From: Casimicrobium huifangae
GTDB lineage: Bacteria > Pseudomonadota > Gammaproteobacteria > Burkholderiales > Casimicrobiaceae
Assembly: GCF_009746125.1 (NCBI RefSeq)
Contig: NZ_CP041352.1
Location: 833,847-897,846, forward strand
Length of the DNA: 64,000 nucleotides
Direction of reading: 5' to 3'
Of this stretch, positions 1-64,000 are shown piece by piece. Under the pieces are notes generated by a model. It was not told where the DNA came from. It saw nothing but the letters and a program-made list of their open reading frames with translations, and made no database searches. A program made the position numbers and the translations under genes. Position 1 is the first letter of the stretch; each line of letters starts with the position of its first letter.

Positions 1-42
1 GGCGTCGAGGATTTCCAGCGCTTCCAGGCTCAGTTTCAACAT
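1..42 (-). CDS. LysR-family regulator, N-terminal edge only
   Basis: Only the first 14 codons lie in the window, reading MLKLSLEALEILDA from an ATG whose complement is at 40-42. This opening is typical of LysR-type regulators, whose helix-turn-helix follows directly. The gene is divergent from the pirin gene, with a gap of about 130 bp, and a LysR gene facing pirin and wrbA is a common proteobacterial arrangement, so it may control them. The call rests on a very short peptide and on context. Confidence 0.5.
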   Translation of the reverse strand, partial: MLKLSLEALEILDA

Positions 43-171
43 GTTCTGTATTTTCGAACAAGTGCGTCAACCCGGCAAGCTTGTCCGGTCCGGCGGGCAC
101 CACCATACTTCGCTTCATGCCGTAAGTGCCGCCTGCAGCAGGCACCTCGGCCCGTGTGAAAGGAGTCCCCC

Positions 172-879
172 ATGTTGACAATCAGAAAATCCGAAGACCG
201 TGGCCACGCCGATCATGGCTGGCTGCAAAGCCGCTTCAGCTTTTCGTTCGCCGAGTACCACGACCCGGCGCATATCCACTTCGGGCCGCTGCGCGTCATC
301 AACGACGACTACATCGCACCAGGGCAGGGCTTCGGCACGCATGGCCACAAGGACATGGAGATCGTCACCTACGTGCTCGAAGGCGCGGTGGCGCACAAGG
401 ACTCACTCGGCAATGCCGGCAACATTGTGCCCGGCGAAGTGCAGCGCATGAGCGCCGGGCGCGGCATCATGCACAGCGAGTTCAACCCGAACGTCGGGCA
501 GCGCACGCATCTGCTGCAGATCTGGATCATCCCGGACCGCACGGGTGGCAGCGCGTCCTACGAGCAGAAGGCTTACGACGCCAGCGAAAAGCGCGGCAAG
601 CTGCGCCTGGTGGCGTCACCCGACGGTGCCGAGGGCTCGGTGACCATCCAGCAGAACGCCCGCATGTATGCCGGTCTGTTCGACGGTGATGAGTCAGCCA
701 CTCACACACTCGCTGCCGGGCGGCTGGCCTACGTGCACGTGGCGCGCGGTGCGGTCACGGTGAATGGCGTCGCGCTCAACGAAGGCGACGCCGTCAAGAT
801 CGAAAACGAGGCCAGCGTGCGCATCGACAAAGGCAGCCAGGCCGAAGTGCTGCTGTTTGATCTGCCGCCGCTGCAGTAG
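172..879 (+). CDS. Pirin family protein (YhhW-like bicupin)
   Basis: A 235-residue protein with the two-cupin pirin layout. The N-terminal cupin carries the metal ligands: H57 and H59 in the HGH motif, then H101 and E103 in the motif IMHSEF. Bacterial YhhW-type pirins bind iron or another divalent metal, and some show quercetin 2,3-dioxygenase activity; the true substrate here is unknown. The ATG at 172 has an AAAGGAG ribosome site. It is followed by wrbA about 100 bp downstream, with a REP-like hairpin between them. Length is normal for the family. Confidence 0.9.
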   Translation: MLTIRKSEDRGHADHGWLQSRFSFSFAEYHDPAHIHFGPLRVINDDYIAPGQGFGTHGHKDMEIVTYVLEGAVAHKDSLGNAGNIVPGEVQRMSAGRGIMHSEFNPNVGQRTHLLQIWIIPDRTGGSASYEQKAYDASEKRGKLRLVASPDGAEGSVTIQQNARMYAGLFDGDESATHTLAAGRLAYVHVARGAVTVNGVALNEGDAVKIENEASVRIDKGSQAEVLLFDLPPLQ

Positions 880-887
880 GTAACCCA

Positions 888-948
888 TGCAGGAGCGGCT
901 CCGCCGCGACCAACCCGGTGGCGGGTCGCAGCAGCGCCGCTCCAACAA
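888..948. repeat. REP-like hairpin between pirin and wrbA
   Basis: An imperfect palindrome. The outer arms are GGAGCGGC and GCCGCTCC and the inner arms GCGACC and GGTCGC. It resembles the REP hairpins at 22414-22477 and 54741-54806 in general form. It could affect mRNA stability or partial termination between the two genes. Confidence 0.55.
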
Positions 949-976
949 CGCATTTTTTTCAACCAGAGGAATCATC

Positions 977-1540
977 ATGGCAAACGTCGCAATCGTTTTT
1001 CACTCCGGCTACGGCCACACCAAGGCAGTCGCTGAATCCGTTCAAAAGGGCGCTGCCAGCGTCGCCGGCAGCAACGTCACGCTGGTCAGCGTCACCGACG
1101 CCGAACAGCACTGGGACACGCTGGCCAAGGCCGACGCCATCATCTTCGGCGCACCGACCTACATGGGCTCAGTGTCAGCCGACATGAAGAAATTCATGGA
1201 AGCCAGCTCGAAGGTCTGGTTCACGCAGGGCTGGAAAGACAAGCTCGCCGCCGGCTTCACCGTATCGGGCGCGTACTCGGGCGACAAGCTCTCGACGCTG
1301 CAGCAGTTCATGCTGTTCGCGGGCCAGCACTCGATGCTGTGGGCGTCGCAGGGCATCATGCCGGGTTTCAACACCAGCAAGGGCAGCATTGAAGACCTGA
1401 ACCGCGTCGGTTCCTACAGCGGCCTGATGGTGCAGGCCAACCTCGATCAGGGCCCGGAAGGCATCGCGCCGAGCGACTTCAAGACCGCCGAAGCCTTCGG
1501 CGCGCGCATCGCCACGCTGGCGAAGCGTTTCGCAGCCTGA
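977..1540 (+). CDS. wrbA: NAD(P)H:quinone oxidoreductase, flavodoxin-like (WrbA)
   Basis: A 187-residue cytoplasmic flavodoxin-like protein. WrbA enzymes use FMN to reduce quinones by two electrons, avoiding semiquinone and superoxide. The N-terminus MANVAIVFHSGYGHTKAVAE is the phosphate-binding loop of the flavodoxin fold, and GAPTYMGSVSADMKKFME matches the second FMN loop. The ATG at 977 is chosen over an upstream in-frame start because an AGAGGA ribosome site precedes it and family members begin here. It follows pirin and ends at a strong terminator. Confidence 0.9.
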   Translation: MANVAIVFHSGYGHTKAVAESVQKGAASVAGSNVTLVSVTDAEQHWDTLAKADAIIFGAPTYMGSVSADMKKFMEASSKVWFTQGWKDKLAAGFTVSGAYSGDKLSTLQQFMLFAGQHSMLWASQGIMPGFNTSKGSIEDLNRVGSYSGLMVQANLDQGPEGIAPSDFKTAEAFGARIATLAKRFAA

Positions 1541-1584
1541 TCACAGCGCCAGCGCTGGCGATCAGCACCTGGCGCAAATCAAGC

Positions 1585-1681
1585 CTGCTTGCGGGCTAGA
1601 AACGAAAAAACGGCGAAGTCGACTTCACCGTTTTTGTTTGCCTAGCCCCAATCCAATAAGGCTTTCAGCAAAAAGTCGCTG
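1585..1681. repeat. Palindromic intergenic repeat, copy 1
   Basis: This copy holds the best-formed core: GGCGAAGTCGACTTCACC flanked by A and T runs. The right side reads CCAATAAGGCTTTCAGC, the inverse of the left arm CAGCTTTTCGCTGAAA seen in the copies at 19039 and 61601. Related copies lie at 12118, 33159, 38500 and 46213. It fills the gap between convergent wrbA and sodC. Confidence 0.75.
1605..1635 (+). terminator. Bidirectional intrinsic terminator
   Basis: A near-perfect hairpin of AAAAACGGCGAAGTC against GACTTCACCGTTTTT, with an A run on one side and a T run on the other. It can therefore end transcription of wrbA (plus) and sodC (minus). It is formed by the core of the repeat at 1585-1681. 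Confidence 0.8.
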
Positions 1682-1721
1682 CCGTCAACTATCGACGGCA
1701 GACAGGTCGGGACCGGTCCCG

Positions 1722-2279
1722 CTATTTGTCCGGCGCCAGTGTGATCAGCCCGCAGCTTACGCGCGGGCCGGCGTTGCCGAGCGGCTGCGACACGTAGTCA
1801 TCCGGATCGCGGTGGGTGATCAGCGGCATGCCGACGATGCTGTATTTGCCGGGCGTCAGCGTAATGGTGTCCACCATCTGTTTGGTGGTGCCAGTGCCGT
1901 TGGCGTCGGTTTTCAGATTGAACATCGCGCCGGCGTGGCGGATCATCTGCCCCGGATGATTGTGTGGGTGTGCGTCGGGATTGAAGTGGGCGCCGGTCTT
2001 GGTGCCGTCACCGGAACAGTCCGGCACTGCATGCACGTGAAAGCCATGTTCTGAATTGGGTTTCAGGCCCTTGATCTCGGCCTCGACCATCACCTTGCTG
2101 GCGCCGAGCTGGCTGAAGCGGACCACGCCGACCGGATTCAGATTCGCCGGGCCGGCTGCCGTGGTGGCTTTCATTTCAGCAACGGCGACGATCGGCTTCT
2201 CGCCGCCCATCATGCTCTGGCAACCGGCTGCAACGGCCGCAGCGGTAACGGCAGCAGCGACGAGGGAAATACGTTTCAT
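1722..2279 (-). CDS. sodC: Cu/Zn superoxide dismutase lipoprotein, zinc ligand Asp replaced
   Basis: A 185-residue protein with a lipoprotein signal (AVAAGC, Cys20), so it is probably anchored at the periplasmic face. SodC converts superoxide to peroxide. Copper ligands are present: H81 and H83 in GFHVHAVPDCS, bridging H98 in GAHFNP, and H156. The C-terminal signature GNAGPRVSCGLI is intact, with the disulfide pair C88 and C176. Zinc-side histidines H106 and H115 are present, but the usual HAGD motif reads HAGA, so the aspartate zinc ligand is Ala118. The ribosome site GAAGGAG supports the start. It shares its strand with the metalloprotease gene upstream. Confidence 0.9.
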   Translation of the reverse strand: MKRISLVAAAVTAAAVAAGCQSMMGGEKPIVAVAEMKATTAAGPANLNPVGVVRFSQLGASKVMVEAEIKGLKPNSEHGFHVHAVPDCSGDGTKTGAHFNPDAHPHNHPGQMIRHAGAMFNLKTDANGTGTTKQMVDTITLTPGKYSIVGMPLITHRDPDDYVSQPLGNAGPRVSCGLITLAPDK

Positions 2280-2383
2280 GCACTCACTCCTTCAAGACTT
2301 CAAGATTGCGGCAGACTCCGGCCGCCACTCGCGCGGATTGTGTCACGCCGCGCCCTGATTTCGCTATCCGAACAAGCCCGTTC

Positions 2384-4480
2384 TTACGGGACGAAGGCAC
2401 TGCCGCAATTGGCATTCAGCCACTCGCGAATGTTGTTGTTGACGCCGGCCGGCGTGTTCCACTGGCCGCGCGCCGCGCCGGGCGGCACCGCGCCTTGCGT
2501 CACCGCGCTGCCAGTTAGCCCAAGCATGGCCCGCAGGATCACCAGGCCGTCGCCGGTCGCGTTACTGCTGGTGGCGCCGGTTGCCGGTACCGCCGCGAAC
2601 GCACTGCGGGCGTAAAGGGTCGCCGCGGTGGTGTTCTGCGCGCAGACACCTGCCGGTGTGCCGAAGTTGGCTGCGCTGACACCGAGGAACCGGCGTAGCG
2701 TCGCCACGCCGTCGGTCGAGGCGTCGATGAGGCCGTTGCCGTCAATATCGAGGTTGCAGTTCGGGAAGGCACTGTCGAGCTGGGCGCTCAGGTTGCTGGT
2801 GATGCCGCCCACCGTCAATGCAGCCGGCACCACGACCGCAGGGATACGGTAGCCTGCCGCGCGTGGATGTATCGAGCCGGTCCACCCGGCCGGGCCGCTG
2901 CAGCGGTAGCTGCCGGTGGATGCCGTGCAAAGAATGTCGGGGCTTGACGTACAGAACGACAGATTGGCCACGCCGGTCGCGCCCTGGGTGATGGTGCCGC
3001 TGATCGGCGCATCACGCCAGCGCGAAACCTTCACGCGAACGTAGTTGAGGCCGCGCGCCGAATAGGCGCAGGTCGGGTTGTTCGCGCAGGACGCCGCCGC
3101 CGGCCCGCAGCCTGCCGCCGAGCCGATACAGGCTTCCTCGGCGGTGTCGGGTGCGACCCCGGCGATGGTGCCCGACGATACGTTCAAGCCGCACGACAGG
3201 CCATCGCTGGCAATGCGGATGCCGGGATGGGAATAACAGTTGAGGTTGCGGTTAACGTAGGCGATCGACATGATGTCGCCATGGGTGGGCATGTAGCAAT
3301 AGCCGGTCGGGCAGCCCGGTGCGTTGTAGCCGTAACCGAAGCCATAGCCGTAAGAGACCGGCGGCACCGTTGCATTGGGCGCGTCCACCGAGAGACTGCC
3401 GCGATCATGGTTCATGCCCATGACGTGTCCGATTTCATGCGAGAAGGCGGTGTCCGGGCAGGTCCCGTTGCCAGCCTCCAGATCGAGTCCGTCGCTGAAC
3501 ACGGCATAAGCCCAGCCCTCGTACGGCGCCATGTCGAAGCCCACGGTGCCGTTGCGGTTGGCCATGCCGCAGGCGGCGTGCGCATTGCGCCGGAACGGAC
3601 GGATCAGCACCACGATATCGGCCTGGCTGGAATCGCGCAGCGGCGCGACTGCGGTCAGTTCGGGCGGCGTCACCACCACGCGTCCAAAGGCCGGGATCGA
3701 CGGCGTGATGTGATCAAGCGCCTGCCCGTCGGTAGTTGTCTCGGAATAGCTGCTGCGATAGGTTGCTACCAGCCGCAGCGTGATCGCTACCTCGCTGTTC
3801 AGGTAGCCGGTGTTGGCCTGCGCCACCAGGTTGTTGATGCGCGCGAGCACGCCGGCCACACTGCCGTATCGGGTCACCATGCCCTCGGTGTACACCACCA
3901 GCAGGTCGATCACGCTTTGTGGCGCTGGCGTAGCGAACACCACCGTGGCCTCATCACTGAGCTTGTGCTGCTCCGCAAGTGCTTGCGGCAACAACGGGGG
4001 CTCCACGAAATCATGCGCCGTCGGCGGCACCAGTGTATGCCCTGCTGCGCGCTGGTCGAGCAGGCGAACGCTGCCGCGCTTGCTGTCGCCACTCAGGATG
4101 TAAGTGGTGTCGGATGCGTACAGCGTACCGTACACGTAGCCCTGATGCTCGGTGACAAAGACGTTGTGCTCGGCGTCGCCGTCACGATGCATGCCCACCC
4201 AGGTGCGCGCGCCGGATGCGCCGTCGAGAACGCGCAGGCCCGTCAGCGCGAGCTCGCGCGTATCGGACACGGCAACGTTGCGTGTTTCGCCATGTGCGTG
4301 AGAGAACAGTGCGTCGAGGTTGATGCTGACATCACGCTCACCCGGTGCAACCAGCGCGCCCTTCGCGGCGCCGTTGGCTGTGCCTGCCAGTGTGAGCCAG
4401 CTACCCGTCGCGGCGCTGGCAGCGCCAGCGGCCACCGCAAGCAGCGCGGCAGCAAGCCATGTGCGAAAGAAAACCCTCAT
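2384..4480 (-). CDS. Secreted reprolysin-like zinc metalloprotease with dockerin-like C-terminus
   Basis: A 698-residue protein with a signal peptide (residues 1-24, ending ASAA). The metzincin motif HEIGHVMGMNHD at 348-359 gives zinc ligands H348, H352 and H358 and catalytic E349, as in M12-type proteases. The catalytic domain spans about 190-420 and is followed by a Cys-rich stretch. Near 575-600 the sequence DIDGNGLIDASTDG resembles a dockerin or EF-hand calcium loop, and a weaker second unit follows at about 645 (ATGDGLVILR). The substrate is unknown; degradation of exported protein is the natural role. About 105 bp separate it from sodC downstream. Confidence 0.85.
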   Translation of the reverse strand: MRVFFRTWLAAALLAVAAGAASAATGSWLTLAGTANGAAKGALVAPGERDVSINLDALFSHAHGETRNVAVSDTRELALTGLRVLDGASGARTWVGMHRDGDAEHNVFVTEHQGYVYGTLYASDTTYILSGDSKRGSVRLLDQRAAGHTLVPPTAHDFVEPPLLPQALAEQHKLSDEATVVFATPAPQSVIDLLVVYTEGMVTRYGSVAGVLARINNLVAQANTGYLNSEVAITLRLVATYRSSYSETTTDGQALDHITPSIPAFGRVVVTPPELTAVAPLRDSSQADIVVLIRPFRRNAHAACGMANRNGTVGFDMAPYEGWAYAVFSDGLDLEAGNGTCPDTAFSHEIGHVMGMNHDRGSLSVDAPNATVPPVSYGYGFGYGYNAPGCPTGYCYMPTHGDIMSIAYVNRNLNCYSHPGIRIASDGLSCGLNVSSGTIAGVAPDTAEEACIGSAAGCGPAAASCANNPTCAYSARGLNYVRVKVSRWRDAPISGTITQGATGVANLSFCTSSPDILCTASTGSYRCSGPAGWTGSIHPRAAGYRIPAVVVPAALTVGGITSNLSAQLDSAFPNCNLDIDGNGLIDASTDGVATLRRFLGVSAANFGTPAGVCAQNTTAATLYARSAFAAVPATGATSSNATGDGLVILRAMLGLTGSAVTQGAVPPGAARGQWNTPAGVNNNIREWLNANCGSAFVP

Positions 4481-4569
4481 GAACCCCTCGTCACCCTCTG
4501 CCCGTCGTGGCGGGCCAAGCGCAGATTATCCCGCCGCAACAGGACTTTGGCGCCGTGTCACACTCAGTC

Positions 4570-5163
4570 TTAGCGCCGGATCTGGAATACGGCCGTCTCA
4601 CCACGCACGTTGGGCAATAGCGAAATTTCGTGGCCACCCGCTAGTACCGCGCGACGTTCAACCCTGATGCCTTTTTCGGCGCAGAAGACGTCGAAATCGC
4701 GAATGGTGGAGAAGTGCACGTTCGGCGTGTCGTACCACTGATACGGCAGCCGCTTTGACACCGGCATGCGACCACCGATGCCGAGCTGCCAGCGCACCGA
4801 CCAGTGACCGAAGTTGGGTAACGTCACGATGGCGCTCTTGCCGACGCGCAGCACTTCGCTCACCAGCGCTTCGGTATGGCGCGTGGCCTGCAGCGTTTGT
4901 GACAGGATGACCACATCGAACGCAGCGTCGCCGAACAGATTGAGTCCGCCTTCGATGTCGGCCTGCACGATGTTGAGCCCGCGCTGCATCGACGCCAGTA
5001 CACCGGCATCGGCGATCTCGACGCCGTAGCCTTGCGCGTTGCGCTCGCGGACCAGGCGTGCGAGCAGCTCGCCGTCGCCACAGCCGAGATCAAGCACCGA
5101 CGCGCCCTGCGGCACCCAGTGGGTGACAACGTCGAAGTCGGGGCGAATGTAGGCGGCGCTCAT
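4570..5163 (-). CDS. metW: Methionine biosynthesis protein MetW
   Basis: A 197-residue protein of the methyltransferase fold, with the SAM-binding motif [15 protein letters not shown] at residues 23-37. MetW is genetically tied to homoserine acylation, and work in related bacteria indicates it partners and activates MetX. Its ATG overlaps the metX stop (ATGA), so the two are translationally coupled and the order metX-metW is the standard one in betaproteobacteria. Length is normal. Confidence 0.95.
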
Positions 5164-6308
5164 ACGCGGATCCCTTCGAACGTGGCGCGCAGCAGCGCGT
5201 GATATTGCGGGATGGGCATCAGGAAGGAATCGTGCCCTTCCACCGATTCAATCTCGGCGTAGCTCACGTCATGCCGATTGGCGAGCAGGGAGCGCACGAT
5301 CTCCTTCGAGCGCGCGGGCGAGAAGCGCCAGTCGCTGGTGAAGGCGGCGATGAAGAATTTCGCCGTGCTGTTGGCGAATGCGGCCGTGAGGTCGCCGCCA
5401 AAATCTTTCGCCGGATCAAAGTAGTCGAGCGCCTTGGTCATCAGCAGATAGGTGTTGGCGTCAAAGTAGCCCGCGAACTTGTCGCCCTGATAGCGCAGGT
5501 AGCTCTCCACTTCGAATTCGGCATCGAAGCCGAACTGGTAGTCCTCACCCTTGAGCAGACGGCCAAACTTCTCGCCCATCAAGTCGTCCGACAGATAGGT
5601 GAGATGGCCAAGCATGCGCGACAGCCGCAGCCCGCGCCGCGGCACCACGCCGTGCGCGTAGAAATGACCGTCGTGAAAGTCCGGATCGGTGCGGATGGCC
5701 TGCCGCGCCACCTCGTTGAAGCCGATGTTCTCGGCTGAAAGCTTGGGCGCCGCTGCGATGGCGAGCACGTTGCGCACACGGTCGGGATGCAGGATGGACC
5801 ATTGCAGCGCCTGCATGCCGCCCAGCGATCCACCGAGAATCGCGGCGAAAGAATCGATCCCGAAATGATCGGCAAGCAGGCGCTGCGCTTCTACCCAGTC
5901 CGGTACCGTTACCACCGGGAAGTCACTCCCGAACGGCTGCCCGGTCGCAGGATTGATCGTGCCCGGCCCGGTGGAGCCGTGGCAGCCACCGAGGTTGTTG
6001 AGCCCAATCACGAAGAACTTGCGGGTATCCAGCGGGCGGCCAGGCCCGATCAGGTTCTCCCACCAACCCTCGCTGCGTGATGGGTCCGGCGCATCCTTGT
6101 AGTAGCCCGCCACGTGATGATGGCCGGAGAGCGCGTGGCAGACCAGCACGGCATTGCTTTTGGCCGCGTTCAGCTCGCCGTAGGTCTCCACCATCAAATC
6201 AAAGCGTGGCAGCGAGGCGCCGGACGCGAACTGGATGGGCGTCTCGAACGCAATCTTCTGCGGCGAGACGTACCCTACGGAGTCATGCGGAATCGGAGTG
6301 GTCGACAT
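5160..6308 (-). CDS. metX: Homoserine O-acyltransferase MetX
   Basis: A 382-residue alpha/beta-hydrolase enzyme that acylates homoserine (acetyl or succinyl donor not decidable here) in the first committed step of methionine synthesis. The nucleophile elbow is GGSLGG, with the serine in [15 protein letters not shown], and the C-terminal catalytic residues are D (FTSDWRFSP) and H (GHDSFLMP). The start chosen is the ATG complementary to 6306-6308; a TTG three codons upstream is also open. No clear Shine-Dalgarno is visible because a terminator-like hairpin ends only eight bases before the ATG, which suggests leader control. Confidence 0.95.
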
Positions 6309-6440
6309 GGTCAACAAAAAAGCCCGGAGCCTTTGATGACGGCTTGCGGGCTGGGCGGTGATGACTGGAGCGCAAAGCTCTCAGGTCATCCAACGACGCT
6401 TTAGCAATTTCGACAAATCACGCTTCCATGTTTTGTCTCG
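6309..6440 (-). promoter_or_regulatory. Structured metX leader, candidate attenuator or riboswitch
   Basis: Read on the minus strand, the metX leader has two hairpins. The first pairs GATGAC with GTCATC (6360-6390). The second is an intrinsic-terminator-like hairpin at 6316-6352. The terminator sits directly before the start codon, which is the layout of a transcription attenuator or of a riboswitch expression platform. I could not match it with confidence to a SAM or SAH riboswitch class. The leader is non-coding as far as I can see. Confidence 0.5.
6316..6352 (-). terminator. Terminator-like hairpin just upstream of metX
   Basis: On the minus strand AGCCCG pairs with CGGGCT and the inner AGCC with GGCT. 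Six T residues follow at 6316-6321. It lies upstream of a gene start rather than after a gene, so it probably regulates metX rather than ending a transcript of the upstream plus-strand kinase gene. Confidence 0.65.
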
Positions 6441-6533
6441 CCCGCAAGCTGAATCTTCAAATCGGCGATCTGTGAATTTTACTGCACGTCCGATCGGAGC
6501 ACGCTTCTCTGCTTCATGCAAAATGCGCGGCCC

Positions 6534-7052
6534 ATGCAACGTATCGTCATCATCGGCTCCACCGGCTCCGGCAAATCGACGCTCGGCCGAACGCTAGCTG
6601 CGAAGTTCGGCGTACCCCATACCGAGATGGATACGCTGCACTGGCTGCCCGGATGGATCGAGCGCGACGACGCGACCTTTCGTGAGCTGGTGGATGCCTT
6701 CACCGCGCAGTCGGCCTGGGTGATCGACGGCAACTACAGCGTGGCGCGCGATCTGGTTTGGCCGCGGGCCGATACCCTCATCTGGCTCGACTACAGCTTT
6801 CCGCGTACGGCATGGCAACTGCTGCGGCGTACCCGGCGGCGCGTGTTTGACGGCGAACGCTGCTGCAATGGCAACGAAGAATCGCTCGCGCGCAGCCTCG
6901 GGCGCGACTCAATTCTGCTGTGGCTGTTGAAAACGTACTGGCGTAACCGCCGCAACTATCCCAAGGCGCTGGCGCAGCACCCGCATCTGAACCCCCTGAT
7001 TTTCCGTTCGCCGGCTGACACCGCCGCCTGGTTGTCAGGTGTGGGGCGTTAG
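6534..7052 (+). CDS. Small P-loop kinase, topology-modulation (FlaR-like) family
   Basis: A 172-residue nucleotide-kinase-like protein. The Walker A loop GSTGSGKSTLGRTLA is at residues 8-22, followed by a substrate-binding region EMDTLHWLPGW and a Walker B-like segment ADTLIWLDYSF. This family is annotated as topology modulation protein or adenylate-kinase-like; the substrate is unknown. An earlier in-frame ATG at 6516 would add six residues, but the shorter start matches the family. It is divergent from metX and overlaps the convergent DUF429 gene by 18 bases. Confidence 0.75.
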   Translation: MQRIVIIGSTGSGKSTLGRTLAAKFGVPHTEMDTLHWLPGWIERDDATFRELVDAFTAQSAWVIDGNYSVARDLVWPRADTLIWLDYSFPRTAWQLLRRTRRRVFDGERCCNGNEESLARSLGRDSILLWLLKTYWRNRRNYPKALAQHPHLNPLIFRSPADTAAWLSGVGR

Positions 7053-7769
7053 CGGGCGCACCCACGCCCAGCCCTCCTTGCGGGCCAGTGCGACTTCGTC
7101 TGGCGGGATGGCCTCGCCACGCAGAAAGTCGATACCGGCTAGCGTGCATAGCGCGGCATCAAACACGTCAGCACGTTGATCAACCAGATTGCCCAGCCAC
7201 GGGGCCAGCTCGGCAAAGCGTGTGGCGATCAAGGCGCGGGCTGCGACGCCCTCCACCTGCTCCTTGTAGCCAGACGGATTGCCGCCGGTCGCCTTCAACA
7301 GTGCCCCCGGATAGACCTCGATCGCAGCGATCCGGTCCGCAAAATCGGGCGCCCACGCCAGCGGGATGTCGTGGCCGGTGGCCGCGCGCAGTTGCTGCAG
7401 CACACTGAGCGCCTGCCACGCGGCGCGCGCGATGCGGTCAGCACCCACTTCGAGCGGCAGCTTGCCGGTACGCTGATGCACCGATACATCGGTGGCGCGA
7501 CGAAACAGCGTGTTCTGCGCAACTGCAATGCCTTGCCCCGCCTGGTGAGCGGCGAGTGATTGACCAAGTGCCGCTGGCCAGCCCAGCGGCGCATCAATCG
7601 CCAGCAGTGCCCGGTCGGCCGTTCGCAACTGCTGCGTGATCGCATCTCGAATGCTGGTCTGATCAAGCGTGCCGTGGGCAAGCAGCGACAACTTGCCATG
7701 TGTCCACCGGCACATGACAACACCAAATTTGCGCAGATCGGACGCAGCATCAAGGCCAAGCAGGATCAT
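7035..7769 (-). CDS. DUF429 domain protein (RNase H-fold predicted nuclease)
   Basis: A 244-residue protein beginning MILLGLDAASDLRKFGVV, the typical beta-strand with an Asp that opens the DUF429 ribonuclease H-like fold. Conserved points include LLAIDAPLGWP and IEVYPGALLKATG, both characteristic of the family. Family members are predicted nucleases of unknown role. No partner gene is evident; the 3' end overlaps the kinase gene on the opposite strand. Confidence 0.8.
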   Translation of the reverse strand: MILLGLDAASDLRKFGVVMCRWTHGKLSLLAHGTLDQTSIRDAITQQLRTADRALLAIDAPLGWPAALGQSLAAHQAGQGIAVAQNTLFRRATDVSVHQRTGKLPLEVGADRIARAAWQALSVLQQLRAATGHDIPLAWAPDFADRIAAIEVYPGALLKATGGNPSGYKEQVEGVAARALIATRFAELAPWLGNLVDQRADVFDAALCTLAGIDFLRGEAIPPDEVALARKEGWAWVRPLTPHT

Positions 7770-7829
7770 CGGTGCTCACAGCAAGCAGGACAAGCCGCAA
7801 GTGTGCCCGACATCGCATGCGGCGGAACT

Positions 7830-7867
7830 GGAAAGAAAAACGCCACCCGTCGGAGGAACGGGTGGCG
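7830..7867 (-). terminator. Intrinsic terminator
   Basis: CGCCACCCGT pairs with ACGGGTGGCG around a short loop (7841-7867). On the minus strand it is followed by TTTTTCTTTC. It ends the transcript of the small membrane peptide gene at 7941-8126. Confidence 0.8.
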
Positions 7868-7940
7868 GAAATCCCGGTCTCGGGGGTGAACCGGGGGGAA
7901 GGGAGGAGGGAGCCTGCAGAGGCAGGCAAATCTGTGCGAG

Positions 7941-8126
7941 TTAGACCGAACGTGGTGCGGTGATCGTCACGTGGTCAAAGACGATCACTTCATGTGCGAC
8001 GGGGGTGGGCGCCACGCTGGCGAATGCGCCAAGTACGACACCCACGGTTACCACGGCAAACGCCGATGCAGCGAGTGCGGAGACAGCGGATTCGGTGCGG
8101 GAGAGGATTGAAAACTTGCGGCTCAT
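7941..8126 (-). CDS. Small single-span membrane protein, unknown
   Basis: A 61-residue peptide. Residues 14-38 form one hydrophobic segment (AVSALAASAFAVVTVGVVLG) after a basic N-terminus, so it is either a membrane peptide or a secreted peptide with a signal sequence. The start is well supported by the ribosome site AAGGAGC, and a strong terminator lies about 75 bases downstream, so it looks like a genuine monocistronic gene. No homologue recognised. Confidence 0.65.
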   Translation of the reverse strand: MSRKFSILSRTESAVSALAASAFAVVTVGVVLGAFASVAPTPVAHEVIVFDHVTITAPRSV

Positions 8127-8302
8127 GGTTTGCTCCTTGGTCTGTTGCATCACCCTGTAAGAAGAGTGCGATTCGTCGATGGAGCGAACTGTAGACGCAG
8201 CAAATCCGGGCCGCGAGGGGCGTGCGATGAGTTGCAGGCGTGCTGCGCGAATTGCGGGAAAACGGCGCGAACTGGCGCAGCCGGGGGGCGAGATCTGGCG
8301 GG

Positions 8303-10081
8303 TTAGAGTGCGTTCAGACGCACCAGTGCAGCTGCAATCTTGTCCGGATCGTCGGTGCGAAGGATGCGGTTGGCGGCGGCTTCGCAATCGGCAATGCTGG
8401 AGGTGAGCACGCGCTGCTTGATGGTGAGCAGTTGCGCCGGGTGCATCGAGAAATTGCGCAGCCCGAAGCCGAGCAGCAGACGGGTCAGACGCAGTTCACC
8501 AGCCATTTCACCGCACACCGCAATCGGCGTATTCGCCTTGTTGGCAGTGCGGATCGCCTGCGCAATCAGCTTCAGCACCGCCGGATGCAGCGGGTCGTAC
8601 ATATGCGCCACGGCGTCATCGGTGCGATCAATGGCCAGCGTGTACTGGATCAGATCGTTGGTGCCGATCGAGAGAAAGTCGAGATGCTCGATGAAGTAGC
8701 CCAGCGAGAGCACGGAGGCCGGAATTTCGACCATGCCACCGACCGGCACATCGTTGTCGTGCGCGATCTTCTGCGCACGCAGTTCGGCCTTGGCTCGCTC
8801 AATGAACGCCAGCGTCTGCCGGATCTCATGCGCGTTGGCCAGCATCGGCACCAGGATGCGCAGGCGACCGTAGGCGCTGGCGCGCAGGATCGCACGCAAC
8901 TGCGTCATGAACAGTTTCGGCTCGGCGAGGCAAAGGCGAATGGCACGCAGCCCGAGCGCGGGGTTCTCGCTGGGCCGGTCGCCGAGACCCGGCATGCGTT
9001 TGTCGGCGCCGAGATCGAACGTGCGGATGGTGACCGGGCGACCCTGCACGCCCTCAACGACAGCGCGGTAGGCCTCGAACTGCTCATCCTCGGTGGGCAG
9101 ATCCTCGCGGTGCATGAACAGGAACTCGCTGCGGAACAGGCCAACGCCGTCGGCACCGTTCTCCACGCAGCCCTTGACGTCGGTCGGCAGCTCGATGTTG
9201 GCGTTGAGATCGACAGCCATGCCGTCCAGCGTGACGGCGCGGGTGGATACCAGCCGCTTCAGCTTCTGCCGCTCGATGCGCTGGCTGCCCTGCTTGAGCT
9301 CGTATTCGGCCAGCACATGCTGGTCCGGGTTGACGATGACGAGACCGTTGTCGCCGTCGACGATCAACCGCTCCGCTTCACGGATCAGCGAGCGCGCGTT
9401 GTGCAGGGCGACGACCGCCGGAATGCCCAGCGAGCGCGCAACAATCGCGGTGTGTGAGGTGGCGCCGCCGACGTCGGTGACGAAGGCCGCGAAGGCGGAT
9501 TCCTTGAAATGGATGGCATCAGCCGGCGACAGATCGTGCGCAATCAGCGCGGTGGCGTGATCGGGGTTGATCAGCGGCAACTCGCTCGGTTTGCCCATCA
9601 GCGCCTTGACGATGCGCTCCACCACCTGCACCACGTCGTTGGCACGCTCGCGCAGGTAGAGATCGTCGAACTGGCTGAATTGCTCCACCAATTCGTTCAT
9701 TTTCTGGGTAACGGCCCACTCGGCGTTGCAGCGCTGCTCTTCAATCAGCAGCTTCGGGTCCTTCGACAGCTGGGTGTCAGTCAGGATCATCCAGTGCACA
9801 TCGAGAAAGGCGCCGAACTCAGCAGGCGCGTCCTCGCCCTTCATGCGCTCGTGCAACGCCTCAAAATCGGCGCGAACAGCCGCCAGTGCGGTGTCGAAGC
9901 GCGCCAGTTCAGCCTCGATCTGCTCGGGCGCAACGTCGTAGTGCGCCACCTCCAGGGTGGCGTGCGAGACCAGTTGCGCCCGCGCGATGGCGATGCCCGG
10001 CGCGGCTGCGACGCCGTGCAGCACAAACGATATCTGGCTGATGGGCGCGGCGGGCTGGACGGGTTCGACGGCGGCGTTCAC
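8303..10081 (-). CDS. ptsI: PTS enzyme I, phosphoenolpyruvate-protein phosphotransferase
   Basis: A 592-residue cytoplasmic protein that takes phosphate from PEP and passes it to HPr. The active-site histidine lies in GGATSHTAIVARSLGIPAVV. The PEP-binding barrel has FRSEFLFMHRE, TFDLGADKRMPG and VCGEMAGE, with the catalytic Cys in the last motif. The start codon is GTG, with no clear ribosome site. It is in the order EIIA-ptsH-ptsI with no permease genes, so it most likely serves a regulatory PTS. Confidence 0.95.
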   Translation of the reverse strand: MNAAVEPVQPAAPISQISFVLHGVAAAPGIAIARAQLVSHATLEVAHYDVAPEQIEAELARFDTALAAVRADFEALHERMKGEDAPAEFGAFLDVHWMILTDTQLSKDPKLLIEEQRCNAEWAVTQKMNELVEQFSQFDDLYLRERANDVVQVVERIVKALMGKPSELPLINPDHATALIAHDLSPADAIHFKESAFAAFVTDVGGATSHTAIVARSLGIPAVVALHNARSLIREAERLIVDGDNGLVIVNPDQHVLAEYELKQGSQRIERQKLKRLVSTRAVTLDGMAVDLNANIELPTDVKGCVENGADGVGLFRSEFLFMHREDLPTEDEQFEAYRAVVEGVQGRPVTIRTFDLGADKRMPGLGDRPSENPALGLRAIRLCLAEPKLFMTQLRAILRASAYGRLRILVPMLANAHEIRQTLAFIERAKAELRAQKIAHDNDVPVGGMVEIPASVLSLGYFIEHLDFLSIGTNDLIQYTLAIDRTDDAVAHMYDPLHPAVLKLIAQAIRTANKANTPIAVCGEMAGELRLTRLLLGFGLRNFSMHPAQLLTIKQRVLTSSIADCEAAANRILRTDDPDKIAAALVRLNAL

Positions 10082-10194
10082 CAGCCAATGCTAGCAAGTG
10101 ACGACGACGCGATTGCGCGAAGACAGCCTAAGGGCGGCGCCGCCTGGCGAACCTGTGTTCTGGAGAACGCCCCGGTGATACCGGCGCGACGCGG

Positions 10195-10464
10195 CTACTC
10201 GCCTTCGCCGAATTTGTCTTCGATCAGCGCGACCAGATCGCGCATGGCGTCGGCCTCGTCCTCGCCGTCGGTTTCGATCTGGATGGTGACACCCTTGCCG
10301 GCGGCAAGCATCATGACACCCATGATGCTCTTGGCATTGACGCGGCGACCGTTGCGTTCGAGATTGACCTCACACTTGAAGCGGGTGGCTGTCTGGGTGA
10401 GCTTGGCCGAGGCCCTTGCGTGCAACCCCAGCTTGTTGGTGATCTCGATGTCGCGCTTTTGCAT
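10195..10464 (-). CDS. ptsH: Phosphocarrier protein HPr
   Basis: An 89-residue protein. The phosphorylated histidine is H16 in KLGLHARASAKL, and the serine region NAKSIMGVMMLAAGKG matches the site that HPr kinase modifies in many bacteria. It relays phosphate from EI to the mannose-type EIIA encoded just upstream. The gap to ptsI is 113 bases. HprK is not in this window. Confidence 0.97.
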   Translation of the reverse strand: MQKRDIEITNKLGLHARASAKLTQTATRFKCEVNLERNGRRVNAKSIMGVMMLAAGKGVTIQIETDGEDEADAMRDLVALIEDKFGEGE

Positions 10465-10523
10465 GCGTCCAGTTATACCAGCCTTGCCAGGAAATGCCCT
10501 CGCACGGTGCGTTGTGGCCCAGG

Positions 10524-10979
10524 CTAATGCCGATTGAGGGCCGGCACGCCCTCATTGGCGGCGGAATGGGCGATCTGCGGGCCGAGGATCGGGTCAGCCG
10601 CGATGTGGAACACGCCCTCACAGCCGCCGGAGACCACGCGCTTCAGCAGGGTCTCCATGCCGCGGGTACGATAGGTGATGGCACGCACGAGCATCGGCAC
10701 ATTGGCGCCGGCAACGGCCTCAACGCGCCCCGGTACCAGCATCTTGCAGGCGAGGTTGGATGGGCTGGCGCCGAAGATGTCGGTGATGAGCAGCACGCCG
10801 TCGCCTTCGTCCAGTGCGTTGATCATGCGCTGCGCCGACGGCATCAGCTCGCGTGGCGTGTCGGTGCCGGCGACCTGCATGGCCGCGATGCCCTCCGGCC
10901 GCTTGCCGAGGACGTGCGTCATGCAATTGATGAGCGCGTCACCCAGATTGCCATGCGCGATGATGAGAATACCGATCAT
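10524..10979 (-). CDS. PTS mannose-type EIIA
   Basis: A 151-residue EIIA-Man domain protein starting MIGILIIAHGNLGDALI; H9 is the expected phosphorylation site. In betaproteobacteria a stand-alone EIIA-Man next to ptsH and ptsI, without EIIB or EIIC genes, is thought to act in regulation rather than sugar uptake. It ends 59 bases before ptsH and is clearly in the same operon. It follows gshB, with 135 bases between. Confidence 0.92.
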   Translation of the reverse strand: MIGILIIAHGNLGDALINCMTHVLGKRPEGIAAMQVAGTDTPRELMPSAQRMINALDEGDGVLLITDIFGASPSNLACKMLVPGRVEAVAGANVPMLVRAITYRTRGMETLLKRVVSGGCEGVFHIAADPILGPQIAHSAANEGVPALNRH

Positions 10980-11114
10980 GCCTCGCCCTCACGTTCAGCC
11001 GGCGGCATCAGGCCGCTGGCCGAAGGTCACATCATGCCCTGAAATGTGGCACTTCTGGACTAATTTGGCGCGATGGTAACAGGGAAATTGCTGCGGCGCG
11101 GCAAAAATGCCGAT

Positions 11115-12059
11115 TCAGGACTGGAGCACCGACTCCAGGTTGCGGATAAACATCGCCGCAACGTCAAAACCGGTCTGCGCCTTGATTTCGACGAAGCCGG
11201 TGGGGCTGGTGACGTTGATCTCGGTGACCTTGCTGCCGATCACGTCGAGGCCAACCAGAAACAGGCCTTCTGCCCACAGCCGTTTGGCCATCGTCTCGGC
11301 GATGTGGCGATCGCTGTCGGTCAGCGGGCGCGCCTCGGGGCGGCCGCCCGCCGCCATGTTGCCGCGCGTCTCGCCGATCATCGGGATGCGGGCCAGCGCG
11401 AACGGCACCACCTCGCCGCCAATCAGCAGGATGCGCTTGTCGCCATCGACGATCTCGGGCAGAAACCGTTGCGCCATGATCGTTTGCGTGCCATGGCGGG
11501 TCAGGGTTTCGATGATCACCGACAGGTTCTTGTCGCCGTCGCGGACATGAAAAATGCCACTGCCGCCCATGCCGTCGAGCGGCTTGAAGATGGCGTCGCC
11601 GTACTCGTGCACAAAGTCGCGCAGCACCTGCGTTGAGCGCGTCACGGTGGTCGCCGCGATCATGTCCGGGTGCTTGAGGATCGCCATCTTTTCGTTGTTG
11701 TCGCGAATGGCGCCAGGGCGGTTGAACACCCGCGCACCCTGATCGGCGGCACGCTCGAAAAGATAGGTGTGATAGATGTATTCCATGTCGAACGGCGGGT
11801 CCTTGCGTTCGATCACAGCGTCAAATTCGTTGAGCGGAATAGTGGCCTTTTCGTACAGCTCGTACCAGTCGTGGTCGTCATCGCTTACCGCGATCGGCTG
11901 GGCGAAGGCCTGCACCACGCCACGGCTGGAAAAAACACCGCCCGGCTCGATGGCGAAGATCTGGTGGCCACGCGCCTGGGCAGCGCGCATCATGGCGACG
12001 GAGGAATCCTTGTACGCCTTCAGCTTGGCGATGGGGTCAACGTGGAATGCAATCTTCAT
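11115..12059 (-). CDS. gshB: Glutathione synthetase
   Basis: A 314-residue ATP-grasp enzyme that joins gamma-glutamylcysteine and glycine. The start MKIAFHVDPIAKLKAYKDSS matches the family N-terminus, so the longer upstream reading is rejected. Further motifs are IERKDPPFDMEYIY, KPLDGMGGSGIF (the ATP-grasp glycine loop) and VTSPTGFVEI near the C-terminus. The gene precedes the PTS cluster, an arrangement often seen in Burkholderiales. Confidence 0.97.
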   Translation of the reverse strand: MKIAFHVDPIAKLKAYKDSSVAMMRAAQARGHQIFAIEPGGVFSSRGVVQAFAQPIAVSDDDHDWYELYEKATIPLNEFDAVIERKDPPFDMEYIYHTYLFERAADQGARVFNRPGAIRDNNEKMAILKHPDMIAATTVTRSTQVLRDFVHEYGDAIFKPLDGMGGSGIFHVRDGDKNLSVIIETLTRHGTQTIMAQRFLPEIVDGDKRILLIGGEVVPFALARIPMIGETRGNMAAGGRPEARPLTDSDRHIAETMAKRLWAEGLFLVGLDVIGSKVTEINVTSPTGFVEIKAQTGFDVAAMFIRNLESVLQS

Positions 12060-12117
12060 GGACGAGGAGGATAGCCGCGTCGAAGTCAGGCGTACGGCTT
12101 TTGTGTGAAACAACCGC

Positions 12118-12211
12118 CGAATAAGGGCTCAGGGTCCAAAAATGGAAAAACTCGACTTCCGCCAGAAAAGGCGGTTAGCCCGCGTTGAATAAGGGATCCC
12201 GCGAAAAGCCG
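12118..12211. repeat. Palindromic intergenic repeat, copy 2 (minus orientation)
   Basis: Read on the minus strand it aligns closely with the copy at 19039: CGGCTTTTCGCGGGATCC, then TTATTCAA, then GGGCTAA, then GGCGGAAGTCGA, then TGAGCCCTTATTC. It fills the gap between gshB and the DUF4124 gene. Confidence 0.7.
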
Positions 12212-13048
12212 CTACTTCCTGACCGGCGCTGGGCTGGTTGCGGCGGCTGACTTGCTGGCTGCCGCCGAGGCTGCCGTTGCCGCCGCCAGCTTGGCGTTCT
12301 CGGCATCGATCAGATTGGCCAGCCGGATGCGTTCGGCGGCGTAGAGCGTTGCCAGATCGGCACGGTCGCGGCGCTTGCGGGTGAGCAGTTCGGTGACGCG
12401 CGGCAGCTCGGACTTCGCCTCCAGCAGCAACGCGTTGGCTGACTTGGGGGCAGCGGGCTTCGCCGGGGCCGGGGGCGGCGCTTTGGCCGCGCCGGGAGCC
12501 GGCGGCGTGCCCGGCGCTGCCGCGGGTGCTGCGATTGGGGTCGCCGGTGCACTGGCAGGCGAAGCCAATTTGGCGATCTCTTGCGGCGTGGCTTGCTGGC
12601 CGGCGACGATTTTGGCGAGGATCGCTTCGCGTTCGGTCAGGTTGCGGATCTCGGTTTCCAGATTGCCCAGCGCCCGGTCGCGAACGCGATCAAAATCTTT
12701 CAGGTCGGCGTAGGTGGTCAGCAGCGCTTTGTCCTTGCGCTCCTGCTCCAGGCGGGCCTCGCGGGCCTTGGCCTCGTCGGCAACGCGCTGCGCAGCGAGC
12801 CGCTTTTCCTCGATCGTCGCGGCGCGCTCGGTCTCGCGCTTGAGCGTGCCGTCGGCGCGCAGCTCCTTGCGGGCGCGGTCGTTTGCTGCCGGCGGGATGG
12901 TGTCGCTGTATTGCACCTTGCCGTTTTCATCGACCCACTTGTAGAGCTGGGCCTCGCACGTTCCCGCCGCCAGCAATGCGCAGGCCGCAGCGAGCGGCCA
13001 CCAACGCGTAACCAGCGCCTGAAGCGGCGAGCTAGGCGAGCACTCCAT
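12212..13048 (-). CDS. DUF4124 domain protein, exported, coiled-coil
   Basis: A 278-residue protein. A hydrophobic signal ([19 protein letters not shown], residues 16-34) is followed directly by the DUF4124 motif [18 protein letters not shown]. The middle is charged and helical (many Glu, Arg, Lys and Ala; likely coiled coil), then a Pro/Ala-rich linker and a second helical region. Function is unknown; the DUF4124 motif is common in exported betaproteobacterial proteins. The ATG overlaps the 3' end of pyrE by 17 bases, so the two are probably co-transcribed. Confidence 0.75.
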
Positions 13049-13706
13049 ACTGAGCACGATAGGCTTCAATCTTGTCCTTGAACTGGCTGAGGCCGGCGTC
13101 GCTGCCCACCAGCTGCAGCACATCTGGCAAGGCAGCGATGGCGATCACGGGGATGCCGACTGTTGTTTCAACCTCCTGTACTGCAGAGAGTGTGCCAGTG
13201 CCACGCTCCATGCGGTCGAGCATGATCAGCACGCCCGCCGGTTCGGCGCCCGCCGCGCGAATGATGGCGACTGACTCGCGCACGCTGGTGCCGGCGGTGA
13301 TTACGTCGTCCACAATCAGCACCCGCCCCTTGAGCGGCGCGCCGACGATCAAGCCGCCTTCGCCGTGGTCCTTGGCCTCTTTGCGGTTGAACGAATACGG
13401 CAAATTGTGACCTTTTTCGGCAAGTCCGATGGCCAGTGCCGATACCAGCGGAATCCCCTTGTACGCCGGGCCGAAGGTCATGTCGAAGGCCACGCCCGAC
13501 GCCAGCGCGGCATCGGCGTAGTAGCGGCCAAGCCGGTGCAATGACTCGCCGGTATTGAACAAACCGCTGTTGAAAAAGTACGGCGACAGGCGGCCGGATT
13601 TGGTCTTGAATTCACCAAAGCGGAGCACGTCGCAGGCAAGTGCGAAGCGGAGGAAGTCTTGGCGGAAGGCGTCGGGCGAGCGGGAGTCGGGCGTGGTTGC
13701 GGTCAT
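13032..13706 (-). CDS. pyrE: Orotate phosphoribosyltransferase
   Basis: A 224-residue enzyme that makes OMP from orotate and PRPP in pyrimidine synthesis. The PRPP-binding motif is [17 protein letters not shown], and GPAYKGIPL and [13 protein letters not shown] are the other family signatures. The start [14 protein letters not shown] has a GAAAGGAAAG ribosome site; the longer upstream reading is not needed. It is divergent from exonuclease III. Confidence 0.96.
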
Positions 13707-13818
13707 GGGCAAATGCTTTCCTTTCAGGCAGACGTGAACCGCGCCCAAATGGCGCCGTTCATGGAAAATGGGGAACACCGTATTTTCTCGCGTCCTGCGA
13801 CGCAAGGCCAGCAAATCC

Positions 13819-14595
13819 ATGCGCATCGTCACCCTCAATGCCAACGGCATCCGCTCCGCCAACAACAAGGGCCTCGCCAACTGGATGAACAGCCTGCGTG
13901 GCTGGGACGTGTTCTGCCTGCAGGAAATGAAGGCCAACACCGAGGACGTACCGGAAGAGTTGCTGCGACCAAAGAAGAGCCACGGACACTTCCATCCGGC
14001 CGAAAAGAAAGGCTACGCCGGCACCGCGCTGTGGTCGAAACAGAAACCCGTGAATGTCATCAAGGAATTTGGCGTCGGTGAGTTCGACCGTGAAGGCCGC
14101 TACCTCGAAGCCGATTTCGGCCATGTTGCCGTCGTCTCGCTCTACCTGCCCTCGGGCGCCGCCGGGCCTGAGCGGCAGGCCAGCAAGGACCGCTTTCTGG
14201 TGGAGTTCCCGAAGCATCTGCGGGCGCTACGCAAGCGCGGCAAGGAGGTAGTGATCTGCGGCGACTTCAATATCGCGCACAAGGAAATCGACCTCAAGAA
14301 CTACAAGAGCAACAAGAAGAACTCAGGCTTCCTGCCGCACGAACGCGAGTGGCTGACCCACGTGTTCGACGAAATTGGCTTCGTCGATGTCTTCCGCACT
14401 CTCGACCAGCGCGCCGAGCAATACACGTGGTGGAGCAACCGCGGCAATGCCTACGCCAACAACGTGGGGTGGCGGCTCGACTATCAGATCGCCACGCCAG
14501 GGATTGCGGCTACTGCGAAAAAGGCGCAGATCTATCTCGAAGAGAAGTTCTCCGACCACGCGCCGTTGATTATTGATTACGACTTTGCGCTATGA
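13819..14595 (+). CDS. xth: Exodeoxyribonuclease III
   Basis: A 258-residue AP endonuclease/3'-exonuclease of the EEP fold, acting in base-excision repair. Motifs: [20 protein letters not shown] (metal-binding Glu), [37 protein letters not shown] and the final [11 protein letters not shown] with the catalytic Asp-His. The start at 13819 is chosen because the family begins MRIVTLN; the upstream 17 codons look non-native. Confidence 0.95.
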
Positions 14596-14790
14596 CGCCC
14601 GCGAGGGCGTCTTCCTCGGCGCCGCAGAGGATCAAGCGCGTACGCCACGCGAAGCACAAATGTCCGTTCGTGGTGAGCTTGTCGAACCATGAACGCAGTT
14701 TGTCCCCTCGCCCTTGAGGGGAGAGGGCTAGGGAGAGGGTGACGGTGAAATGAAGTTTGCTCTTTGCGACGAGCTGCTCATGCCGCAGGG
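14596..14790. other. Intergenic stretch with common dispersed repeats
   Basis: No gene is seen here. It contains GTTCGTGGTGAGCTTGTC at about 14665-14690, inverse of a copy at about 20310-20336, followed by an imperfect G-rich palindrome around 14703-14740 (CCCTCGCCC with GAGGGGAGAGGG). Both motifs look like dispersed intergenic repeats. Confidence 0.5.
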
Positions 14791-15028
14791 CAGTCACTTT
14801 CTTTGCTTCGCCAAAGAAAGTAACCAAAGAAAGGCGACCCCAGGCGATTCGCTGTTTCCTGCGGTGCTCGCAACGCGCGGGACCCGCACAAATCGCCCGA
14901 GGGCGCGCAAGTCTGCGCGCAGTGGGCTCATGGTGCGGGTCTACGACCGCGCGTTGCTCCGCTCCTCGGGGCGAATCCATGGGGCCCCTGTCGAACCGAA
15001 GCTTGATCGCTTCGCGATGGGGCGGTAA
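14791..15028 (+). repeat. Long inverted repeat, left arm
   Basis: Starts CAGTCACTTTCTTTGCTTCG and ends near GATCGCTTCGCGATGG. It is the inverse of 15621-15862 with high identity over about 240 bases and a few small gaps; shared blocks include GGCGACCCCAGGCGATTCGC and GGGCTCATGGTGCGGGTC. The arms flank the small gene at 15075. Confidence 0.85.
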
Positions 15029-15074
15029 TCTTGACGCGAGTATCCAAATGGAGCTTCTGAGTGCGCAGCAATAA

Positions 15075-15572
15075 ATGTTGAGACAGATTTTTTGGCGATG
15101 GCCCTTGTTGTTTCTCGTCTTGCCGTTACTCGCCGACGCGCAAGGCTTGAGTGTTGCCAAGAAAGAAGCAGAGGCCTTGCTTGATGCGGCGTTGCCATTT
15201 GCTGAAAAGATGTTGCAACAGCACCGCGAATTTTTTCCGTACGGATATGCGATGGACAAAAACGGCAAGACGGTTGCGGTGTCCGGTTATGACTCGCGTG
15301 AACGTCCGCCGTCGTCTGACTTGATTCGGCAGTTGAAAAAAGTCTTCGTTTCCGGCGCAAAGTCGGGTGCGTACAAGGCAACAGCGCTTGTGTATGACGT
15401 AAGAATCAACTTGCCGGGAACGGGCGCCAAGTCTGATGCGATCGCGGTGTCGCTGAATCACCGTGACAACTATTCCGTTGTGGTTTTCTTTCCCTACAAA
15501 TTCGAGAGCGCGAAGCTCGTCGTTGGAGATCCAATTGCAAATCAAGGTGAGGCTGACATATTCCGTCGATAG
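15075..15572 (+). CDS. Small exported protein of unknown function, flanked by inverted repeats
   Basis: A 165-residue protein with a signal peptide (WPLLFLVLPLLADA, cut near residue 23). The mature part has a pattern like HREFFPYGYAMDKNGKTVAV, then ATALVYDVRINLP and DAIAVSLNHRDNYSVVVFFPY, which resembles small bacterial families found near polymorphic toxins, but I cannot name one with confidence. Base composition is less GC-rich than its neighbours. It sits alone between two 240-bp inverted repeats, suggesting it arrived or moves as a unit. Confidence 0.6.
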   Translation: MLRQIFWRWPLLFLVLPLLADAQGLSVAKKEAEALLDAALPFAEKMLQQHREFFPYGYAMDKNGKTVAVSGYDSRERPPSSDLIRQLKKVFVSGAKSGAYKATALVYDVRINLPGTGAKSDAIAVSLNHRDNYSVVVFFPYKFESAKLVVGDPIANQGEADIFRR

Positions 15573-15620
15573 CACCGCACTTTAGTGGCGTAGCCCGGAT
15601 GCTTGCATCCGGGTTCCCGT

Positions 15621-15862
15621 GCTCTATCGCGAAGCGATCAAGTAAGTATCGGTTCCAAGGGGTCCCCATGGATTCGCCCCGAGGAGCGGAGCAACGCGCG
15701 GTCGTAGACCCGCACCATGAGCCCACTGGTTGCGTGCAGCGCAACTTTCGGGCGATTTGTGCGGGTCCCGCGCGTTGCGAGCACCGCAGGGAAACAGCGA
15801 ATCGCCTGGGGTCGCCTTTTCTTTGGTGACTTTCTTTTGGCGAAGCAAAAGAAAGTTACTGC
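15621..15862 (-). repeat. Long inverted repeat, right arm
   Basis: Inverse copy of 14791-15028. It ends GAAAGTTACTG and contains CGAATCGCCTGGGGTCGCC. Short open frames inside it are not genes. Just before it, at 15590-15615, lies an ATCCGGG-type small palindrome also present near 40715. Confidence 0.85.
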
Positions 15863-16057
15863 CACGCGCGGCACGAGCGCGCTGGCGGCAAACCAACCAT
15901 CTCCCCGAAGAACAAGTTTGGCTGGTATCAGCTTGCGGCGGGCAGTGCCCGCCCTACGCACCACGGCCCGTGGTTCGACGCGCCCACCACGAACGGTGAA
16001 ACGGGGCTCCGGGGCCAAGCCCCGGGCGAATTGCCTTCGCCACGGCAAAATTACGCC
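15863..16057. other. Intergenic stretch without recognised gene
   Basis: Between the right repeat arm and the ABC-F gene. It holds GC-rich short palindromes such as GGGGCTCCGGGGCCAAGCCC near 16005, which may terminate leftward or rightward transcripts. No protein-coding signal seen. Confidence 0.4.
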
Positions 16058-18016
<1,959 letters not shown>

Positions 18017-18088
18017 ATGTGTCTGCCTCCTTGTCTGGCTTCTCTCCCGCGGAGGCGGGGTCGGCAAGCGTGAATCGGGGCGAGCACA

Positions 18089-19033
18089 TTGCCTGAGATT
18101 CCACTGATCGACATCGCCGGTTTCGCGGACCATGCGAGCCTCGGTCGTGCCCTTGGCGCAGCTGCACGTGACACCGGGTTCTTCGTCATCACCGGACACG
18201 GCATCGCGCCGACAATGACCGACGCCGTCTTTGCGCAAGCGCAACGGTTTTTCGCGACCGACCCGGACACAAAGGCCGCACTGTCCATCAAGCGTACGGG
18301 CAACAATCGTGGCTACGTGGCGCTCGGCGAAGAGCGGCTGGACGCGAGCAAGCCCGGCGATGTGAAGGAAGCGTTCAACATCGGTTGGGATTTGCCGGCG
18401 GACCACCCGGATGTGATTGCGTGCAAACCGTTTCGCGGCGTCAACGTGTGGCCGGGCAAGCAGCAATTGCCCGGCTTTCGGGCGACGATGCTCGCGTACT
18501 TCGACGCCTGTCACCGTCTGGGCATGCGCCTGCATCGGGCGCTGGCATACGACCTTGGTGCTGCCGAAAACTTCTTCGACGACAAACTTGATCAGCCGCT
18601 GGCAACCTTGCGTCTGCTGCACTATCCGCCGCGTCCCGACCGCTTTGAACCGGGCCAGACGGGTGCGGGCGAGCACACCGACTACGGCAATCTCACGCTG
18701 CTGGCGACCGACGATGCCGGCGGGCTGGAAGTGCGTACGCGGGATGGGCAGTGGGTTTCGCCACCGTCCATCCCCGGTGCCCTGATCTGCAACATTGGCG
18801 ATTGCCTGATGCGCTGGACTAACGATGTCTATGTGTCGACGCCGCACCGTGTGGTCAATCCGGTCGGTCGTGAGCGCTTTTCCGTGGCGTTCTTTCTGGA
18901 TCCCAATCCCGATGCGGTAGTGAGCTGCCTGCCCAGTTGCGCCACGCCTGAACGCCCGGCGCGATATCGGCCAACCACTGGTGCTGACTACCTCAAGTCA
19001 CGGCTGGACGCGACGTATGCACAGCTCATTTGA
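18089..19033 (+). CDS. Isopenicillin N synthase-like 2OG-Fe(II) oxygenase
   Basis: A 314-residue non-haem iron dioxygenase. The N-terminal DIOX_N region starts IPLIDIAGFADHASLG. Iron ligands are H and D in EHTDYGNLTLL, and the distal H in STPHRVVNP, followed by the 2-oxoglutarate-binding R in RFSVAFF. The substrate is unknown; bacterial members of this group act in varied small-molecule oxidations. The apparent start is TTG, with only a weak ribosome site, so the true start is uncertain. Confidence 0.85.
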   Translation: MPEIPLIDIAGFADHASLGRALGAAARDTGFFVITGHGIAPTMTDAVFAQAQRFFATDPDTKAALSIKRTGNNRGYVALGEERLDASKPGDVKEAFNIGWDLPADHPDVIACKPFRGVNVWPGKQQLPGFRATMLAYFDACHRLGMRLHRALAYDLGAAENFFDDKLDQPLATLRLLHYPPRPDRFEPGQTGAGEHTDYGNLTLLATDDAGGLEVRTRDGQWVSPPSIPGALICNIGDCLMRWTNDVYVSTPHRVVNPVGRERFSVAFFLDPNPDAVVSCLPSCATPERPARYRPTTGADYLKSRLDATYAQLI

Positions 19034-19038
19034 AGTAA

Positions 19039-19132
19039 CAGCTTTTCGCTGAAATCCTTATTTAATAAGGGCTAAAAGCGAAAAATAGGCAAATGTCAAT
19101 ATGCGGCGATTTGCGCGCTGAGCCCATATTCC
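19039..19132. repeat. Palindromic intergenic repeat, copy 3
   Basis: Contains the left arm CAGCTTTTCGCTGAAA, then CCTTATTTAATAAGGGCTA, then AAAGCGAAAAATAGGC, and ends CTGAGCCCATATTCC. It lies between the oxygenase gene and the convergent Gfo/Idh/MocA gene. Confidence 0.75.
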
Positions 19133-19242
19133 ATGGACTACACAGCAAAAAGCTGTATGTCTGTCGTCGCAGCGCTGACGTTGGATGACGAAGCCGTCGT
19201 TCTCGGCGAAAGTCACCCTCAAGCCGGCGCTCTGGAAAACGG

Positions 19243-20274
19243 TCAGGCTACGATGGAGACCGCGCTGCCGCTACGCGCGCTAGCCGCCAGTGCATCAATC
19301 GCCAGCATGATGTCGAGCGTCTCGTCGGGCGTGGCGCCCGGCCATTGCGACCAGCCATGGCGCAGCAGATCGTGGAAGGCCTCGCCCTGAGCGCGGAAGC
19401 CGGCGGCTGCGTCACACACGATCGTCTCGCGCGGTGCATCGAGCGCAATGCCACGACGGATGACCAGCGTCGGCGGCAGCTTGTCCGAGGTGTCGTTGTA
19501 GAACGTGGTCTCGATGGTGCCGGCATCGCCGACGATCAGCGCGGTGCGGTGCCGCGAGGTGCCGAAGCTGCAGGCGATCTGCGCCAGCGCACCGCCCGGA
19601 AAATCCAGCGTGCCCAACAGCGTGCGATCAACACCGGTACCACCGCTCGCGCCCTCGGCAAAGCGCGCCATCGCATGCGCCCGCACCGGCCGTTCGTCAG
19701 CGATCATGCGCACCAGGCTGACCGGATAGCTGCCGGCGTCCATCAGCGCGCCGCCCGCGAGTGCAGGGTCCCAGCGGATATTGCTACCCATCGCCAATGG
19801 AAAGCCGAACGACGCTTGCACGAACTGCACCTTGCCAATCGCACCCTCACGCAACAACTGCGCGAGTTTGATGGTCTGCGGCTGCGCGCGATACGGATAC
19901 GCTTCGACGACAATCACGTTGTTGCGCTTCGCCGCGTCAAACATCGCCTTCGCCTCGGCCGCGTTGGCTGCGAAGGGCTTTTCGCAGAGCACATGCTTGC
20001 CGGCTTCAGCCGCCTTGATCGTCCACTCGGCGTGCAGGTTGTTCGGCAGCGGGTTGTAGACCGCTTCGATCGACGGGTCCGCCAGCATGGCCTCATAACT
20101 GCCGAACGACTGCATGATGCCCACCTCGGCCGCGAACGCGGCGGCTTTGGCGGCGTCACGACTGGCAACGGCGCACACGTCAACCTTGTCGGAGCCGCGC
20201 AGTGCCGCAGTGAAGTTACGGGCGATGTTGGCGGCGCCGAGGACGCCGATGCGGAGTTTTTTGTCAGCGGGCAT
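19243..20274 (-). CDS. Gfo/Idh/MocA family oxidoreductase
   Basis: A 343-residue NAD(P)-dependent oxidoreductase. The N-terminal Rossmann motif is IGVLGAANIARNFTAAL, the conserved EKP motif is HVLCEKPFAANAAEA, and the C-terminal domain starts with PYRAQPQT and continues with the substrate-site segment GGALMDAGSYPVSLVR. Family members act on sugars and related polyols; the substrate here cannot be told. It stands alone between repeats. Confidence 0.9.
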   Translation of the reverse strand: MPADKKLRIGVLGAANIARNFTAALRGSDKVDVCAVASRDAAKAAAFAAEVGIMQSFGSYEAMLADPSIEAVYNPLPNNLHAEWTIKAAEAGKHVLCEKPFAANAAEAKAMFDAAKRNNVIVVEAYPYRAQPQTIKLAQLLREGAIGKVQFVQASFGFPLAMGSNIRWDPALAGGALMDAGSYPVSLVRMIADERPVRAHAMARFAEGASGGTGVDRTLLGTLDFPGGALAQIACSFGTSRHRTALIVGDAGTIETTFYNDTSDKLPPTLVIRRGIALDAPRETIVCDAAAGFRAQGEAFHDLLRHGWSQWPGATPDETLDIMLAIDALAASARSGSAVSIVA

Positions 20275-20299
20275 GGGGGCTCTCGTGGTTGTCAGAGGG

Positions 20300-20455
20300 A
20301 GTGACGTTCATGGTTCGACAAGCTCACCACGAACGGAGTGAGTGATGAGCGCAGCGTTTACCCCTGAGCGAAGTCGAAGGGGCACCACCAACGGACAGAG
20401 TGGTGAGTGCCGCGTTTACTCTTGAGCCTGACAAAGGATCACCACGAACGGCGCG
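20300..20455. repeat. Dispersed intergenic repeat segments
   Basis: Contains GTTCGACAAGCTCACCACG near 20308, a degenerate second unit near 20375, and CACCACGAACGG near 20440. The first unit is inverse to the segment near 14670. No gene is present. Confidence 0.5.
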
Positions 20456-20457
20456 AA

Positions 20458-21309
20458 TTAGGCGTAAGTGTAAAAACCGCGCCCGGTCTTGCGGCCCAGA
20501 TAACCCGCCGCGACCATCTCCTTCAGCAGCGGCGCCGGGCGGTACTTCGGGTCGTTGAAGCCTTCGTAGAACACGTTCATCACGGCAATCATCACGTCGA
20601 GACCGATCATGTCGGCGAGAGCAAGGGGGCCGATCGGCTGGTTGGTACCAAGCTTCATGCCGTTGTCGATGTCTTCGGCCGTGGCGAGTCCTTCCTGCAG
20701 GCAGAAGATTGCCTCATTGATCATCGGGCACAGGATGCGGTTGACCACGAATCCGGGCGAGTTTTTGACGGTGATCGGCGTCTTGCCGAGTGCCTTGGCC
20801 AGTTCCTGCGCCGTCGCAAGTGTCGCGTCGCTGGTGGCAAGGCCACGGATCAGCTCGACCAGCGCCATCATCGGCACCGGGTTGAAGAAGTGCATGCCGA
20901 TGAAACGGTCGGGGCGCTTGGTTGCGGCAGCCAGTTGCGTAATCGAGATTGACGAGGTGTTGGTCGCAATGATTGTGCTGGCCGGCAGCAGCGCGTCGAG
21001 ATCCTTGAGAATTTTGATCTTCAGGCCTTCATTCTCGGTCGCGGCTTCGATCACGTAGTCACACTTGGCAAGATCGGCCATCGTGCTGGTGGTCTTGACG
21101 TGCGACATCGCAGCCGCTTTTTGCTCGGCAGTGATTTTTTCCTTCTTGAGCAGACGGTCGAGACTGCCGCTGATGGTGGTCACACCCTTGTCGAGCGCAA
21201 CCGGGTTGACATCGAGCATCAACGCGTCGATGCCTGCCACGGCGCAGGCCTGCGCGATGCCGTTGCCCATGGTGCCAGCGCCGATGATGCCGACTGTTTT
21301 GATCGTCAT
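20458..21309 (-). CDS. 3-hydroxybutyryl-CoA dehydrogenase family
   Basis: A 283-residue NAD-dependent 3-hydroxyacyl-CoA dehydrogenase. The Rossmann motif is VGIIGAGTMGNGIAQACA; catalytic His is in IGMHFFNPVPMMALVE, with Ser and Asn in NTSSISIT and GFVVNRIL. The size (one domain pair, no crotonase fusion) suits a butyryl-CoA or PHB-type pathway enzyme such as HbdA/PaaH. The start MTIKTVG is chosen because the Rossmann strand begins at residue 4. Confidence 0.92.
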   Translation of the reverse strand: MTIKTVGIIGAGTMGNGIAQACAVAGIDALMLDVNPVALDKGVTTISGSLDRLLKKEKITAEQKAAAMSHVKTTSTMADLAKCDYVIEAATENEGLKIKILKDLDALLPASTIIATNTSSISITQLAAATKRPDRFIGMHFFNPVPMMALVELIRGLATSDATLATAQELAKALGKTPITVKNSPGFVVNRILCPMINEAIFCLQEGLATAEDIDNGMKLGTNQPIGPLALADMIGLDVMIAVMNVFYEGFNDPKYRPAPLLKEMVAAGYLGRKTGRGFYTYA

Positions 21310-21403
21310 GTGAGTCTCCGTGACCTTTTCTGTTGAACTGAAGGCGATTTTACGGAGCGGCGTCACAGCGGTGCCGGCCAAAGCGTCGGGCAAAATAGAC
21401 TCG

Positions 21404-22408
21404 ATGTCCTCTTCGTCCGCCACTCCTGATGCCGCTTCTGCGGCCACCCCGCACCCACAGCACCTGACACTCGGCATCGGCGCCGCGCTCGGCGCTGGCC
21501 TGATGTGGGGACTGGTGTTCGTGGCGCCGCTGTTGCTGCCCGACTATCCCGCGACGCTGCTGTCGTTTGGGCGCTACTTTGCCTTTGGTCTGGTGACCTT
21601 GCCGATCGCGTGGTGGCAGCGCAAAGCGCTGCGTCAGCTAACGCGGGCTGACTGGTGGCTGGCGACCAAACTCTCCATCGTCGGCAACTTCATTTATTAC
21701 CTCACGCTCTCGGCGGCGATCCAGCTGGCCGGTGCTCCGTTGCCGACCTTGATCATCGGTACCTTGCCGGTGGTGATTGCGGTGGTCTCCAATCTGGGCA
21801 GCCACGGCGAGCATCGCTTCTCGTGGGCCAGGCTGGTGCCATCGTTGGTGCTGATCGCGGGCGGCCTTCTGTGTGTCAATGCCGATCAGGTTGCGCGCCT
21901 GCAGGCCGAAGGCGCTCTGACCGCATATCTGGGAGGCGCGGCACTGGCCATTGTGGCCAATGCAGCGTGGACCTGGTATCCAATTCACAACGCGCGCTGG
22001 TTGAACGCACATCGTCAGCACACGTCGACCACCTGGGCGACGGCCCAGGGCATCACCACGCTGCCGATTGCGGCCGTCGGGCTTGCGCTTTCCTTGCTGT
22101 GGCTGCGCCTCACTGGCGATCCACGCTTTGCGCAGTCGCTGTCAGGGCCGGAGCCGCTCAAGTTCTGGCTGCTGATGACGGTGATCGGCTTTTGCGCGTC
22201 ATGGCTAGGCACCATGCTGTGGAATATCGCGAGCAAAAATACGCCGACGGCGTTGACCGGGCAATTGATCGTGTTCGAAACACTGGCCGCGCTGGCCTAT
22301 GCCTATCTGGTCTATCAGCGCTCGCCCAGTGGCTTCGAGATCGCCGGCATCGTGCTGCTGGTGCTCGGCGTGATCGTCGGGGTGCGGGCGCTGGCGTCAC
22401 GGCAGTAG
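21404..22408 (+). CDS. EamA/DMT-family transporter
   Basis: A 334-residue integral membrane protein with about ten hydrophobic segments, arranged as two EamA-like halves. The motif GAGLMWGLVFVAPLLLPDY near residue 32 and the second-half stretch WLGTMLWNIASKNTPTALTGQL are typical of drug/metabolite exporters. The substrate is unknown. It is divergent from the hydroxyacyl-CoA dehydrogenase. An upstream in-frame start at 21320 would overlap that gene's 5' end and is less likely. Confidence 0.85.
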   Translation: MSSSSATPDAASAATPHPQHLTLGIGAALGAGLMWGLVFVAPLLLPDYPATLLSFGRYFAFGLVTLPIAWWQRKALRQLTRADWWLATKLSIVGNFIYYLTLSAAIQLAGAPLPTLIIGTLPVVIAVVSNLGSHGEHRFSWARLVPSLVLIAGGLLCVNADQVARLQAEGALTAYLGGAALAIVANAAWTWYPIHNARWLNAHRQHTSTTWATAQGITTLPIAAVGLALSLLWLRLTGDPRFAQSLSGPEPLKFWLLMTVIGFCASWLGTMLWNIASKNTPTALTGQLIVFETLAALAYAYLVYQRSPSGFEIAGIVLLVLGVIVGVRALASRQ

Positions 22409-22413
22409 CTCGC

Positions 22414-22477
22414 AGAAGCGGGTCGGCCGCGACCTGCGCTACGTCAAGTTGGCGCTGTCTCGGCAGAGCCGCTTCTA
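22414..22477. repeat. REP-like hairpin
   Basis: Arms AGAAGCGG and CCGCTTCT, with an inner GGCCGCGACC stretch. It lies between the convergent EamA and pyrC genes and may terminate both. Confidence 0.5.
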
Positions 22478-23626
22478 CAGCAGCTTCCAGGCGAGCGTCC
22501 GGCCTTGCGTGAGCGGCACGATGGTTTCATCGCCAAACGCAAATTCTTCCGGCGGTGTCCAGGTGTCGCGTTGCAGGGTGACTGTGCCTGCGTTGCGCGG
22601 CAAGCCATAAAACTCAGCTCCGAAGCGGCTCGCGAAGGCATCAAGCCTGTCCAGTGCGCCTGCGGCGTCGAACGCCTCGGCATAAAGCTCAATCGCAGCG
22701 TGCGAGGTGAAGCAGCCGGCCGCGCCGCAGCAGGTTTCCTTGTTGTTGCGCGAGTGCGGCGCGCTGTCGGTGCCGAGAAAGAATTTTGGCGACCCCGATG
22801 TCGCAGCGGCCAGCAGCGCCTGCCGGTGCGTCTCGCGCTTCAGGATGGGCAAGCAGTAGAAGTGCGGACGAATACCGCCGGTAAAAATGGACGTGCGGTT
22901 GTAGAGCAGATGCTGCGGCGTGATGGTGGCACCGACGTTGGGGGGGGCCGCACTGACGAAGTCCGCCGCCTCGCGCGTGGTGATGTGTTCGACCACGACT
23001 TTCAGCGCCGGGAAATCGCGCACGACTTGTGCCAGCGAGTGTTCAACAAAGATCGCCTCGCGGTCGAACACGTCGGTGGCAGGATCAGTCACTTCGCCGT
23101 GAATGCACAGCACCACACCGTGACGCTGCATGGCATCGAGCACCGGGTAGACGTTTTTGAGTGCAGTGACACCGGAGTCGGAATTGGTCGTGGCGCCCGC
23201 CGGGTAGTACTTGAAAGCTTTGACGAAGCCGGATTCGGCCACTCGCGCCACCTCGTCAACAGCGGTGCGATCAGTCAGATATAGCGTCATCAGCGGCTCG
23301 AACGTCGAGCCCGCCGGAAGTGCCTGCAGGATGCGGTCGCGATACCCTGCCGCCATCGTCACCGACGTTACCGGTGGCTTCAGATTGGGCATCACCAGCG
23401 CCCGGCCGAACTGCCTGGCCGTGAAGGGCACCACTGAGGCGAGCCCGGCACCATCGCGCAGATGGACGTGAAAATCATCCGGTCGGCCGAGCGTGAGGGC
23501 GGACAACGGCGCGGCAGTGGTTGCAGTGGATTGCACGATGAGTGGCCCGAACTGGACGGCAGATTGATAGGCGCCCGGCACCGTCGTTGCTGAGGCCTTG
23601 GCGCTGAACTGGTAGGATTTAATCAT
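22475..23626 (-). CDS. pyrC: Dihydroorotase
   Basis: A 383-residue zinc amidohydrolase that closes carbamoyl-aspartate to dihydroorotate. Metal ligands: DDFHVHLRDG; the lysine to be carboxylated in AFKYYPAGATTNSDSG; H in CIHGEV and VVEHITT; D in FLGTDSAPH. The catalytic part starts near residue 42; the first 40 residues are an unusual extension. The ATG complementary to 23624-23626 has an excellent ribosome site GGAGGTGA, so the long form may be real. A GTG at 23536 would give a standard 353-residue enzyme. The start overlaps that of the divergent Fur gene. Confidence 0.93.
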   Translation of the reverse strand: MIKSYQFSAKASATTVPGAYQSAVQFGPLIVQSTATTAAPLSALTLGRPDDFHVHLRDGAGLASVVPFTARQFGRALVMPNLKPPVTSVTMAAGYRDRILQALPAGSTFEPLMTLYLTDRTAVDEVARVAESGFVKAFKYYPAGATTNSDSGVTALKNVYPVLDAMQRHGVVLCIHGEVTDPATDVFDREAIFVEHSLAQVVRDFPALKVVVEHITTREAADFVSAAPPNVGATITPQHLLYNRTSIFTGGIRPHFYCLPILKRETHRQALLAAATSGSPKFFLGTDSAPHSRNNKETCCGAAGCFTSHAAIELYAEAFDAAGALDRLDAFASRFGAEFYGLPRNAGTVTLQRDTWTPPEEFAFGDETIVPLTQGRTLAWKLL

Positions 23627-24164
23627 GGGCTCACCTCCCGCAACCGCAGCGTCCGTTCCTGCAAGCACGCCGCCCGCACCCGCACCGGTGCCGCTGCCGT
23701 CGGCGGCAATCATGCTGGCGCGGCGACTGGTGATGACGAGTGGTGGTCGCAACACCGGCGCCCGGCGCAACGTGCTGGCGTGTCTGATTGCGTCGGACCG
23801 CGCGCTTTCGCATGCGGATATTGAGGTGCAGCTCGCCGACACCGGGCTCGACCGGGTGACGCTTTATCGTGTGCTGGACTGGCTGGTCGAGCATTCACTG
23901 GCGCATCGGGTAGGTACGGCCGGTGGCGCAACCGGCATTGAGCGGGCGATGCGATTTGCCTTCACGCGACCAGAAAAGCCCCATTCTCACGCCCATTTTC
24001 AGTGCACGCAATGCGGTCGAACGATCTGCCTGGATGACGTGGCGGCACCTGCGCTGGCGGTGCCGGCGGGCGTTGAGCTGCAGGGTATCGAGCTGGCGGC
24101 CTTTGGCCGATGCTCGCATTGTCGCAGTGAAGCGGCGGCGGGGGCAGGGAGTCAGCCGCTATAA
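23625..24164 (+). CDS. Fur-family metalloregulator (possibly Zur)
   Basis: A 179-residue DNA-binding metalloregulator. After a Pro/Ala-rich N-terminus, the winged helix spans about residues 35-95 (ALSHADIEVQLA, then TLYRVLDWLVEHSL as recognition helix). The metal part has SHAHFQCTQCGRTICLDD and a second Cys pair in FGRCSHC. Zur or another subfamily cannot be separated by eye. A TAGGA ribosome site supports the ATG at 23625, but 23712 is an alternative. Its start codon overlaps that of pyrC on the other strand; dksA follows 78 bases downstream. Confidence 0.82.
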   Translation: MGSPPATAASVPASTPPAPAPVPLPSAAIMLARRLVMTSGGRNTGARRNVLACLIASDRALSHADIEVQLADTGLDRVTLYRVLDWLVEHSLAHRVGTAGGATGIERAMRFAFTRPEKPHSHAHFQCTQCGRTICLDDVAAPALAVPAGVELQGIELAAFGRCSHCRSEAAAGAGSQPL

Positions 24165-24242
24165 TCCGGCGCCGCCTGGTAAGACTGCGGCTGACCGACC
24201 AGACACTCGATAGATCGACAGATAAGGTTCCAGAAGAGTTTT

Positions 24243-24797
24243 ATGGCTACTACGAGCAAGGCGAAAACTGCGCCTGCAGCCAAAGCGGCCCCGGCCGCGA
24301 CGGTTGGCAAAACGACCAAACCGGCCGCAGCGCCGGCTCCGGCAAGCAAACCAGCGCCGGTGCTGACGATGAACAGTCAGAAGAAGTACGGCGGATTGAC
24401 CGAGGCGGAAATCCTCGCACAGCCGGAATCGGAATACATGAGCAAGGCGCAGCTCGCTTTCTTCCGCGAGAAGCTGGTCGAACTGCGCGACAACATCCTG
24501 CATAACGCGACCGATACCGGCGAGCACCTGCGCGATACCGAGGTGGCCACTGACCCGTCCGACCGGGCGACGCAGGAAGAGGAATACACCCTTGAGCTGC
24601 GCACCCGTGACCGCGAGCGCAAGCTGCTCAAGAAGGTCGACAAGTCACTGCGCATGGTTGACGATGGCAGCTTTGGCTGGTGCGAAGAGACCGGCGAGCC
24701 GATCGGCATCGCACGCCTGATTGCGCGTCCGACCGCGTCGCTCTCCATCGAGGCGCAGGAACGCCGCGAGCGCATGCAGAAACTGTTTGGGGATTGA
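24243..24797 (+). CDS. dksA: RNA polymerase-binding transcription factor DksA
   Basis: A 184-residue protein. After an Ala/Lys-rich N-terminus, residues 60-130 form the coiled coil typical of DksA, with the tip bearing the acidic DPSDRATQEEE. The C-terminal zinc-finger fold reads FGWCEETGEPIGIARLIARP and ASLSIEAQE, so only one of the four zinc cysteines remains. Such cysteine-poor DksA proteins are usual in many alpha- and betaproteobacteria and can act without zinc. DksA works with ppGpp in the stringent response. Confidence 0.93.
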   Translation: MATTSKAKTAPAAKAAPAATVGKTTKPAAAPAPASKPAPVLTMNSQKKYGGLTEAEILAQPESEYMSKAQLAFFREKLVELRDNILHNATDTGEHLRDTEVATDPSDRATQEEEYTLELRTRDRERKLLKKVDKSLRMVDDGSFGWCEETGEPIGIARLIARPTASLSIEAQERRERMQKLFGD

Positions 24798-24926
24798 TCG
24801 CCGCTGGCCGCTGTTGGCCTGCTGCAATGACCCCTTGCCACTCGCGGATTTGCCGTGAGCGGCCATAATTGTTCATTCCTGCTTCAAACGCGCGACTGCC
24901 AGCCAGTCTCACCCAAAGGAAATCCC

Positions 24927-25529
24927 ATGAGTGCACCCTTCTCCCTGCCGCCGCTTCCGTACGCCGACAACGCGCTGGAGCCGCTGATCTCGGCCAACAC
25001 GCTGTCGTTTCACTACGGCAAGCACCACAAGGCCTACGTCGACAATCTGAACAAGCTGGTTGAAGGCAAGGATCTGGCGCAGCTGTCGCTTGAGGACATC
25101 ATCAAGAAGTCGGCAGGTGACGCGGCGCTGGTCGGCGTATTCAACAACGCTGCCCAAATCTGGAATCACACGTTCTACTGGAACAGCCTCAAGCCCAATG
25201 GCGGCGGCAAGCCGACCGGCGCGATTGCTGCAGCGATCGACAAGGACCTCGGCGGCTACGACAAGTTCAAGGCTGACTTCGCCAACGCTGCAGTCACGCA
25301 GTTCGGCTCCGGCTGGGCGTGGCTGGTGTCGGACGCGGGCGTGCTCAAGATCGTCAAGACCGGCAACGCCGAAGTGCCGTTCACCAAGGGGCAGAAGCCG
25401 CTGCTGACGATCGACGTCTGGGAACATGCTTACTACCTCGACTACCAGAACCTGCGCGCCAAATATGTCGAGACACTGATCGACAAGCTGCTCAACTGGG
25501 ATTTCGCCAACGCGAACTTCGCCGGCTGA
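24927..25529 (+). CDS. sodB: Iron superoxide dismutase
   Basis: A 200-residue Fe/Mn-SOD. Metal ligands: H in [14 protein letters not shown] in [10 protein letters not shown], and D and H in [15 protein letters not shown]. The residues GGGKPTG and FGSGWAWLV point to the iron type. The ATG at 24927 has the ribosome site AAAGGAAA; the upstream in-frame start is rejected. Cytoplasmic, detoxifies superoxide. Ends at a good terminator. Confidence 0.96.
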
Positions 25530-25556
25530 TCGTAGTCGTAGCAAAAACGCTGTCAC

Positions 25557-25581
25557 AAGGGCCGGGTTTCCGGCCTTTTTG
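25557..25581 (+). terminator. Intrinsic terminator of sodB
   Basis: GGCCGG pairs with CCGGCC around GTTT, followed by five T residues. Confidence 0.85.
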
Positions 25582-25585
25582 ATTT

Positions 25586-26338
25586 TTGCTGTCGGGGATT
25601 CAGTTGCCACAACCTGCTTCGCAGACGACCTTGTTGAGTGTTCGCAACTTGCGTCATCACTATTCGCCGCGAGGCGCCGCAGCGCGTGCCGGGCAACAAC
25701 CGGAGCGCGCTGAAGCGGTGCTGGAATTCGGCAGTTTTGATGTCGGCGCTGGCACGGTGCTGTTGGTGCGCGGGGCTTCCGGGGCAGGCAAATCGACATT
25801 GCTGCACTTGCTCGCCGGTGTGTTGCCGTTGGCGAGGGAGGCCGGCACGGTATCGATTGCGGCGACAGAAATTGCCGGGCTATCCGTTGCCAGACGTGAT
25901 CAACTGCGGCCCTTCGTGGTTGGCTGGATGCCGCAGCGGCTGTGCCTGATCGAGACCCTCACGGTGCGCGAAAACGTGTTGCTGCCGCTGGCGCTGGCTG
26001 GCAAATCCGATGCCGAGGGCCGGCGGCGAGCAGATGAGCTGTTGAGGACACTGGACATCGAGATGCTGGCTGCGCGCCGCCAGGTGGCCATCTCGGTGGG
26101 CCAGGCCGCGCGCGCCAGCCTTGCCCGCGCACTGGTGGCGCGGCCAAAACTTCTGCTGGCGGACGAGCCCACCGCCGCACTCGATGCAACCAGTGCGAAT
26201 CTGGTTGCCCACGCAATTGCCACGTATGCCGAATCGGGTGGCGCCGCTGTGGTCGCAAGCCACGACCCGCAATTGCGGGAAATGCTGGGTCAGTGTCTGC
26301 CGCAAGGCTCGGTCCATACGCTGGAGTTGCCGCGATGA
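25586..26338 (+). CDS. ABC transporter ATPase (LolD/MacB type)
   Basis: A 250-residue ABC ATPase. Walker A is RGASGAGKSTLLHLLAG, the signature region is ISVGQAARASLARALV (SVGQA in place of the usual SGGQ), Walker B is LLLADEPTAALD, and the H-loop is VVASHD. Its stop overlaps the start of the permease (ATGA), so they form one operon. The apparent TTG start lies just after the sodB terminator; a start nearer LLSVRNLRH is possible. Confidence 0.85.
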   Translation: MLSGIQLPQPASQTTLLSVRNLRHHYSPRGAAARAGQQPERAEAVLEFGSFDVGAGTVLLVRGASGAGKSTLLHLLAGVLPLAREAGTVSIAATEIAGLSVARRDQLRPFVVGWMPQRLCLIETLTVRENVLLPLALAGKSDAEGRRRADELLRTLDIEMLAARRQVAISVGQAARASLARALVARPKLLLADEPTAALDATSANLVAHAIATYAESGGAAVVASHDPQLREMLGQCLPQGSVHTLELPR

Positions 26339-27513
26339 GCATCATCGTGCGCCTGGTGAGCCGTTTTCTTGCCACGCGCCCCTGGCAGTTCGCCTTGACT
26401 GTCTCGCTTTGCGCGTTGGGGATGGCCAGTGCGGTCGGCATTGTCTGGCTGCAGGCAACGCTCGAATCGCATGCCCGGCGACAGGCCGAAGGCATTGACA
26501 TCGTGGTCGGCGCCAAGGGCTCGGCGCTGCAGAACGTGTTGGCCGCTGTTTACTATCTGGATGTACCGAACGGCAATATTCGCCTGGATGAAGTGGCTGC
26601 ACTGCGGGCCAATCCGATGGTGGCGCAGGCCATTGCCGTGGCAATGGGAGACTCGGTTGCGGGTGCTCGCATAGTTGGCGCAGGCAACGACTTTCTCGAG
26701 TTCTACGGCGCCCAGCTGACGGAAGGGGCTCTACCCGCTGCGCCGATGGAGGCAGTGGTCGGATCAGCGCTGGCCGCCCGTGCCAGGCTGCGCGTCGGCG
26801 ACAGCTTCATTGGTGCCCACGGCATGAGCAGTGGCGACGCGGCGGCCGAGCATGATGGCAATCCTTATCGTGTCGTCGGCATTCTCAAGGCAAGTGGGCG
26901 GGTGATCGACCAAGTTGCAGTCACGCCCATAGAGAGTGTGTGGCTGGTACACGAGGGCCATGCGGCGAGCAGTGAACGTGAGGCTACGTTTGCCTTGGTC
27001 CAGACCAGGGGGCCACTAGGTGTGGCGACGCTTCCGCGCATGATCAACAGTACCACCCGACTGCAGGCCGCCGTGCCGGCGCTGGAGTCGGCTCGTCTCT
27101 TGACCAGTTTTGACTGGGTGGCAATCATTATCAAAGCGTTCGCCGTTGTCCTGATTGCGGCCGCAATGGCGTCTTTACTGGGAGCGCTGATGCAGGCGCT
27201 GGCGCGGCGGGAACCGGAAATGGCGGTGCTGCGGGCGATGGGGGCGAGCCGGTGGCAATTGGCATTGCTGGTGCTTGCCGAGGCAGTGGCATTGGTGTTG
27301 CTCGCGTCATTGGTGGCGGCTGTGCTGCTGGCGGTGGGCGCGTGGCTGCTGTCGCATGGCGTGCTTCCTGGCCTGGCGGTAGATCCAATGGTTGGCAGCG
27401 GGTACTGGGGAATTGCCTTGATTGCTGCGCTTTGCCTCGCAGTTATTGCTACTATCCCAGTTCTCTGGCGCAGTGTTTCCATTGACGTTGCCGCGCAACT
27501 TTCGTCGAGGTAA
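26335..27513 (+). CDS. ABC transporter permease, FtsX/MacB type
   Basis: A 392-residue membrane protein. One transmembrane segment at residues 15-40, a large extracytoplasmic MacB-like domain (about 45-260), then three segments forming the FtsX domain with the motif REPEMAVLRAMGASRWQL, which couples to the ATPase. Such transporters usually move lipoproteins, peptides or metals complexes rather than small ions; the cargo here is unknown. Translationally coupled to the ATPase and followed closely by the DUF3299 gene. Confidence 0.87.
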   Translation: MSIIVRLVSRFLATRPWQFALTVSLCALGMASAVGIVWLQATLESHARRQAEGIDIVVGAKGSALQNVLAAVYYLDVPNGNIRLDEVAALRANPMVAQAIAVAMGDSVAGARIVGAGNDFLEFYGAQLTEGALPAAPMEAVVGSALAARARLRVGDSFIGAHGMSSGDAAAEHDGNPYRVVGILKASGRVIDQVAVTPIESVWLVHEGHAASSEREATFALVQTRGPLGVATLPRMINSTTRLQAAVPALESARLLTSFDWVAIIIKAFAVVLIAAAMASLLGALMQALARREPEMAVLRAMGASRWQLALLVLAEAVALVLLASLVAAVLLAVGAWLLSHGVLPGLAVDPMVGSGYWGIALIAALCLAVIATIPVLWRSVSIDVAAQLSSR

Positions 27514-27519
27514 TTGAAA

Positions 27520-28017
27520 ATGAAAATTCGCTCACTTCTTTCAGGCTGCCTCGCGTCGCTGTCGGCCGTCACACTGTTCGCTTGGTTGCCTGCGGTCGCG
27601 GTAACCCCCGTACCAGCGAATGGGGCGCTGATGCCACCGTCGCAATTCCTGCCCGAAAAGCCGGGTTTCACCTCCTGGCGTACGCTCGGGCAAGTGGAGC
27701 TGGTGAAAAAGGATCGCAAGATGGTGCCTGCCTTCGCCCAGGTGGTGACGGCGCTTGATGGCAAGGCGATCAAGGTGCAAGGCTTCATGATGCCGCTTGA
27801 CATCGGTGACAAGCAGCGTCGCTTCCTTCTGGTCGCGGCGCCGCCGCACTGTTCGTTTTGCCTGCCCGCCGGGCCGGACGCGATGATTGAGGTGCGGGCG
27901 AAGTCCGATGTGCGTTACGGCTTCGACGCTGTTGCGTTGTCCGGAACATTGCAGGTGCTCAAGGATGATCCGGCAGGGCTCTATTACCGGCTGGTGGACG
28001 CGGTACCGGTTCCTTGA
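27520..28017 (+). CDS. DUF3299 periplasmic protein
   Basis: A 165-residue exported protein with a signal peptide (LLSGCLASLSAVTLFAWLPAVA). The conserved core includes GKAIKVQGFMMPLDIG and a possible metal-binding CSFCLPAGP pair. DUF3299 genes often sit with ABC genes of this type, and I recall such genes being linked to a zinc-uptake cluster in Vibrio (zrg), which is inference here. ATG at 27520 follows a GAGG ribosome site and overlaps nothing; operon with the two genes upstream. Confidence 0.8.
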   Translation: MKIRSLLSGCLASLSAVTLFAWLPAVAVTPVPANGALMPPSQFLPEKPGFTSWRTLGQVELVKKDRKMVPAFAQVVTALDGKAIKVQGFMMPLDIGDKQRRFLLVAAPPHCSFCLPAGPDAMIEVRAKSDVRYGFDAVALSGTLQVLKDDPAGLYYRLVDAVPVP

Positions 28018-28046
28018 ACGGTCGCTGAAGAAAACGAACATTCGAG

Positions 28047-29273
28047 ATGGCATTCAAGATCTTTCCGAAGTCGCCGAAGGTAGGCAGCCCAAAACTGGAG
28101 CTGGCCCCAATCGATGCGGCGGGCAAGCCAGGCAAGGATGGCAGGAATCTCGCTGATCCTGCCACCACAATCTCGCGCCATCATGGTGACACCGAGCTTG
28201 GCGGCTGGGCACCGCAGGCGGCCCGTATCGAGGTCGAAGAGGAAGGCGCGCTCGGCCCGTCGCTCGAAAATGCGGCGCTGATGTTTGCGCATGGCAATGC
28301 AACAGCCGCGACCGCCGCGCTGGTCCACGCGCTCGATACTGCCGAGCGCTCACAGCCGATGGTGTGGATGTGCCTGTTTGACCTTTACGCGAGGGCGGAC
28401 GACCGGGCGTCTTTTGAAGAGCTTGCGCTGCGTTTTGTGGTGCAGTTTGAACGTTCGGCACCGGCGTGGGATGAGATGGCGGTGGGCAGCAACGCCGCCA
28501 GCAAACCCACCGCAACGGCAGCGGTGCGCGCCAAGCCCAAGTCATTGCTACGCGGCGACCTGACCGATCCGCACGCACCGGTGATCGTGGCGCTAAGTGA
28601 GGCGGCCAAGCGGAAAGAAACCTCGCCGGCGCCGCAACGGTTCGACCTCGACATCGCCGAGCTGAATGGTGTTAACGATGTTTGCGGCACGCTGCTCGCC
28701 GGTGCGCTGGCGGCGCTTCGACGCAAAGGCGCGGTGATCTCGTTCCGGGCGCTGGACGCCACGATCCGCCGCCTGTCTGCACCACTCAAAGCCGGTGAAC
28801 GTACGCGCAAAGGCCAGTGGTATCTCGTGCTTGAACTGCTGCAATGGTCGGCGCAAACGGCAACATTCGATGATCGCGCGGTGGACTTCGCAGTCACCTT
28901 CGAGATCTCACCGCCGTCGCTGGAAGCGTTGACGCCGTTGCAGCGCAGCGTGTTGACCACCCAAAGTGCCGAGGCCGATGAGCCCGACGAAGCGCTGGTT
29001 GATGATCGTGTGATCTGGGTGGGTGAGCTCAAGGGCGCCGCCGATCCGTCGTTGAAGACTGTGGCCGTGGACAAGGTGACCACCAACCCGGTTGTTGTCG
29101 ACATGCGGCAGGTGTTGCGCGTTGATTTTGTCTGTGGCGGCGCCATTGCCAATGCGTTTACCCGGCTCATGGCGCAGGCCATCGACGTTCGCGTGCTCGG
29201 CGCAACCCCCATCATTCAGGTGCTGCTGCAGCTCACTGGTGCGCCGGCCAGCCTGTTTGTGAAGACGGCCTGA
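28047..29273 (+). CDS. STAS-domain-like protein of unknown function
   Basis: A 408-residue soluble protein. The middle (about 80-155) looks like a tetratricopeptide or FimV-like helical region ([20 protein letters not shown]). Two later segments, at about 200-290 and 345-400, have STAS-like patterns, the last being [19 protein letters not shown] with [10 protein letters not shown]. It lies 29 bases after DUF3299 and 55 before hslV. Possibly a scaffold or regulatory protein; no direct function can be named. Confidence 0.55.
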
Positions 29274-29328
29274 GCCAATTGGCCAGGTAGCGCCAACTTT
29301 TCCTATCGCCGCCTGGCGGCCAGTTTTC

Positions 29329-29877
29329 ATGGATTCCAGACTCGATTTTCACGGCACCACCATTGTCTCGGTGCGCCGCGGCAATACCGTCGCCATTGGC
29401 GGCGATGGCCAGGTAACCCTGGGCAACATGGTGATCAAGGCGACGGCCCGCAAGGTGCGTCGGCTATATCACGATCGCATCCTGGCGGGTTTCGCTGGCG
29501 CGACGGCTGACGCTTTCACGCTGTTCGAGCGTTTCGAGGGCAAGCTGGAAAAGCATCAGGGGCACCTCACGCGTGCCGCTGTGGAGCTGGCCAAGGATTG
29601 GCGGCAGGACCGCATCCTGCGCCGCCTGGAGGCGATGCTTGCGGTGGCCGATCAAAGCGCGTCGCTGATTATCACTGGCAACGGCGATGTGCTTGAGCCG
29701 GAGCACGGCATCGTGGCGATCGGCTCCGGTGGCGGCTTCGCCCAGGCGGCAGCCCGGGCGCTGACACAGCATAGCGAGCTCACGGCGCGCGAGATCGTTG
29801 CTGAATCGCTCAAGGTCGCCGGCGAGATCTGCATCTATACCAACCAGAACCACGTCATTGAAGAGTTGACGTGGTAG
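29329..29877 (+). CDS. hslV: ATP-dependent protease peptidase subunit HslV
   Basis: A 182-residue threonine peptidase. [19 protein letters not shown] contains the catalytic Thr10, exposed after removal of the first nine residues, and [14 protein letters not shown] is the second family signature. HslV forms a double hexamer that needs the HslU ATPase. hslU would normally follow at once, but here the next gene is a FAD monooxygenase and no hslU lies in this window. Confidence 0.96.
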
Positions 29878-29894
29878 TCGCGTAGCCCGGCGCT

Positions 29895-31109
29895 TTGAAC
29901 ACTACCTCGTTCGATGTATTGGTGGCCGGCGGCGGCCCGGTCGGTTGGGCTTGCGCGCTGGCCGCCCGATGCGCGCTGGGTAACGCCTCGCGTGTCGCTG
30001 TGGTTGAGCGCGATGCCTTGCCCGATGCGAAGTCATGGACGGCAGACAAGCCGCTGTCGGCGCGCGTTTACACCGTCGCCGCAGGCAACCTGAGTTGGCT
30101 GGCCGGACAGGAAGTTGCGTTCGACCCGGCCCGTTGTGCGGCGGTGTCCGAGATGCGTGTGCACGGCCGCAACGGCGCAGAGTCGCTGCATATCCGGGCG
30201 GCAGACACCGGTGAAGACGAGCTCGCACACGTCATCGAGCATGAGGCGCTGACCCTCGCCATCGCACGGGCGGCGGTGCAGGCCGGCGTGCTGCTGGTGC
30301 GCGGTGAGGGCGTGGACTTGTACGACGGCGGCGACATCGGCGTCGAAGCGAAACTGCTCGAACTGGCAGACCGCAACCTGCTGCAGGCTCGCGTGGTTGT
30401 TGTTGCGGACGGCGTGCAGTCGCGCCTGCGCGACGCGGCCGGCCTGATGACCTCGCATCATGCCTATCCGCAGCACGGCGTGGTCGCCAACCTGATCGCT
30501 GGATCCGCGCATCGCGGTACCGCGGCCCAATGGTTCGTGCCGGACGGCTCGATTCTCGCGCTGTTGCCGCTGCCGGACATTGCCGGCGCGCCGGCTGTGT
30601 CGATGGTGTGGTCAACCGATCCCCGACGCGCTGCTGCGCTCTGTGCGATGGCCGACGACGAACTGCTGCGGGCGATCAACGCGGCTTGCGGAGGAACCGT
30701 CCGCCTGCGTGCGGTGGCTGGCAAGCCGCGCAGTTTCCCGCTCAATTTGTTGCGAGTGGGCAATCCCGCTGGCAAGCGCGTCCTGGTGGTAGGCGACGCT
30801 GCGCATGCCATGCATCCGCTGGCGGGGCAGGGCGTCAACGTCGGGCTTGCCGACGCCCGTTGCCTGTTTGACCTCTGGCGTGGTGTCGCGATGGCGGCGG
30901 ACGATCCCGGCCATCCCCTGCTGTTGGGCCGCTATCGACGGCATCGGTACGGCCCGACGCTCGCGATGCAGATGACGACCGACGGTCTTTTCCGCCTCTA
31001 CAATCAACCCGAACATCCATGGCTGATGGCGGCTGGCGACGCTGGAATGCGTCTTTTTGGCCGCGTACCCGCGTTTCGTCGCACGCTGTCTACCGCAGCG
31101 ATGCAATGA
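29895..31109 (+). CDS. UbiH/UbiF-family FAD-dependent hydroxylase
   Basis: A 404-residue flavoprotein monooxygenase, probably of ubiquinone synthesis. The FAD motif is VAGGGPVGWACALAAR, the DG-type motif lies in VVVADGVQSRLRDAAG, and the second FAD motif is VVGDAAHAMHPLAGQGVNVG. Which ring position it hydroxylates cannot be told. The start codon is TTG, 17 bases after the hslV stop. Confidence 0.85.
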   Translation: MNTTSFDVLVAGGGPVGWACALAARCALGNASRVAVVERDALPDAKSWTADKPLSARVYTVAAGNLSWLAGQEVAFDPARCAAVSEMRVHGRNGAESLHIRAADTGEDELAHVIEHEALTLAIARAAVQAGVLLVRGEGVDLYDGGDIGVEAKLLELADRNLLQARVVVVADGVQSRLRDAAGLMTSHHAYPQHGVVANLIAGSAHRGTAAQWFVPDGSILALLPLPDIAGAPAVSMVWSTDPRRAAALCAMADDELLRAINAACGGTVRLRAVAGKPRSFPLNLLRVGNPAGKRVLVVGDAAHAMHPLAGQGVNVGLADARCLFDLWRGVAMAADDPGHPLLLGRYRRHRYGPTLAMQMTTDGLFRLYNQPEHPWLMAAGDAGMRLFGRVPAFRRTLSTAAMQ

Positions 31110-31144
31110 ACGCTTAAATCCGCGCACTCGAAGGAAAGTCCCAC

Positions 31145-31957
31145 ATGAAACGCATCATTGTCGCCTTGCTCGCTTCCGGCGTCCTGCTCGGTGCCTGCAA
31201 CGCGCAACAGCCGCCAGCTGGCAAAACCGACAAGGCCGCCAAGGCGTCACCAGTCGCTGCCGCACGTGGCAATGAAGGAGACAGCGCAAAGCTGAACGCG
31301 GTCAAAACCGTGCTCGAAGAGCGCTTCAAAGGGGCGCCGATCAAGGGCCTGCGCGCGTCCGTGTTTCCTGGCACCTTTGAGGCGATGGTTGGGGACGACC
31401 TCATCTACTTCGATGAAAAACTGACGCACTTCATCGTCGGCAATCTGATTGAAACCGCGACGATGACCAACAAGACCGAGGAACGCACGTCCGAGCTCAG
31501 CGCTATCGACATCAAAGCCTTGCCACTGGCCGACTCGATTAAATTTGTGCGCGGCAAGGGTGAGCGTGTGATGTATGTGTTCACTGACGTTGATTGCCCG
31601 TTCTGCACGCGCCTCGAACAAACTTTGCAGGACGTGGACAACGTCACCGTCTACAACTTCATGTACCCGATTGATTCGCTGCATCCGGCTGCCCGCAACA
31701 AACAGAAGGCGATCTGGTGCGCCAAGGATCGCCTTGCGGCATGGCAGGACGCAGTGCTACGCAAGAAATTTGATGCAACCGCAAAGAGTGACTGCAGCAA
31801 TCCGGTCGACGCAACGGTTGAGCTGGGCCAGAAGCTCGGCGTGCGAGCCACGCCTTCGTTCTTCCTGGCAGATGGTCGCATGATCGCGGGTGCGATTCCG
31901 CGCGAACAGCTGGAAGCACGTCTGAAGGCGGCGCAGACCAAGGTCGCCGCGAAGTAA
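31145..31957 (+). CDS. dsbC: Thiol:disulfide interchange protein DsbC, lipoprotein form
   Basis: A 270-residue periplasmic disulfide isomerase. A lipobox (LLGAC, Cys18) suggests membrane anchoring. The N-terminal dimerisation domain spans about 50-125 and the thioredoxin domain has FTDVDCPFCTRLE, with active Cys151 and Cys154 and a CPFC rather than CGYC centre, as is common outside enterics. The cis-proline loop is in GVRATPSFFLADG. It needs reduction by DsbD; a partial DsbD system is at 45037-46158. Confidence 0.9.
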   Translation: MKRIIVALLASGVLLGACNAQQPPAGKTDKAAKASPVAAARGNEGDSAKLNAVKTVLEERFKGAPIKGLRASVFPGTFEAMVGDDLIYFDEKLTHFIVGNLIETATMTNKTEERTSELSAIDIKALPLADSIKFVRGKGERVMYVFTDVDCPFCTRLEQTLQDVDNVTVYNFMYPIDSLHPAARNKQKAIWCAKDRLAAWQDAVLRKKFDATAKSDCSNPVDATVELGQKLGVRATPSFFLADGRMIAGAIPREQLEARLKAAQTKVAAK

Positions 31958-31987
31958 ATAATCTGATTGCGGCTGTAGCGCCGCAGT

Positions 31988-32022
31988 CCGTCATCCGTCA
32001 CTCGTCTTTCGTCATTTGACCG
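31988..32022 (+). repeat. Short GTCATCCGTCACTCGTC-type repeat
   Basis: This segment matches the inverted pair around 42424-42451 and 42559-42588 (GACGAATGACGAA units). It lies in the dsbC-to-SPFH gap. Confidence 0.5.
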
Positions 32023-32037
32023 CAGGGAGAAATCACA

Positions 32038-33153
32038 ATGGGCCTCATGGACTTCATCAAGAAAGAGCTGATCGAGATCATCGAGTGGCAGGATGATTCG
32101 CGCGATACGCTCTCGTATCGCTGGCCGGACGACGACAAGCAGATCAAGAACAACGCGCAACTGATCGTTCGCGAAAGCCAGGTCGCGCAGTTTGTCTACC
32201 TTGGCCAATACGCCGACACGATGGGCCCCGGCAAGCACACGCTGTCAACGCAGAATATTCCGGTACTGTCGACGATCCTCGGCTGGAAATACGGCTTCGA
32301 GACACCGTTCAAGGCCGACGTCTACTACGTCACCACCCGTACCTTTGCTGGCAACAAGTGGGGCACGGCAAACCCGATCATGATGCGCGACGCGGACTTT
32401 GGCGTGGTACGCATGCGCGCGTTCGGTCAGTACGATTTCAAGATCGTCAATCCGCCGCTGTTCCTGAAGGAAGTGGCGGGCACCGACAATCACTTCCGTC
32501 TCGACGAGTTTGCGGACGTGATGCGCTCCAAGATCGTGACGGTGTTCACCGAGGCGATCGCCAATGCCAAGGTGCCAGCGCTTGACGTTGCTGCCCGCTA
32601 CAGCGAGATCGGTAGCGCGTTGTTGCCCGCCATCAATCCGATCACGACGGCGAAATATGGCATTGAGGTCACCTCGTTCAATATCGAGAACGTCTCGCTG
32701 CCACCGGAAGTGGAGCAGGCGATCGACAAGCGCGGCGCCATGACCACGATTGGCGACATGGGGGAATACATCCGCTACAACATGGCCAATGCCGTCGGCG
32801 AGGGCAAGGCAGGCACGATGGGCTTTGGTGCCGAATTCGCGGTAGCGATGGGCGTTGGCCAGCAAATGATCAACCAGCCTGGCGGCACGGTGGGCGCCAA
32901 CCCGAACGCGCCGCGCGGCATGGTGCCGGGCGCGATGGCGGCGCCCGTCGCAGCAGCCGCTGCAGCTGCCGCAGCGGCGCCCGCAGCGGCGCCTGCAATG
33001 GAGCTGATGAATCCGGCGCAAGTGGCGCAGGTGCTCGGCGTGGCCGAGAGCGATGTGCTGGCTGAACTGGATGCCGGCAACCTGAAGGGCCGCAAGATCG
33101 GCACCCAGTGGCGCATCACGAAGGATGCGGTGGATACCTTCCTGAAGGGCTAA
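32038..33153 (+). CDS. SPFH-domain protein with C-terminal excisionase-like HTH (YdjI-like)
   Basis: A 371-residue cytoplasmic protein. Residues 1-270 form an SPFH domain of the virion-core/YdjI type (ELIEIIEWQDDSRDTLSYRW, and FNIENVSLPPEVEQAIDKRG). An Ala-rich linker at about 300-325 leads to a 45-residue helix-turn-helix like the excisionase/MerR type (NPAQVAQVLGVAESDVLAEL, then GRKIGTQWRITKDAVDTFL). A good ribosome site AGGGAGAAA precedes the ATG. The next two genes make up a small membrane-linked module. Confidence 0.85.
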   Translation: MGLMDFIKKELIEIIEWQDDSRDTLSYRWPDDDKQIKNNAQLIVRESQVAQFVYLGQYADTMGPGKHTLSTQNIPVLSTILGWKYGFETPFKADVYYVTTRTFAGNKWGTANPIMMRDADFGVVRMRAFGQYDFKIVNPPLFLKEVAGTDNHFRLDEFADVMRSKIVTVFTEAIANAKVPALDVAARYSEIGSALLPAINPITTAKYGIEVTSFNIENVSLPPEVEQAIDKRGAMTTIGDMGEYIRYNMANAVGEGKAGTMGFGAEFAVAMGVGQQMINQPGGTVGANPNAPRGMVPGAMAAPVAAAAAAAAAAPAAAPAMELMNPAQVAQVLGVAESDVLAELDAGNLKGRKIGTQWRITKDAVDTFLKG

Positions 33154-33158
33154 GCACT

Positions 33159-33280
33159 ATTGGCTTTTGGCTGAAAGAACCATTGAACCAGGGCTGAAGG
33201 CGGGTTTTTCGACGAAGTCGACTTTTCCTGAAATCGGAATTCAGGCCCCGTGAAATGGTCTTTTTGGTGAAAAGTCGCTG
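33159..33280. repeat. Palindromic intergenic repeat, copy 4
   Basis: Contains TTGGCTTTTGGCTGAAAG, then CAGGGCTGAAGGCGGG, the core CGACGAAGTCGACTTTTCC, CAGGCCCCGTG, and the closing arm GTGAAAAGTCGCTG. Arms of both ends are visible, so this copy is near full length (about 120 bases). Confidence 0.75.
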
Positions 33281-33309
33281 GTCAACGCATCACGCATAAC
33301 TGGTCCCCT

Positions 33310-33531
33310 GTGTCCACCATCTTCATTCTGATTGTGTTCGCGTGGTTCGTGATGGTCAGTGACGCTGGCGTGACGGAAAAACTAGTACTCGCAGCGCTCT
33401 GCACGGTGGCAGCGTTGCTGCCGCTGGCGGTGCCGGGTTCCGGGCTGCCGGCGGCCATCGGACAAGGTGCGCTCGGTGTGTACGTGTGTCTGCGCATGAC
33501 CTATCTGCGCGCCAAAACGCGTCTCGACTAA
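33310..33531 (+). CDS. Small membrane protein
   Basis: A 73-residue protein with two hydrophobic segments (residues 3-24 and 28-55). The start codon is GTG. It stands 15 bases before the zinc-ribbon gene and after the SPFH gene, so it may serve the same module. No named family recognised. Confidence 0.55.
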   Translation: MSTIFILIVFAWFVMVSDAGVTEKLVLAALCTVAALLPLAVPGSGLPAAIGQGALGVYVCLRMTYLRAKTRLD

Positions 33532-33546
33532 TACAGTTTCGCAGCA

Positions 33547-34719
33547 ATGAATCAGGAAACCGCCACTCACACGGCCGCGACGGCCCCTGAAAAGCAGGCC
33601 CGCAGCAAATATTCCTGCGTCGCCTGTGGCGGCGAGGCTGTATGGAACCCTGCCAAGCAAAAGCTCATCTGCGCCTTTTGCGGCACCGAAGCGCCGATGC
33701 CGAAAGAATCGGAAACGATGCCCGGCATCCAGTCCACCGACATCGTCGAGCACGATCTGGTGGCCGCGCTGCGCGACATTCAGGGCGAATCCCGTGGCTG
33801 GGCGCGCGCCACGCGCATGATCAAGTGTCGGCAGTGCCAGGCGATCAGCGTTTTCGACGCGTCAAAACAGGCCAAGTCGTGCGAATTCTGCGGCGCCTCG
33901 GCAATAGTTGATTACGACGAGTCCGGCGACGTCATTCGACCCGAGGCGATTCTTCCAATCCGGGTGAGCGAACCGCAGGCCCGCGATCGTATCCGCGGCT
34001 GGTACGGCAAGCTCTGGTGGGCGCCTAACGCGCTCAAAAAGAAGGCAATGACCGACACCGTCAAGGGCGTCTACCTGCCGTACTGGACGTTCGATGCGCT
34101 GGTCGATGCCCGCTGGCAGGCCGAGGCCGGGTACTACTACTACGTCACCGAGACTTATTACGACAACGGTGAGCAGAAGACACGGCAGGCGCAGCGAGTG
34201 CGCTGGGAGTACGCCTCGGGCAGCCTCAACCACTTCTTCGACGACACACTCGTGTGTGGCTCGAAGGGCGTGCATCAGGGGCTGCTGCGCAATATCGAGC
34301 CATTCCCGACGACGGAAAAGGGCACCGGTGCGCTCAAGCCGTACGACCCCGCTTACGTCAGCGGCTGGACCGTTGAGCGCTATCAGATTGACCTGATCGC
34401 CGCCGCGAAGACCAGCCGGGAGCGCATGATGGATGCAACCCGCACGCTCTGCTCGCAGCAGGTGCCCGGCGACACGCAGCGCAACCTGCAGGTGAACGCC
34501 AACTTCTCGCGGCAAACGTTCAAGCACATCCTGGCGCCGGTGTGGCTGATGACCTACGTGTATTCCAGCAAGGACTATCAGGTCATCATCAACGCAGTGA
34601 CTGGCAAGATCGACGGTGAGTATCCGAAGAGCTGGATCAAGATCGCGCTGGCCGTGATCGCCGTGCTGATCGTGATCTTCGTCGTGCTGGGTGGCATGGG
34701 TGGTGGCCGCCATCGCTGA
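33547..34719 (+). CDS. Zinc-ribbon membrane protein (YdjG-like)
   Basis: A 390-residue protein with four CxxC pairs forming two zinc ribbons: C24/C27 with C42/C45, and C94/C97 with C112/C115. A central beta-rich domain follows (LPYWTFDALVDARWQAEAGYYYYVTETYY) and one transmembrane segment at about 365-385. Similar proteins pair with SPFH proteins, as Bacillus YdjG does with YdjI next to PspA, where they act in envelope stress. No PspA gene is present here. Confidence 0.75.
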   Translation: MNQETATHTAATAPEKQARSKYSCVACGGEAVWNPAKQKLICAFCGTEAPMPKESETMPGIQSTDIVEHDLVAALRDIQGESRGWARATRMIKCRQCQAISVFDASKQAKSCEFCGASAIVDYDESGDVIRPEAILPIRVSEPQARDRIRGWYGKLWWAPNALKKKAMTDTVKGVYLPYWTFDALVDARWQAEAGYYYYVTETYYDNGEQKTRQAQRVRWEYASGSLNHFFDDTLVCGSKGVHQGLLRNIEPFPTTEKGTGALKPYDPAYVSGWTVERYQIDLIAAAKTSRERMMDATRTLCSQQVPGDTQRNLQVNANFSRQTFKHILAPVWLMTYVYSSKDYQVIINAVTGKIDGEYPKSWIKIALAVIAVLIVIFVVLGGMGGGRHR

Positions 34720-35518
34720 TCGAGCCGACAGCGTATCGCTGGCGCCGATTCCTGCGGCGTTGCTTGAGCATCCCGCGTTCGCGCCCTACCGTGAGTACTT
34801 GCCAACGCTTGAGGCCTCGTCCGCAGCAGATTGTGCACCCTCGACCGGTGTGATTCCTCGCCTGGTTGCACCACCCGTGCGGGCAGCCGGTGCAATGGAA
34901 TTCGAGCGCCGCATTGTCGAACAGAACGAGCTGATCGTTCGCCCGAACAATCTGCACGACACCGTCAACGCGCTGGTCTGGCACGCCTTTCCCAAAACCA
35001 AACGCGCCATCAGCGAAGCCCATGTGGCGCTCGGCGCAGCGGCCACCGCCAACGGCCGCCCGCGGCGGCGCGACATCCTGACGCTGTTTGACGAGGCCGG
35101 CGCGCTGATCATCAGCCAGCGCAGCGATTTGCGGGCGCTGCACGAAGCACACGAATGGAAGCGGCTGTTCGTCGAGCATCGCGCCCACTTCATCCGCGAC
35201 TGCCGCGTCATCCTGTTTGGCCACGGCACGCTGGAGCAACTTGCCAGCAACCCGCATCGCGGCTTGACGGTGAAGGCGCTGTGGTTGCGGCTGGCGGCGG
35301 AGGTATCGCTAGACGAAATCGACGAACTACTTGCCCAGGGCGTCGACAGCGGCACGTCACTTGCCGCCAACGAACGACGGCTTGCGCTACCGATTCTTGG
35401 GGTGCCGGGCTGGTTTGCCGAAAGCGAAGCGCCGGCTTGTTACGGCGATGTTGATGTGTTCAGGCCGCTTCGAACCCCTCTGGTCGCCCGCCGTGTACGA
35501 GCCGGCGAGAGTAGATAG
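34691..35518 (+). CDS. DUF3025 domain protein
   Basis: A 275-residue soluble protein. The family motif is RPNNLHDTVNALVWHAFPKTKR (split here for length: NLHDTVNALVWHAFPK), with LTLFDEAGALIIS and FGHGTLEQL further on. Function is unknown, though DUF3025 is widespread in beta- and gammaproteobacteria. The GTG start overlaps the zinc-ribbon gene by 29 bases; a later start cannot be excluded. Confidence 0.78.
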   Translation: MAWVVAAIADRADSVSLAPIPAALLEHPAFAPYREYLPTLEASSAADCAPSTGVIPRLVAPPVRAAGAMEFERRIVEQNELIVRPNNLHDTVNALVWHAFPKTKRAISEAHVALGAAATANGRPRRRDILTLFDEAGALIISQRSDLRALHEAHEWKRLFVEHRAHFIRDCRVILFGHGTLEQLASNPHRGLTVKALWLRLAAEVSLDEIDELLAQGVDSGTSLAANERRLALPILGVPGWFAESEAPACYGDVDVFRPLRTPLVARRVRAGESR

Positions 35519-35794
35519 CGGATTGTTCCGCCGCCGTCGATTTGAGGACGCCCATTTCGTAACCGAACTCCCAGAAGAGCATGAAGACTCACATGGACCA
35601 CATGTCCGTAAAGTCGGTGCATGGTTGCGCCATACGTTGGCAGGCGAGTGACAAATTTCGTCAATGGAAATGCTCGCGCGCGGCAATGCTCTTGATGTTT
35701 GTAAACGACAAACCAAGTTGTGACATTTCGGATTATTCACAAAAGTCAGCAAAAACAATCACTTGCCTATGACGTTGCCATAATCGAATCCCGC
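35519..35794. other. AT-richer region upstream of pilA
   Basis: No gene recognised. It has repeated TGACAAAT-like and TTGTGAC/TTCACAA elements near 35645-35755, possible upstream activator sites for PilR-type enhancer binding proteins, but I cannot assign them firmly. Confidence 0.35.
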
Positions 35795-35809
35795 TGGCAC
35801 GCCCGCTGC
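35795..35809 (+). promoter_or_regulatory. Sigma-54 promoter of pilA
   Basis: TGGCACG, four bases, then CTGCA: the -24 GG and -12 GC elements with exact spacing. Transcription would start near 35821, about 55 bases before the pilA ATG. Type IV pilin genes are classic RpoN/PilR targets. Confidence 0.85.
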
Positions 35810-35875
35810 AATAGTGAGCCCATCCAGCGTCCGTCGCTGAATCTCCAAGTAAACCTCCCGGGAAGGAAATTGACT

Positions 35876-36304
35876 ATGAAACGTGTTCAGAAGGGCTTCA
35901 CCCTTATCGAATTGATGATCGTGATCGCGATCATCGGCATTCTGGCGGCTATCGCTATTCCGATGTATCAGGACTACACGAAGCGTGCTAAGGTTTCTGA
36001 AGTTATCGGTGCAGCGTCGCCGTGCAAGCTGTCGGTTGCTGAGTACATGTCCTCAAACAACAATACGTTGCCCCCGGACATGGTTGCGTCGGGTTGTCAG
36101 ACTGTCGTTACCAACCAATATGTCGACGGCCTCACTTGGACCGGTACGCGAATTGAGGTGACGAGCAAAGTGACTGGCGCTGCCGGCCTTGTGACCCTAA
36201 TTCCTCAAGCGGTAACCGGCGCGGTTGACTGGGTTTGCGGCGGAGCGGGCACGACGGTTGCCGTTGCTTACCTGCCGACTAGCTGCCGTGGCACGAAGAC
36301 CTAA
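35876..36304 (+). CDS. pilA: Type IV pilin major subunit
   Basis: A 142-residue prepilin. The leader is MKRVQKG, cut before F8; the mature N-terminus [20 protein letters not shown] with Glu5 is the canonical assembly helix. Two Cys pairs are visible: C53/C70 (SPCKLS, SGCQT) and the C-terminal C127/C137 (VCGGAG, SCRG), the latter closing the D-loop. The ATG at 35876 has the ribosome site AAGGAAAT. It is followed by a strong terminator and then by a TfpX/TfpZ accessory gene. Confidence 0.95.
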
Positions 36305-36338
36305 TGTCGGATGCTTTGCGATCACGCAAAGTCGAGAG

Positions 36339-36361
36339 AGCCCGCTTCGGCGGGCTTTTTC
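36339..36361 (+). terminator. Intrinsic terminator of pilA
   Basis: AGCCCGC pairs with GCGGGCT around TTCG, followed by TTTTT. Confidence 0.9.
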
Positions 36362-36474
36362 CTTTGTTGACCACCAGTACGGCTGTGCACTTGGCACGCG
36401 CCGCGTCAGGTGATCGTCGCGACGCAACTCCATCTGCGCAACAATTCCCACTGTGTTCGGTCACTTGATTACCA

Positions 36475-37209
36475 ATGACACGCTTCAAAGCTGCAGCGAT
36501 TCATCTGGGTGTTTGCGCGGTCGTGGGCGGGATCCTGCTTGCGCTCTTCTGGTTCGTCTGGTATCCCGATCCGTTGTTCCGCGCGGTAGGTGGGCTCGAA
36601 GTTTTCCTTGTGGTACTGGCCGTCGATGTGGTGCTGGGGCCTGCACTCACCCTTACAGTATTCAAGCCGGGCAAAAAATCGCTCAAGATGGATCTGGCGA
36701 TCATCGCGATCGTCCAGGTGGCAGCCTTGCTATACGGCACATCGACACTGCTTTTGGGGCGTCCCGTTTACGTTGCCGCGTTGGGCGCGCGTTTCGACGT
36801 GATTCGGGCCAGCGAAGTTGCGGAGTCAGATCTAGTTGCGGCAAAGAGGGCGCTCCCCATGTGGGGCCCTGAATGGGTTGGAATCAGGGAGGCGACGGAT
36901 CGTGCGGAGCGCGAACGGATCTTGATGAGCGCTCTCGCGGGAGCTGACTATGGGCACATGCCGCAACATCACGCTCCGATAGAGAGCATGCGTGAGGAAA
37001 TACTGAAGTTCGCGAAGCCCATCGCCGAACTTCGCATGCGCAACAAGGGGCGCGACGGCGAACTGACTGCTTGGCTGCAAGCCCGCGGCCTGACCGACGA
37101 ATCGGTTTTGTTTCAGGGATTGAAGGCGCGTGGCGAAGACATGGCAGTCGTCCTTGACGCGACGACCGCCAAGGTCATCGGCATCGCACCATTCAAACCT
37201 TGGGATTGA
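36475..37209 (+). CDS. TfpX/TfpZ-family type IV pilin accessory protein
   Basis: A 244-residue inner-membrane protein. Four hydrophobic segments in the first 110 residues (from AIHLGVCAVVGGILLALFWF) are followed by a soluble C-terminal half. The motif WYPDPLFRAVGGLE and FKPGKKSLKMDL match the accessory proteins encoded beside pilin genes in pseudomonads and betaproteobacteria, which help surface display of the linked pilin. It overlaps the 3' end of coaBC by 17 bases. Confidence 0.87.
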   Translation: MTRFKAAAIHLGVCAVVGGILLALFWFVWYPDPLFRAVGGLEVFLVVLAVDVVLGPALTLTVFKPGKKSLKMDLAIIAIVQVAALLYGTSTLLLGRPVYVAALGARFDVIRASEVAESDLVAAKRALPMWGPEWVGIREATDRAERERILMSALAGADYGHMPQHHAPIESMREEILKFAKPIAELRMRNKGRDGELTAWLQARGLTDESVLFQGLKARGEDMAVVLDATTAKVIGIAPFKPWD

Positions 37210-38458
37210 GACGCGCACTGATCTCGCGTGTGATTGCACGCGCAAGCACCACTTTCCCCATCTTAGGCATGCGCATTTCGCCCTCCGCCCCCCGTTCATC
37301 AATCAGCGTCACCTCGTTCTCATCGGCTCCAAAAGCGCTCTGCGCGTGGTTGGCGATGAGCAGGGGGATGCCTTTGCGCGCGCGCTTTTCGGCGCCGTAT
37401 TGCTCGACGTTTTCACTCTCTGCTGCGAAGCCGACACAGAATGGCGGCGTGCCGTTCCTGCGTGGATCGTTGCTGCGGCGAGCGTGTTTGGCAATGCGAG
37501 CGAGGATGTCTACCGTCGGTTCAAGATGGATGTTGAGCCCGGCGTCTGATTTCTTGATTTTCTGCTCGGCACTGCTGACCGGACGGTAATCGGCGACGGC
37601 GGCGACGGCGATGAAGACGTCGCTTTCATCGACTTCGGCCTCGACCGCCGCGAGCATCTGTGCTGCACTGATGACACTGATGCGACGAACACCGCCGGGC
37701 TCGCCCGGGGAGGCCCCAGCGAACGGCGTGGACAGATGCGTCGGCCCGCTCACCAGCACGACTTCGGCGCCCGCCTCGGCGCAAGCCTGCGCGAGGGCGT
37801 AGCCCATCTTGCCGCTGGAGTGGTTGGTGATTACTCGCACCGGGTCAATCGCCTCTTGCGTGGGGCCGGCGGTGATCAGTACGCGCTTGCCCAGCAACGT
37901 TTTCGGCTGCGCCCAAGCATCGAGTGCGGCCATGATTTCGGCGGGCTCAAGCATGCGGCCGTCGCCGATTTCGCCGCAGGCCTGGTCGCCATTGCCGGGG
38001 CCGACGATGTGCACACCATCAGCCTTGAGCGTTGCGACGTTGCGCTGGGTGGCCGGGTTTTGCCACATTTGCAGGTTCATCGCGGGCGCCACGATCAACG
38101 GGATGGTGCGGGCGAGCACCGTAGTGGAGAGCAGATCATCGCTGCGGCCGTGCACCAGTCGCGCCAGAAAGTCGGCCGACGCTGGTGCAATGAGCATCAC
38201 GTCGTTGTTGCGGGTGAGCTCAATGTGGGCCATGCCGTTGTCCGGCCGCGTGTCCCACAGGTCGCTGTAGACCGGCCGGCCGGACAGCGCCTGGAACGTG
38301 GCCGGGCCGACGAATTCGCGCGCGGCGGCGGTCATCGCGACCGTCACTTCACGGCCAGATTTGACCAGCAACCGCACCAGTTCGGCGGATTTGTAGGCAG
38401 CGATGCCGCCGGTGATGCCGAGCAGCACGCGCTGCGTCGGCTTGACTTGAGCTTCCAT
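37193..38458 (-). CDS. coaBC: Bifunctional CoaBC (PPC synthetase/decarboxylase)
   Basis: A 421-residue bifunctional enzyme of coenzyme A synthesis. The N-terminal flavoprotein decarboxylase (CoaC) has [16 protein letters not shown], the His region, and APAMNLQMW; the C-terminal synthetase (CoaB) starts at about 195 with [26 protein letters not shown] (shown in parts: [14 protein letters not shown]). The ATG at 38458 is chosen over an upstream in-frame reading. Essential metabolism; single gene. Confidence 0.96.
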
Positions 38459-38499
38459 GCGCGCAGTGTAGCTGTCGCCGCTGGCGCGCTTTCCCGACG

Positions 38500-38592
38500 T
38501 CAACTTTTCAGCGAAAAGCGCAGCTGATATGGGCCTGGAACACAATTCCGCCGGAAGTCGACTTCTCGCCTTTTACGGGCCTGAGCCCAATG
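38500..38592. repeat. Palindromic intergenic repeat, copy 5
   Basis: Contains CAACTTTTCAGCGAAAAGCG, then CAGCTGATATGGGCCTGG, the core GGAAGTCGACTTCTCGCC and the right end GGGCCTGAGCCCAATGCC. It lies between divergent-end coaBC start and the pyk stop. Confidence 0.7.
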
Positions 38593-38617
38593 CCGACGGC
38601 AGTTCAGGAGAAAGCTG

Positions 38618-40060
38618 CTAGCTCCGGTGTTCGCCAACACGCACGACCTTCAGTGCGTTGGTGCCGCCGCTTTTGCCCATTGGCTCGCCGCAGCTCAACA
38701 CGATCAGATCGCCGTCGGCGACCGCAGCGCGCGATTTCAGCGCGTCTTCAGCGGCCTGCAGGGCGCGATCACGGTCGGCGTCGAACGGCACCACGACGGG
38801 GCGCACGCCGCGGTACAGTGCCGCGCGGCGGGCTGCGGCAATTTCCGGTGTCAGCGCGTAGATCGGCACGCCGCTGTCGTGGCGGCTCATCCAGAGCGCC
38901 GTGGAACCCGACTGTGAAAGCGCAGCGATCGCCTTTGCATTCAGGTGAAAGGCGGTGAACAACGATGCCATCGCAATGGCCTGATCGACGCGAACGAACT
39001 GCTGGTTGATGAAGTCTCGGTCCAGCTCGTACACCTGCGAACGTTCGGCCGCGAGCGCGATGGCGGCCATCGCCTTCACGGTTTCCACCGGGTATTTGCC
39101 AGCAGCTGATTCGGCCGACAGCATCACGGCGTCGGTGCCATCGAGCACCGCGTTGGCGACGTCGCTGACCTCGGCGCGGGTGGGCACCGGCGCGGTGATC
39201 ATGCTCTCCATCATCTGGGTTGCGGTGATCACCAGCTTGTTCTTGTCACGGGCGCGCACGATCATGCGCTTCTGCAGCGCCGGCACGGCGGCGTTGCCGA
39301 CCTCGACTGCGAGGTCGCCGCGGGCCACCATGATGCCGTCGCTGACCTCGATGATTTCGTCGAGCGTTTGCGGCACGATTGCCTCGGCACGTTCGATCTT
39401 GGCGATCAGCTTTGCCTTGCCGCCAGCGGCCGCCAGCACCGTGCGCGCGGTCTGCATGTCGGCGGCGCTCTTCGGGAACGATACGGCGAGGTAGTCAACG
39501 TCAATATCTACCGCAGTCTTGATGTCGGCTAGATCCTTGGCCGTCAGTGCCGGGGCCGTTAGGCCGCCGCCGAGCTTGTTGATGCCCTTGTTGTTGGAGA
39601 GTTCGCCACCGTGGATGACCACGGTATGCACGGCATCACCCTCTACCTTCGTCACCGTGAGCTGGATCAGGCCGTCGGCCAGCAGCAGCGTGTCGCCAGC
39701 CCTGACGTCCTGCGGTAATTGCTTGTAGTCGAGGCTGGCACGCTCACTGTTGGACAGCGGTGATTTGTTGTCGAGCGCGGCATCGAGAATGAAGGGCTGG
39801 CCCACCTCGAGATGAGCACGGCCGCCGTCGAACTTGCCGACGCGGATCTTCGGCCCCTGCAGGTCACCCATGATGCCGACCTCGCGTCCGCAGCGCGCTG
39901 CGGCCTCGCGCACACGCTGCGCCCGACCCGAATGGTCTTCCGGCGTGCCGTGCGAGAAATTGAGGCGGAACACATCGGCCCCGGCCTCGATCATCGCGGC
40001 AATGATGTCAACGGTATCGCTCGCAGGCCCGAGCGTGGCAACGATTTTGGTGGCTTTCAT
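38618..40060 (-). CDS. pyk: Pyruvate kinase
   Basis: A 480-residue glycolytic enzyme. Motifs: TKIVATLGPASD at the N-terminus, VFRLNFSHGTPEDH, the metal site IMVARGDLAVEVG, the active-site MIVRARDKNKLVITATQMMESM (split: NKLVITATQMMESM), and a complete C-terminal allosteric domain. The start MKATKIVATLGP is at 40060. Upstream in-frame codons do not fit. Confidence 0.97.
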   Translation of the reverse strand: MKATKIVATLGPASDTVDIIAAMIEAGADVFRLNFSHGTPEDHSGRAQRVREAAARCGREVGIMGDLQGPKIRVGKFDGGRAHLEVGQPFILDAALDNKSPLSNSERASLDYKQLPQDVRAGDTLLLADGLIQLTVTKVEGDAVHTVVIHGGELSNNKGINKLGGGLTAPALTAKDLADIKTAVDIDVDYLAVSFPKSAADMQTARTVLAAAGGKAKLIAKIERAEAIVPQTLDEIIEVSDGIMVARGDLAVEVGNAAVPALQKRMIVRARDKNKLVITATQMMESMITAPVPTRAEVSDVANAVLDGTDAVMLSAESAAGKYPVETVKAMAAIALAAERSQVYELDRDFINQQFVRVDQAIAMASLFTAFHLNAKAIAALSQSGSTALWMSRHDSGVPIYALTPEIAAARRAALYRGVRPVVVPFDADRDRALQAAEDALKSRAAVADGDLIVLSCGEPMGKSGGTNALKVVRVGEHRS

Positions 40061-40137
40061 GCGGACGAGTGTAGTCTCGCCGGATGTCTGTAGTGCGCGG
40101 TAGTGCCACTGACGCGCAGTCGCACCAGCAATCCCGA

Positions 40138-40590
40138 TCAACTCTGGCAGTCTCCGGCACGCACCGCGCGAATCACTTCCTTGCGGTGCTGTTTCTCGCC
40201 GAACTTGGTGCCGATGGTGTCGACTTCGGCGGTGTATTCGGTCGGGCTTACGATAGTGATCACTGTGGTGTTTTCGCCGCGAATGCCGGGCAAACGGCAG
40301 GTGGCGTGAACTTTGTAGCGGTTGTCGCCCACCTTGCTGTCCTCAGTCTTGCACAGCAGATTGGTGATCGAAAGTACCCGCGAGATTTCCTTGCGCGGGC
40401 TGGCGCAATATTCGGTGTTGCGCGTTTCGTACTCAACCGGGTTGAGGTCAAGCTTCTCGATCTTGCGTTCCACCTTCCACAGGCCGGGCTGAAGCTGGTC
40501 GAGCGGAATGGAATCAATCGCGTGCACCGGCAGGCAAGCCGCAGCCATCGGCAGCACGAGCGTCAGAAGGGGGAAATGACGAAGGTTCAT
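40138..40590 (-). CDS. DUF3617 domain protein, exported
   Basis: A 150-residue periplasmic protein with a signal peptide (FPLLTLVLPMAAACLPVHA). The DUF3617 signature PGLWKVERKIEKL starts soon after, and the two Cys in YCASPRK and LLCKTED with later C in ATCRLPG and AGDCQS suggest two disulfides. Function unknown. It shares its strand with pyk but is separated by 77 bases. Confidence 0.75.
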   Translation of the reverse strand: MNLRHFPLLTLVLPMAAACLPVHAIDSIPLDQLQPGLWKVERKIEKLDLNPVEYETRNTEYCASPRKEISRVLSITNLLCKTEDSKVGDNRYKVHATCRLPGIRGENTTVITIVSPTEYTAEVDTIGTKFGEKQHRKEVIRAVRAGDCQS

Positions 40591-40735
40591 GGCAAACAAC
40601 AACGCCTCGGCCAGACAATTGTTGACGTGGCGGGACGACGGGCCGGGAAGCAGAACCTCGAAAACTGTAGCCTGGCTGCTCGCAGCCGGGTGCGTGCGCC
40701 GGAACCCGGACGCAAGCATCCGGGCTACCTTGTGG

Positions 40736-42412
40736 CTACAGATCGGTCACGGCACCTTTGCTCGCGCTCGAAGCCAGCAGCGCAAACTTGGACATCACGC
40801 CCCTGGTGTAGCGGGGCGGCGGTGCCGTCCACTTGGCACGGCGCGCGGCGATGGTCGCTTCGTCCACGTTGAGCTGGATCAGTAGCTGGTGCGCATCCAC
40901 TGTGATCGAGTCGCCTTCTTCCACCAGCGCCAGCAATCCGCCCACCTGTGCCTCCGGTGCGATGTGGCCGACCACCATGCCCCAGGTGCCACCCGAAAAG
41001 CGGCCGTCGGTGATCAGCGCGACGGTTTCGCCCATGCCCTTGCCGATGATGGCGCTGGTCGGGGCCAGCATTTCGCGCATGCCGGGGCCGCCCTTCGGCC
41101 CCTCGTAGCGCAACACCAGCACATCACCGTGGTTGATCCTGTTCGCCATGATGGCGTCCATGCACTCCGGCTCACTGTTGAACACGCGGGCCGGGCCGGT
41201 CAGCACCGGGTTTTTGAGGCCGGTGATCTTGGCCACGCAGCCCTCGGGCGCCAGATTGCCTTTGAGGATGGCGAGATGGCCCTGGGCGTAGAGCGGATTG
41301 TCCGGCTGGCGAATGACGTCCTGATCCTTGCGCGGCAGGTCAGGTACGTTGGCCAGCTCTTCGGCCATTGTGCGGCCGGTGATCGTCATGCAGTCGCCGT
41401 GCAGCAAGCCCTTGTTGAGCAACAGCTTCAGCACTTGCGGCACGCCGCCGACTGCGTGCAGATCGGTCATGACGTACTGGCCCGAGGGCTTCAAGTCGCA
41501 CAGCACCGGCACCTTCTTGCGCATGCGCTCGAAGTCGTCGATGGTCCAGTCGATGCCTGCGGCGTGGGTGATGGCCAGGTAGTGCAGCACGGCATTGGTG
41601 GAGCCACCGGTCGCCATGATCAACGCGACGGCGTTCTCAATCGACTTCTTGTTGATGATGTCGAGCGGCTTCAAATCCTTCTTGATCGCTTCGACCAGAA
41701 CCCGGCTCGATTCGGCCACGCTGTCGGCCTTTTCCGGGTCGGGGTTGGCCATCGACGATGAACCGAGCAGGCTCATGCCGAGCGCTTCGAACGAGGACGA
41801 CATGGTGTTTGCGGTGTACATGCCGCCACAGGCGCCGTTGGTCGGGCAGGCGTGCTTTTCGATGCCGTCGAAATCTTCCTGGCTGATGGTGCCTGCCGCC
41901 ATCTTGCCTACCGCTTCGAACGGCGACACGATGGTCAGCGGCTGGCCTTTCCAGTGCCCCGGCTTGATGGTGCCGCCGTAGCAGTAAATCGCCGGAATGT
42001 TCATGCGGCACATCGCAATCATGCCGCCGGGCATGTTCTTGTCACAGGCGCCGATCACCAGCACACCGTCCATCATCTGGCTTTGCGTGGCAGTCTCAAT
42101 GGCATCGGCGATCACCTCGCGCGACACCAGCGAATACTTCATCCCCTCGGTGCCCATGCTGATGCCGTCGGTGACGGTGATGACGCCGTACATCTGTGGC
42201 ATGCCGCCGGCGGCCTTGATTGCCTCAACCGCACGATCAGCCAGCGGCTGGATGCCGGCGTTGCAGGGGTTTAACGTGCTGTGGCCATTGGCGACGCCGA
42301 CAATGGGCTTCTCAAAATCGCCGTCGCCGAAGCCGACGGCGCGAAGCATGGCGCGGTTGGGGGAACGGGCGACACCCGCGGTGATGAGTTTGCTGCGGCG
42401 GTTGTAGGACAT
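40736..42412 (-). CDS. ilvD: Dihydroxy-acid dehydratase
   Basis: A 558-residue Fe-S dehydratase of valine, leucine and isoleucine synthesis. The cluster ligands lie in [11 protein letters not shown] and [18 protein letters not shown]; further signatures are [12 protein letters not shown] and [19 protein letters not shown]. The size fits the short (about 560 residue) [2Fe-2S] type common outside enterics. Divergent from lgt. Confidence 0.97.
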
Positions 42413-42423
42413 GTTCTTTGGAG

Positions 42424-42588
42424 GACGAATGACGAAGGACGGATGACGAAACAGAAGCGCGGCAACGCCCGCTTGCTGCTGGCTATTCTCTCACCCCACC
42501 CTGTCCGCCTTACACTCGCAGTCCGTCCAGTGACGAACGGCCGTTTCGCGGCTGGACTTCGTCATTCGTCATTCGTCTTTTCGTCCTG
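42424..42588. repeat. Inverted pair of GACGAATGACGAA-type repeats
   Basis: GACGAATGACGAAGGACGG at 42424 and GTCATTCGTCATTCGTC at about 42559 face each other between ilvD and lgt; a related segment is at 31988. They could form a large stem. Confidence 0.6.
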
Positions 42589-42596
42589 CGAAGCAA

Positions 42597-43376
42597 ATGC
42601 TGATTCACCCCGAAATCGACCCGATCGCTGTTCAAATCGGCCCGCTGGCTGTGCGCTGGTACGGGCTGATGTATCTTGCCGCGTTCGCCATGTTTCTGCT
42701 GCTCGGTCGCTATCGGGCGCGGCAGCAGATCCTCAAGGGCTGGAAGCCTGCCGATCTCGACGATCTGCTGCTCTACGGCATTCTTGGTGTGGTGCTCGGC
42801 GGGCGCATCGGCTATTGCCTGTTCTACAAACCAGGCTACTACCTTGCCAATCCGCTGGAAATTTTTGCCGTGTGGCAGGGTGGCATGAGCTTTCATGGCG
42901 GCCTGCTCGGCGTACTTTTTGCCATGTGGCTTTACGGACGGCGCACCGAGCGGCCTTTCTGGCGGGTGATGGATTTCATCGCGCCGCTGGTGCCACCGGG
43001 CCTGGGCGCGGGGCGCATGGGCAATTTCATCAACGCCGAGCTGCCGGGCCGCGCGGCCGACCCGTCACTGCCGTGGGCGATGGTGTTCCCGCATGTAGAT
43101 CAGATCCCGCGCCACCCGTCGCAGCTGTACCAGTTCTTTGCAGAAGGCGTGGTGCTGTTCGTGCTGGTCTGGCTGTTCTCGCGCAAATCCCGCCCGGACG
43201 GTCGCGTCGCCGGCATGTTCGCGCTTGGCTACGGCGCACTGCGTTTCACCACCGAGTTCTTCCGCGAGCCGGACAGCTTCCTGGGTTTCCTGTCGCTCGG
43301 GTTGACGATGGGGCAGTGGCTTTGCGTGCCGCTGATGGCGATTGGGGTCTGGTTGCTGGTGCGGCGGGTGAAGTAG
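42597..43376 (+). CDS. lgt: Prolipoprotein diacylglyceryl transferase
   Basis: A 259-residue inner-membrane enzyme with about seven hydrophobic segments. Conserved points: [22 protein letters not shown], the catalytic region [26 protein letters not shown] with the key Arg, and [12 protein letters not shown]. It attaches diacylglycerol to lipoprotein cysteines, here including SodC and DsbC. Divergent from ilvD. Confidence 0.96.
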
Positions 43377-43398
43377 TGCGCGTCCGCAGGTAGCGAGC

Positions 43399-44532
43399 AT
43401 GAAGCGCCGTTTGGCGGTCGTTCTTGTCGGGATGGTGGTACTCGCCGCGCTGTGGTTCGCCTTTGGCCACCCAAACGACGCGACGCCGACTCAAACTCAC
43501 GCGGCGGCAGAAGCGCCGGCGCCCAGCCGCGTGCCGCCACGGGATGGCTTGCCTTCGCGCGTGCTGAACAGCGGGATTGCATCGGTTTCGACCCCGTCTG
43601 TGCGCATGTGGCCGGAGCAGAAACTGCCGTTCACAACACGCGCGCGTCACCTTAGCGTGCGGGACCTGCAATGGGATGCAGCAATCGCCGGAAGCCCGGC
43701 AGCCGCCGCTGAAGCGTTGCAGTGGAGCCTGTATTGCATGTCGACGTACATGGCACGACCAACCGCCTCCGGGGCCGAAAGCATCTATCCAATACCGATG
43801 CGCTGGCCTGACAAGGTACTCGCTGCGGTTTCATGGTACTACCGGGAAGCGGCGGCGGCTCGCGCACGTGGAGAACAGTTGGACGAGGCGGCGTATCAGG
43901 CGTCGCTGTCACCAGATGAGGTGGCGCGTCCTGTGGCCCTGTCGCCCGAGCAGGCTGCGTACCGCTTTTCGCTCATGGAAGCGGCCCAATCAGAGTGCGC
44001 GGGACCCGGCGTGGGGGCGTGGCGCGAAGCGCTACTCAAGTCGGTCAAGGCAGGTGGGTCGCCTCTGGCGGACTTGCTCAATGCGCGACAACCAACCGTG
44101 CGTCCCGAGTCTGACGATGATCGCCGCAAGACCAACGCTATATACCGTGAGGCTATCGAACGCGCCATTCGCGAGGGCGACTTGCCGGCGCTTCAAACTT
44201 GGGCGCGCTTCACATCAAACGTCGAAGTCGACTGGGGCGGTCGGGGAATTGACGGTTGGGAGCTTTCGGCGCTGCACATGGACGGTGGGCGACTTGCCCT
44301 GCAGCTGGCACTGTGTGACATCGCGGTCGACTGCAGCGCCGATGGGTTCGCGGCGCGGTCAGTCTGTATGGACTACGGAGCCTGTAATGGGGCGACTTTG
44401 TCCGCGCGGCTCCGCCAGGCACTTGGTCGGGACGGCCTCGCACCGGACGTGCTCGACACGGCCGCAGCGGAAATTCGAGACAGCATTGAATCGGGCAACC
44501 TCGAGAAATTCAACCTCCACCGCAGGTTCTGA
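43399..44532 (+). CDS. Unknown membrane-anchored protein
   Basis: A 377-residue protein with one N-terminal transmembrane segment (LAVVLVGMVVLAALWFAFG), then a Pro/Ala-rich linker and a mostly helical domain. Seven cysteines are scattered in the soluble part, clustered near the C-terminus (LCDIAVDCSADG, VCMDYGACNG), consistent with periplasmic disulfides. No family recognised. It follows lgt by 22 bases but need not share its operon. Confidence 0.7.
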   Translation: MKRRLAVVLVGMVVLAALWFAFGHPNDATPTQTHAAAEAPAPSRVPPRDGLPSRVLNSGIASVSTPSVRMWPEQKLPFTTRARHLSVRDLQWDAAIAGSPAAAAEALQWSLYCMSTYMARPTASGAESIYPIPMRWPDKVLAAVSWYYREAAAARARGEQLDEAAYQASLSPDEVARPVALSPEQAAYRFSLMEAAQSECAGPGVGAWREALLKSVKAGGSPLADLLNARQPTVRPESDDDRRKTNAIYREAIERAIREGDLPALQTWARFTSNVEVDWGGRGIDGWELSALHMDGGRLALQLALCDIAVDCSADGFAARSVCMDYGACNGATLSARLRQALGRDGLAPDVLDTAAAEIRDSIESGNLEKFNLHRRF

Positions 44533-44580
44533 AGCAATCGACCGCAGCGTGGATCAGGTGCGCAAAAACGACTGAGCGCG

Positions 44581-44964
44581 CTACTCCACCCGCCGGAACT
44601 CCCCATCCATCGTCCGCGGTCCGCTGGCGGTGACGGTGGCAGGTTGGGCGACGGCGCGACTCGGGATCAACAGCAGAAACAGCGCGAAAACGTCGCTGAG
44701 AAAGCCGGGCGCCAGCAGTAGCAGGGCGGCGAGCAGTCGGCGGCCGCTGTCAAATACGATGGGGCGCAGCGTCATGCTTTGCATTGCGGCAGCGAAACGG
44801 CTGCGCAGATTTCGCGTTTCCCGCTTGAAGATGGTCACACCGAATATGACGCCTGGAACAAACAGAGCCCAGCCCGGAACGTTCAGCGCTTCGGCCAATC
44901 GAAGGGTGGCGTAGATGTCGAGCATCGGCAGCGCAACTAAAATTCCAAGCATTACCAGTGGCAT
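44581..44964 (-). CDS. fxsA: FxsA family membrane protein
   Basis: A 127-residue inner-membrane protein with four hydrophobic segments. The family pattern LVMLGILVALPMLDIYATLR and GVIFGVTIF, then LLLLAPGFLSDVFALFLLL, is present. FxsA in E. coli relieves phage exclusion when overproduced; its normal role is unknown. Convergent with the preceding gene. Confidence 0.87.
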   Translation of the reverse strand: MPLVMLGILVALPMLDIYATLRLAEALNVPGWALFVPGVIFGVTIFKRETRNLRSRFAAAMQSMTLRPIVFDSGRRLLAALLLLAPGFLSDVFALFLLLIPSRAVAQPATVTASGPRTMDGEFRRVE

Positions 44965-45036
44965 GAATGACTCCCAACGGGTTCCGGCGCCGGCAGGTCC
45001 GTGCCACCGAAATCAACGCAATACGTGGTGCATAGT

Positions 45037-45615
45037 ATGACAGCAGCCATCAAAAAAAGTGCGCCAGCGACGGCTGGCTGGCGCAATGCATGGGTGGCTG
45101 TTGCGGTTTGCGGACTGCTTTCGCTCGCCGTCAGCGCCCAGTCGTCGGCACCACGCACCGCGTCGGCGCCGGTGGGCTCGGCGTCTCCCGCAACATTGCC
45201 TGCACCGTTGCCGGTAGATGAAGCATTTCCGATCACGGCGGCGCTGGAACGCGGCAAGTATGTGCTGCGCGTTGACGTGATGCCGGGGCACTATCTTTAT
45301 CGTGACCGCTTCGAGCTGTCGGCCGGCGGCCGCGCGCTTGTCAACCTCTCGCTGCCGAAGGGCAAGATGAAGCAGGACCCGAATTTTGGCCGGGTGGAGA
45401 TTTACGACCAGCCGTTACAACTGGTTGCGGCCTCGCCCGCCGCCGCAGCAGGCGAGCTGAAACTCGTCTTTCAGGGCTGCTCGGAGGAGGCCGGGGTTTG
45501 CTACCCGCCGACCACGCGGACGTTCCGGCCCGCCGCTGACGGCAAGGAAGTAGCGGCGGTGGAAGGCGGGAGTACCAGTTTCAAGCAGCAGTTTCGCAAG
45601 CGCGTGAGTCAGTGA
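45037..45615 (+). CDS. DsbD alpha-domain protein (stand-alone)
   Basis: A 192-residue exported protein with a signal peptide (VAVAVCGLLSLAVSAQ). The DsbD-alpha signatures are present: GHYLYRDRFELSAGG, LPKGKMKQDPNFG and VFQGCSEEAGVCYPP, which carries the two active cysteines. In a normal DsbD this domain is fused to a membrane beta domain and a C-terminal thioredoxin. Here it stands alone, and the next gene supplies a thioredoxin. No CcdA-like membrane carrier is in the window. Confidence 0.85.
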   Translation: MTAAIKKSAPATAGWRNAWVAVAVCGLLSLAVSAQSSAPRTASAPVGSASPATLPAPLPVDEAFPITAALERGKYVLRVDVMPGHYLYRDRFELSAGGRALVNLSLPKGKMKQDPNFGRVEIYDQPLQLVAASPAAAAGELKLVFQGCSEEAGVCYPPTTRTFRPAADGKEVAAVEGGSTSFKQQFRKRVSQ

Positions 45616-45624
45616 GAGTGAGCG

Positions 45625-46158
45625 ATGAGTGAAGCGATGAGCGGCGGACGCCGGGCCCTGTTGCTTGGCGCGGCCGGTGTTTCGGCCTGCGCCGTGGGCG
45701 TGCTGGGTGGGCACTGGTGGCTGACGCGCGGCGTGGTGAAGGGCGAGGAGGCCAAGCTGCTGGGCGCCAGCTTCGAGGGACTGGACGGTGGCAAACCGAC
45801 GCCGATGTCCACCTGGCAGGGCAAAACGCTGGTGATCAACTTCTGGGCGACTTGGTGTGGGCCGTGCCGTGAAGAAATGCCTGAATTCGTGAAGGCTCAG
45901 AAGGACTTTGGGGCTAAAGGCCTGCAATTGGTTGGCATCGCCGTTGATCGTCGCGAACCCGTGCAGCGATTCGTCAAGGAAATCGGCGTCAACTATCCAG
46001 TTCTGCTGGCTGACGTGGCGTGGCTGGACGAACTGAAGGCGATGGGTAACCCGCAGAGCGTATTGCCGTTCTCGTTGGCTGTTTCGCCAGCCGGAGAAGT
46101 GTTGCTTCGTCGTGTAGGTCGCCTCAAGTACAGCGAAATTGCGTCGATGATCGGCTAA
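45625..46158 (+). CDS. TlpA-like membrane-anchored thioredoxin
   Basis: A 177-residue TlpA-family disulfide reductase. The N-terminal segment GGRRALLLGAAGVSACAVGV is an uncleaved or Tat-like anchor, and the thioredoxin centre is FWATWCGPCREEMPEF with C78 and C81. The cis-proline loop is in LPFSLAVSPAG. It starts nine bases after the DsbD-alpha gene, so the two are almost surely one operon and may form a two-part thiol relay. Confidence 0.87.
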   Translation: MSEAMSGGRRALLLGAAGVSACAVGVLGGHWWLTRGVVKGEEAKLLGASFEGLDGGKPTPMSTWQGKTLVINFWATWCGPCREEMPEFVKAQKDFGAKGLQLVGIAVDRREPVQRFVKEIGVNYPVLLADVAWLDELKAMGNPQSVLPFSLAVSPAGEVLLRRVGRLKYSEIASMIG

Positions 46159-46508
46159 TTTCAGCTCCAGACTGGCTGCCGATTTGAGGCAGGAATGGGC
46201 CGGCACGGGATGGTCAGCTTTTCGCCGTAGCCCGCATCCAATAAGGGCTGAACGCTAAAAAGAGCGAAGAGTTGACTTTATGGAATTTTAGGCTATAAGC
46301 CCAGCTTGTAAGCCATTCTCGTGGCAAAGCCATATGGCGATTGACTCGATCGCTGGCCGCGCCTCGCGGGCTCGCTGGGCGGCATCCCCCGATCAAATTG
46401 CCCGGAAAATTCTGTCGCTATCTGGCAACAAATCCGGATTTCAGGCAAACTATCGCCTATCTCAATTCAACTCGCCTTGATTTTTTTGATCGATGCGAGT
46501 CATTCTTG
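46159..46508. other. Gap before aroQ
   Basis: Contains repeat copy 6 at 46213-46313. The remaining 195 bases have no gene I can support; the in-frame extension of aroQ here lacks family similarity. Confidence 0.5.
46213..46313. repeat. Palindromic intergenic repeat, copy 6
   Basis: TCAGCTTTTCGCCGTAGCCC, then CCAATAAGGGCTGAACGC, GCGAAGAGTTGACTTTATGG, and GGCTATAAGCCCAGC. Divergent but aligns well with the other copies. Confidence 0.65.
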
Positions 46509-47018
46509 ATGGCGAAAGACGCTAAATCGGCCGCTGCAAAGGCCGACAAGTCACGCAAATCGGACAAGGAGACGGCGCCTCGCCTGCTCCTGCTGCACGG
46601 GCCGAACCTGAACCTGCTTGGCACCCGGGAACCCGAGAAGTACGGATCGACGACTCTCGCCCAACTCGAGTCGCATCTGGTCAAGCGCGCCGAAAAGGCC
46701 GGTTTTGAGCTCGATTGCCTGCAAAGCAATCACGAAGGCGTGCTGCTTGACCGCATCCACGCCAGCCGTACCGACGGCACCCGCGCCTGCATCATTAACG
46801 CGGGCGCCTTCACCCACACCAGTGTGGCCCTGCGCGACGCCTTTGCCGGCGCTTCGCTGCCGTTCATCGAAGTCCACATCACCAATGTGCATGCGCGGGA
46901 GGAATTTCGCCATCACTCTTATCTGAGCGCCATTGCGCGCGGCATCATCGTAGGAATGGGCGTGCGTGGCTATGACCTCGCGCTCGACTTCCTGATTACG
47001 GAATACGGCAACCGCTGA
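46509..47018 (+). CDS. aroQ: Type II 3-dehydroquinate dehydratase
   Basis: A 169-residue shikimate-pathway enzyme. The core [21 protein letters not shown] holds the catalytic Arg and Tyr, and the second motif [16 protein letters not shown] and [17 protein letters not shown] the catalytic His. Residues 1-22 are an extra Lys/Ala-rich tail not found in the shortest homologues (about 146 residues). The ATG at 46509 was preferred to an upstream in-frame reading. Confidence 0.95.
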
Positions 47019-47159
47019 CCGCGGCGCTGCCGTCAATTTGCCCAAACGCCCACCCGGCTCCGGCAAACACCCCATCAACCACGTAGTACACGCCAGTAGT
47101 ACAACGGCTGCGGCGCCACCCGCGGCAACCGCAATCTTCCAGCAGAGGAGACCCGTCGC

Positions 47160-47645
<486 letters not shown>

Positions 47646-47699
47646 ATCAAGATCACGATGGCGCTCTCCCTTGCCTCGGCCAAGAAGCCGGAATCACAG

Positions 47700-49058
47700 A
47701 TGTTCGACAAGGTCCTGATCGCCAACCGCGGCGAGATCGCGCTGCGCATCCAGCGTGCCTGCCGCGAGATGGGCATCAAGACGGTGGTGGTGCATTCCGA
47801 AGCGGATGCCGATGCCAAGTACGTCAAGCTGGCCGACGAATCGGTTTGCATCGGCCCGGCGCCGTCGGCACAGAGCTACCTCAATGTCCCGGCGATCATC
47901 GCCGCAGCCGAGGTGACCGACGCGCAGGCGATCCACCCCGGCTATGGCTTTCTGTCAGAAAACGCGGATTTCTCGGAAAAGGTCGAGAAGTCTGGCTTCG
48001 TATTCATCGGGCCACGCGCCGAGACCATTCGCCTGATGGGCGACAAGGTATCGGCCAAGGCGGCGATGAAAAAGGCCGGCGTTCCGGTGGTGCCGGGTGT
48101 TGACGGCGCGCTGCCGGACGACCCGCGCGAGATCATCAAAATCGCCCGCACCATCGGCTATCCGGTCATCATCAAGGCCTCGGGCGGCGGCGGTGGCCGC
48201 GGCATGCGCGTGGTGCAGACCGAGGCGGCGCTGATCAACGCCGTCACCCTCACCAAGGGTGAAGCGCTGGCGGCGTTCGGCAACGGCACGGTCTACATGG
48301 AAAAATTCCTGGAGAACCCGCGCCACATCGAGATCCAGATCCTGGCCGATCAGCACAAGAACGCCGTTTATCTCGGCGAGCGCGACTGCTCGATGCAGCG
48401 CCGTCACCAGAAAATCATCGAAGAAGGCCCGGCGCCGGGCATCCCGGAGCGTCTGATCGCCAAGATTGGCGAGCGTTGCGCCGAGGCCTGCAAGAAGATC
48501 GGCTATCGCGGCGCCGGTACCTTCGAGTTCCTGTACGAAGACGGCGAGTTCTACTTTATCGAGATGAACACTCGCGTGCAGGTTGAGCATCCGGTCACTG
48601 AGCTGATCACCGGGGTGGACATCGTACAGGAGCAGATCAAGATCGCTGCCAATCAGAAGATGACACTTCGTCAGAAAGACATCATCAAAAAAGGCCACGC
48701 GATCGAATGCCGCATCAACGCGGAAGACCCGAACAGTTTCGTGCCTTCGCCGGGGCGCATCACCAGCTGGCACGCGCCGGGCGGGCCTGGCATCCGCGTC
48801 GATTCGCATGCCTACAACGGCTACTTCGTGCCGCCGAACTATGACTCGATGGTGGGCAAACTGCTTGCCTACGGCGCCACGCGTGAGCAGGCCATCGCCC
48901 GCATGCGCATCGCGCTCTCCGAGATGATCGTCGAAGGCATCAAGACCAACATTCCGTTGCACCGTGAACTGATGGACGATGCCCAGTTCGTCAAGGGCGG
49001 CTTCTCGATTCATTACCTCGAGCAGCGGATGGCGAAGCTGGCCGAGCGGCGGAAGTAG
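47700..49058 (+). CDS. accC: Acetyl-CoA carboxylase biotin carboxylase subunit
   Basis: A 452-residue ATP-grasp enzyme that carboxylates the biotin on AccB. It starts [20 protein letters not shown]; the glycine loop is [14 protein letters not shown], and the metal-binding site is [16 protein letters not shown]. An upstream ATG at 47658 would add 14 residues and is possible, but family members begin at [10 protein letters not shown]. Follows accB in the same operon. Confidence 0.97.
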
Positions 49059-49154
49059 TTTGCGCTTGCGCGCAGGACGTCGCCGCTTCGCGGCTAAGAC
49101 GACGGCGCCGCCGGCGCCTATGACGACGCGCCTCATGGCGCTAGGACGCGAAGT

Positions 49155-50069
49155 ATGGCGATGACTTGGATCGAAATTTCGGGGCCGGTCAAGGGTGACG
49201 CAGCGGACGCGATTGCGGACGCGCTACTTGAGGCCGGCGCACTGGCAGTGGATGTTGCCGACCTGCACGCTGAAAGCGATGCCGAGCAGCCCATCTTCGG
49301 CGAGCCAGGTATGCCGCTTTCCCAGCGGTGGGCCGATAGCCGCATCGCGGCGCTCTTCGATGGCGATGTAGCGACCGAGGATATCGAGGCGCTGTGGCAG
49401 ACGTTGCGCGACGATGTCAACGGTGACGCTGTTGTGCTCGGTCCGCATGAATTCCGCGTGGTGCCGGAGACTGACTGGGTGCGGGCGACGCAGGCGCAGT
49501 TTGAGCCGATCCAGATCACGTCAAAGCTCTGGATTGTGCCGACCTGGTGCGAGCTGCCCGATCCGGCCGCCATCAACCTGCGTGTCGATCCCGGCCTCGC
49601 GTTCGGGACCGGCACCCATCCCACCACCCGGCTTTGCCTGCAGTGGCTCAGCGATCTGCCGCTCGCCGGACGCACGGTGCTGGACTACGGCTGCGGCTCA
49701 GGCATTCTGGCGATGGCTGCTTCGGCGCTGGGCGCAGCTGAGGTGATCGGTGTCGATATTGATCCGCAGGCCGTGGAGACGGCACGGCTGAACACGGCAG
49801 CAAACAGGTTGACCGCCAGCTACGCCGTGTCGGACGCCGAGATCAATCGCCAGTTCGACATTGTGGTCGCCAACATTCTCGCCGGCCCGTTGACGGTGCT
49901 GGCGCCGGCCATTTGCGCTCACGTCAAGGCGGGTGGGCAACTGGCGCTCGCCGGAATCCTGCCGCCGCAGATCGACCGGATCACCGACGCCTACGCGCCA
50001 TGGATCGCGATGACGGTGATCGCCGAGCGCGACGGCTGGGTGTGCATGAGCGGAACTCGAGCGCCCTGA
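49155..50069 (+). CDS. prmA: Ribosomal protein L11 methyltransferase
   Basis: A 304-residue SAM-dependent methyltransferase that trimethylates L11. An N-terminal substrate domain (about 1-90) is joined to the methyltransferase with VLDYGCGSGILAMAASALGA and the catalytic motif VVANILAGPL. PGLAFGTGTHPTTRLCLQWL is typical of PrmA. A second ATG two codons later (49161) fits MTWIEI equally well. Commonly downstream of accBC in betaproteobacteria. Confidence 0.96.
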   Translation: MAMTWIEISGPVKGDAADAIADALLEAGALAVDVADLHAESDAEQPIFGEPGMPLSQRWADSRIAALFDGDVATEDIEALWQTLRDDVNGDAVVLGPHEFRVVPETDWVRATQAQFEPIQITSKLWIVPTWCELPDPAAINLRVDPGLAFGTGTHPTTRLCLQWLSDLPLAGRTVLDYGCGSGILAMAASALGAAEVIGVDIDPQAVETARLNTAANRLTASYAVSDAEINRQFDIVVANILAGPLTVLAPAICAHVKAGGQLALAGILPPQIDRITDAYAPWIAMTVIAERDGWVCMSGTRAP

Positions 50070-50130
50070 GCCCGCAGCCACGCACCTGCGCGCGGCCATC
50101 ACCCGAGGGTGCCTACGCTACGATTGCAGC

Positions 50131-51159
50131 ATGACGGCCATCACCCAGGTTTCAGCAGTGACGCGGTGCCCCCATTGCGGCGCCAAGTTCCGCGTGCGCG
50201 CGGAGCAGGTCAAGCCGCACGCCGGGCTGGTTCGCTGTGGTGCCTGTCGCGGCATTTTCGATGCCGTCGAACACCTGATTGAAGGCACCCTGCCACCCAT
50301 CACCACACATGATGACGAGACGGGCGACCCACCGCGCACCATCATTCAGGCCATGCCTGCGGTGGAGCAACCCGCGCCTGCACCGTCAACGACGGCAGCG
50401 GGAGCTCCGGCGGCGCCCGCGCCGTCAGCGGCCCGCACGGCCGCCCCAGCAGCGCCGACAACGACGGTTTCCAGCAAGAACCCGCTGCGCATCGCGCCGA
50501 GTCCGTCTCCGACGACCGATACCGGCAAGCAAGAGGTGCAGGTCAGGAACATGGACGCCGCGGGTGCGCCGTCAACTCCGGCAACGGCGTTTGACGAAAA
50601 TCCCGCCGGCACAGCGACAGTAACCAGCACCGGTGAGACGGATCACTATCGCTGGCGACCAGCGCCGCAAAAGGCAACCCGAGGCTCGCGCCTGGCCTAT
50701 GGACTGCTGTCGGTGCTCGCTATCGTGGCGCTCTCAGCGCAGGGGGCTTATTTCTTTCGTGACGAGCTGGCGAGTCGCGTCCCGGCATTTGCGCCAACGC
50801 TGGCGGTCGCCTGCGAGCACATCGGTTGCCGACTGGAACCACCACGGCGCACCGACGCACTGGGCTTCGTCGGTGCTGATCTCGCGGCAGATCCCGCCCA
50901 CAAGGGTTTGCTGGTGTTCACCGCAACATTGCGCAACAGCGGCCAGCAGGCAGTGGCGTTTCCCCACCTGATTCTGACCCTCGATGGCTTGAGTGGCGAG
51001 ATGGTCGCGCGCAAGGTCTTCACTCCTGCGGAATTTGCGCCGGCGACAGCCAACCTCGGTCGCGGCCTCGACGGTGGTGCCGAGATTGAAGTCAAGCTCT
51101 ATCTCGATGCCAGCCAGTCCAACGTGGTGGGCTTCAAGATTGATCACGCCTATCTCTGA
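50131..51159 (+). CDS. DUF3426 protein with MJ0042-type zinc ribbon
   Basis: A 342-residue protein. The N-terminal zinc ribbon has C13/C16 and C36/C39 (TRCPHCGAKF, VRCGACRGIF), then a Pro/Ala-rich linker, one transmembrane segment at about 195-215 (AYGLLSVLAIVALSAQGAYF), and a C-terminal DUF3426 domain (about 220-342) with CEHIGCRLEPPR, outside the cytoplasm. Function is unknown; it follows prmA in many betaproteobacteria. Confidence 0.85.
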   Translation: MTAITQVSAVTRCPHCGAKFRVRAEQVKPHAGLVRCGACRGIFDAVEHLIEGTLPPITTHDDETGDPPRTIIQAMPAVEQPAPAPSTTAAGAPAAPAPSAARTAAPAAPTTTVSSKNPLRIAPSPSPTTDTGKQEVQVRNMDAAGAPSTPATAFDENPAGTATVTSTGETDHYRWRPAPQKATRGSRLAYGLLSVLAIVALSAQGAYFFRDELASRVPAFAPTLAVACEHIGCRLEPPRRTDALGFVGADLAADPAHKGLLVFTATLRNSGQQAVAFPHLILTLDGLSGEMVARKVFTPAEFAPATANLGRGLDGGAEIEVKLYLDASQSNVVGFKIDHAYL

Positions 51160-51198
51160 TCTTCAGCAATCGGCTGGCGCCCCCAATAACGCGGGGTT

Positions 51199-52326
51199 GT
51201 GGTGACGGACCCGCTGACGCCGCACCGGCAGGGTGCTTTGGCAATCTGGGTGGCAATCATCTGTGTTGGCGTCATCGTTTACGCCAGCCTGCAACCGTTC
51301 ACCGGCTGGACTGCGCTGCCTTCGACGGCCCGATTCTTTCTCTGGCAACTGCCGCAGCGGGTACTTTGGAACGACGTTGCCTTCAATATCTGCGCCTACG
51401 TTCCGCTTGGTGCCGCGCTCGTGCTCGTATGGCCACGCCAGCTGTCGCGTCGGCGCCGCGTGGGGCTGACAGCAGCCTTTGCGGTGATCCTGTCATTCCT
51501 GATGGAAACTGCGCAAATGTGGTTGCCAACGCGTTTCGCCAGTACGCTGGACATGCTCGCCAACGCCGCTGGCGCGTTCCTCGGCGCGCTACTTGGCTTG
51601 TTGCTCACTGCCTCCGACCGCCTGACCGGTTGGGTCGCAGCACTACGCGAGCGCTGGGTGGTCAGCGGTGCCACCGGCGATCTGATGCTCGCCCTGTTGG
51701 CGGTATGGCTGCTGGCGCAGGTGAATCCGGCCATTCCCCTGTTCGCAGCGACTTTCCACCCCGGACAACAGGCGGCGTTTGAGCCCGCGGTGGTGGTGGT
51801 GGAGCTGACCCAGACCGCCGCGGCGCTGATAGGCATCGGGCTATTCACCGATCTCACCATGCGCCGGCGCTGGCTGGGCGGCGTTGCGCTGGTGCTGGTT
51901 ATTGGCATCGCTGTGCTGATGAAGACCGCTGCAGCCCAGGCGGTGCTGAAGCCTGTGGCCTGGGACGAATGGCTGCGTCCCGGCAACGCGCTGGGACTGG
52001 CGACGGGTGCCTTCGCGCTGATGCTGCTGTTCTGGTTGCCGCGTCGCGCCAAGTCGATCCTGGCGGGCATTGCGCTGCTGACCGGCGTGCTGACTACGCT
52101 GTTGTTGCCTGACTTCATTTCCGCCAAGGCGCCGCTGTCTATCTTCAGCTGGAACTATGGCCACTTGCTGCATCTGAACGGGCTGACGCACACGGTGATC
52201 CTGGCGTGGCCTTTCATCGCCACCGCTGTCCTGTTGTGGCGGTTCGGCGCACCGGGCAAATCGCCTGACGCCGAGCCAGCAGCCACACAAACCGGGGCAG
52301 AAGCGACACCTAAAATGTCAGCATGA
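51199..52326 (+). CDS. VanZ-family membrane protein
   Basis: A 375-residue integral membrane protein with about ten hydrophobic segments. The VanZ-like pattern is in the first part: VIVYASLQPFTGW, WNDVAFNICAYVPLGAALV, and METAQMWLPTRFASTLDMLANAAGAFLG (split: LPTRFASTLDMLANAAG). The C-terminal half is extra to the basic VanZ domain. Function unknown. GTG start; its stop overlaps the next start (ATGA). Confidence 0.82.
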   Translation: MVTDPLTPHRQGALAIWVAIICVGVIVYASLQPFTGWTALPSTARFFLWQLPQRVLWNDVAFNICAYVPLGAALVLVWPRQLSRRRRVGLTAAFAVILSFLMETAQMWLPTRFASTLDMLANAAGAFLGALLGLLLTASDRLTGWVAALRERWVVSGATGDLMLALLAVWLLAQVNPAIPLFAATFHPGQQAAFEPAVVVVELTQTAAALIGIGLFTDLTMRRRWLGGVALVLVIGIAVLMKTAAAQAVLKPVAWDEWLRPGNALGLATGAFALMLLFWLPRRAKSILAGIALLTGVLTTLLLPDFISAKAPLSIFSWNYGHLLHLNGLTHTVILAWPFIATAVLLWRFGAPGKSPDAEPAATQTGAEATPKMSA

Positions 52327-52934
52327 GCACCGCCACCCCCACGCTGATCGACGGCCCGGCAGGACCGCTGGAAATCGCGTTCCAGCAACCAGCTACGACC
52401 GCTGCAACCGCGCTGGCGCTGATCTGCCACCCGCACCCGGTGCATGGCGGCACCATGGACAACAAGGTGGTGCAGACGCTCGCCAAGGCGTTTCTGGAAT
52501 TGGGCTACGCAACGATGCGCTTCAATTTCCGCGGCGTCGGCAAAAGCGCAGGCAACTTCGACGAAGGCATTGGAGAGACCGAGGATGCCGCCGCCGCGCT
52601 CGCGTGGGCGCGGGCACGGGTGTCGCCCTCGCTGCCGCTGATCGCGGCCGGTTTCTCGTTCGGCTGCTTCGTGCAGTCCCGTCTGCTGCCGCGCTCGCAG
52701 CCGCAGCAACTGGTGCTGGTGGGGCCGGCGGTGAGTCGTTTTCAACTGGCAGAGGTACCGAAGGACACGCTGGTCATTCATGGCGAAGAGGACGACGTGG
52801 TGCCGCTGGATGCCGTGATGGCGTGGGCGCGACCGCAGGGCCTGCCGGTCACCGTGTTCCCCGGCACCGGGCATTTCTTCCATGGCCGCTTGACCGAGCT
52901 GAAGGCGGTGGTCAAGCGCAACGGCCGCCTCTAA
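52323..52934 (+). CDS. Alpha/beta hydrolase, KANL3/Tex30-like
   Basis: A 203-residue hydrolase of the small dienelactone/KANL3 group. CHPHPVHGGTMDNKVV is the oxyanion region, FNFRGVGKSAG is conserved, the nucleophile elbow is AGFSFGCFV, and Asp and His are in GEEDDVVPL and GTGHFFHGRL. Substrate unknown. Translationally coupled to the VanZ gene and close to hemJ. Confidence 0.85.
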   Translation: MSTATPTLIDGPAGPLEIAFQQPATTAATALALICHPHPVHGGTMDNKVVQTLAKAFLELGYATMRFNFRGVGKSAGNFDEGIGETEDAAAALAWARARVSPSLPLIAAGFSFGCFVQSRLLPRSQPQQLVLVGPAVSRFQLAEVPKDTLVIHGEEDDVVPLDAVMAWARPQGLPVTVFPGTGHFFHGRLTELKAVVKRNGRL

Positions 52935-52952
52935 TCCAACCGGAATATCACC

Positions 52953-53375
52953 ATGCTCTGGGTCAAAGCCCTGCACATCATTTTCGTCACGACCTGGATG
53001 GCGGCGATCTTCTATCTGCCGCGGCTGTTCGTCTATCACGTGCAGGCGCTCAACGAGAGCGATACCCGCGGCAGCGAGCGCTTCAAGATCATGGAACGCA
53101 AACTGTTCAACGGCATCATGACACCCGGCGCCGTGCTCAGCATCGTGTTCGGCCTCTGGCTCTGGCTGGGCTACGGCATCAGTGGCGCGTGGCTGCATGC
53201 CAAGCTCACACTCGTGCTGCTGCTGGTCGCCTACCACGCGCTCTGCTGGAAGCACCTGCGCGCATTTCGCGATGACCGCAACACGCACTCCGACCGGTAC
53301 TTCCGCATCATCAACGAACTGCCGGTGTTCCTGCTGTTTGGCATCGTGATCTTCGTTGTGGTGAAGCCGTTCTGA
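52953..53375 (+). CDS. hemJ: Protoporphyrinogen oxidase HemJ
   Basis: A 140-residue inner-membrane protein with four hydrophobic segments. It begins [21 protein letters not shown] with the conserved His8, and the conserved Lys lies in [15 protein letters not shown]. HemJ makes protoporphyrin IX in bacteria that lack HemG and HemY. Its stop and the queC start share bases (TGATG). Confidence 0.93.
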
Positions 53376-54094
53376 TGGCTGCTGTTGCGACGATACCTTC
53401 GAAAGCTCTGGTGCTCTTTTCGGGCGGGCAGGATTCGACCACTTGCCTCGCCTGGGCGCTGTCGCAGTTCGCACACGTCGAAACCATCGGCTTTGATTAC
53501 GGCCAGCGGCATCGTATCGAGATGGACGTGCGGCGGGAAACCCTGCGCGAACTACGCACCACCTTTCCCGAGTGGAGCACCCGGCTGGGCGACGATCATG
53601 TGATCGATCTCGCCGTGCTCGGTCAGATCAGCGAAACGTCGCTGACACGTGATGTTGCCATCGCCTATGAGCAGAGCGGCTTGCCCAACACTTTTGTGCC
53701 CGGCCGCAACCTGCTGTTCCTTACCTTCGCCGCCACCGTCGCGTATCGCCGTGGCCTCGACGTGCTGGTGGGCGGCATGTGCGAGACTGATTTCTCCGGC
53801 TACCCGGATTGCCGCGACAACACGATGAAGGCCATGCAACTCGCGCTGTCGCTCGGGTTGGACCGCAAGCTGCGCGTTGAAACACCGCTGATGTGGATCG
53901 ACAAGGCGCAGACCTGGGCGCTTGCCGATCAGCTCGGCAGCGCCGCGCTCACCAACCTGATCGTTGAGCACACCCACACCTGCTACCACGGCGTGCGCGG
54001 TGAGCGGCACGACTGGGGCTACGGCTGCGGCGAATGCCCGGCCTGTGCGCTGCGCAAGGCAGGCCACGCCAAGTGGCGCGCGGGGCTCGTGTGA
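53375..54094 (+). CDS. queC: 7-cyano-7-deazaguanine synthase QueC
   Basis: A 239-residue ATP-dependent enzyme of queuosine synthesis, turning 7-carboxy-7-deazaguanine into preQ0. The PP-loop is [15 protein letters not shown] and the zinc site is [13 protein letters not shown] with one earlier Cys in [11 protein letters not shown]. The start is coupled to hemJ and the stop to queE (GTGA). Confidence 0.97.
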
Positions 54095-54729
54095 CTTACT
54101 CCGTCAAGGAAATTTTCTACACGCTACAGGGCGAGGGCGCCAACGCGGGCCGCCCGGCGGTGTTCTGCCGCTTTGCCGGCTGCAACCTGTGGAGCGGCCT
54201 CGAACGTGATCGCGCCACCGCTGTCTGCCGGTTTTGCGATACAGATTTCGTTGGCACCGATGGCACGCGCGGCGGCAAATTCTCCAGCGCAGACGCGCTC
54301 GCTGATGTGGTCGCCAGCGAGTGGCCCGCGCCATCCCCGCGAGGCGCGCAACCGCTGGTGGTCTGCACCGGCGGTGAACCGCTGCTGCAACTGGATGCAC
54401 CGCTGATCGCGGCCTTGCATGCGCGCGGCTTTGAGATCGCTGTTGAGACCAACGGCACCATCGCTGCACCTGAGGGTATCGACTGGATCTGCGTCAGCCC
54501 CAAGGCCGGCGCTGACCTCGTGCAGCGTCGCGGTCAGGAACTGAAGGTGGTAGTGCCGCAGCCGCTCGACTTTGCCGAGCTCGCCTCGTTCGATTTTGAG
54601 CATCGCTTCGTGCAACCGATGGACGGCCCCGACCGTGAGCGCAACACGCAGCTCGCCATCGACTGGTGCCTGCAGCATCCCGAGTGGCGGCTCTCGGTGC
54701 AGACGCACAAGGTCATCGGCATCCGCTGA
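54091..54729 (+). CDS. queE: 7-carboxy-7-deazaguanine synthase QueE
   Basis: A 212-residue radical-SAM enzyme with a GTG start overlapping the queC stop. It starts [20 protein letters not shown]. The cluster cysteines are C31, C46 and C49, a CX14CX2C spacing that matches the Burkholderia-type QueE rather than the usual CX3CX2C. SAM-binding features [12 protein letters not shown] and ETNGT follow. It makes the 7-deazaguanine ring from the QueD product. Confidence 0.95.
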
Positions 54730-54740
54730 TTTTCCTTCTG

Positions 54741-54806
54741 GTGGGAGCCGGCTCGCCCGCGAATGTGTGTGAGTCAGCCACGAATGGCGGGCAAGCCCGC
54801 TCCCAC
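54741..54806. repeat. REP-like hairpin of pseudomonad type
   Basis: Arms GTGGGAGCCGGCTCGCCCGC and GCGGGCAAGCCCGCTCCCAC. They pair almost fully. The sequence resembles the REP elements abundant in Pseudomonas. It separates queE from queD. Confidence 0.8.
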
Positions 54807-54826
54807 AAGCGATGGATAATCACGCC

Positions 54827-55192
54827 ATGAACTACGAAATCACGCAGCGCTTCTTTTTTGACGCTGCGCACACCTTGAAGCGCAAGATTGAGGCCGAGGG
54901 CTCGCGTCGCATTCATGGTCACACCTATCACTGTGAGGTGGCGCTCGCTGGCACGCCGGATGCGCAGACCGGCATGGTGAGCGACCTCGGCTTTCTGCGC
55001 GCGCATCTCGATGCGGTGCGTGACCAGCTCGACCATCGCTATCTGGATGAAGTGGCTGGCCTCGGCGCGCCGACGCTGGAGAACCTCTGCACCTACGTCT
55101 GGCGCGCGGTGGAGCCCGCGTTTGCCAACGTGTCGCGGGTGCGTGTGTGGCGCGAAGGCATGGGCGACGGCTGCACGCTGTCGCGATCCTGA
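54827..55192 (+). CDS. queD: 6-carboxy-tetrahydropterin synthase QueD
   Basis: A 121-residue zinc enzyme that starts the queuosine pathway from dihydroneopterin triphosphate. Zinc ligands: H in FDAAHTL and H, H in IHGHTYHCEV. LDHRYLDEVAGLGAPTLENL supplies the catalytic His and family signature. Its stop overlaps the next ATG (TGATG). An upstream in-frame ATG at 54812 is possible but MNYEITQRFFF fits the family. Confidence 0.95.
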   Translation: MNYEITQRFFFDAAHTLKRKIEAEGSRRIHGHTYHCEVALAGTPDAQTGMVSDLGFLRAHLDAVRDQLDHRYLDEVAGLGAPTLENLCTYVWRAVEPAFANVSRVRVWREGMGDGCTLSRS

Positions 55193-56604
55193 TGGCCATT
55201 CCGCCCAAACCGCCTGGCCCACGGAAGCCACTGTCGCTGCCGCAGCGACCGCCGCAGGCGCAGCCAGCACCGTTGCCGCAGCCGCCGAAACGGCCGCCGC
55301 CGCCCCAATCGCCGCAACGCCCGCAGTCGCTGCAGCATGCGCCGCGCCCGGCCGGGCCGCGCGCTGGCACGCTGTCGGTCCACGCCAAACCGGTTCCTGA
55401 CCGCGCACAGCGATTCTTCGCGCCGTGCCCACGCGGGCTGGAGCAAGTGCTCGCCGATGAGCTTGCCACGCTTGGCGCTGCGCAGGTGTCACCCACCGAC
55501 GGTGGCGTCGGCTTCAGCGGGCCGTTCACGCTGGGATACCGCGTCTGCCTCTGGAGCCGCATCGCCAGCCGCGTGCTGTGGCAATTGGCCGAGAGCGAGT
55601 ACCGGCACGAGGAAGAGATTTACCGGCTGGCGCGCAATATCGACTGGCCGCACCTGTTCTCGGCACGCGAGACGATCCGTGTGCAGGTGGACGCCATCCG
55701 CTCGCCGCTCACCAGCCTTGAGTTCGTCACGCTGCGCGTGAAGGACGCGATTGTCGACCGCTTCCGCGCCGCGATGGCCTCGCGCCCGTCGGTGAATACC
55801 AGCATGCCCGACATGCGCATCCACGTGTTCCTCACCGCGTACAAGGCCACGGTGTACCTTGACCTCGCAGGTGAGGCGCTGTTCAAGCGCGGCTACCGGC
55901 GTGAGGGCCTGCTGGCTCCGCTGCGTGAGAACCTCGCCGCCGGGATGCTGGCGCTCAAGGGCTGGACGGGGCAGATGCCGCTGTTCGACCCGATGTGCGG
56001 CAGCGGCACCATCCTCACCGAGGCCGCGATGATCGCCATGCACGTCGCGCCCGGCGCCCAGCGCGCCTTCGCCTTCGAAAAGCTGCGTAACTACGACGAA
56101 GCCGCGTTCAAACAAATGCGCGAGGAGGCTGCTCAAGGTGTCACGCCGCTCGCCGCCGGCCTGCTGTTTGGCAATGATCGCAGTGAGGACGCCATCGCCA
56201 CCACGCGCCGCCACCTGCAGAACATCGGCGGCGAAGCCACCGCCGCTGCCGTCACGCTCACCAATGAGGCGATGGAGACGCTGCCCGCGCCCGTCGCCGC
56301 GCTCTCCAGCGGCCTGCTGCTCACCAACCCGCCCTACGGCGAGCGGCTGAACGAGCTCGCCGAGCTGAAGGCGTGGTACCCGGCCGTCGGCGCATGGCTC
56401 AAGCGCACCATGGCAGGCTGGCGCGCCTGCTTCATCACGGCTGACCGCGACTTGCCCAGCGGCATCGGCTTCAAGCCATCCAAACGCACGCCGCTATTCA
56501 ACGGCGCGCTGGATTGCCGGTTGTTTGAGTTTGAGTTGTATGCAGGGACGCGGCGGACGGATCGGGTGGTGGAGGGAGACGTAGAGACGCACCACCGGCG
56601 GTAG
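55192..56604 (+). CDS. RlmL-type 23S rRNA methyltransferase (THUMP)
   Basis: A 470-residue methyltransferase. A Pro/Gln-rich tail (about 1-65) precedes FAPCPRGLEQVLADEL, the start of the ferredoxin-like/THUMP region. The methyltransferase domain has LFDPMCGSGTILTEAAM and the catalytic LLTNPPYGERL. It corresponds to the first (m2G2445-type) half of E. coli RlmL; the RlmK half is missing, as is usual outside gammaproteobacteria. Its 3' end is duplicated at 57076. Confidence 0.9.
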   Translation: MAIPPKPPGPRKPLSLPQRPPQAQPAPLPQPPKRPPPPQSPQRPQSLQHAPRPAGPRAGTLSVHAKPVPDRAQRFFAPCPRGLEQVLADELATLGAAQVSPTDGGVGFSGPFTLGYRVCLWSRIASRVLWQLAESEYRHEEEIYRLARNIDWPHLFSARETIRVQVDAIRSPLTSLEFVTLRVKDAIVDRFRAAMASRPSVNTSMPDMRIHVFLTAYKATVYLDLAGEALFKRGYRREGLLAPLRENLAAGMLALKGWTGQMPLFDPMCGSGTILTEAAMIAMHVAPGAQRAFAFEKLRNYDEAAFKQMREEAAQGVTPLAAGLLFGNDRSEDAIATTRRHLQNIGGEATAAAVTLTNEAMETLPAPVAALSSGLLLTNPPYGERLNELAELKAWYPAVGAWLKRTMAGWRACFITADRDLPSGIGFKPSKRTPLFNGALDCRLFEFELYAGTRRTDRVVEGDVETHHRR

Positions 56605-56691
56605 CGCGCCGATGCGGAGCGGAGGCGCGACGGGATTAGGCGGCGCCGTGCATTCGCGACGAGCGCTTTGCGAACCGCATGACGAGTCTGT

Positions 56692-56982
56692 TCATAAAGC
56701 GCGCGCTTCACGAATCACTTGCTCACGGAACTTGTCCGGCAAGGCGCGCGGCGTGAGCACGTCAACGGCGACCTGAAGCGCCCGCGCGACTTCAAGCTGC
56801 AGTCGCGCGATGTCCATCATCGTCGTTTCGCTGGTTGGCTCGACCAATAAGTCGAGGTCGCTATCGTCTGTATCTTCGCCGCGCAGCACCGAACCAAACA
56901 CGCGCACGTTGGTAACGCGATGACGCAAGGCGATATCGCGAATCGCATCGCGGTGAATGGTCAAAGCTTCCGACGGGCGCAT
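56692..56982 (-). CDS. MNT-type nucleotidyltransferase (antitoxin-like)
   Basis: A 96-residue minimal nucleotidyltransferase. VRVFGSVLRGEDTDDSDLDLLVE shows the GS motif and the metal-binding aspartates SD-D. Such proteins are usually antitoxins of HEPN toxins, acting by AMPylation. No HEPN gene is seen immediately next to it on the 3' side; a possible HEPN-like protein is upstream at 57324-58031. It lies between the rlmL end and its fragment copy. Confidence 0.87.
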   Translation of the reverse strand: MRPSEALTIHRDAIRDIALRHRVTNVRVFGSVLRGEDTDDSDLDLLVEPTSETTMMDIARLQLEVARALQVAVDVLTPRALPDKFREQVIREARAL

Positions 56983-57075
56983 GGCCCAATTTTAAGGGCA
57001 CTTCGACGCTTGCAAACGTTCACTGCGTGTCGGTTCAACGCCTACGCAAGGCGGGCTCCCTGAGGCGCAGTGTCC

Positions 57076-57280
57076 GGCCTTGGGCGCCCGGCTCAAGCGC
57101 ACCATGGAAGGCTGGCGCGCCTGCTTCATCGCCGCAGTCCGCGAGCTGCCCAGCGGCATCTGCTTCAAGCCGTCTAAACGCACACCGCTATTCAACGGTG
57201 CGCTGGATTGCCGGTTGTTTGTGTTTGAGCTGTGCGCGGGGACGCGGTGGACGGATCACGTGGCGCCGGGTGAGATGGCC
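57076..57280 (+). pseudogene. Fragment copy of rlmL-like 3' end
   Basis: About 200 bases here match 56385-56580 at roughly 85 percent by eye. The translated copy reads RLKRTMEGWRACFIAA, then FKPSKRTPLFNGALDCRLF, against RTMAGWRACF and the same later segment in the intact gene. It lacks the catalytic domain and is a remnant. The copy flanks the MNT gene on the other side. Confidence 0.85.
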
Positions 57281-57323
57281 ATGTCGACTGTTCAACGCCA
57301 CTGACGTCCTCTCGATGGAGAGG

Positions 57324-58031
57324 TTATTCTTCGCCGCTCTCGCCGTAGGCTAGTTCATATGACATGCCCGATGTGTCTTTCGGTGCAAAACCTGGGCGAA
57401 GGAAGCCTGAAACCTTTGGAGGGCCTTCTGCGACGTAAGTGGCCTCCATGAGCCCTCTCGCGGAATCTTGTCGCAGTTCGTAAATGAACGGCGGCGCCTG
57501 TTCGATGTATTGCTGCTTTGGTATCCCGAGCAAACTGTGATTTTCACGCCAAAGCCGATCATCGCGCGTAGCTAGGAGCGAATCAAACCAGGTGACTTGC
57601 TTCTTACCGTCGTTCGCTAGCACAAAACTGCGTTGGATCGATAGAGCAGTGTGGTCTAACTCAGCCAAAAACTCCCTGGTGGAAATCACCAAATTGAACC
57701 CAACGGGTATGTCGTCGGTGTAGCGCAGTTGATAGCACTTGCGATTGAGCTCAAGGAAACTCAAGTCGAGTGTGGAAAACAGTTTGGGATCAAAGTTCCT
57801 TACCGCCTTCCAATGCGCCGCCTTCAAATGGCCGCGACTCTCGTTGCCTCGAAATGCGAGTACAACTTTGAAGTATTTTTCGATGGCGGTGCTCGATAGC
57901 ACGGCCCCCTGCTGCGGTAGCTTAGAGAGAAGGAGAACCCGGGCGGCGATATAGTCGTTGAGGGCATCGTTCAAAAAAGCGCGAATCTTCTTAAGATCAG
58001 CGTTCTTCGATGCGGCTCGGGTGGCGTTCAT
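57324..58031 (-). CDS. Unknown protein with HEPN-like N-terminus
   Basis: A 235-residue protein. The N-terminal part, KIRAFLNDALNDYIAARVLL and STAIEKYFKVVLAF, has the helical pattern of HEPN domains (AIEKYFK). The rest has no recognised family. No clear RX4-6H RNase motif at the expected place, so toxin activity is only a guess. It reads toward the MNT gene, 341 bases away. Base composition is visibly less GC-rich than the core genome. Confidence 0.5.
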   Translation of the reverse strand: MNATRAASKNADLKKIRAFLNDALNDYIAARVLLLSKLPQQGAVLSSTAIEKYFKVVLAFRGNESRGHLKAAHWKAVRNFDPKLFSTLDLSFLELNRKCYQLRYTDDIPVGFNLVISTREFLAELDHTALSIQRSFVLANDGKKQVTWFDSLLATRDDRLWRENHSLLGIPKQQYIEQAPPFIYELRQDSARGLMEATYVAEGPPKVSGFLRPGFAPKDTSGMSYELAYGESGEE

Positions 58032-58098
58032 TGCGGCGGCTAACGTCAAGATTCTTAGTCAACCTAACGTCCTTAAGCGAGCCCCCTTTGTACGCGTG

Positions 58099-58461
58099 TC
58101 ATTGGAGTACCTCGCCTGTTTCAAGCAGATGAAGGAATTGCTCTTTATTGAGGATGTGATTGCCCTGCTCGCGGGCCTTTTCAAGCTTTGCGGGACCGGC
58201 ATTCTCTCCTGCGCATAGGAACGCCAAGTTCTTCGTCACTGAGCCGACAGTCTCAAGGTTCGCAGCCTGTGCGAGTGCTGCAAGTTCCGTCTTGTCTGCC
58301 GCTGAGAAGCCTGTGAAGCAGATTTGACTCAGTTTTTCTTTCCGAGGCTTCGCATTGGCATAGATCCAAGCCCACCCCTGAGCATCTGTCATTGCAGCAA
58401 TCTCTTGCGCCGTGAACGGGCTTTTTGCTTTCAGGATGCGGGTAACCTTTTCACTTGCCAT
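58099..58461 (-). CDS. Small BRCT-domain protein
   Basis: A 120-residue protein. Residues 1-45 are helical (AQEIAAMTDAQGWAWIYANA), and 48-120 form a BRCT domain: ICFTGFSAADKTELAALAQA, then VGSVTKNLAFLCAGENAGPA with ILNKEQFLHLL, much like the C-terminal BRCT of NAD-dependent DNA ligase. Stand-alone BRCT proteins may bind DNA ends or phosphopeptides. The GAGGAAAC ribosome site supports the ATG at 58461. An IS element sits 57 bases upstream of the start. Confidence 0.75.
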   Translation of the reverse strand: MASEKVTRILKAKSPFTAQEIAAMTDAQGWAWIYANAKPRKEKLSQICFTGFSAADKTELAALAQAANLETVGSVTKNLAFLCAGENAGPAKLEKAREQGNHILNKEQFLHLLETGEVLQ

Positions 58462-58517
58462 GTCATTGTTTCCTCGGTTAGTCGGCGCGCCTGCGATTTT
58501 GTTGCACTCAGGGCTTA

Positions 58518-59686
58518 GGGCAACGCTGAACAAGCCATTGATTTCAATGGCGACGGTGAGTGCGGCGAGTCAAAGTTACGCACGACGAGATTTTTGGGCC
58601 GCAGTGGTCCGATTTCGCTCCAATGAGTGCCGTATCGGCCCCACGGGCGTGCTTTACGCCCACTGCGGGCGCACTCATGCCATCAGGCGCTTGCGCGCCA
58701 GGTAGATGTTGGCCAGCCCCAGCGCCACAAACGAGCGCGTGGCGTTCTTCGCCAGGCCGCGGTAGCGCACCTTGGTGAAACCCCACAGCCGCTTGACCAC
58801 CGCGAACACGTGCTCCACTCGGGCTCGCACCTTGGACTTATTGCGGTTCTTCGCCCGCGCGACTTCGTCTATCTCGCCGCCTCTGCGCATGCGCTGATTG
58901 GTGAAGTCCCGGGCTTTGGGGGCCTTCGACTCGATCAACTCCTTCTGACTGGCATAGGCACTGTCGCCGTACACGCGCTGCTCCGCTCCGTGCAGCAGCT
59001 CAGGCAACGGGTGCTTGTCGTGCACGTTCGCCGCGGTCACCACCGCGCTGTGCGTCAGCCCCGTGCGGCTGTCCACTCCGATGTGCATCTTCATGCCGAA
59101 GTACCACTGCTGGCCCTTCTTCGTCTGGTGCATCTCGGGGTCACGCGCCTTCTCGGCGTTCTTCGTCGAACTCGGTGCGCCGATGATGGTGGCATCCACG
59201 ATCGTGCCCGTGCCTACCTTCAGCCCCTGCTCCTGCAGTAGCCGACCGACCGTGGCGAACAATTGTTCGCCCAGCTTGTGCTGCTCCAGAAGACGGCGGA
59301 ACTTCAACAGCGTGGTGCCATCGGGCACGCGCTCACGGCCAAGGTCAATACCCACGAAGCGGCGCAGTGCCGTGCTGTCCAGCAATGCCTCCTCGCAGGC
59401 CTCGTCCGCAAGGTTGAACCAGTGCTGCACAAAGTACATGCGCAGCATGCGTTCCAGCCCCACCGGCGGGCGACCATTGCCAGGCTTGGGATAGTGCGGC
59501 TCAATGACGGCGCACAGTTCGGACCACGGCACGATCTGCTCCATCGTCGCGAGGAACACGTCGCGCTTGGTTGCGCGCCGGTACTGTTCAAATCCGGCAC
59601 CTTGATCGGCCGCTGCAGCTAGAGTCTGTTGCTTCATACATTCATAACGTCGCTACAGCTCTACGGTGGACTTGTTCAGTGTTGCC
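58518..59686 (-). mobile_element. IS5-family insertion sequence, complete
   Basis: Terminal inverted repeats GGCAACGCTGAACAAG at 58518 and its inverse CTTGTTCAGTGTTGCC ending at 59686 enclose a single transposase gene. The 4-bp target duplication TTAG is present on both sides (58514-58517 and 59687-59690). Length 1169 bases. The intact ends and open frame suggest a recent, possibly active copy. Confidence 0.93.
58675..59637 (-). CDS. IS5-family transposase
   Basis: A 320-residue DDE transposase. GTIVDATIIGAPSSTKN has the first Asp, AEQRVYGDSAYASQKE the second, and RVEHVFAVVKRLWG the Glu region with the Y(2)R(3)E(6)K-like spacing. An N-terminal IS5 region has LERMLRMYFVQHWFNLAD. It is intact and lies wholly within the element. 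Confidence 0.93.
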   Translation of the reverse strand: MKQQTLAAAADQGAGFEQYRRATKRDVFLATMEQIVPWSELCAVIEPHYPKPGNGRPPVGLERMLRMYFVQHWFNLADEACEEALLDSTALRRFVGIDLGRERVPDGTTLLKFRRLLEQHKLGEQLFATVGRLLQEQGLKVGTGTIVDATIIGAPSSTKNAEKARDPEMHQTKKGQQWYFGMKMHIGVDSRTGLTHSAVVTAANVHDKHPLPELLHGAEQRVYGDSAYASQKELIESKAPKARDFTNQRMRRGGEIDEVARAKNRNKSKVRARVEHVFAVVKRLWGFTKVRYRGLAKNATRSFVALGLANIYLARKRLMA

Positions 59687-60063
59687 TTAGCACGCCGTGA
59701 CTGTGTATTTGATGCCGAAGTGATTTGTCTAATAAGCGATGGCGATAACGGCTACCCACAATCAATGGCTTGCAGCAAACTATCCCGCATGCAAAGGTTT
59801 GATTCGATCATCGTCGTTATACCGACCATCTCGGTCAATAACAAGTCTGCATCTAGCGCTACACCGAGCGAAGGGCACCTCGATTCGCGACTTGGTCACG
59901 GCGTGCTCGGGGGTGAGATGGCGCCCTCCACTTTAGGACGCAGCGTCGCGCCACTTCAATAAAATGAGCGCAGATCGACATTTCCACCTGCGACCGCGCA
60001 ACTTTCGCGTCCTTGGATCACCACAAAATCTGACGCGCCCCAGCGCACCACAAGGCACCCATC
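59687..60063. other. Gap to the right of the IS element
   Basis: No gene supported. Open frames here are short and overlap the IS end. GC content appears lower than in the core genes, then rises toward 60000. Confidence 0.5.
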
Positions 60064-60252
60064 ATGGCCGGCTACGTTTCTGAATTCACCCAGTTCATCA
60101 CCGAGCTCAAGGCGGCGAAGCCGCAGCTTGAGGCTGAGCAGCGCAAGGGCCGCGCGATCTGGTGGGACAAGCAGCCGCTGGACGTGAAAGAGCGCAGCGA
60201 GCAGGACGCCGCCCGCGTGCCGCAGAAGCCTTATCCGTACGCGACCAACTAG
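60064..60252 (+). CDS. DUF3460 small protein
   Basis: A 62-residue protein. YVSEFTQFITELKAAKPQLE and GRAIWWDKQPLDVKERSE match the DUF3460 pattern, a family confined largely to Burkholderiales and relatives. Function unknown. Confidence 0.85.
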   Translation: MAGYVSEFTQFITELKAAKPQLEAEQRKGRAIWWDKQPLDVKERSEQDAARVPQKPYPYATN

Positions 60253-60273
60253 GGCGTTAGCAAGCCCCTGACG

Positions 60274-60675
60274 TCAGGGCATTTCCCTGGCGCACTCACC
60301 GCCGGGATGATCGGCGGCGCGCGCCTCGGTCGCCAGCAGGGCGAACGCGACGAAGTGCAGCAACAGGCCGGCGGCAAAAAACACCGCCTTCGCCGCCGCT
60401 GCGCTGACCGCCGGCTCGCCGTCCATCTGGCCGTAGCCGAGCGCCTGCATCACGCCGATAAAGGCGAAGGTGGCGCCGGGCAGCAGCAGCACCGGCCAAG
60501 CCAGCTGCATCGTCTGCGTCAACCGTTCGGCGCAGCCGGTCATGAACAGGATTGCGGCGGCGGGCAGGGCGATCAGCGCCATCCAGCGGCCACTCGCTAC
60601 TGCGGCGAGCACGGCCACCAGCAACCACGCGATCAGCGTCGCGTTGAACAGCCGAACCAGCGTTTGCCTTTGCAT
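60274..60675 (-). CDS. Small membrane protein, unknown
   Basis: A 133-residue protein with four hydrophobic segments (about 12-32, 35-50, 60-82 and 98-120). The start MQRQTLVRLFNATLIAW is chosen; the longer upstream reading overlaps the divergent tcdA gene. No named family recognised. Confidence 0.6.
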   Translation of the reverse strand: MQRQTLVRLFNATLIAWLLVAVLAAVASGRWMALIALPAAAILFMTGCAERLTQTMQLAWPVLLLPGATFAFIGVMQALGYGQMDGEPAVSAAAAKAVFFAAGLLLHFVAFALLATEARAADHPGGECAREMP

Positions 60676-60724
60676 GACTGCCTTTACCAAAACTGCAACT
60701 CTGGCCGATGATACGCTCGCCGCG

Positions 60725-61552
60725 ATGAGCTCCACCGCCACTCCGCCAGCCTCACCCGGCGCCGCCAGTGCCGCCGAATGCGCGGTGGGTGACCCGCTCG
60801 CGGCAAGCGGCGACAGTGATGACCGCCGCTTTGGCGGCATAGCGCGCCTTTACGGCACGGCGGGGTTCGCGCGCATCCGCGCAGCGCATGGCGTGGTGGT
60901 GGGCATTGGCGGCGTGGGCTCGTGGGCGGCGGAGGCGCTGGCGCGCTCCGGCGTGGGGCGGTTGACGCTGATTGATCTGGACGTGGTGGCCGAGTCGAAC
61001 CTGAACCGCCAGGCGCACGCCACGCTCGCCAACCTCGGGCGCAACAAGGTGGATGCGATGCAGGAGCGCGTTGCCAGTTTTGCGCCAGATTGCGCGGTGA
61101 CGCTCGTCGACGATTTTGTGACGCCGGACAACGTGGCGGCGCTGATCCCGGCGGATGCCAGCTTCGTCATCGACGCCATCGACCAGGTGCGCGCCAAGGC
61201 GGCGCTGGTGGCGCATTGCGTGGCGCGCAGGCTGCCGGTGCTGGTGTGCGGCGGTGCTGGCGGCAAGACCGATGCCTCGCGGCTGACCACCAGCGACCTC
61301 GCGCTGACGGCGCACGACGCGCTGCTCTCGAAGCTGCGCGCCACGCTGCGGCGCGAATACGCCTTCCCGCGCGGCGACAAAAAGTTTCGCGTCACCGCGA
61401 TCTACAGCACCGAGCCGCAGGCGGGCGCGCCCGCAGACGGCGCCGCCGGGCTCGCCTGCGCTGGCTACGGCTCCGCGATGCACATGACGGCGAGCATGGG
61501 GCTGCTGGCAGCGGGCGTGGCGTTGACTGCGACGGCAACCAGCGGTACGTGA
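60725..61552 (+). CDS. tcdA: tRNA threonylcarbamoyladenosine dehydratase (TcdA/CsdL)
   Basis: A 275-residue E1-like enzyme that cyclises t6A in tRNA. The nucleotide-binding motif is VVGIGGVGSWAAEALARSG, followed by LTLIDLDVVAESNLNRQ and the catalytic segment DAIDQVRAKAAL. It begins with a Ser/Ala-rich tail of about 35 residues before the family core RFGGIARLYG. Divergent from the small membrane protein. Confidence 0.92.
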   Translation: MSSTATPPASPGAASAAECAVGDPLAASGDSDDRRFGGIARLYGTAGFARIRAAHGVVVGIGGVGSWAAEALARSGVGRLTLIDLDVVAESNLNRQAHATLANLGRNKVDAMQERVASFAPDCAVTLVDDFVTPDNVAALIPADASFVIDAIDQVRAKAALVAHCVARRLPVLVCGGAGGKTDASRLTTSDLALTAHDALLSKLRATLRREYAFPRGDKKFRVTAIYSTEPQAGAPADGAAGLACAGYGSAMHMTASMGLLAAGVALTATATSGT

Positions 61553-61561
61553 CGCCGCTCT

Positions 61562-61592
61562 GCCCGCTCGCGCGACGCTCGGTCGCGCGGGC
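61562..61592 (+). terminator. Hairpin after tcdA, probable terminator
   Basis: GCCC and GCGCGAC pair with GTCGCGC and GGGC. There is no T run, so termination strength is uncertain. Confidence 0.4.
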
Positions 61593-61600
61593 ATATCTGT

Positions 61601-61710
61601 ATCAGCTTTTCGCTGAAAGCCTCATTCGCACAGGGCTCAGCGGCATAAATTGACATTTATCGACTTCTTGCCATATCGGCGTACAAGCCCTTGTTGAATA
61701 ATGGTTTTGA
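61601..61710. repeat. Palindromic intergenic repeat, copy 7
   Basis: ATCAGCTTTTCGCTGAAAGC, then CAGGGCTCAGCGGCATAAAT, GACATTTATCGACTTCTTGC and CAAGCCCTTGTTGAATAATG. It lies between convergent tcdA and the beta-lactamase gene. Confidence 0.75.
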
Positions 61711-61777
61711 GGAAGAGTTGTATACCTCTTTTTGGGCGCGGAGTGTATGCGATGCAATGGCACGCTCCTCGCGCAGA

Positions 61778-62701
61778 TTACTGCTTGCGGCCTTGTAACC
61801 ACGCCGCTGCGATCCGGCCCGCCTCAGCCAACACCGCCTGATCTTCATCGCGCATCCTTTTGCTCACCATCGGCCCTTCGTAAAACGCCGAGACGACGAC
61901 TGCGGCCTTTCCGGTGGGCCAGACAATGGCGACGTCGTTGTACTTGTCGTGCATGTTTGGCGCCATCCCCGTGCCGGTTTTGTCGCCAGAGCGCCAGCCT
62001 TGAGGGAATCCGGCGCGCACGCGCTTCAGGCCGGTCTCCGTTGCCATCATCCACGACACCAGCAGATCGTGAGACGCCGGCTTGAGCCAATTCGCGGTCA
62101 GCATGTGGGCAATGGTTTGACACATGGCAGCCGGCGTCGTGGTGTCGCGCAGGTCACCCGGCGTCACCAGGTTCAGACTCGGCTCGGTACGGTCAAGGCG
62201 GGTGGTGCTGTCGCCGAGGGAGCGCAGGGTGGACGTAAACCCTGCCGGCCCTCCGATGAGCGACAGCAGCAGGTTGGCTGCGACGTTGTCACTTTCCATT
62301 TGCGCAGCACGCGCGAGTGCCTCGATGGACATGCCGCCGTCGGCGAGTTGGCGGCTGGTGATCGGGGCGTGCGCCACGATGTCACGCTTGCTGTATGGCA
62401 CGAACTGATCGAGTCGCAAATTGCCGCGATCGACCTCGCGGAGGATGATTGCCGCCAGCGGCAACTTGAAGGTCGAACACATCGCGAATCGCTCCGCCAG
62501 GCGATGGCCGGTGTACCGCCCGGTGCCCGTATCCAAAATGGCGACACCGAGACGGCCTCCAGCCTTGCGCTCGAGTGTGGCCAGCTCCGACGCAGCGATG
62601 CTTCTCGATCCGGGGGCGTCGCTGGCGGGCACGCGTGCCGAAAGGAGCGTTGCGATCGTTGCGAAGAGAATTTGTCGCCGGTTGCGCTGGTTGATATCCA
62701 T
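61778..62701 (-). CDS. Class A beta-lactamase, Tat-exported
   Basis: A 307-residue periplasmic serine beta-lactamase. Motifs: S76-T-F-K79 (the S70-x-x-K73 box) preceded by Cys75, SDN at 137-139, the omega-loop RTEPSLN with E173 (E166), and KTG at 241-243. The N-terminus NRRQILFATIATLL is a twin-arginine signal. Cys69-equivalent is present but the partner at 238 is Gly, so the disulfide of KPC- and NMC-type carbapenemases is not formed. Spectrum cannot be told. Divergent from an AmpR-type regulator. Confidence 0.95.
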   Translation of the reverse strand: MDINQRNRRQILFATIATLLSARVPASDAPGSRSIAASELATLERKAGGRLGVAILDTGTGRYTGHRLAERFAMCSTFKLPLAAIILREVDRGNLRLDQFVPYSKRDIVAHAPITSRQLADGGMSIEALARAAQMESDNVAANLLLSLIGGPAGFTSTLRSLGDSTTRLDRTEPSLNLVTPGDLRDTTTPAAMCQTIAHMLTANWLKPASHDLLVSWMMATETGLKRVRAGFPQGWRSGDKTGTGMAPNMHDKYNDVAIVWPTGKAAVVVSAFYEGPMVSKRMRDEDQAVLAEAGRIAAAWLQGRKQ

Positions 62702-62761
62702 GTTTATGCCATTGATGAGGTGGCGCTCATTCTTGGCACGAGCGGCATCGAGCGCAATGTA

Positions 62762-62776
62762 TGATCTTTGAGATCA
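62762..62776. promoter_or_regulatory. Likely AmpR-type operator
   Basis: A perfect palindrome TGATC-TTTGA-GATCA matching the LysR T-N11-A pattern, in the 101-base gap between the divergent beta-lactamase and regulator genes. Confidence 0.6.
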
Positions 62777-62802
62777 GCCAATACTTTTTCTAATGTCTTG
62801 CC

Positions 62803-63684
62803 ATGCCACTCTCGGGCATTTCGTTGAACGCGCTGCGTGCCTTCGAGGCAGCAGCGCGGCATCTCAACTTCACGCGCGCGGCGGATGAGTTGTGTGTCAC
62901 CCAAGCGGCGGTGAGCCATCAGGTGAAAACGCTGGAGGATCAGTTGGGCAACGTGCTATTCCGCAGGACTGCGCGTGGGCTGGTGCTGACTGACGAGGGA
63001 GCGGTGCTGATGCCTGCGGTGGCCGACAGCTTCCTGCGGCTCGAACGCGCGCTGGATGCAGTGAGGCAAGGTGGCCCGCAGGAGGTGTTGACGGTGGGTG
63101 TCGTTGGCACCTTCGCCACCGGATTCCTGTTGCCACGTGTGGGTGGCTTTCGAGCGCAACATCCGCGTATCGATCTGCGGCTGCTGGGCAACAACAATAA
63201 GGTCGACCTGGCAAGCGACAACCTCGACTATGCAATCCGGTTTGGGGACGGCGCGTGGCGCAGCGTCGAGGCGCAGCACTTGATGAATGCGCCGCTGGCA
63301 CCGCTGTGTTCGCCAGCGGCGGCGAAGCTGCTACGTCACCCGGACGACTTGAGCAGGTTTGCGCTGCTACGCTCGTACCGGCCCGACGATTGGGCGACGT
63401 GGCTGGCCGCTGCGGGCGTAAAGCAGGTGTTCGCGCGTGGCGCCATGTTTGATTCATCATCCACGATGGTGCAGGCTGCGATGGCGGGGCTCGGCATTGC
63501 ATTGGCGCCGCCGTGCATGTTCACGCGCGAACTCGATCAGGGGCGTCTGGTGCAACCATTTCCATTGATGGTGGACGTGGGCAGTTATTGGCTCACACGG
63601 CTGACTTCAAGGCAGCAGACGCCGGCAATGACCGCATTTCGGACGTGGCTGGCCGAAGCGCTACGACCGGATCAGGCCGGCTAA
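62803..63684 (+). CDS. LysR-family regulator, AmpR type
   Basis: A 293-residue LysR regulator. The HTH is LRAFEAAARHLNFTRAADEL and TQAAVSHQVKTLEDQLG, close to AmpR/PenR and GcvA. The effector domain spans about 95-290, ending with SSSTMVQAAMAGLGIALAPP. AmpR proteins sense cell-wall muropeptides and induce the divergent beta-lactamase, which fits this layout. Confidence 0.9.
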   Translation: MPLSGISLNALRAFEAAARHLNFTRAADELCVTQAAVSHQVKTLEDQLGNVLFRRTARGLVLTDEGAVLMPAVADSFLRLERALDAVRQGGPQEVLTVGVVGTFATGFLLPRVGGFRAQHPRIDLRLLGNNNKVDLASDNLDYAIRFGDGAWRSVEAQHLMNAPLAPLCSPAAAKLLRHPDDLSRFALLRSYRPDDWATWLAAAGVKQVFARGAMFDSSSTMVQAAMAGLGIALAPPCMFTRELDQGRLVQPFPLMVDVGSYWLTRLTSRQQTPAMTAFRTWLAEALRPDQAG

Positions 63685-64000
63685 CGCCACCTTCGCGCGG
63701 GCTTTCCAGAAATCCCACGGCCGGTCGACGACGGTTTCGTTGATGGTCATTGAGCCGGTCGCCTCGCCGGGCGTGAGGTAGTTCACACCGCTGTCGCCGC
63801 CGGCGATGCGCATGGCCTCGGTTTGCAGCTTGGCGTTCATCTCGGCCCAGATGGCGCGGGCGACCACCAGCTTGAGCGAATGCGCCACCGTCACCGAGCC
63901 ATGCCCGCGCATCAGGGCAAACAGATGTGGCCCGAGTGATTCCGCGAGCGCGCGGCCGAGCGCGGCGTTCTTCACCAGCATGTCGTTGTTCTCGCCCGCC
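63661..64000 (-). CDS. Class II aldolase/adducin-family protein, partial
   Basis: Only the C-terminal 112 residues lie in the window. LFALMRGHGSVTVAHSLKLV with its metal-binding His-x-His-like element and VVARAIWAEMNAKLQ match the class II aldolase fold. The N-terminal part is beyond the edge. It overlaps the 3' end of the LysR gene by 24 bases. Confidence 0.85.
   Translation of the reverse strand, partial: AGENNDMLVKNAALGRALAESLGPHLFALMRGHGSVTVAHSLKLVVARAIWAEMNAKLQTEAMRIAGGDSGVNYLTPGEATGSMTINETVVDRPWDFWKARAKVALAGLIRS

What the first reader, a model, noticed from the sequence alone, without database searches (positions are those of the whole stretch)
1585..61710. Family of seven palindromic intergenic repeats (about 95-120 bp)
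Copies at 1585, 12118, 19039, 33159, 38500, 46213 and 61601 share a common layout: an outer arm CAGCTTTTCGCTGAAA, then CCTTATTCAATAAGGGCTA, a core GGCGAAGTCGACTTTT, and GGCCTGAGCCCATATTC with the inverse outer arm. All lie in gaps between genes, most with a full inverted structure, and one forms the wrbA terminator. Seven in 64 kb suggests hundreds per genome. This could be a MITE or a REP/BIME-like family maintained by a transposase elsewhere.
Basis: seen in the sequence. Interest (0 to 1): 0.72.

Follow-up and report, generated by a model that had tools for sequence, protein, structure and literature searches.

The report
Regularly spaced 117-bp dyad DNA sites
About 360 copies of a long, symmetric DNA site lie between genes along this bacterial chromosome; they look not like jumping repeats but like fixed protein-docking sites that stay in place over evolution while their recognition letters differ between related species.

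Summary
In detail: seven of seven copies match a profile, E 4e-22 to 2e-11. The genome (4.47 Mb) holds an estimated 360-400. The unit is a 117-118 bp dyad with spaced boxes around GTCGAC. The MITE/REP reading fails: 105 copies share no spacer similarity beyond chance and show no target duplication, and pairing across the dyad is as for independent halves, 0.528 vs 0.523. Positions are kept between species (18 of 20 distinct testable sites in G011), boxes 90% identical, spacers near the unrelated-copy level. None of 104 lies inside a called gene. They avoid close neighbours (5 of 47 spacings under 5 kb, 29 expected), clearly in this genome, less so in G011. Of nine genus members that seemed to lack the family, four were examined; they carry same-size sites, mostly at the same positions, with another middle box: firm for G012, fair for G002, weaker for G006 and G010. 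Best reading: a chromosome-wide set of double-stranded DNA sites for a dedicated protein complex, probably architectural. The protein was not found.

The parts
1590..1677 (-). element 1, incomplete: one outer end missing; between a flavodoxin/FMN-reductase-type gene (887-1540 +) and a Cu/Zn superoxide dismutase gene (1722-2279 -)
   Evidence: E 2e-11, model 3-89 of 118; G012 has an element in the matching, but 1.5-kb wide, interval
12095..12211 (-). element 2; directly next to the stop codon of the DUF4124 gene 12212-13123 (-), upstream of a glutathione synthetase gene
   Evidence: E 1.5e-18; site occupied in G011
19039..19155 (+). element 3; convergent gap between a 2OG-Fe(II) oxygenase gene and a GFO/IDH/MocA oxidoreductase gene
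   Evidence: E 6.5e-22; site occupied in G011, G012, G013
33161..33277 (+). element 4; 7 bp after the stop codon of the Band_7/HTH_17 gene 32038-33153
   Evidence: E 9e-19; site occupied in G011, G012, G015, G002, G006, empty in G013, G010, G001, G008
38501..38617 (+). element 5; directly next to the stop codon of the pyruvate kinase gene 38618-40141 (-), upstream of a DFP/flavoprotein gene
   Evidence: E 3.6e-18; site occupied in G011, G012, G013, G002, empty in G004
46215..46332 (+). element 6; between a TlpA/redoxin-like gene and a class II dehydroquinase gene
   Evidence: E 6e-19; site occupied in G011, G012, G013, G002, G006, G010, G015, G001, G005, empty in G008
61603..61720 (+). element 7; between a ThiF-family gene and a beta-lactamase-fold gene (convergent by the calls used)
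   Evidence: E 4e-22; occupied in G011, empty in G012 and G015

Best explanation
Each element is a composite double-stranded DNA binding site of about 117-121 bp for a dedicated protein complex that sits symmetrically on a central GTCGAC. Per half it reads an outer CNNCTTTT box, a 20-bp middle box (CCcATT..A..GGGCt in this species) and A-tracts about 13 and 44 bp from the dyad. The sites are inherited vertically, held in place by purifying selection, mostly near gene 3' ends, about one per 12 kb and avoiding close neighbours. The function I think most likely is chromosome architecture: an anchor, loop-base or topological-domain site. Shown here by computation: dyad, boxes, near-fixed length, no arm co-variation, A-tracts in either orientation, position conservation, spacing in this genome, and sites with another middle box in at least one related species. 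Inferred: that a protein binds, that it is one complex, that the role is architectural. The protein is unknown. I put the binding-site claim at about 0.85 and the architectural role at about 0.45.
For: Pairing across the dyad equals independence in 105 elements, so each half is read as DNA. By mutual information the strongest links are between neighbouring bases; columns 46-47 and 72-73 are AA or TT as a unit. Length is 0 or -1 bp from the model in 50 of 54 full own elements. Spacers share nothing beyond chance. In G011 18 of 20 distinct testable G000 sites are occupied (20 of 22 as printed, two places held twice) and 19 of 19 in reverse; boxes 0.90, spacers 0.38 over the 20 printed pairs; four-fold coding sites 0.62. 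Over 11 species 26 of 34 tested sites are occupied, about 2.0 expected. 0 of 104 inside called genes; 28 in convergent gaps (52 such gaps of 130 bp or more), 60 in tandem (258), 15 in divergent (110). Spacing: P 0.00025; CV 0.61 vs 0.98, P 0.00025; G011 C22, P 0.005. In 464 kb only one hit has E between 0.01 and 1.
Against: No binding protein identified; the four families sought as co-lost partners gave no candidate, and the premise of loss proved wrong for the species examined. Even spacing is not significant on G011 contig C79 (CV 0.76, P 0.076; 7 spacings under 5 kb, 9.3 expected; one pair 248 bp apart; three weak hits of 9-11 bits). Some sites come and go: 8 of 34 tests are empty, and G001 has one where G000 has none. 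Spacers of orthologous sites (0.38) look more diverged than four-fold sites (0.62), not explained by simple drift. In G002, G006 and G010 a template of the ends and centre finds nothing above decoys, so there even ends and centre have changed or the sites are decaying. A switch of middle box at many sites in one lineage is hard to reach by site-by-site selection. Fifteen sites lie in divergent gaps. None found in 40 kb of another genus.
Confidence: 0.5

Rival explanations
1. The elements are strong DNA gyrase sites, a BIME-2 analogue: DNA of this length wraps on gyrase, the centre is cut, and the sites absorb supercoils at gene ends.
For: The E. coli gyrase motif is symmetric, about 130 bp, with a central cleavage part and two flanks phased in G+C (passages of PMC6379681). 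The element is symmetric, 117-121 bp, has phased A-tracts, lies near gene 3' ends and is most frequent in convergent gaps.
Against: The E. coli motif is degenerate with a 10.75-bp period; here boxes are near-invariant (GGGC 0.91-0.99, TC 0.97-0.98) and the strongest AT period over the whole element is about 9.5 bp; the left flank alone peaks at 7.5 and at 10-10.5 bp, so the period argument is weak. GyrA open frames are an ordinary 860-890 aa in 10 of 12 genus members, with no extra domain; a 503-aa fragment in G005, none found in G013. Gyrase does not explain lineage-specific middle boxes.
Confidence: 0.15
2. A mobile family (MITE or two fused transposon ends) that spread long ago, its even spacing left by transposition immunity, later kept in place.
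For: Inverted outer ends, hundreds of copies, intergenic; immunity would explain the avoidance of near neighbours; within a species the middle box is homogeneous (G013).
Against: No target duplication and no pair of copies with shared spacer; position conservation across species with conserved boxes; in G013 the listed copies are alike in boxes, not in spacers. Mu-type transposase C-domain in 3 of 12 genomes, not in G000. No two of the 39 near-consensus outer arms lie 0.5-3 kb apart.
Confidence: 0.15
3. REP/BIME-like hairpins mobilised by a RAYT (Y1) transposase, recognised as single-stranded stems.
For: Each half carries an inner inverted repeat in several lineages (CGACCG..CGGTCG in G012; CGCCCAATT..AATTGGGCG in G006), so the two sides changed together between lineages.
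Against: Within the window's genome the inner repeat shows no co-variation, and GGGC is near-invariant while its CCC partner is 57-71%. RAYT presence was not tested.
Confidence: 0.08
4. Bidirectional transcription terminators or a structured RNA in 3' untranslated regions.
For: Median 22.5 bp to the nearest gene 3' end among the 88 elements that have one; some copies fold strongly, e.g. the first (no shuffled control).
Against: No Rfam match at the elements; no compensatory changes; T-tracts lie at the outer 5' edge, not after a stem; 15 sites in divergent gaps; about one per 12 kb seems too few for operon ends (inference).
Confidence: 0.07

Closest known systems
BIME-2 / REP elements of enterobacteria (partly recalled; BIME-2 as gyrase sites from passages of PMC6379681)
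   Same: intergenic, many copies, proposed topological role
   Different: REPs are short hairpins in mosaic arrays with copies alike to each other; here single 117-bp dyads, no stem co-variation, no shared spacers, position-conserved over species
ERIC, RIME and other MITE-like palindromic repeats (recalled, apart from search listings)
   Same: about 100-130 bp, imperfect palindrome, intergenic
   Different: no target duplication, no descent by copying visible, site orthology, spacing avoidance
E. coli DNA gyrase binding motif (PMC6379681, passages seen)
   Same: symmetric, about 130 bp, phased A/T
   Different: specific near-invariant boxes, lineage-specific middle box, probably another period
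matS/MatP, Noc binding sites, parS (recalled)
   Same: chromosome-wide fixed protein-binding sites with an organising role
   Different: those are about 13-16 bp, fewer or clustered, with known proteins; here about 117 bp, about 360 copies, protein unknown

Membership tests
MITE / ERIC-like | copies descend from one another (similarity along the whole length) | tested here: not met
   best spacer identity 0.62 against 0.56-0.63 in five column-shuffled sets
MITE / ERIC-like | target-site duplication | tested here: not met
   122 elements: lengths 2-9 not above expectation (2 bp 0.156 vs 0.139; 3 bp 0.016 vs 0.017; none longer)
MITE / ERIC-like | autonomous partner with the same ends | tested here: inconclusive
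   no two of 39 arm matches lie 0.5-3 kb apart; diverged ends would be missed
REP/BIME | conserved stem with compensatory changes | tested here: not met
   none across the dyad or inside a half within G000; change on both sides only between lineage consensuses
REP/BIME | RAYT (Y1) transposase in the genome | not tested
DNA gyrase strong site | symmetric ~130-bp site with phased A/T | tested here: inconclusive
   symmetric and phased, but whole-element period about 9.5 not 10.75, and with specific boxes
DNA gyrase strong site | cleavage by gyrase at the centre | not testable with these tools
   needs Topo-Seq
Known structured RNA | match to an Rfam covariance model | tested here: not met
   window, gathering scores: 0 matches; 4 loci, 12268 bases, E up to 1: 5 matches below gathering score, none overlapping an element
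Chromosome-architecture site (matS-like) | bound by a dedicated chromosomal protein | not testable with these tools
   protein not identified; ScpA in 12 of 12, KfrA_N in 3 of 12, MksE-type DUF4194 in 2 of 12 genomes
Chromosome-architecture site (matS-like) | non-random genomic distribution and positional conservation | tested here: met
   spacing not significant on G011 C79

The most novel reading that the evidence does not exclude
A genus-wide chromosomal address code: several hundred 117-bp sites per genome that keep position, length, outer ends and usually their centre, while the 20-bp middle word of each half is rewritten in step at the sites of a lineage (GGGC in the window's species and G011; GGTCG at 9 sites seen in G012; an extended CATCCACAACGGGCTTG at 6-7 sites seen in G013; GGGCGA-type in G006). 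That would mean a DNA-binding complex whose specificity changes quickly and drags its sites with it in place, or a process that rewrites them, perhaps serving chromosome organisation or self-recognition.
Probability: 0.3. Interest if true: 0.95.

Novelty: categorically new. Interest (0 to 1): 0.8.

Why it matters
Dispersed palindromic repeats in bacteria are normally filed as mobile or terminator-like. Here a family fails the mobile tests and behaves like a fixed, spaced, selected set of long DNA sites whose recognition word differs between related species. If a protein binds them, this would be a new way of marking a bacterial chromosome and a natural test of how hundreds of sites co-evolve with one DNA-binding protein. 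The prediction is directly testable by pull-down and contact maps.

Tried and rejected
The trees are kept only as background. G003, G007, G009, G014 and G016, also poor in R1 hits, were not examined this way.

Genus restriction: R1 finds nothing outside the genus (64 family genomes of 7 genera; 399 order genomes of 158 genera; both with strict filters and only the best 57 or 9 candidates per genome scored), and a strict pattern hit only 10 stretches from 4 sets of metagenome-assembled contigs in the collection of 84,980 species (records near the window may be left out). But R1 also misses variants inside the genus, so restriction is not proven; 40 kb of one other genus gave nothing with five models.

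RNA hairpin/cruciform: rejected. Extra domain in GyrA: none seen. Genes beside the 15 divergent-gap elements: listed by their first residues only, nothing stood out, no family search run on them.

Caveats: gene calls are my own hexamer-based calls, 'inside a gene' allows 20 bp, and elements and gaps of 130 bp or more were counted separately. The G006/G002/G010 model was iterated from weak seeds: 27 hits against 1 self-fit decoy hit for the three together, G002 alone 12 against 1, G006 alone 0 against 1, G010 alone 2 against 2; the ends-and-centre template gave 5, 0 and 0 hits against 4, 1 and 2 decoys in G006, G002, G010. These three rest mainly on position (6 of 7 tested sites, about 0.7 expected). 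Of 122 own elements, 17 rows with more than 12 gaps were dropped for and the spacer test; flanks and target duplications used all 122. Column 1 at 100% is overstated by local alignment. In one search the printed 20 of 22 includes two places held twice. In one search one stretch had been picked because it held a known pair; one search leaves it out of the density. In one search expected counts are 0 for G008 and G004 because no element is known on those contigs, and some intervals are over 1 kb wide.
Full report
Observation. All seven copies are confirmed by a sequence-only profile built from 20 copies, six of them from the window. Six are 117-118 bp; the first lacks one outer end. The outer arm alone matches 39 times in the 4,465,898-bp single-contig genome against 0 for the reversed pattern. 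A sample of 20 stretches at even steps gave 36 elements in 400 kb, about 400 per genome; 59 stretches gave 95, about 360, with no decoy hit at the threshold. In 464 contiguous kb there are 40 elements and one further hit, of 8.6 bits, with E up to 1, so few half-decayed copies; G011 contig C79 has three such weak hits.

Anatomy. In 105 aligned copies the conserved positions per half are the outer box (C4-T8; C1 is overstated by local alignment), A15-A16, about 21-24, G31-C34, A/T 45-47 and T58-C59 next to the dyad; the base at -2 is A in 64%, so the site is nearer 121 bp. Length is the model's or one less in 50 of 54 full copies. Columns 46 and 47 are AA or TT together, a sign that an A-tract of either strand serves. 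A/T content peaks at about 4, 13, 31, 36.5, 44.5 and 53.5 bp from the dyad; the strongest period over the whole element is about 9.5 bp, in the left flank alone 7.5 and 10-10.5 bp.

Not a hairpin, not a copied repeat. Symmetric positions pair at 0.528, against 0.523 expected if the halves were independent; no helix inside a half co-varies within this genome. Spacer identity between copies is that of column-shuffled copies (maximum 0.62 against 0.56-0.63), and there is no target duplication. There is no Rfam match in the window and none at the elements in four further loci.

Place in the genome. None of 104 elements lies inside a called gene. Of 103 with neighbours on both sides, 28 are in convergent, 60 in tandem and 15 in divergent gaps, where 52, 258 and 110 gaps of 130 bp or more were counted; the median distance to the nearest gene 3' end is 22.5 bp for the 88 that have one (own gene calls). 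Counts per 20 kb are under-dispersed (variance/mean 0.43; random choice among gaps 0.89, P 0.00025), and 5 of 47 consecutive spacings are under 5 kb against 29 expected. In the 464-kb stretch the mean spacing is 11.8 kb, CV 0.61 against 0.98 (P 0.00025). In species G011, contig C22 agrees (12 elements, CV 0.47, P 0.005) but C79 does not reach significance (29 elements, CV 0.76, P 0.076; one pair 248 bp apart). Even spacing is therefore strong in the window's species and only moderate in the second.

Position conservation. Of 20 distinct testable G000 elements, 18 have an element at the matching place in G011 (the printed 20 of 22 counts two places twice), and 19 of 19 in reverse. Box columns are 0.90 identical and spacer columns 0.38 (better orientation chosen), against 0.35 for unrelated copies by the same rule. 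Four-fold degenerate coding sites are 0.62 identical. Boxes are thus held by selection. Spacers are, if anything, more diverged than four-fold sites, which I cannot explain. Sites also come and go: 8 of 34 tests are empty, and G001 has a site where G000 has none.

Sites with another word. R1 finds the family in force in 7 of 17 genus members held (G000, G001, G004, G005, G011, G013, G015), in lower number in G008, and in 0 to 4 matches in the other nine (similar). I first read this as loss, with decayed remnants at orthologous places. One search showed otherwise. G012 has sites with the usual ends (CAGCTTTT), the usual centre (AAGTCGACTT) and the same length, but a middle word ATCGACCG..CGGTCGTT: 9 in 111 kb, decoys 0; a rerun of the iteration gave 10 against 0. 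They occupy 6 of 7 testable orthologous places, 0.34 expected. G013 has its own extended word CCGCATCCACAACGGGCTTG (7 hits in 115 kb, one of them half-length). G006, G002 and G010 have GGGCGA-, GGGGC- or GGCTT-type words and a changed centre; this is less certain. The model was iterated from weak seeds, the ends-and-centre template finds nothing above decoys there, and of the single-species reruns only G002 clearly beats its decoy (12 against 1); but 6 of 7 tested places are occupied, about 0.7 expected. Over 11 species 26 of 34 tested places are occupied, about 2.0 expected.

Organism. A strict pattern hit 10 stretches in genome contigs, from four sets of contigs titled Betaproteobacteria, Burkholderiales or Proteobacteria metagenome-assembled genomes.

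Interpretation. The data fit a composite double-stranded DNA site for a symmetric protein complex, vertically inherited and selected. An architectural role is the simplest reason I see for one site per about 12 kb, near gene ends, avoiding close neighbours; this step is inference. Gyrase is the best-known protein with a footprint of this size (PMC6379681, passages seen), but specific boxes and lineage-specific words speak against it. A mobile origin long ago with transposition immunity is not excluded, but present copies do not behave as mobile. The tested protein families gave no candidate. I rate it categorically new because no known kind that I could test fits; if the architectural reading is right it would also be a far-off relative of matS-like sites.

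Literature. Searches of the held library for palindromic intergenic repeats in Xanthomonadaceae (an early wrong guess at the lineage) and Betaproteobacteria, for the genus Casimicrobium (a guess, not confirmed), for gyrase/BIME domains, for evenly distributed dyad sites and for target immunity with miniature elements (listings with the start of abstracts) showed no description of this family. Most subscription papers are not in that library, so absence from print is not shown.

Noticed in passing
window 14830-15819: Nested inverted repeats around a 640-930 bp core: arms of 85 nt (93% complementary), 46 nt and 30 nt; possibly a small mobile element.
   Followed up: no
window 56369-56579 and 57063-57273: A 211-bp direct repeat, 85% identical, start-to-start 694 bp.
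   Followed up: no
window 14663-14695 and 20305-20337: A perfect 33-nt inverted pair, with a third partial copy at 15971-15996: a second dispersed repeat family.
   Followed up: no
window 32038-33153: A Band_7/SPFH protein with a C-terminal HTH_17 match, directly upstream of element 4.
   Followed up: no
G011 contig C79: Two elements whose centres are 248 bp apart, closer than any pair seen in the held G000 sequence.
   Followed up: no
G000 versus G011, orthologous elements: Spacer columns (0.38) are more diverged than four-fold degenerate sites (0.62).
   Followed up: partly
window 61778-62701: A beta-lactamase-fold gene (PF13354) beside element 7; not studied.
   Followed up: no
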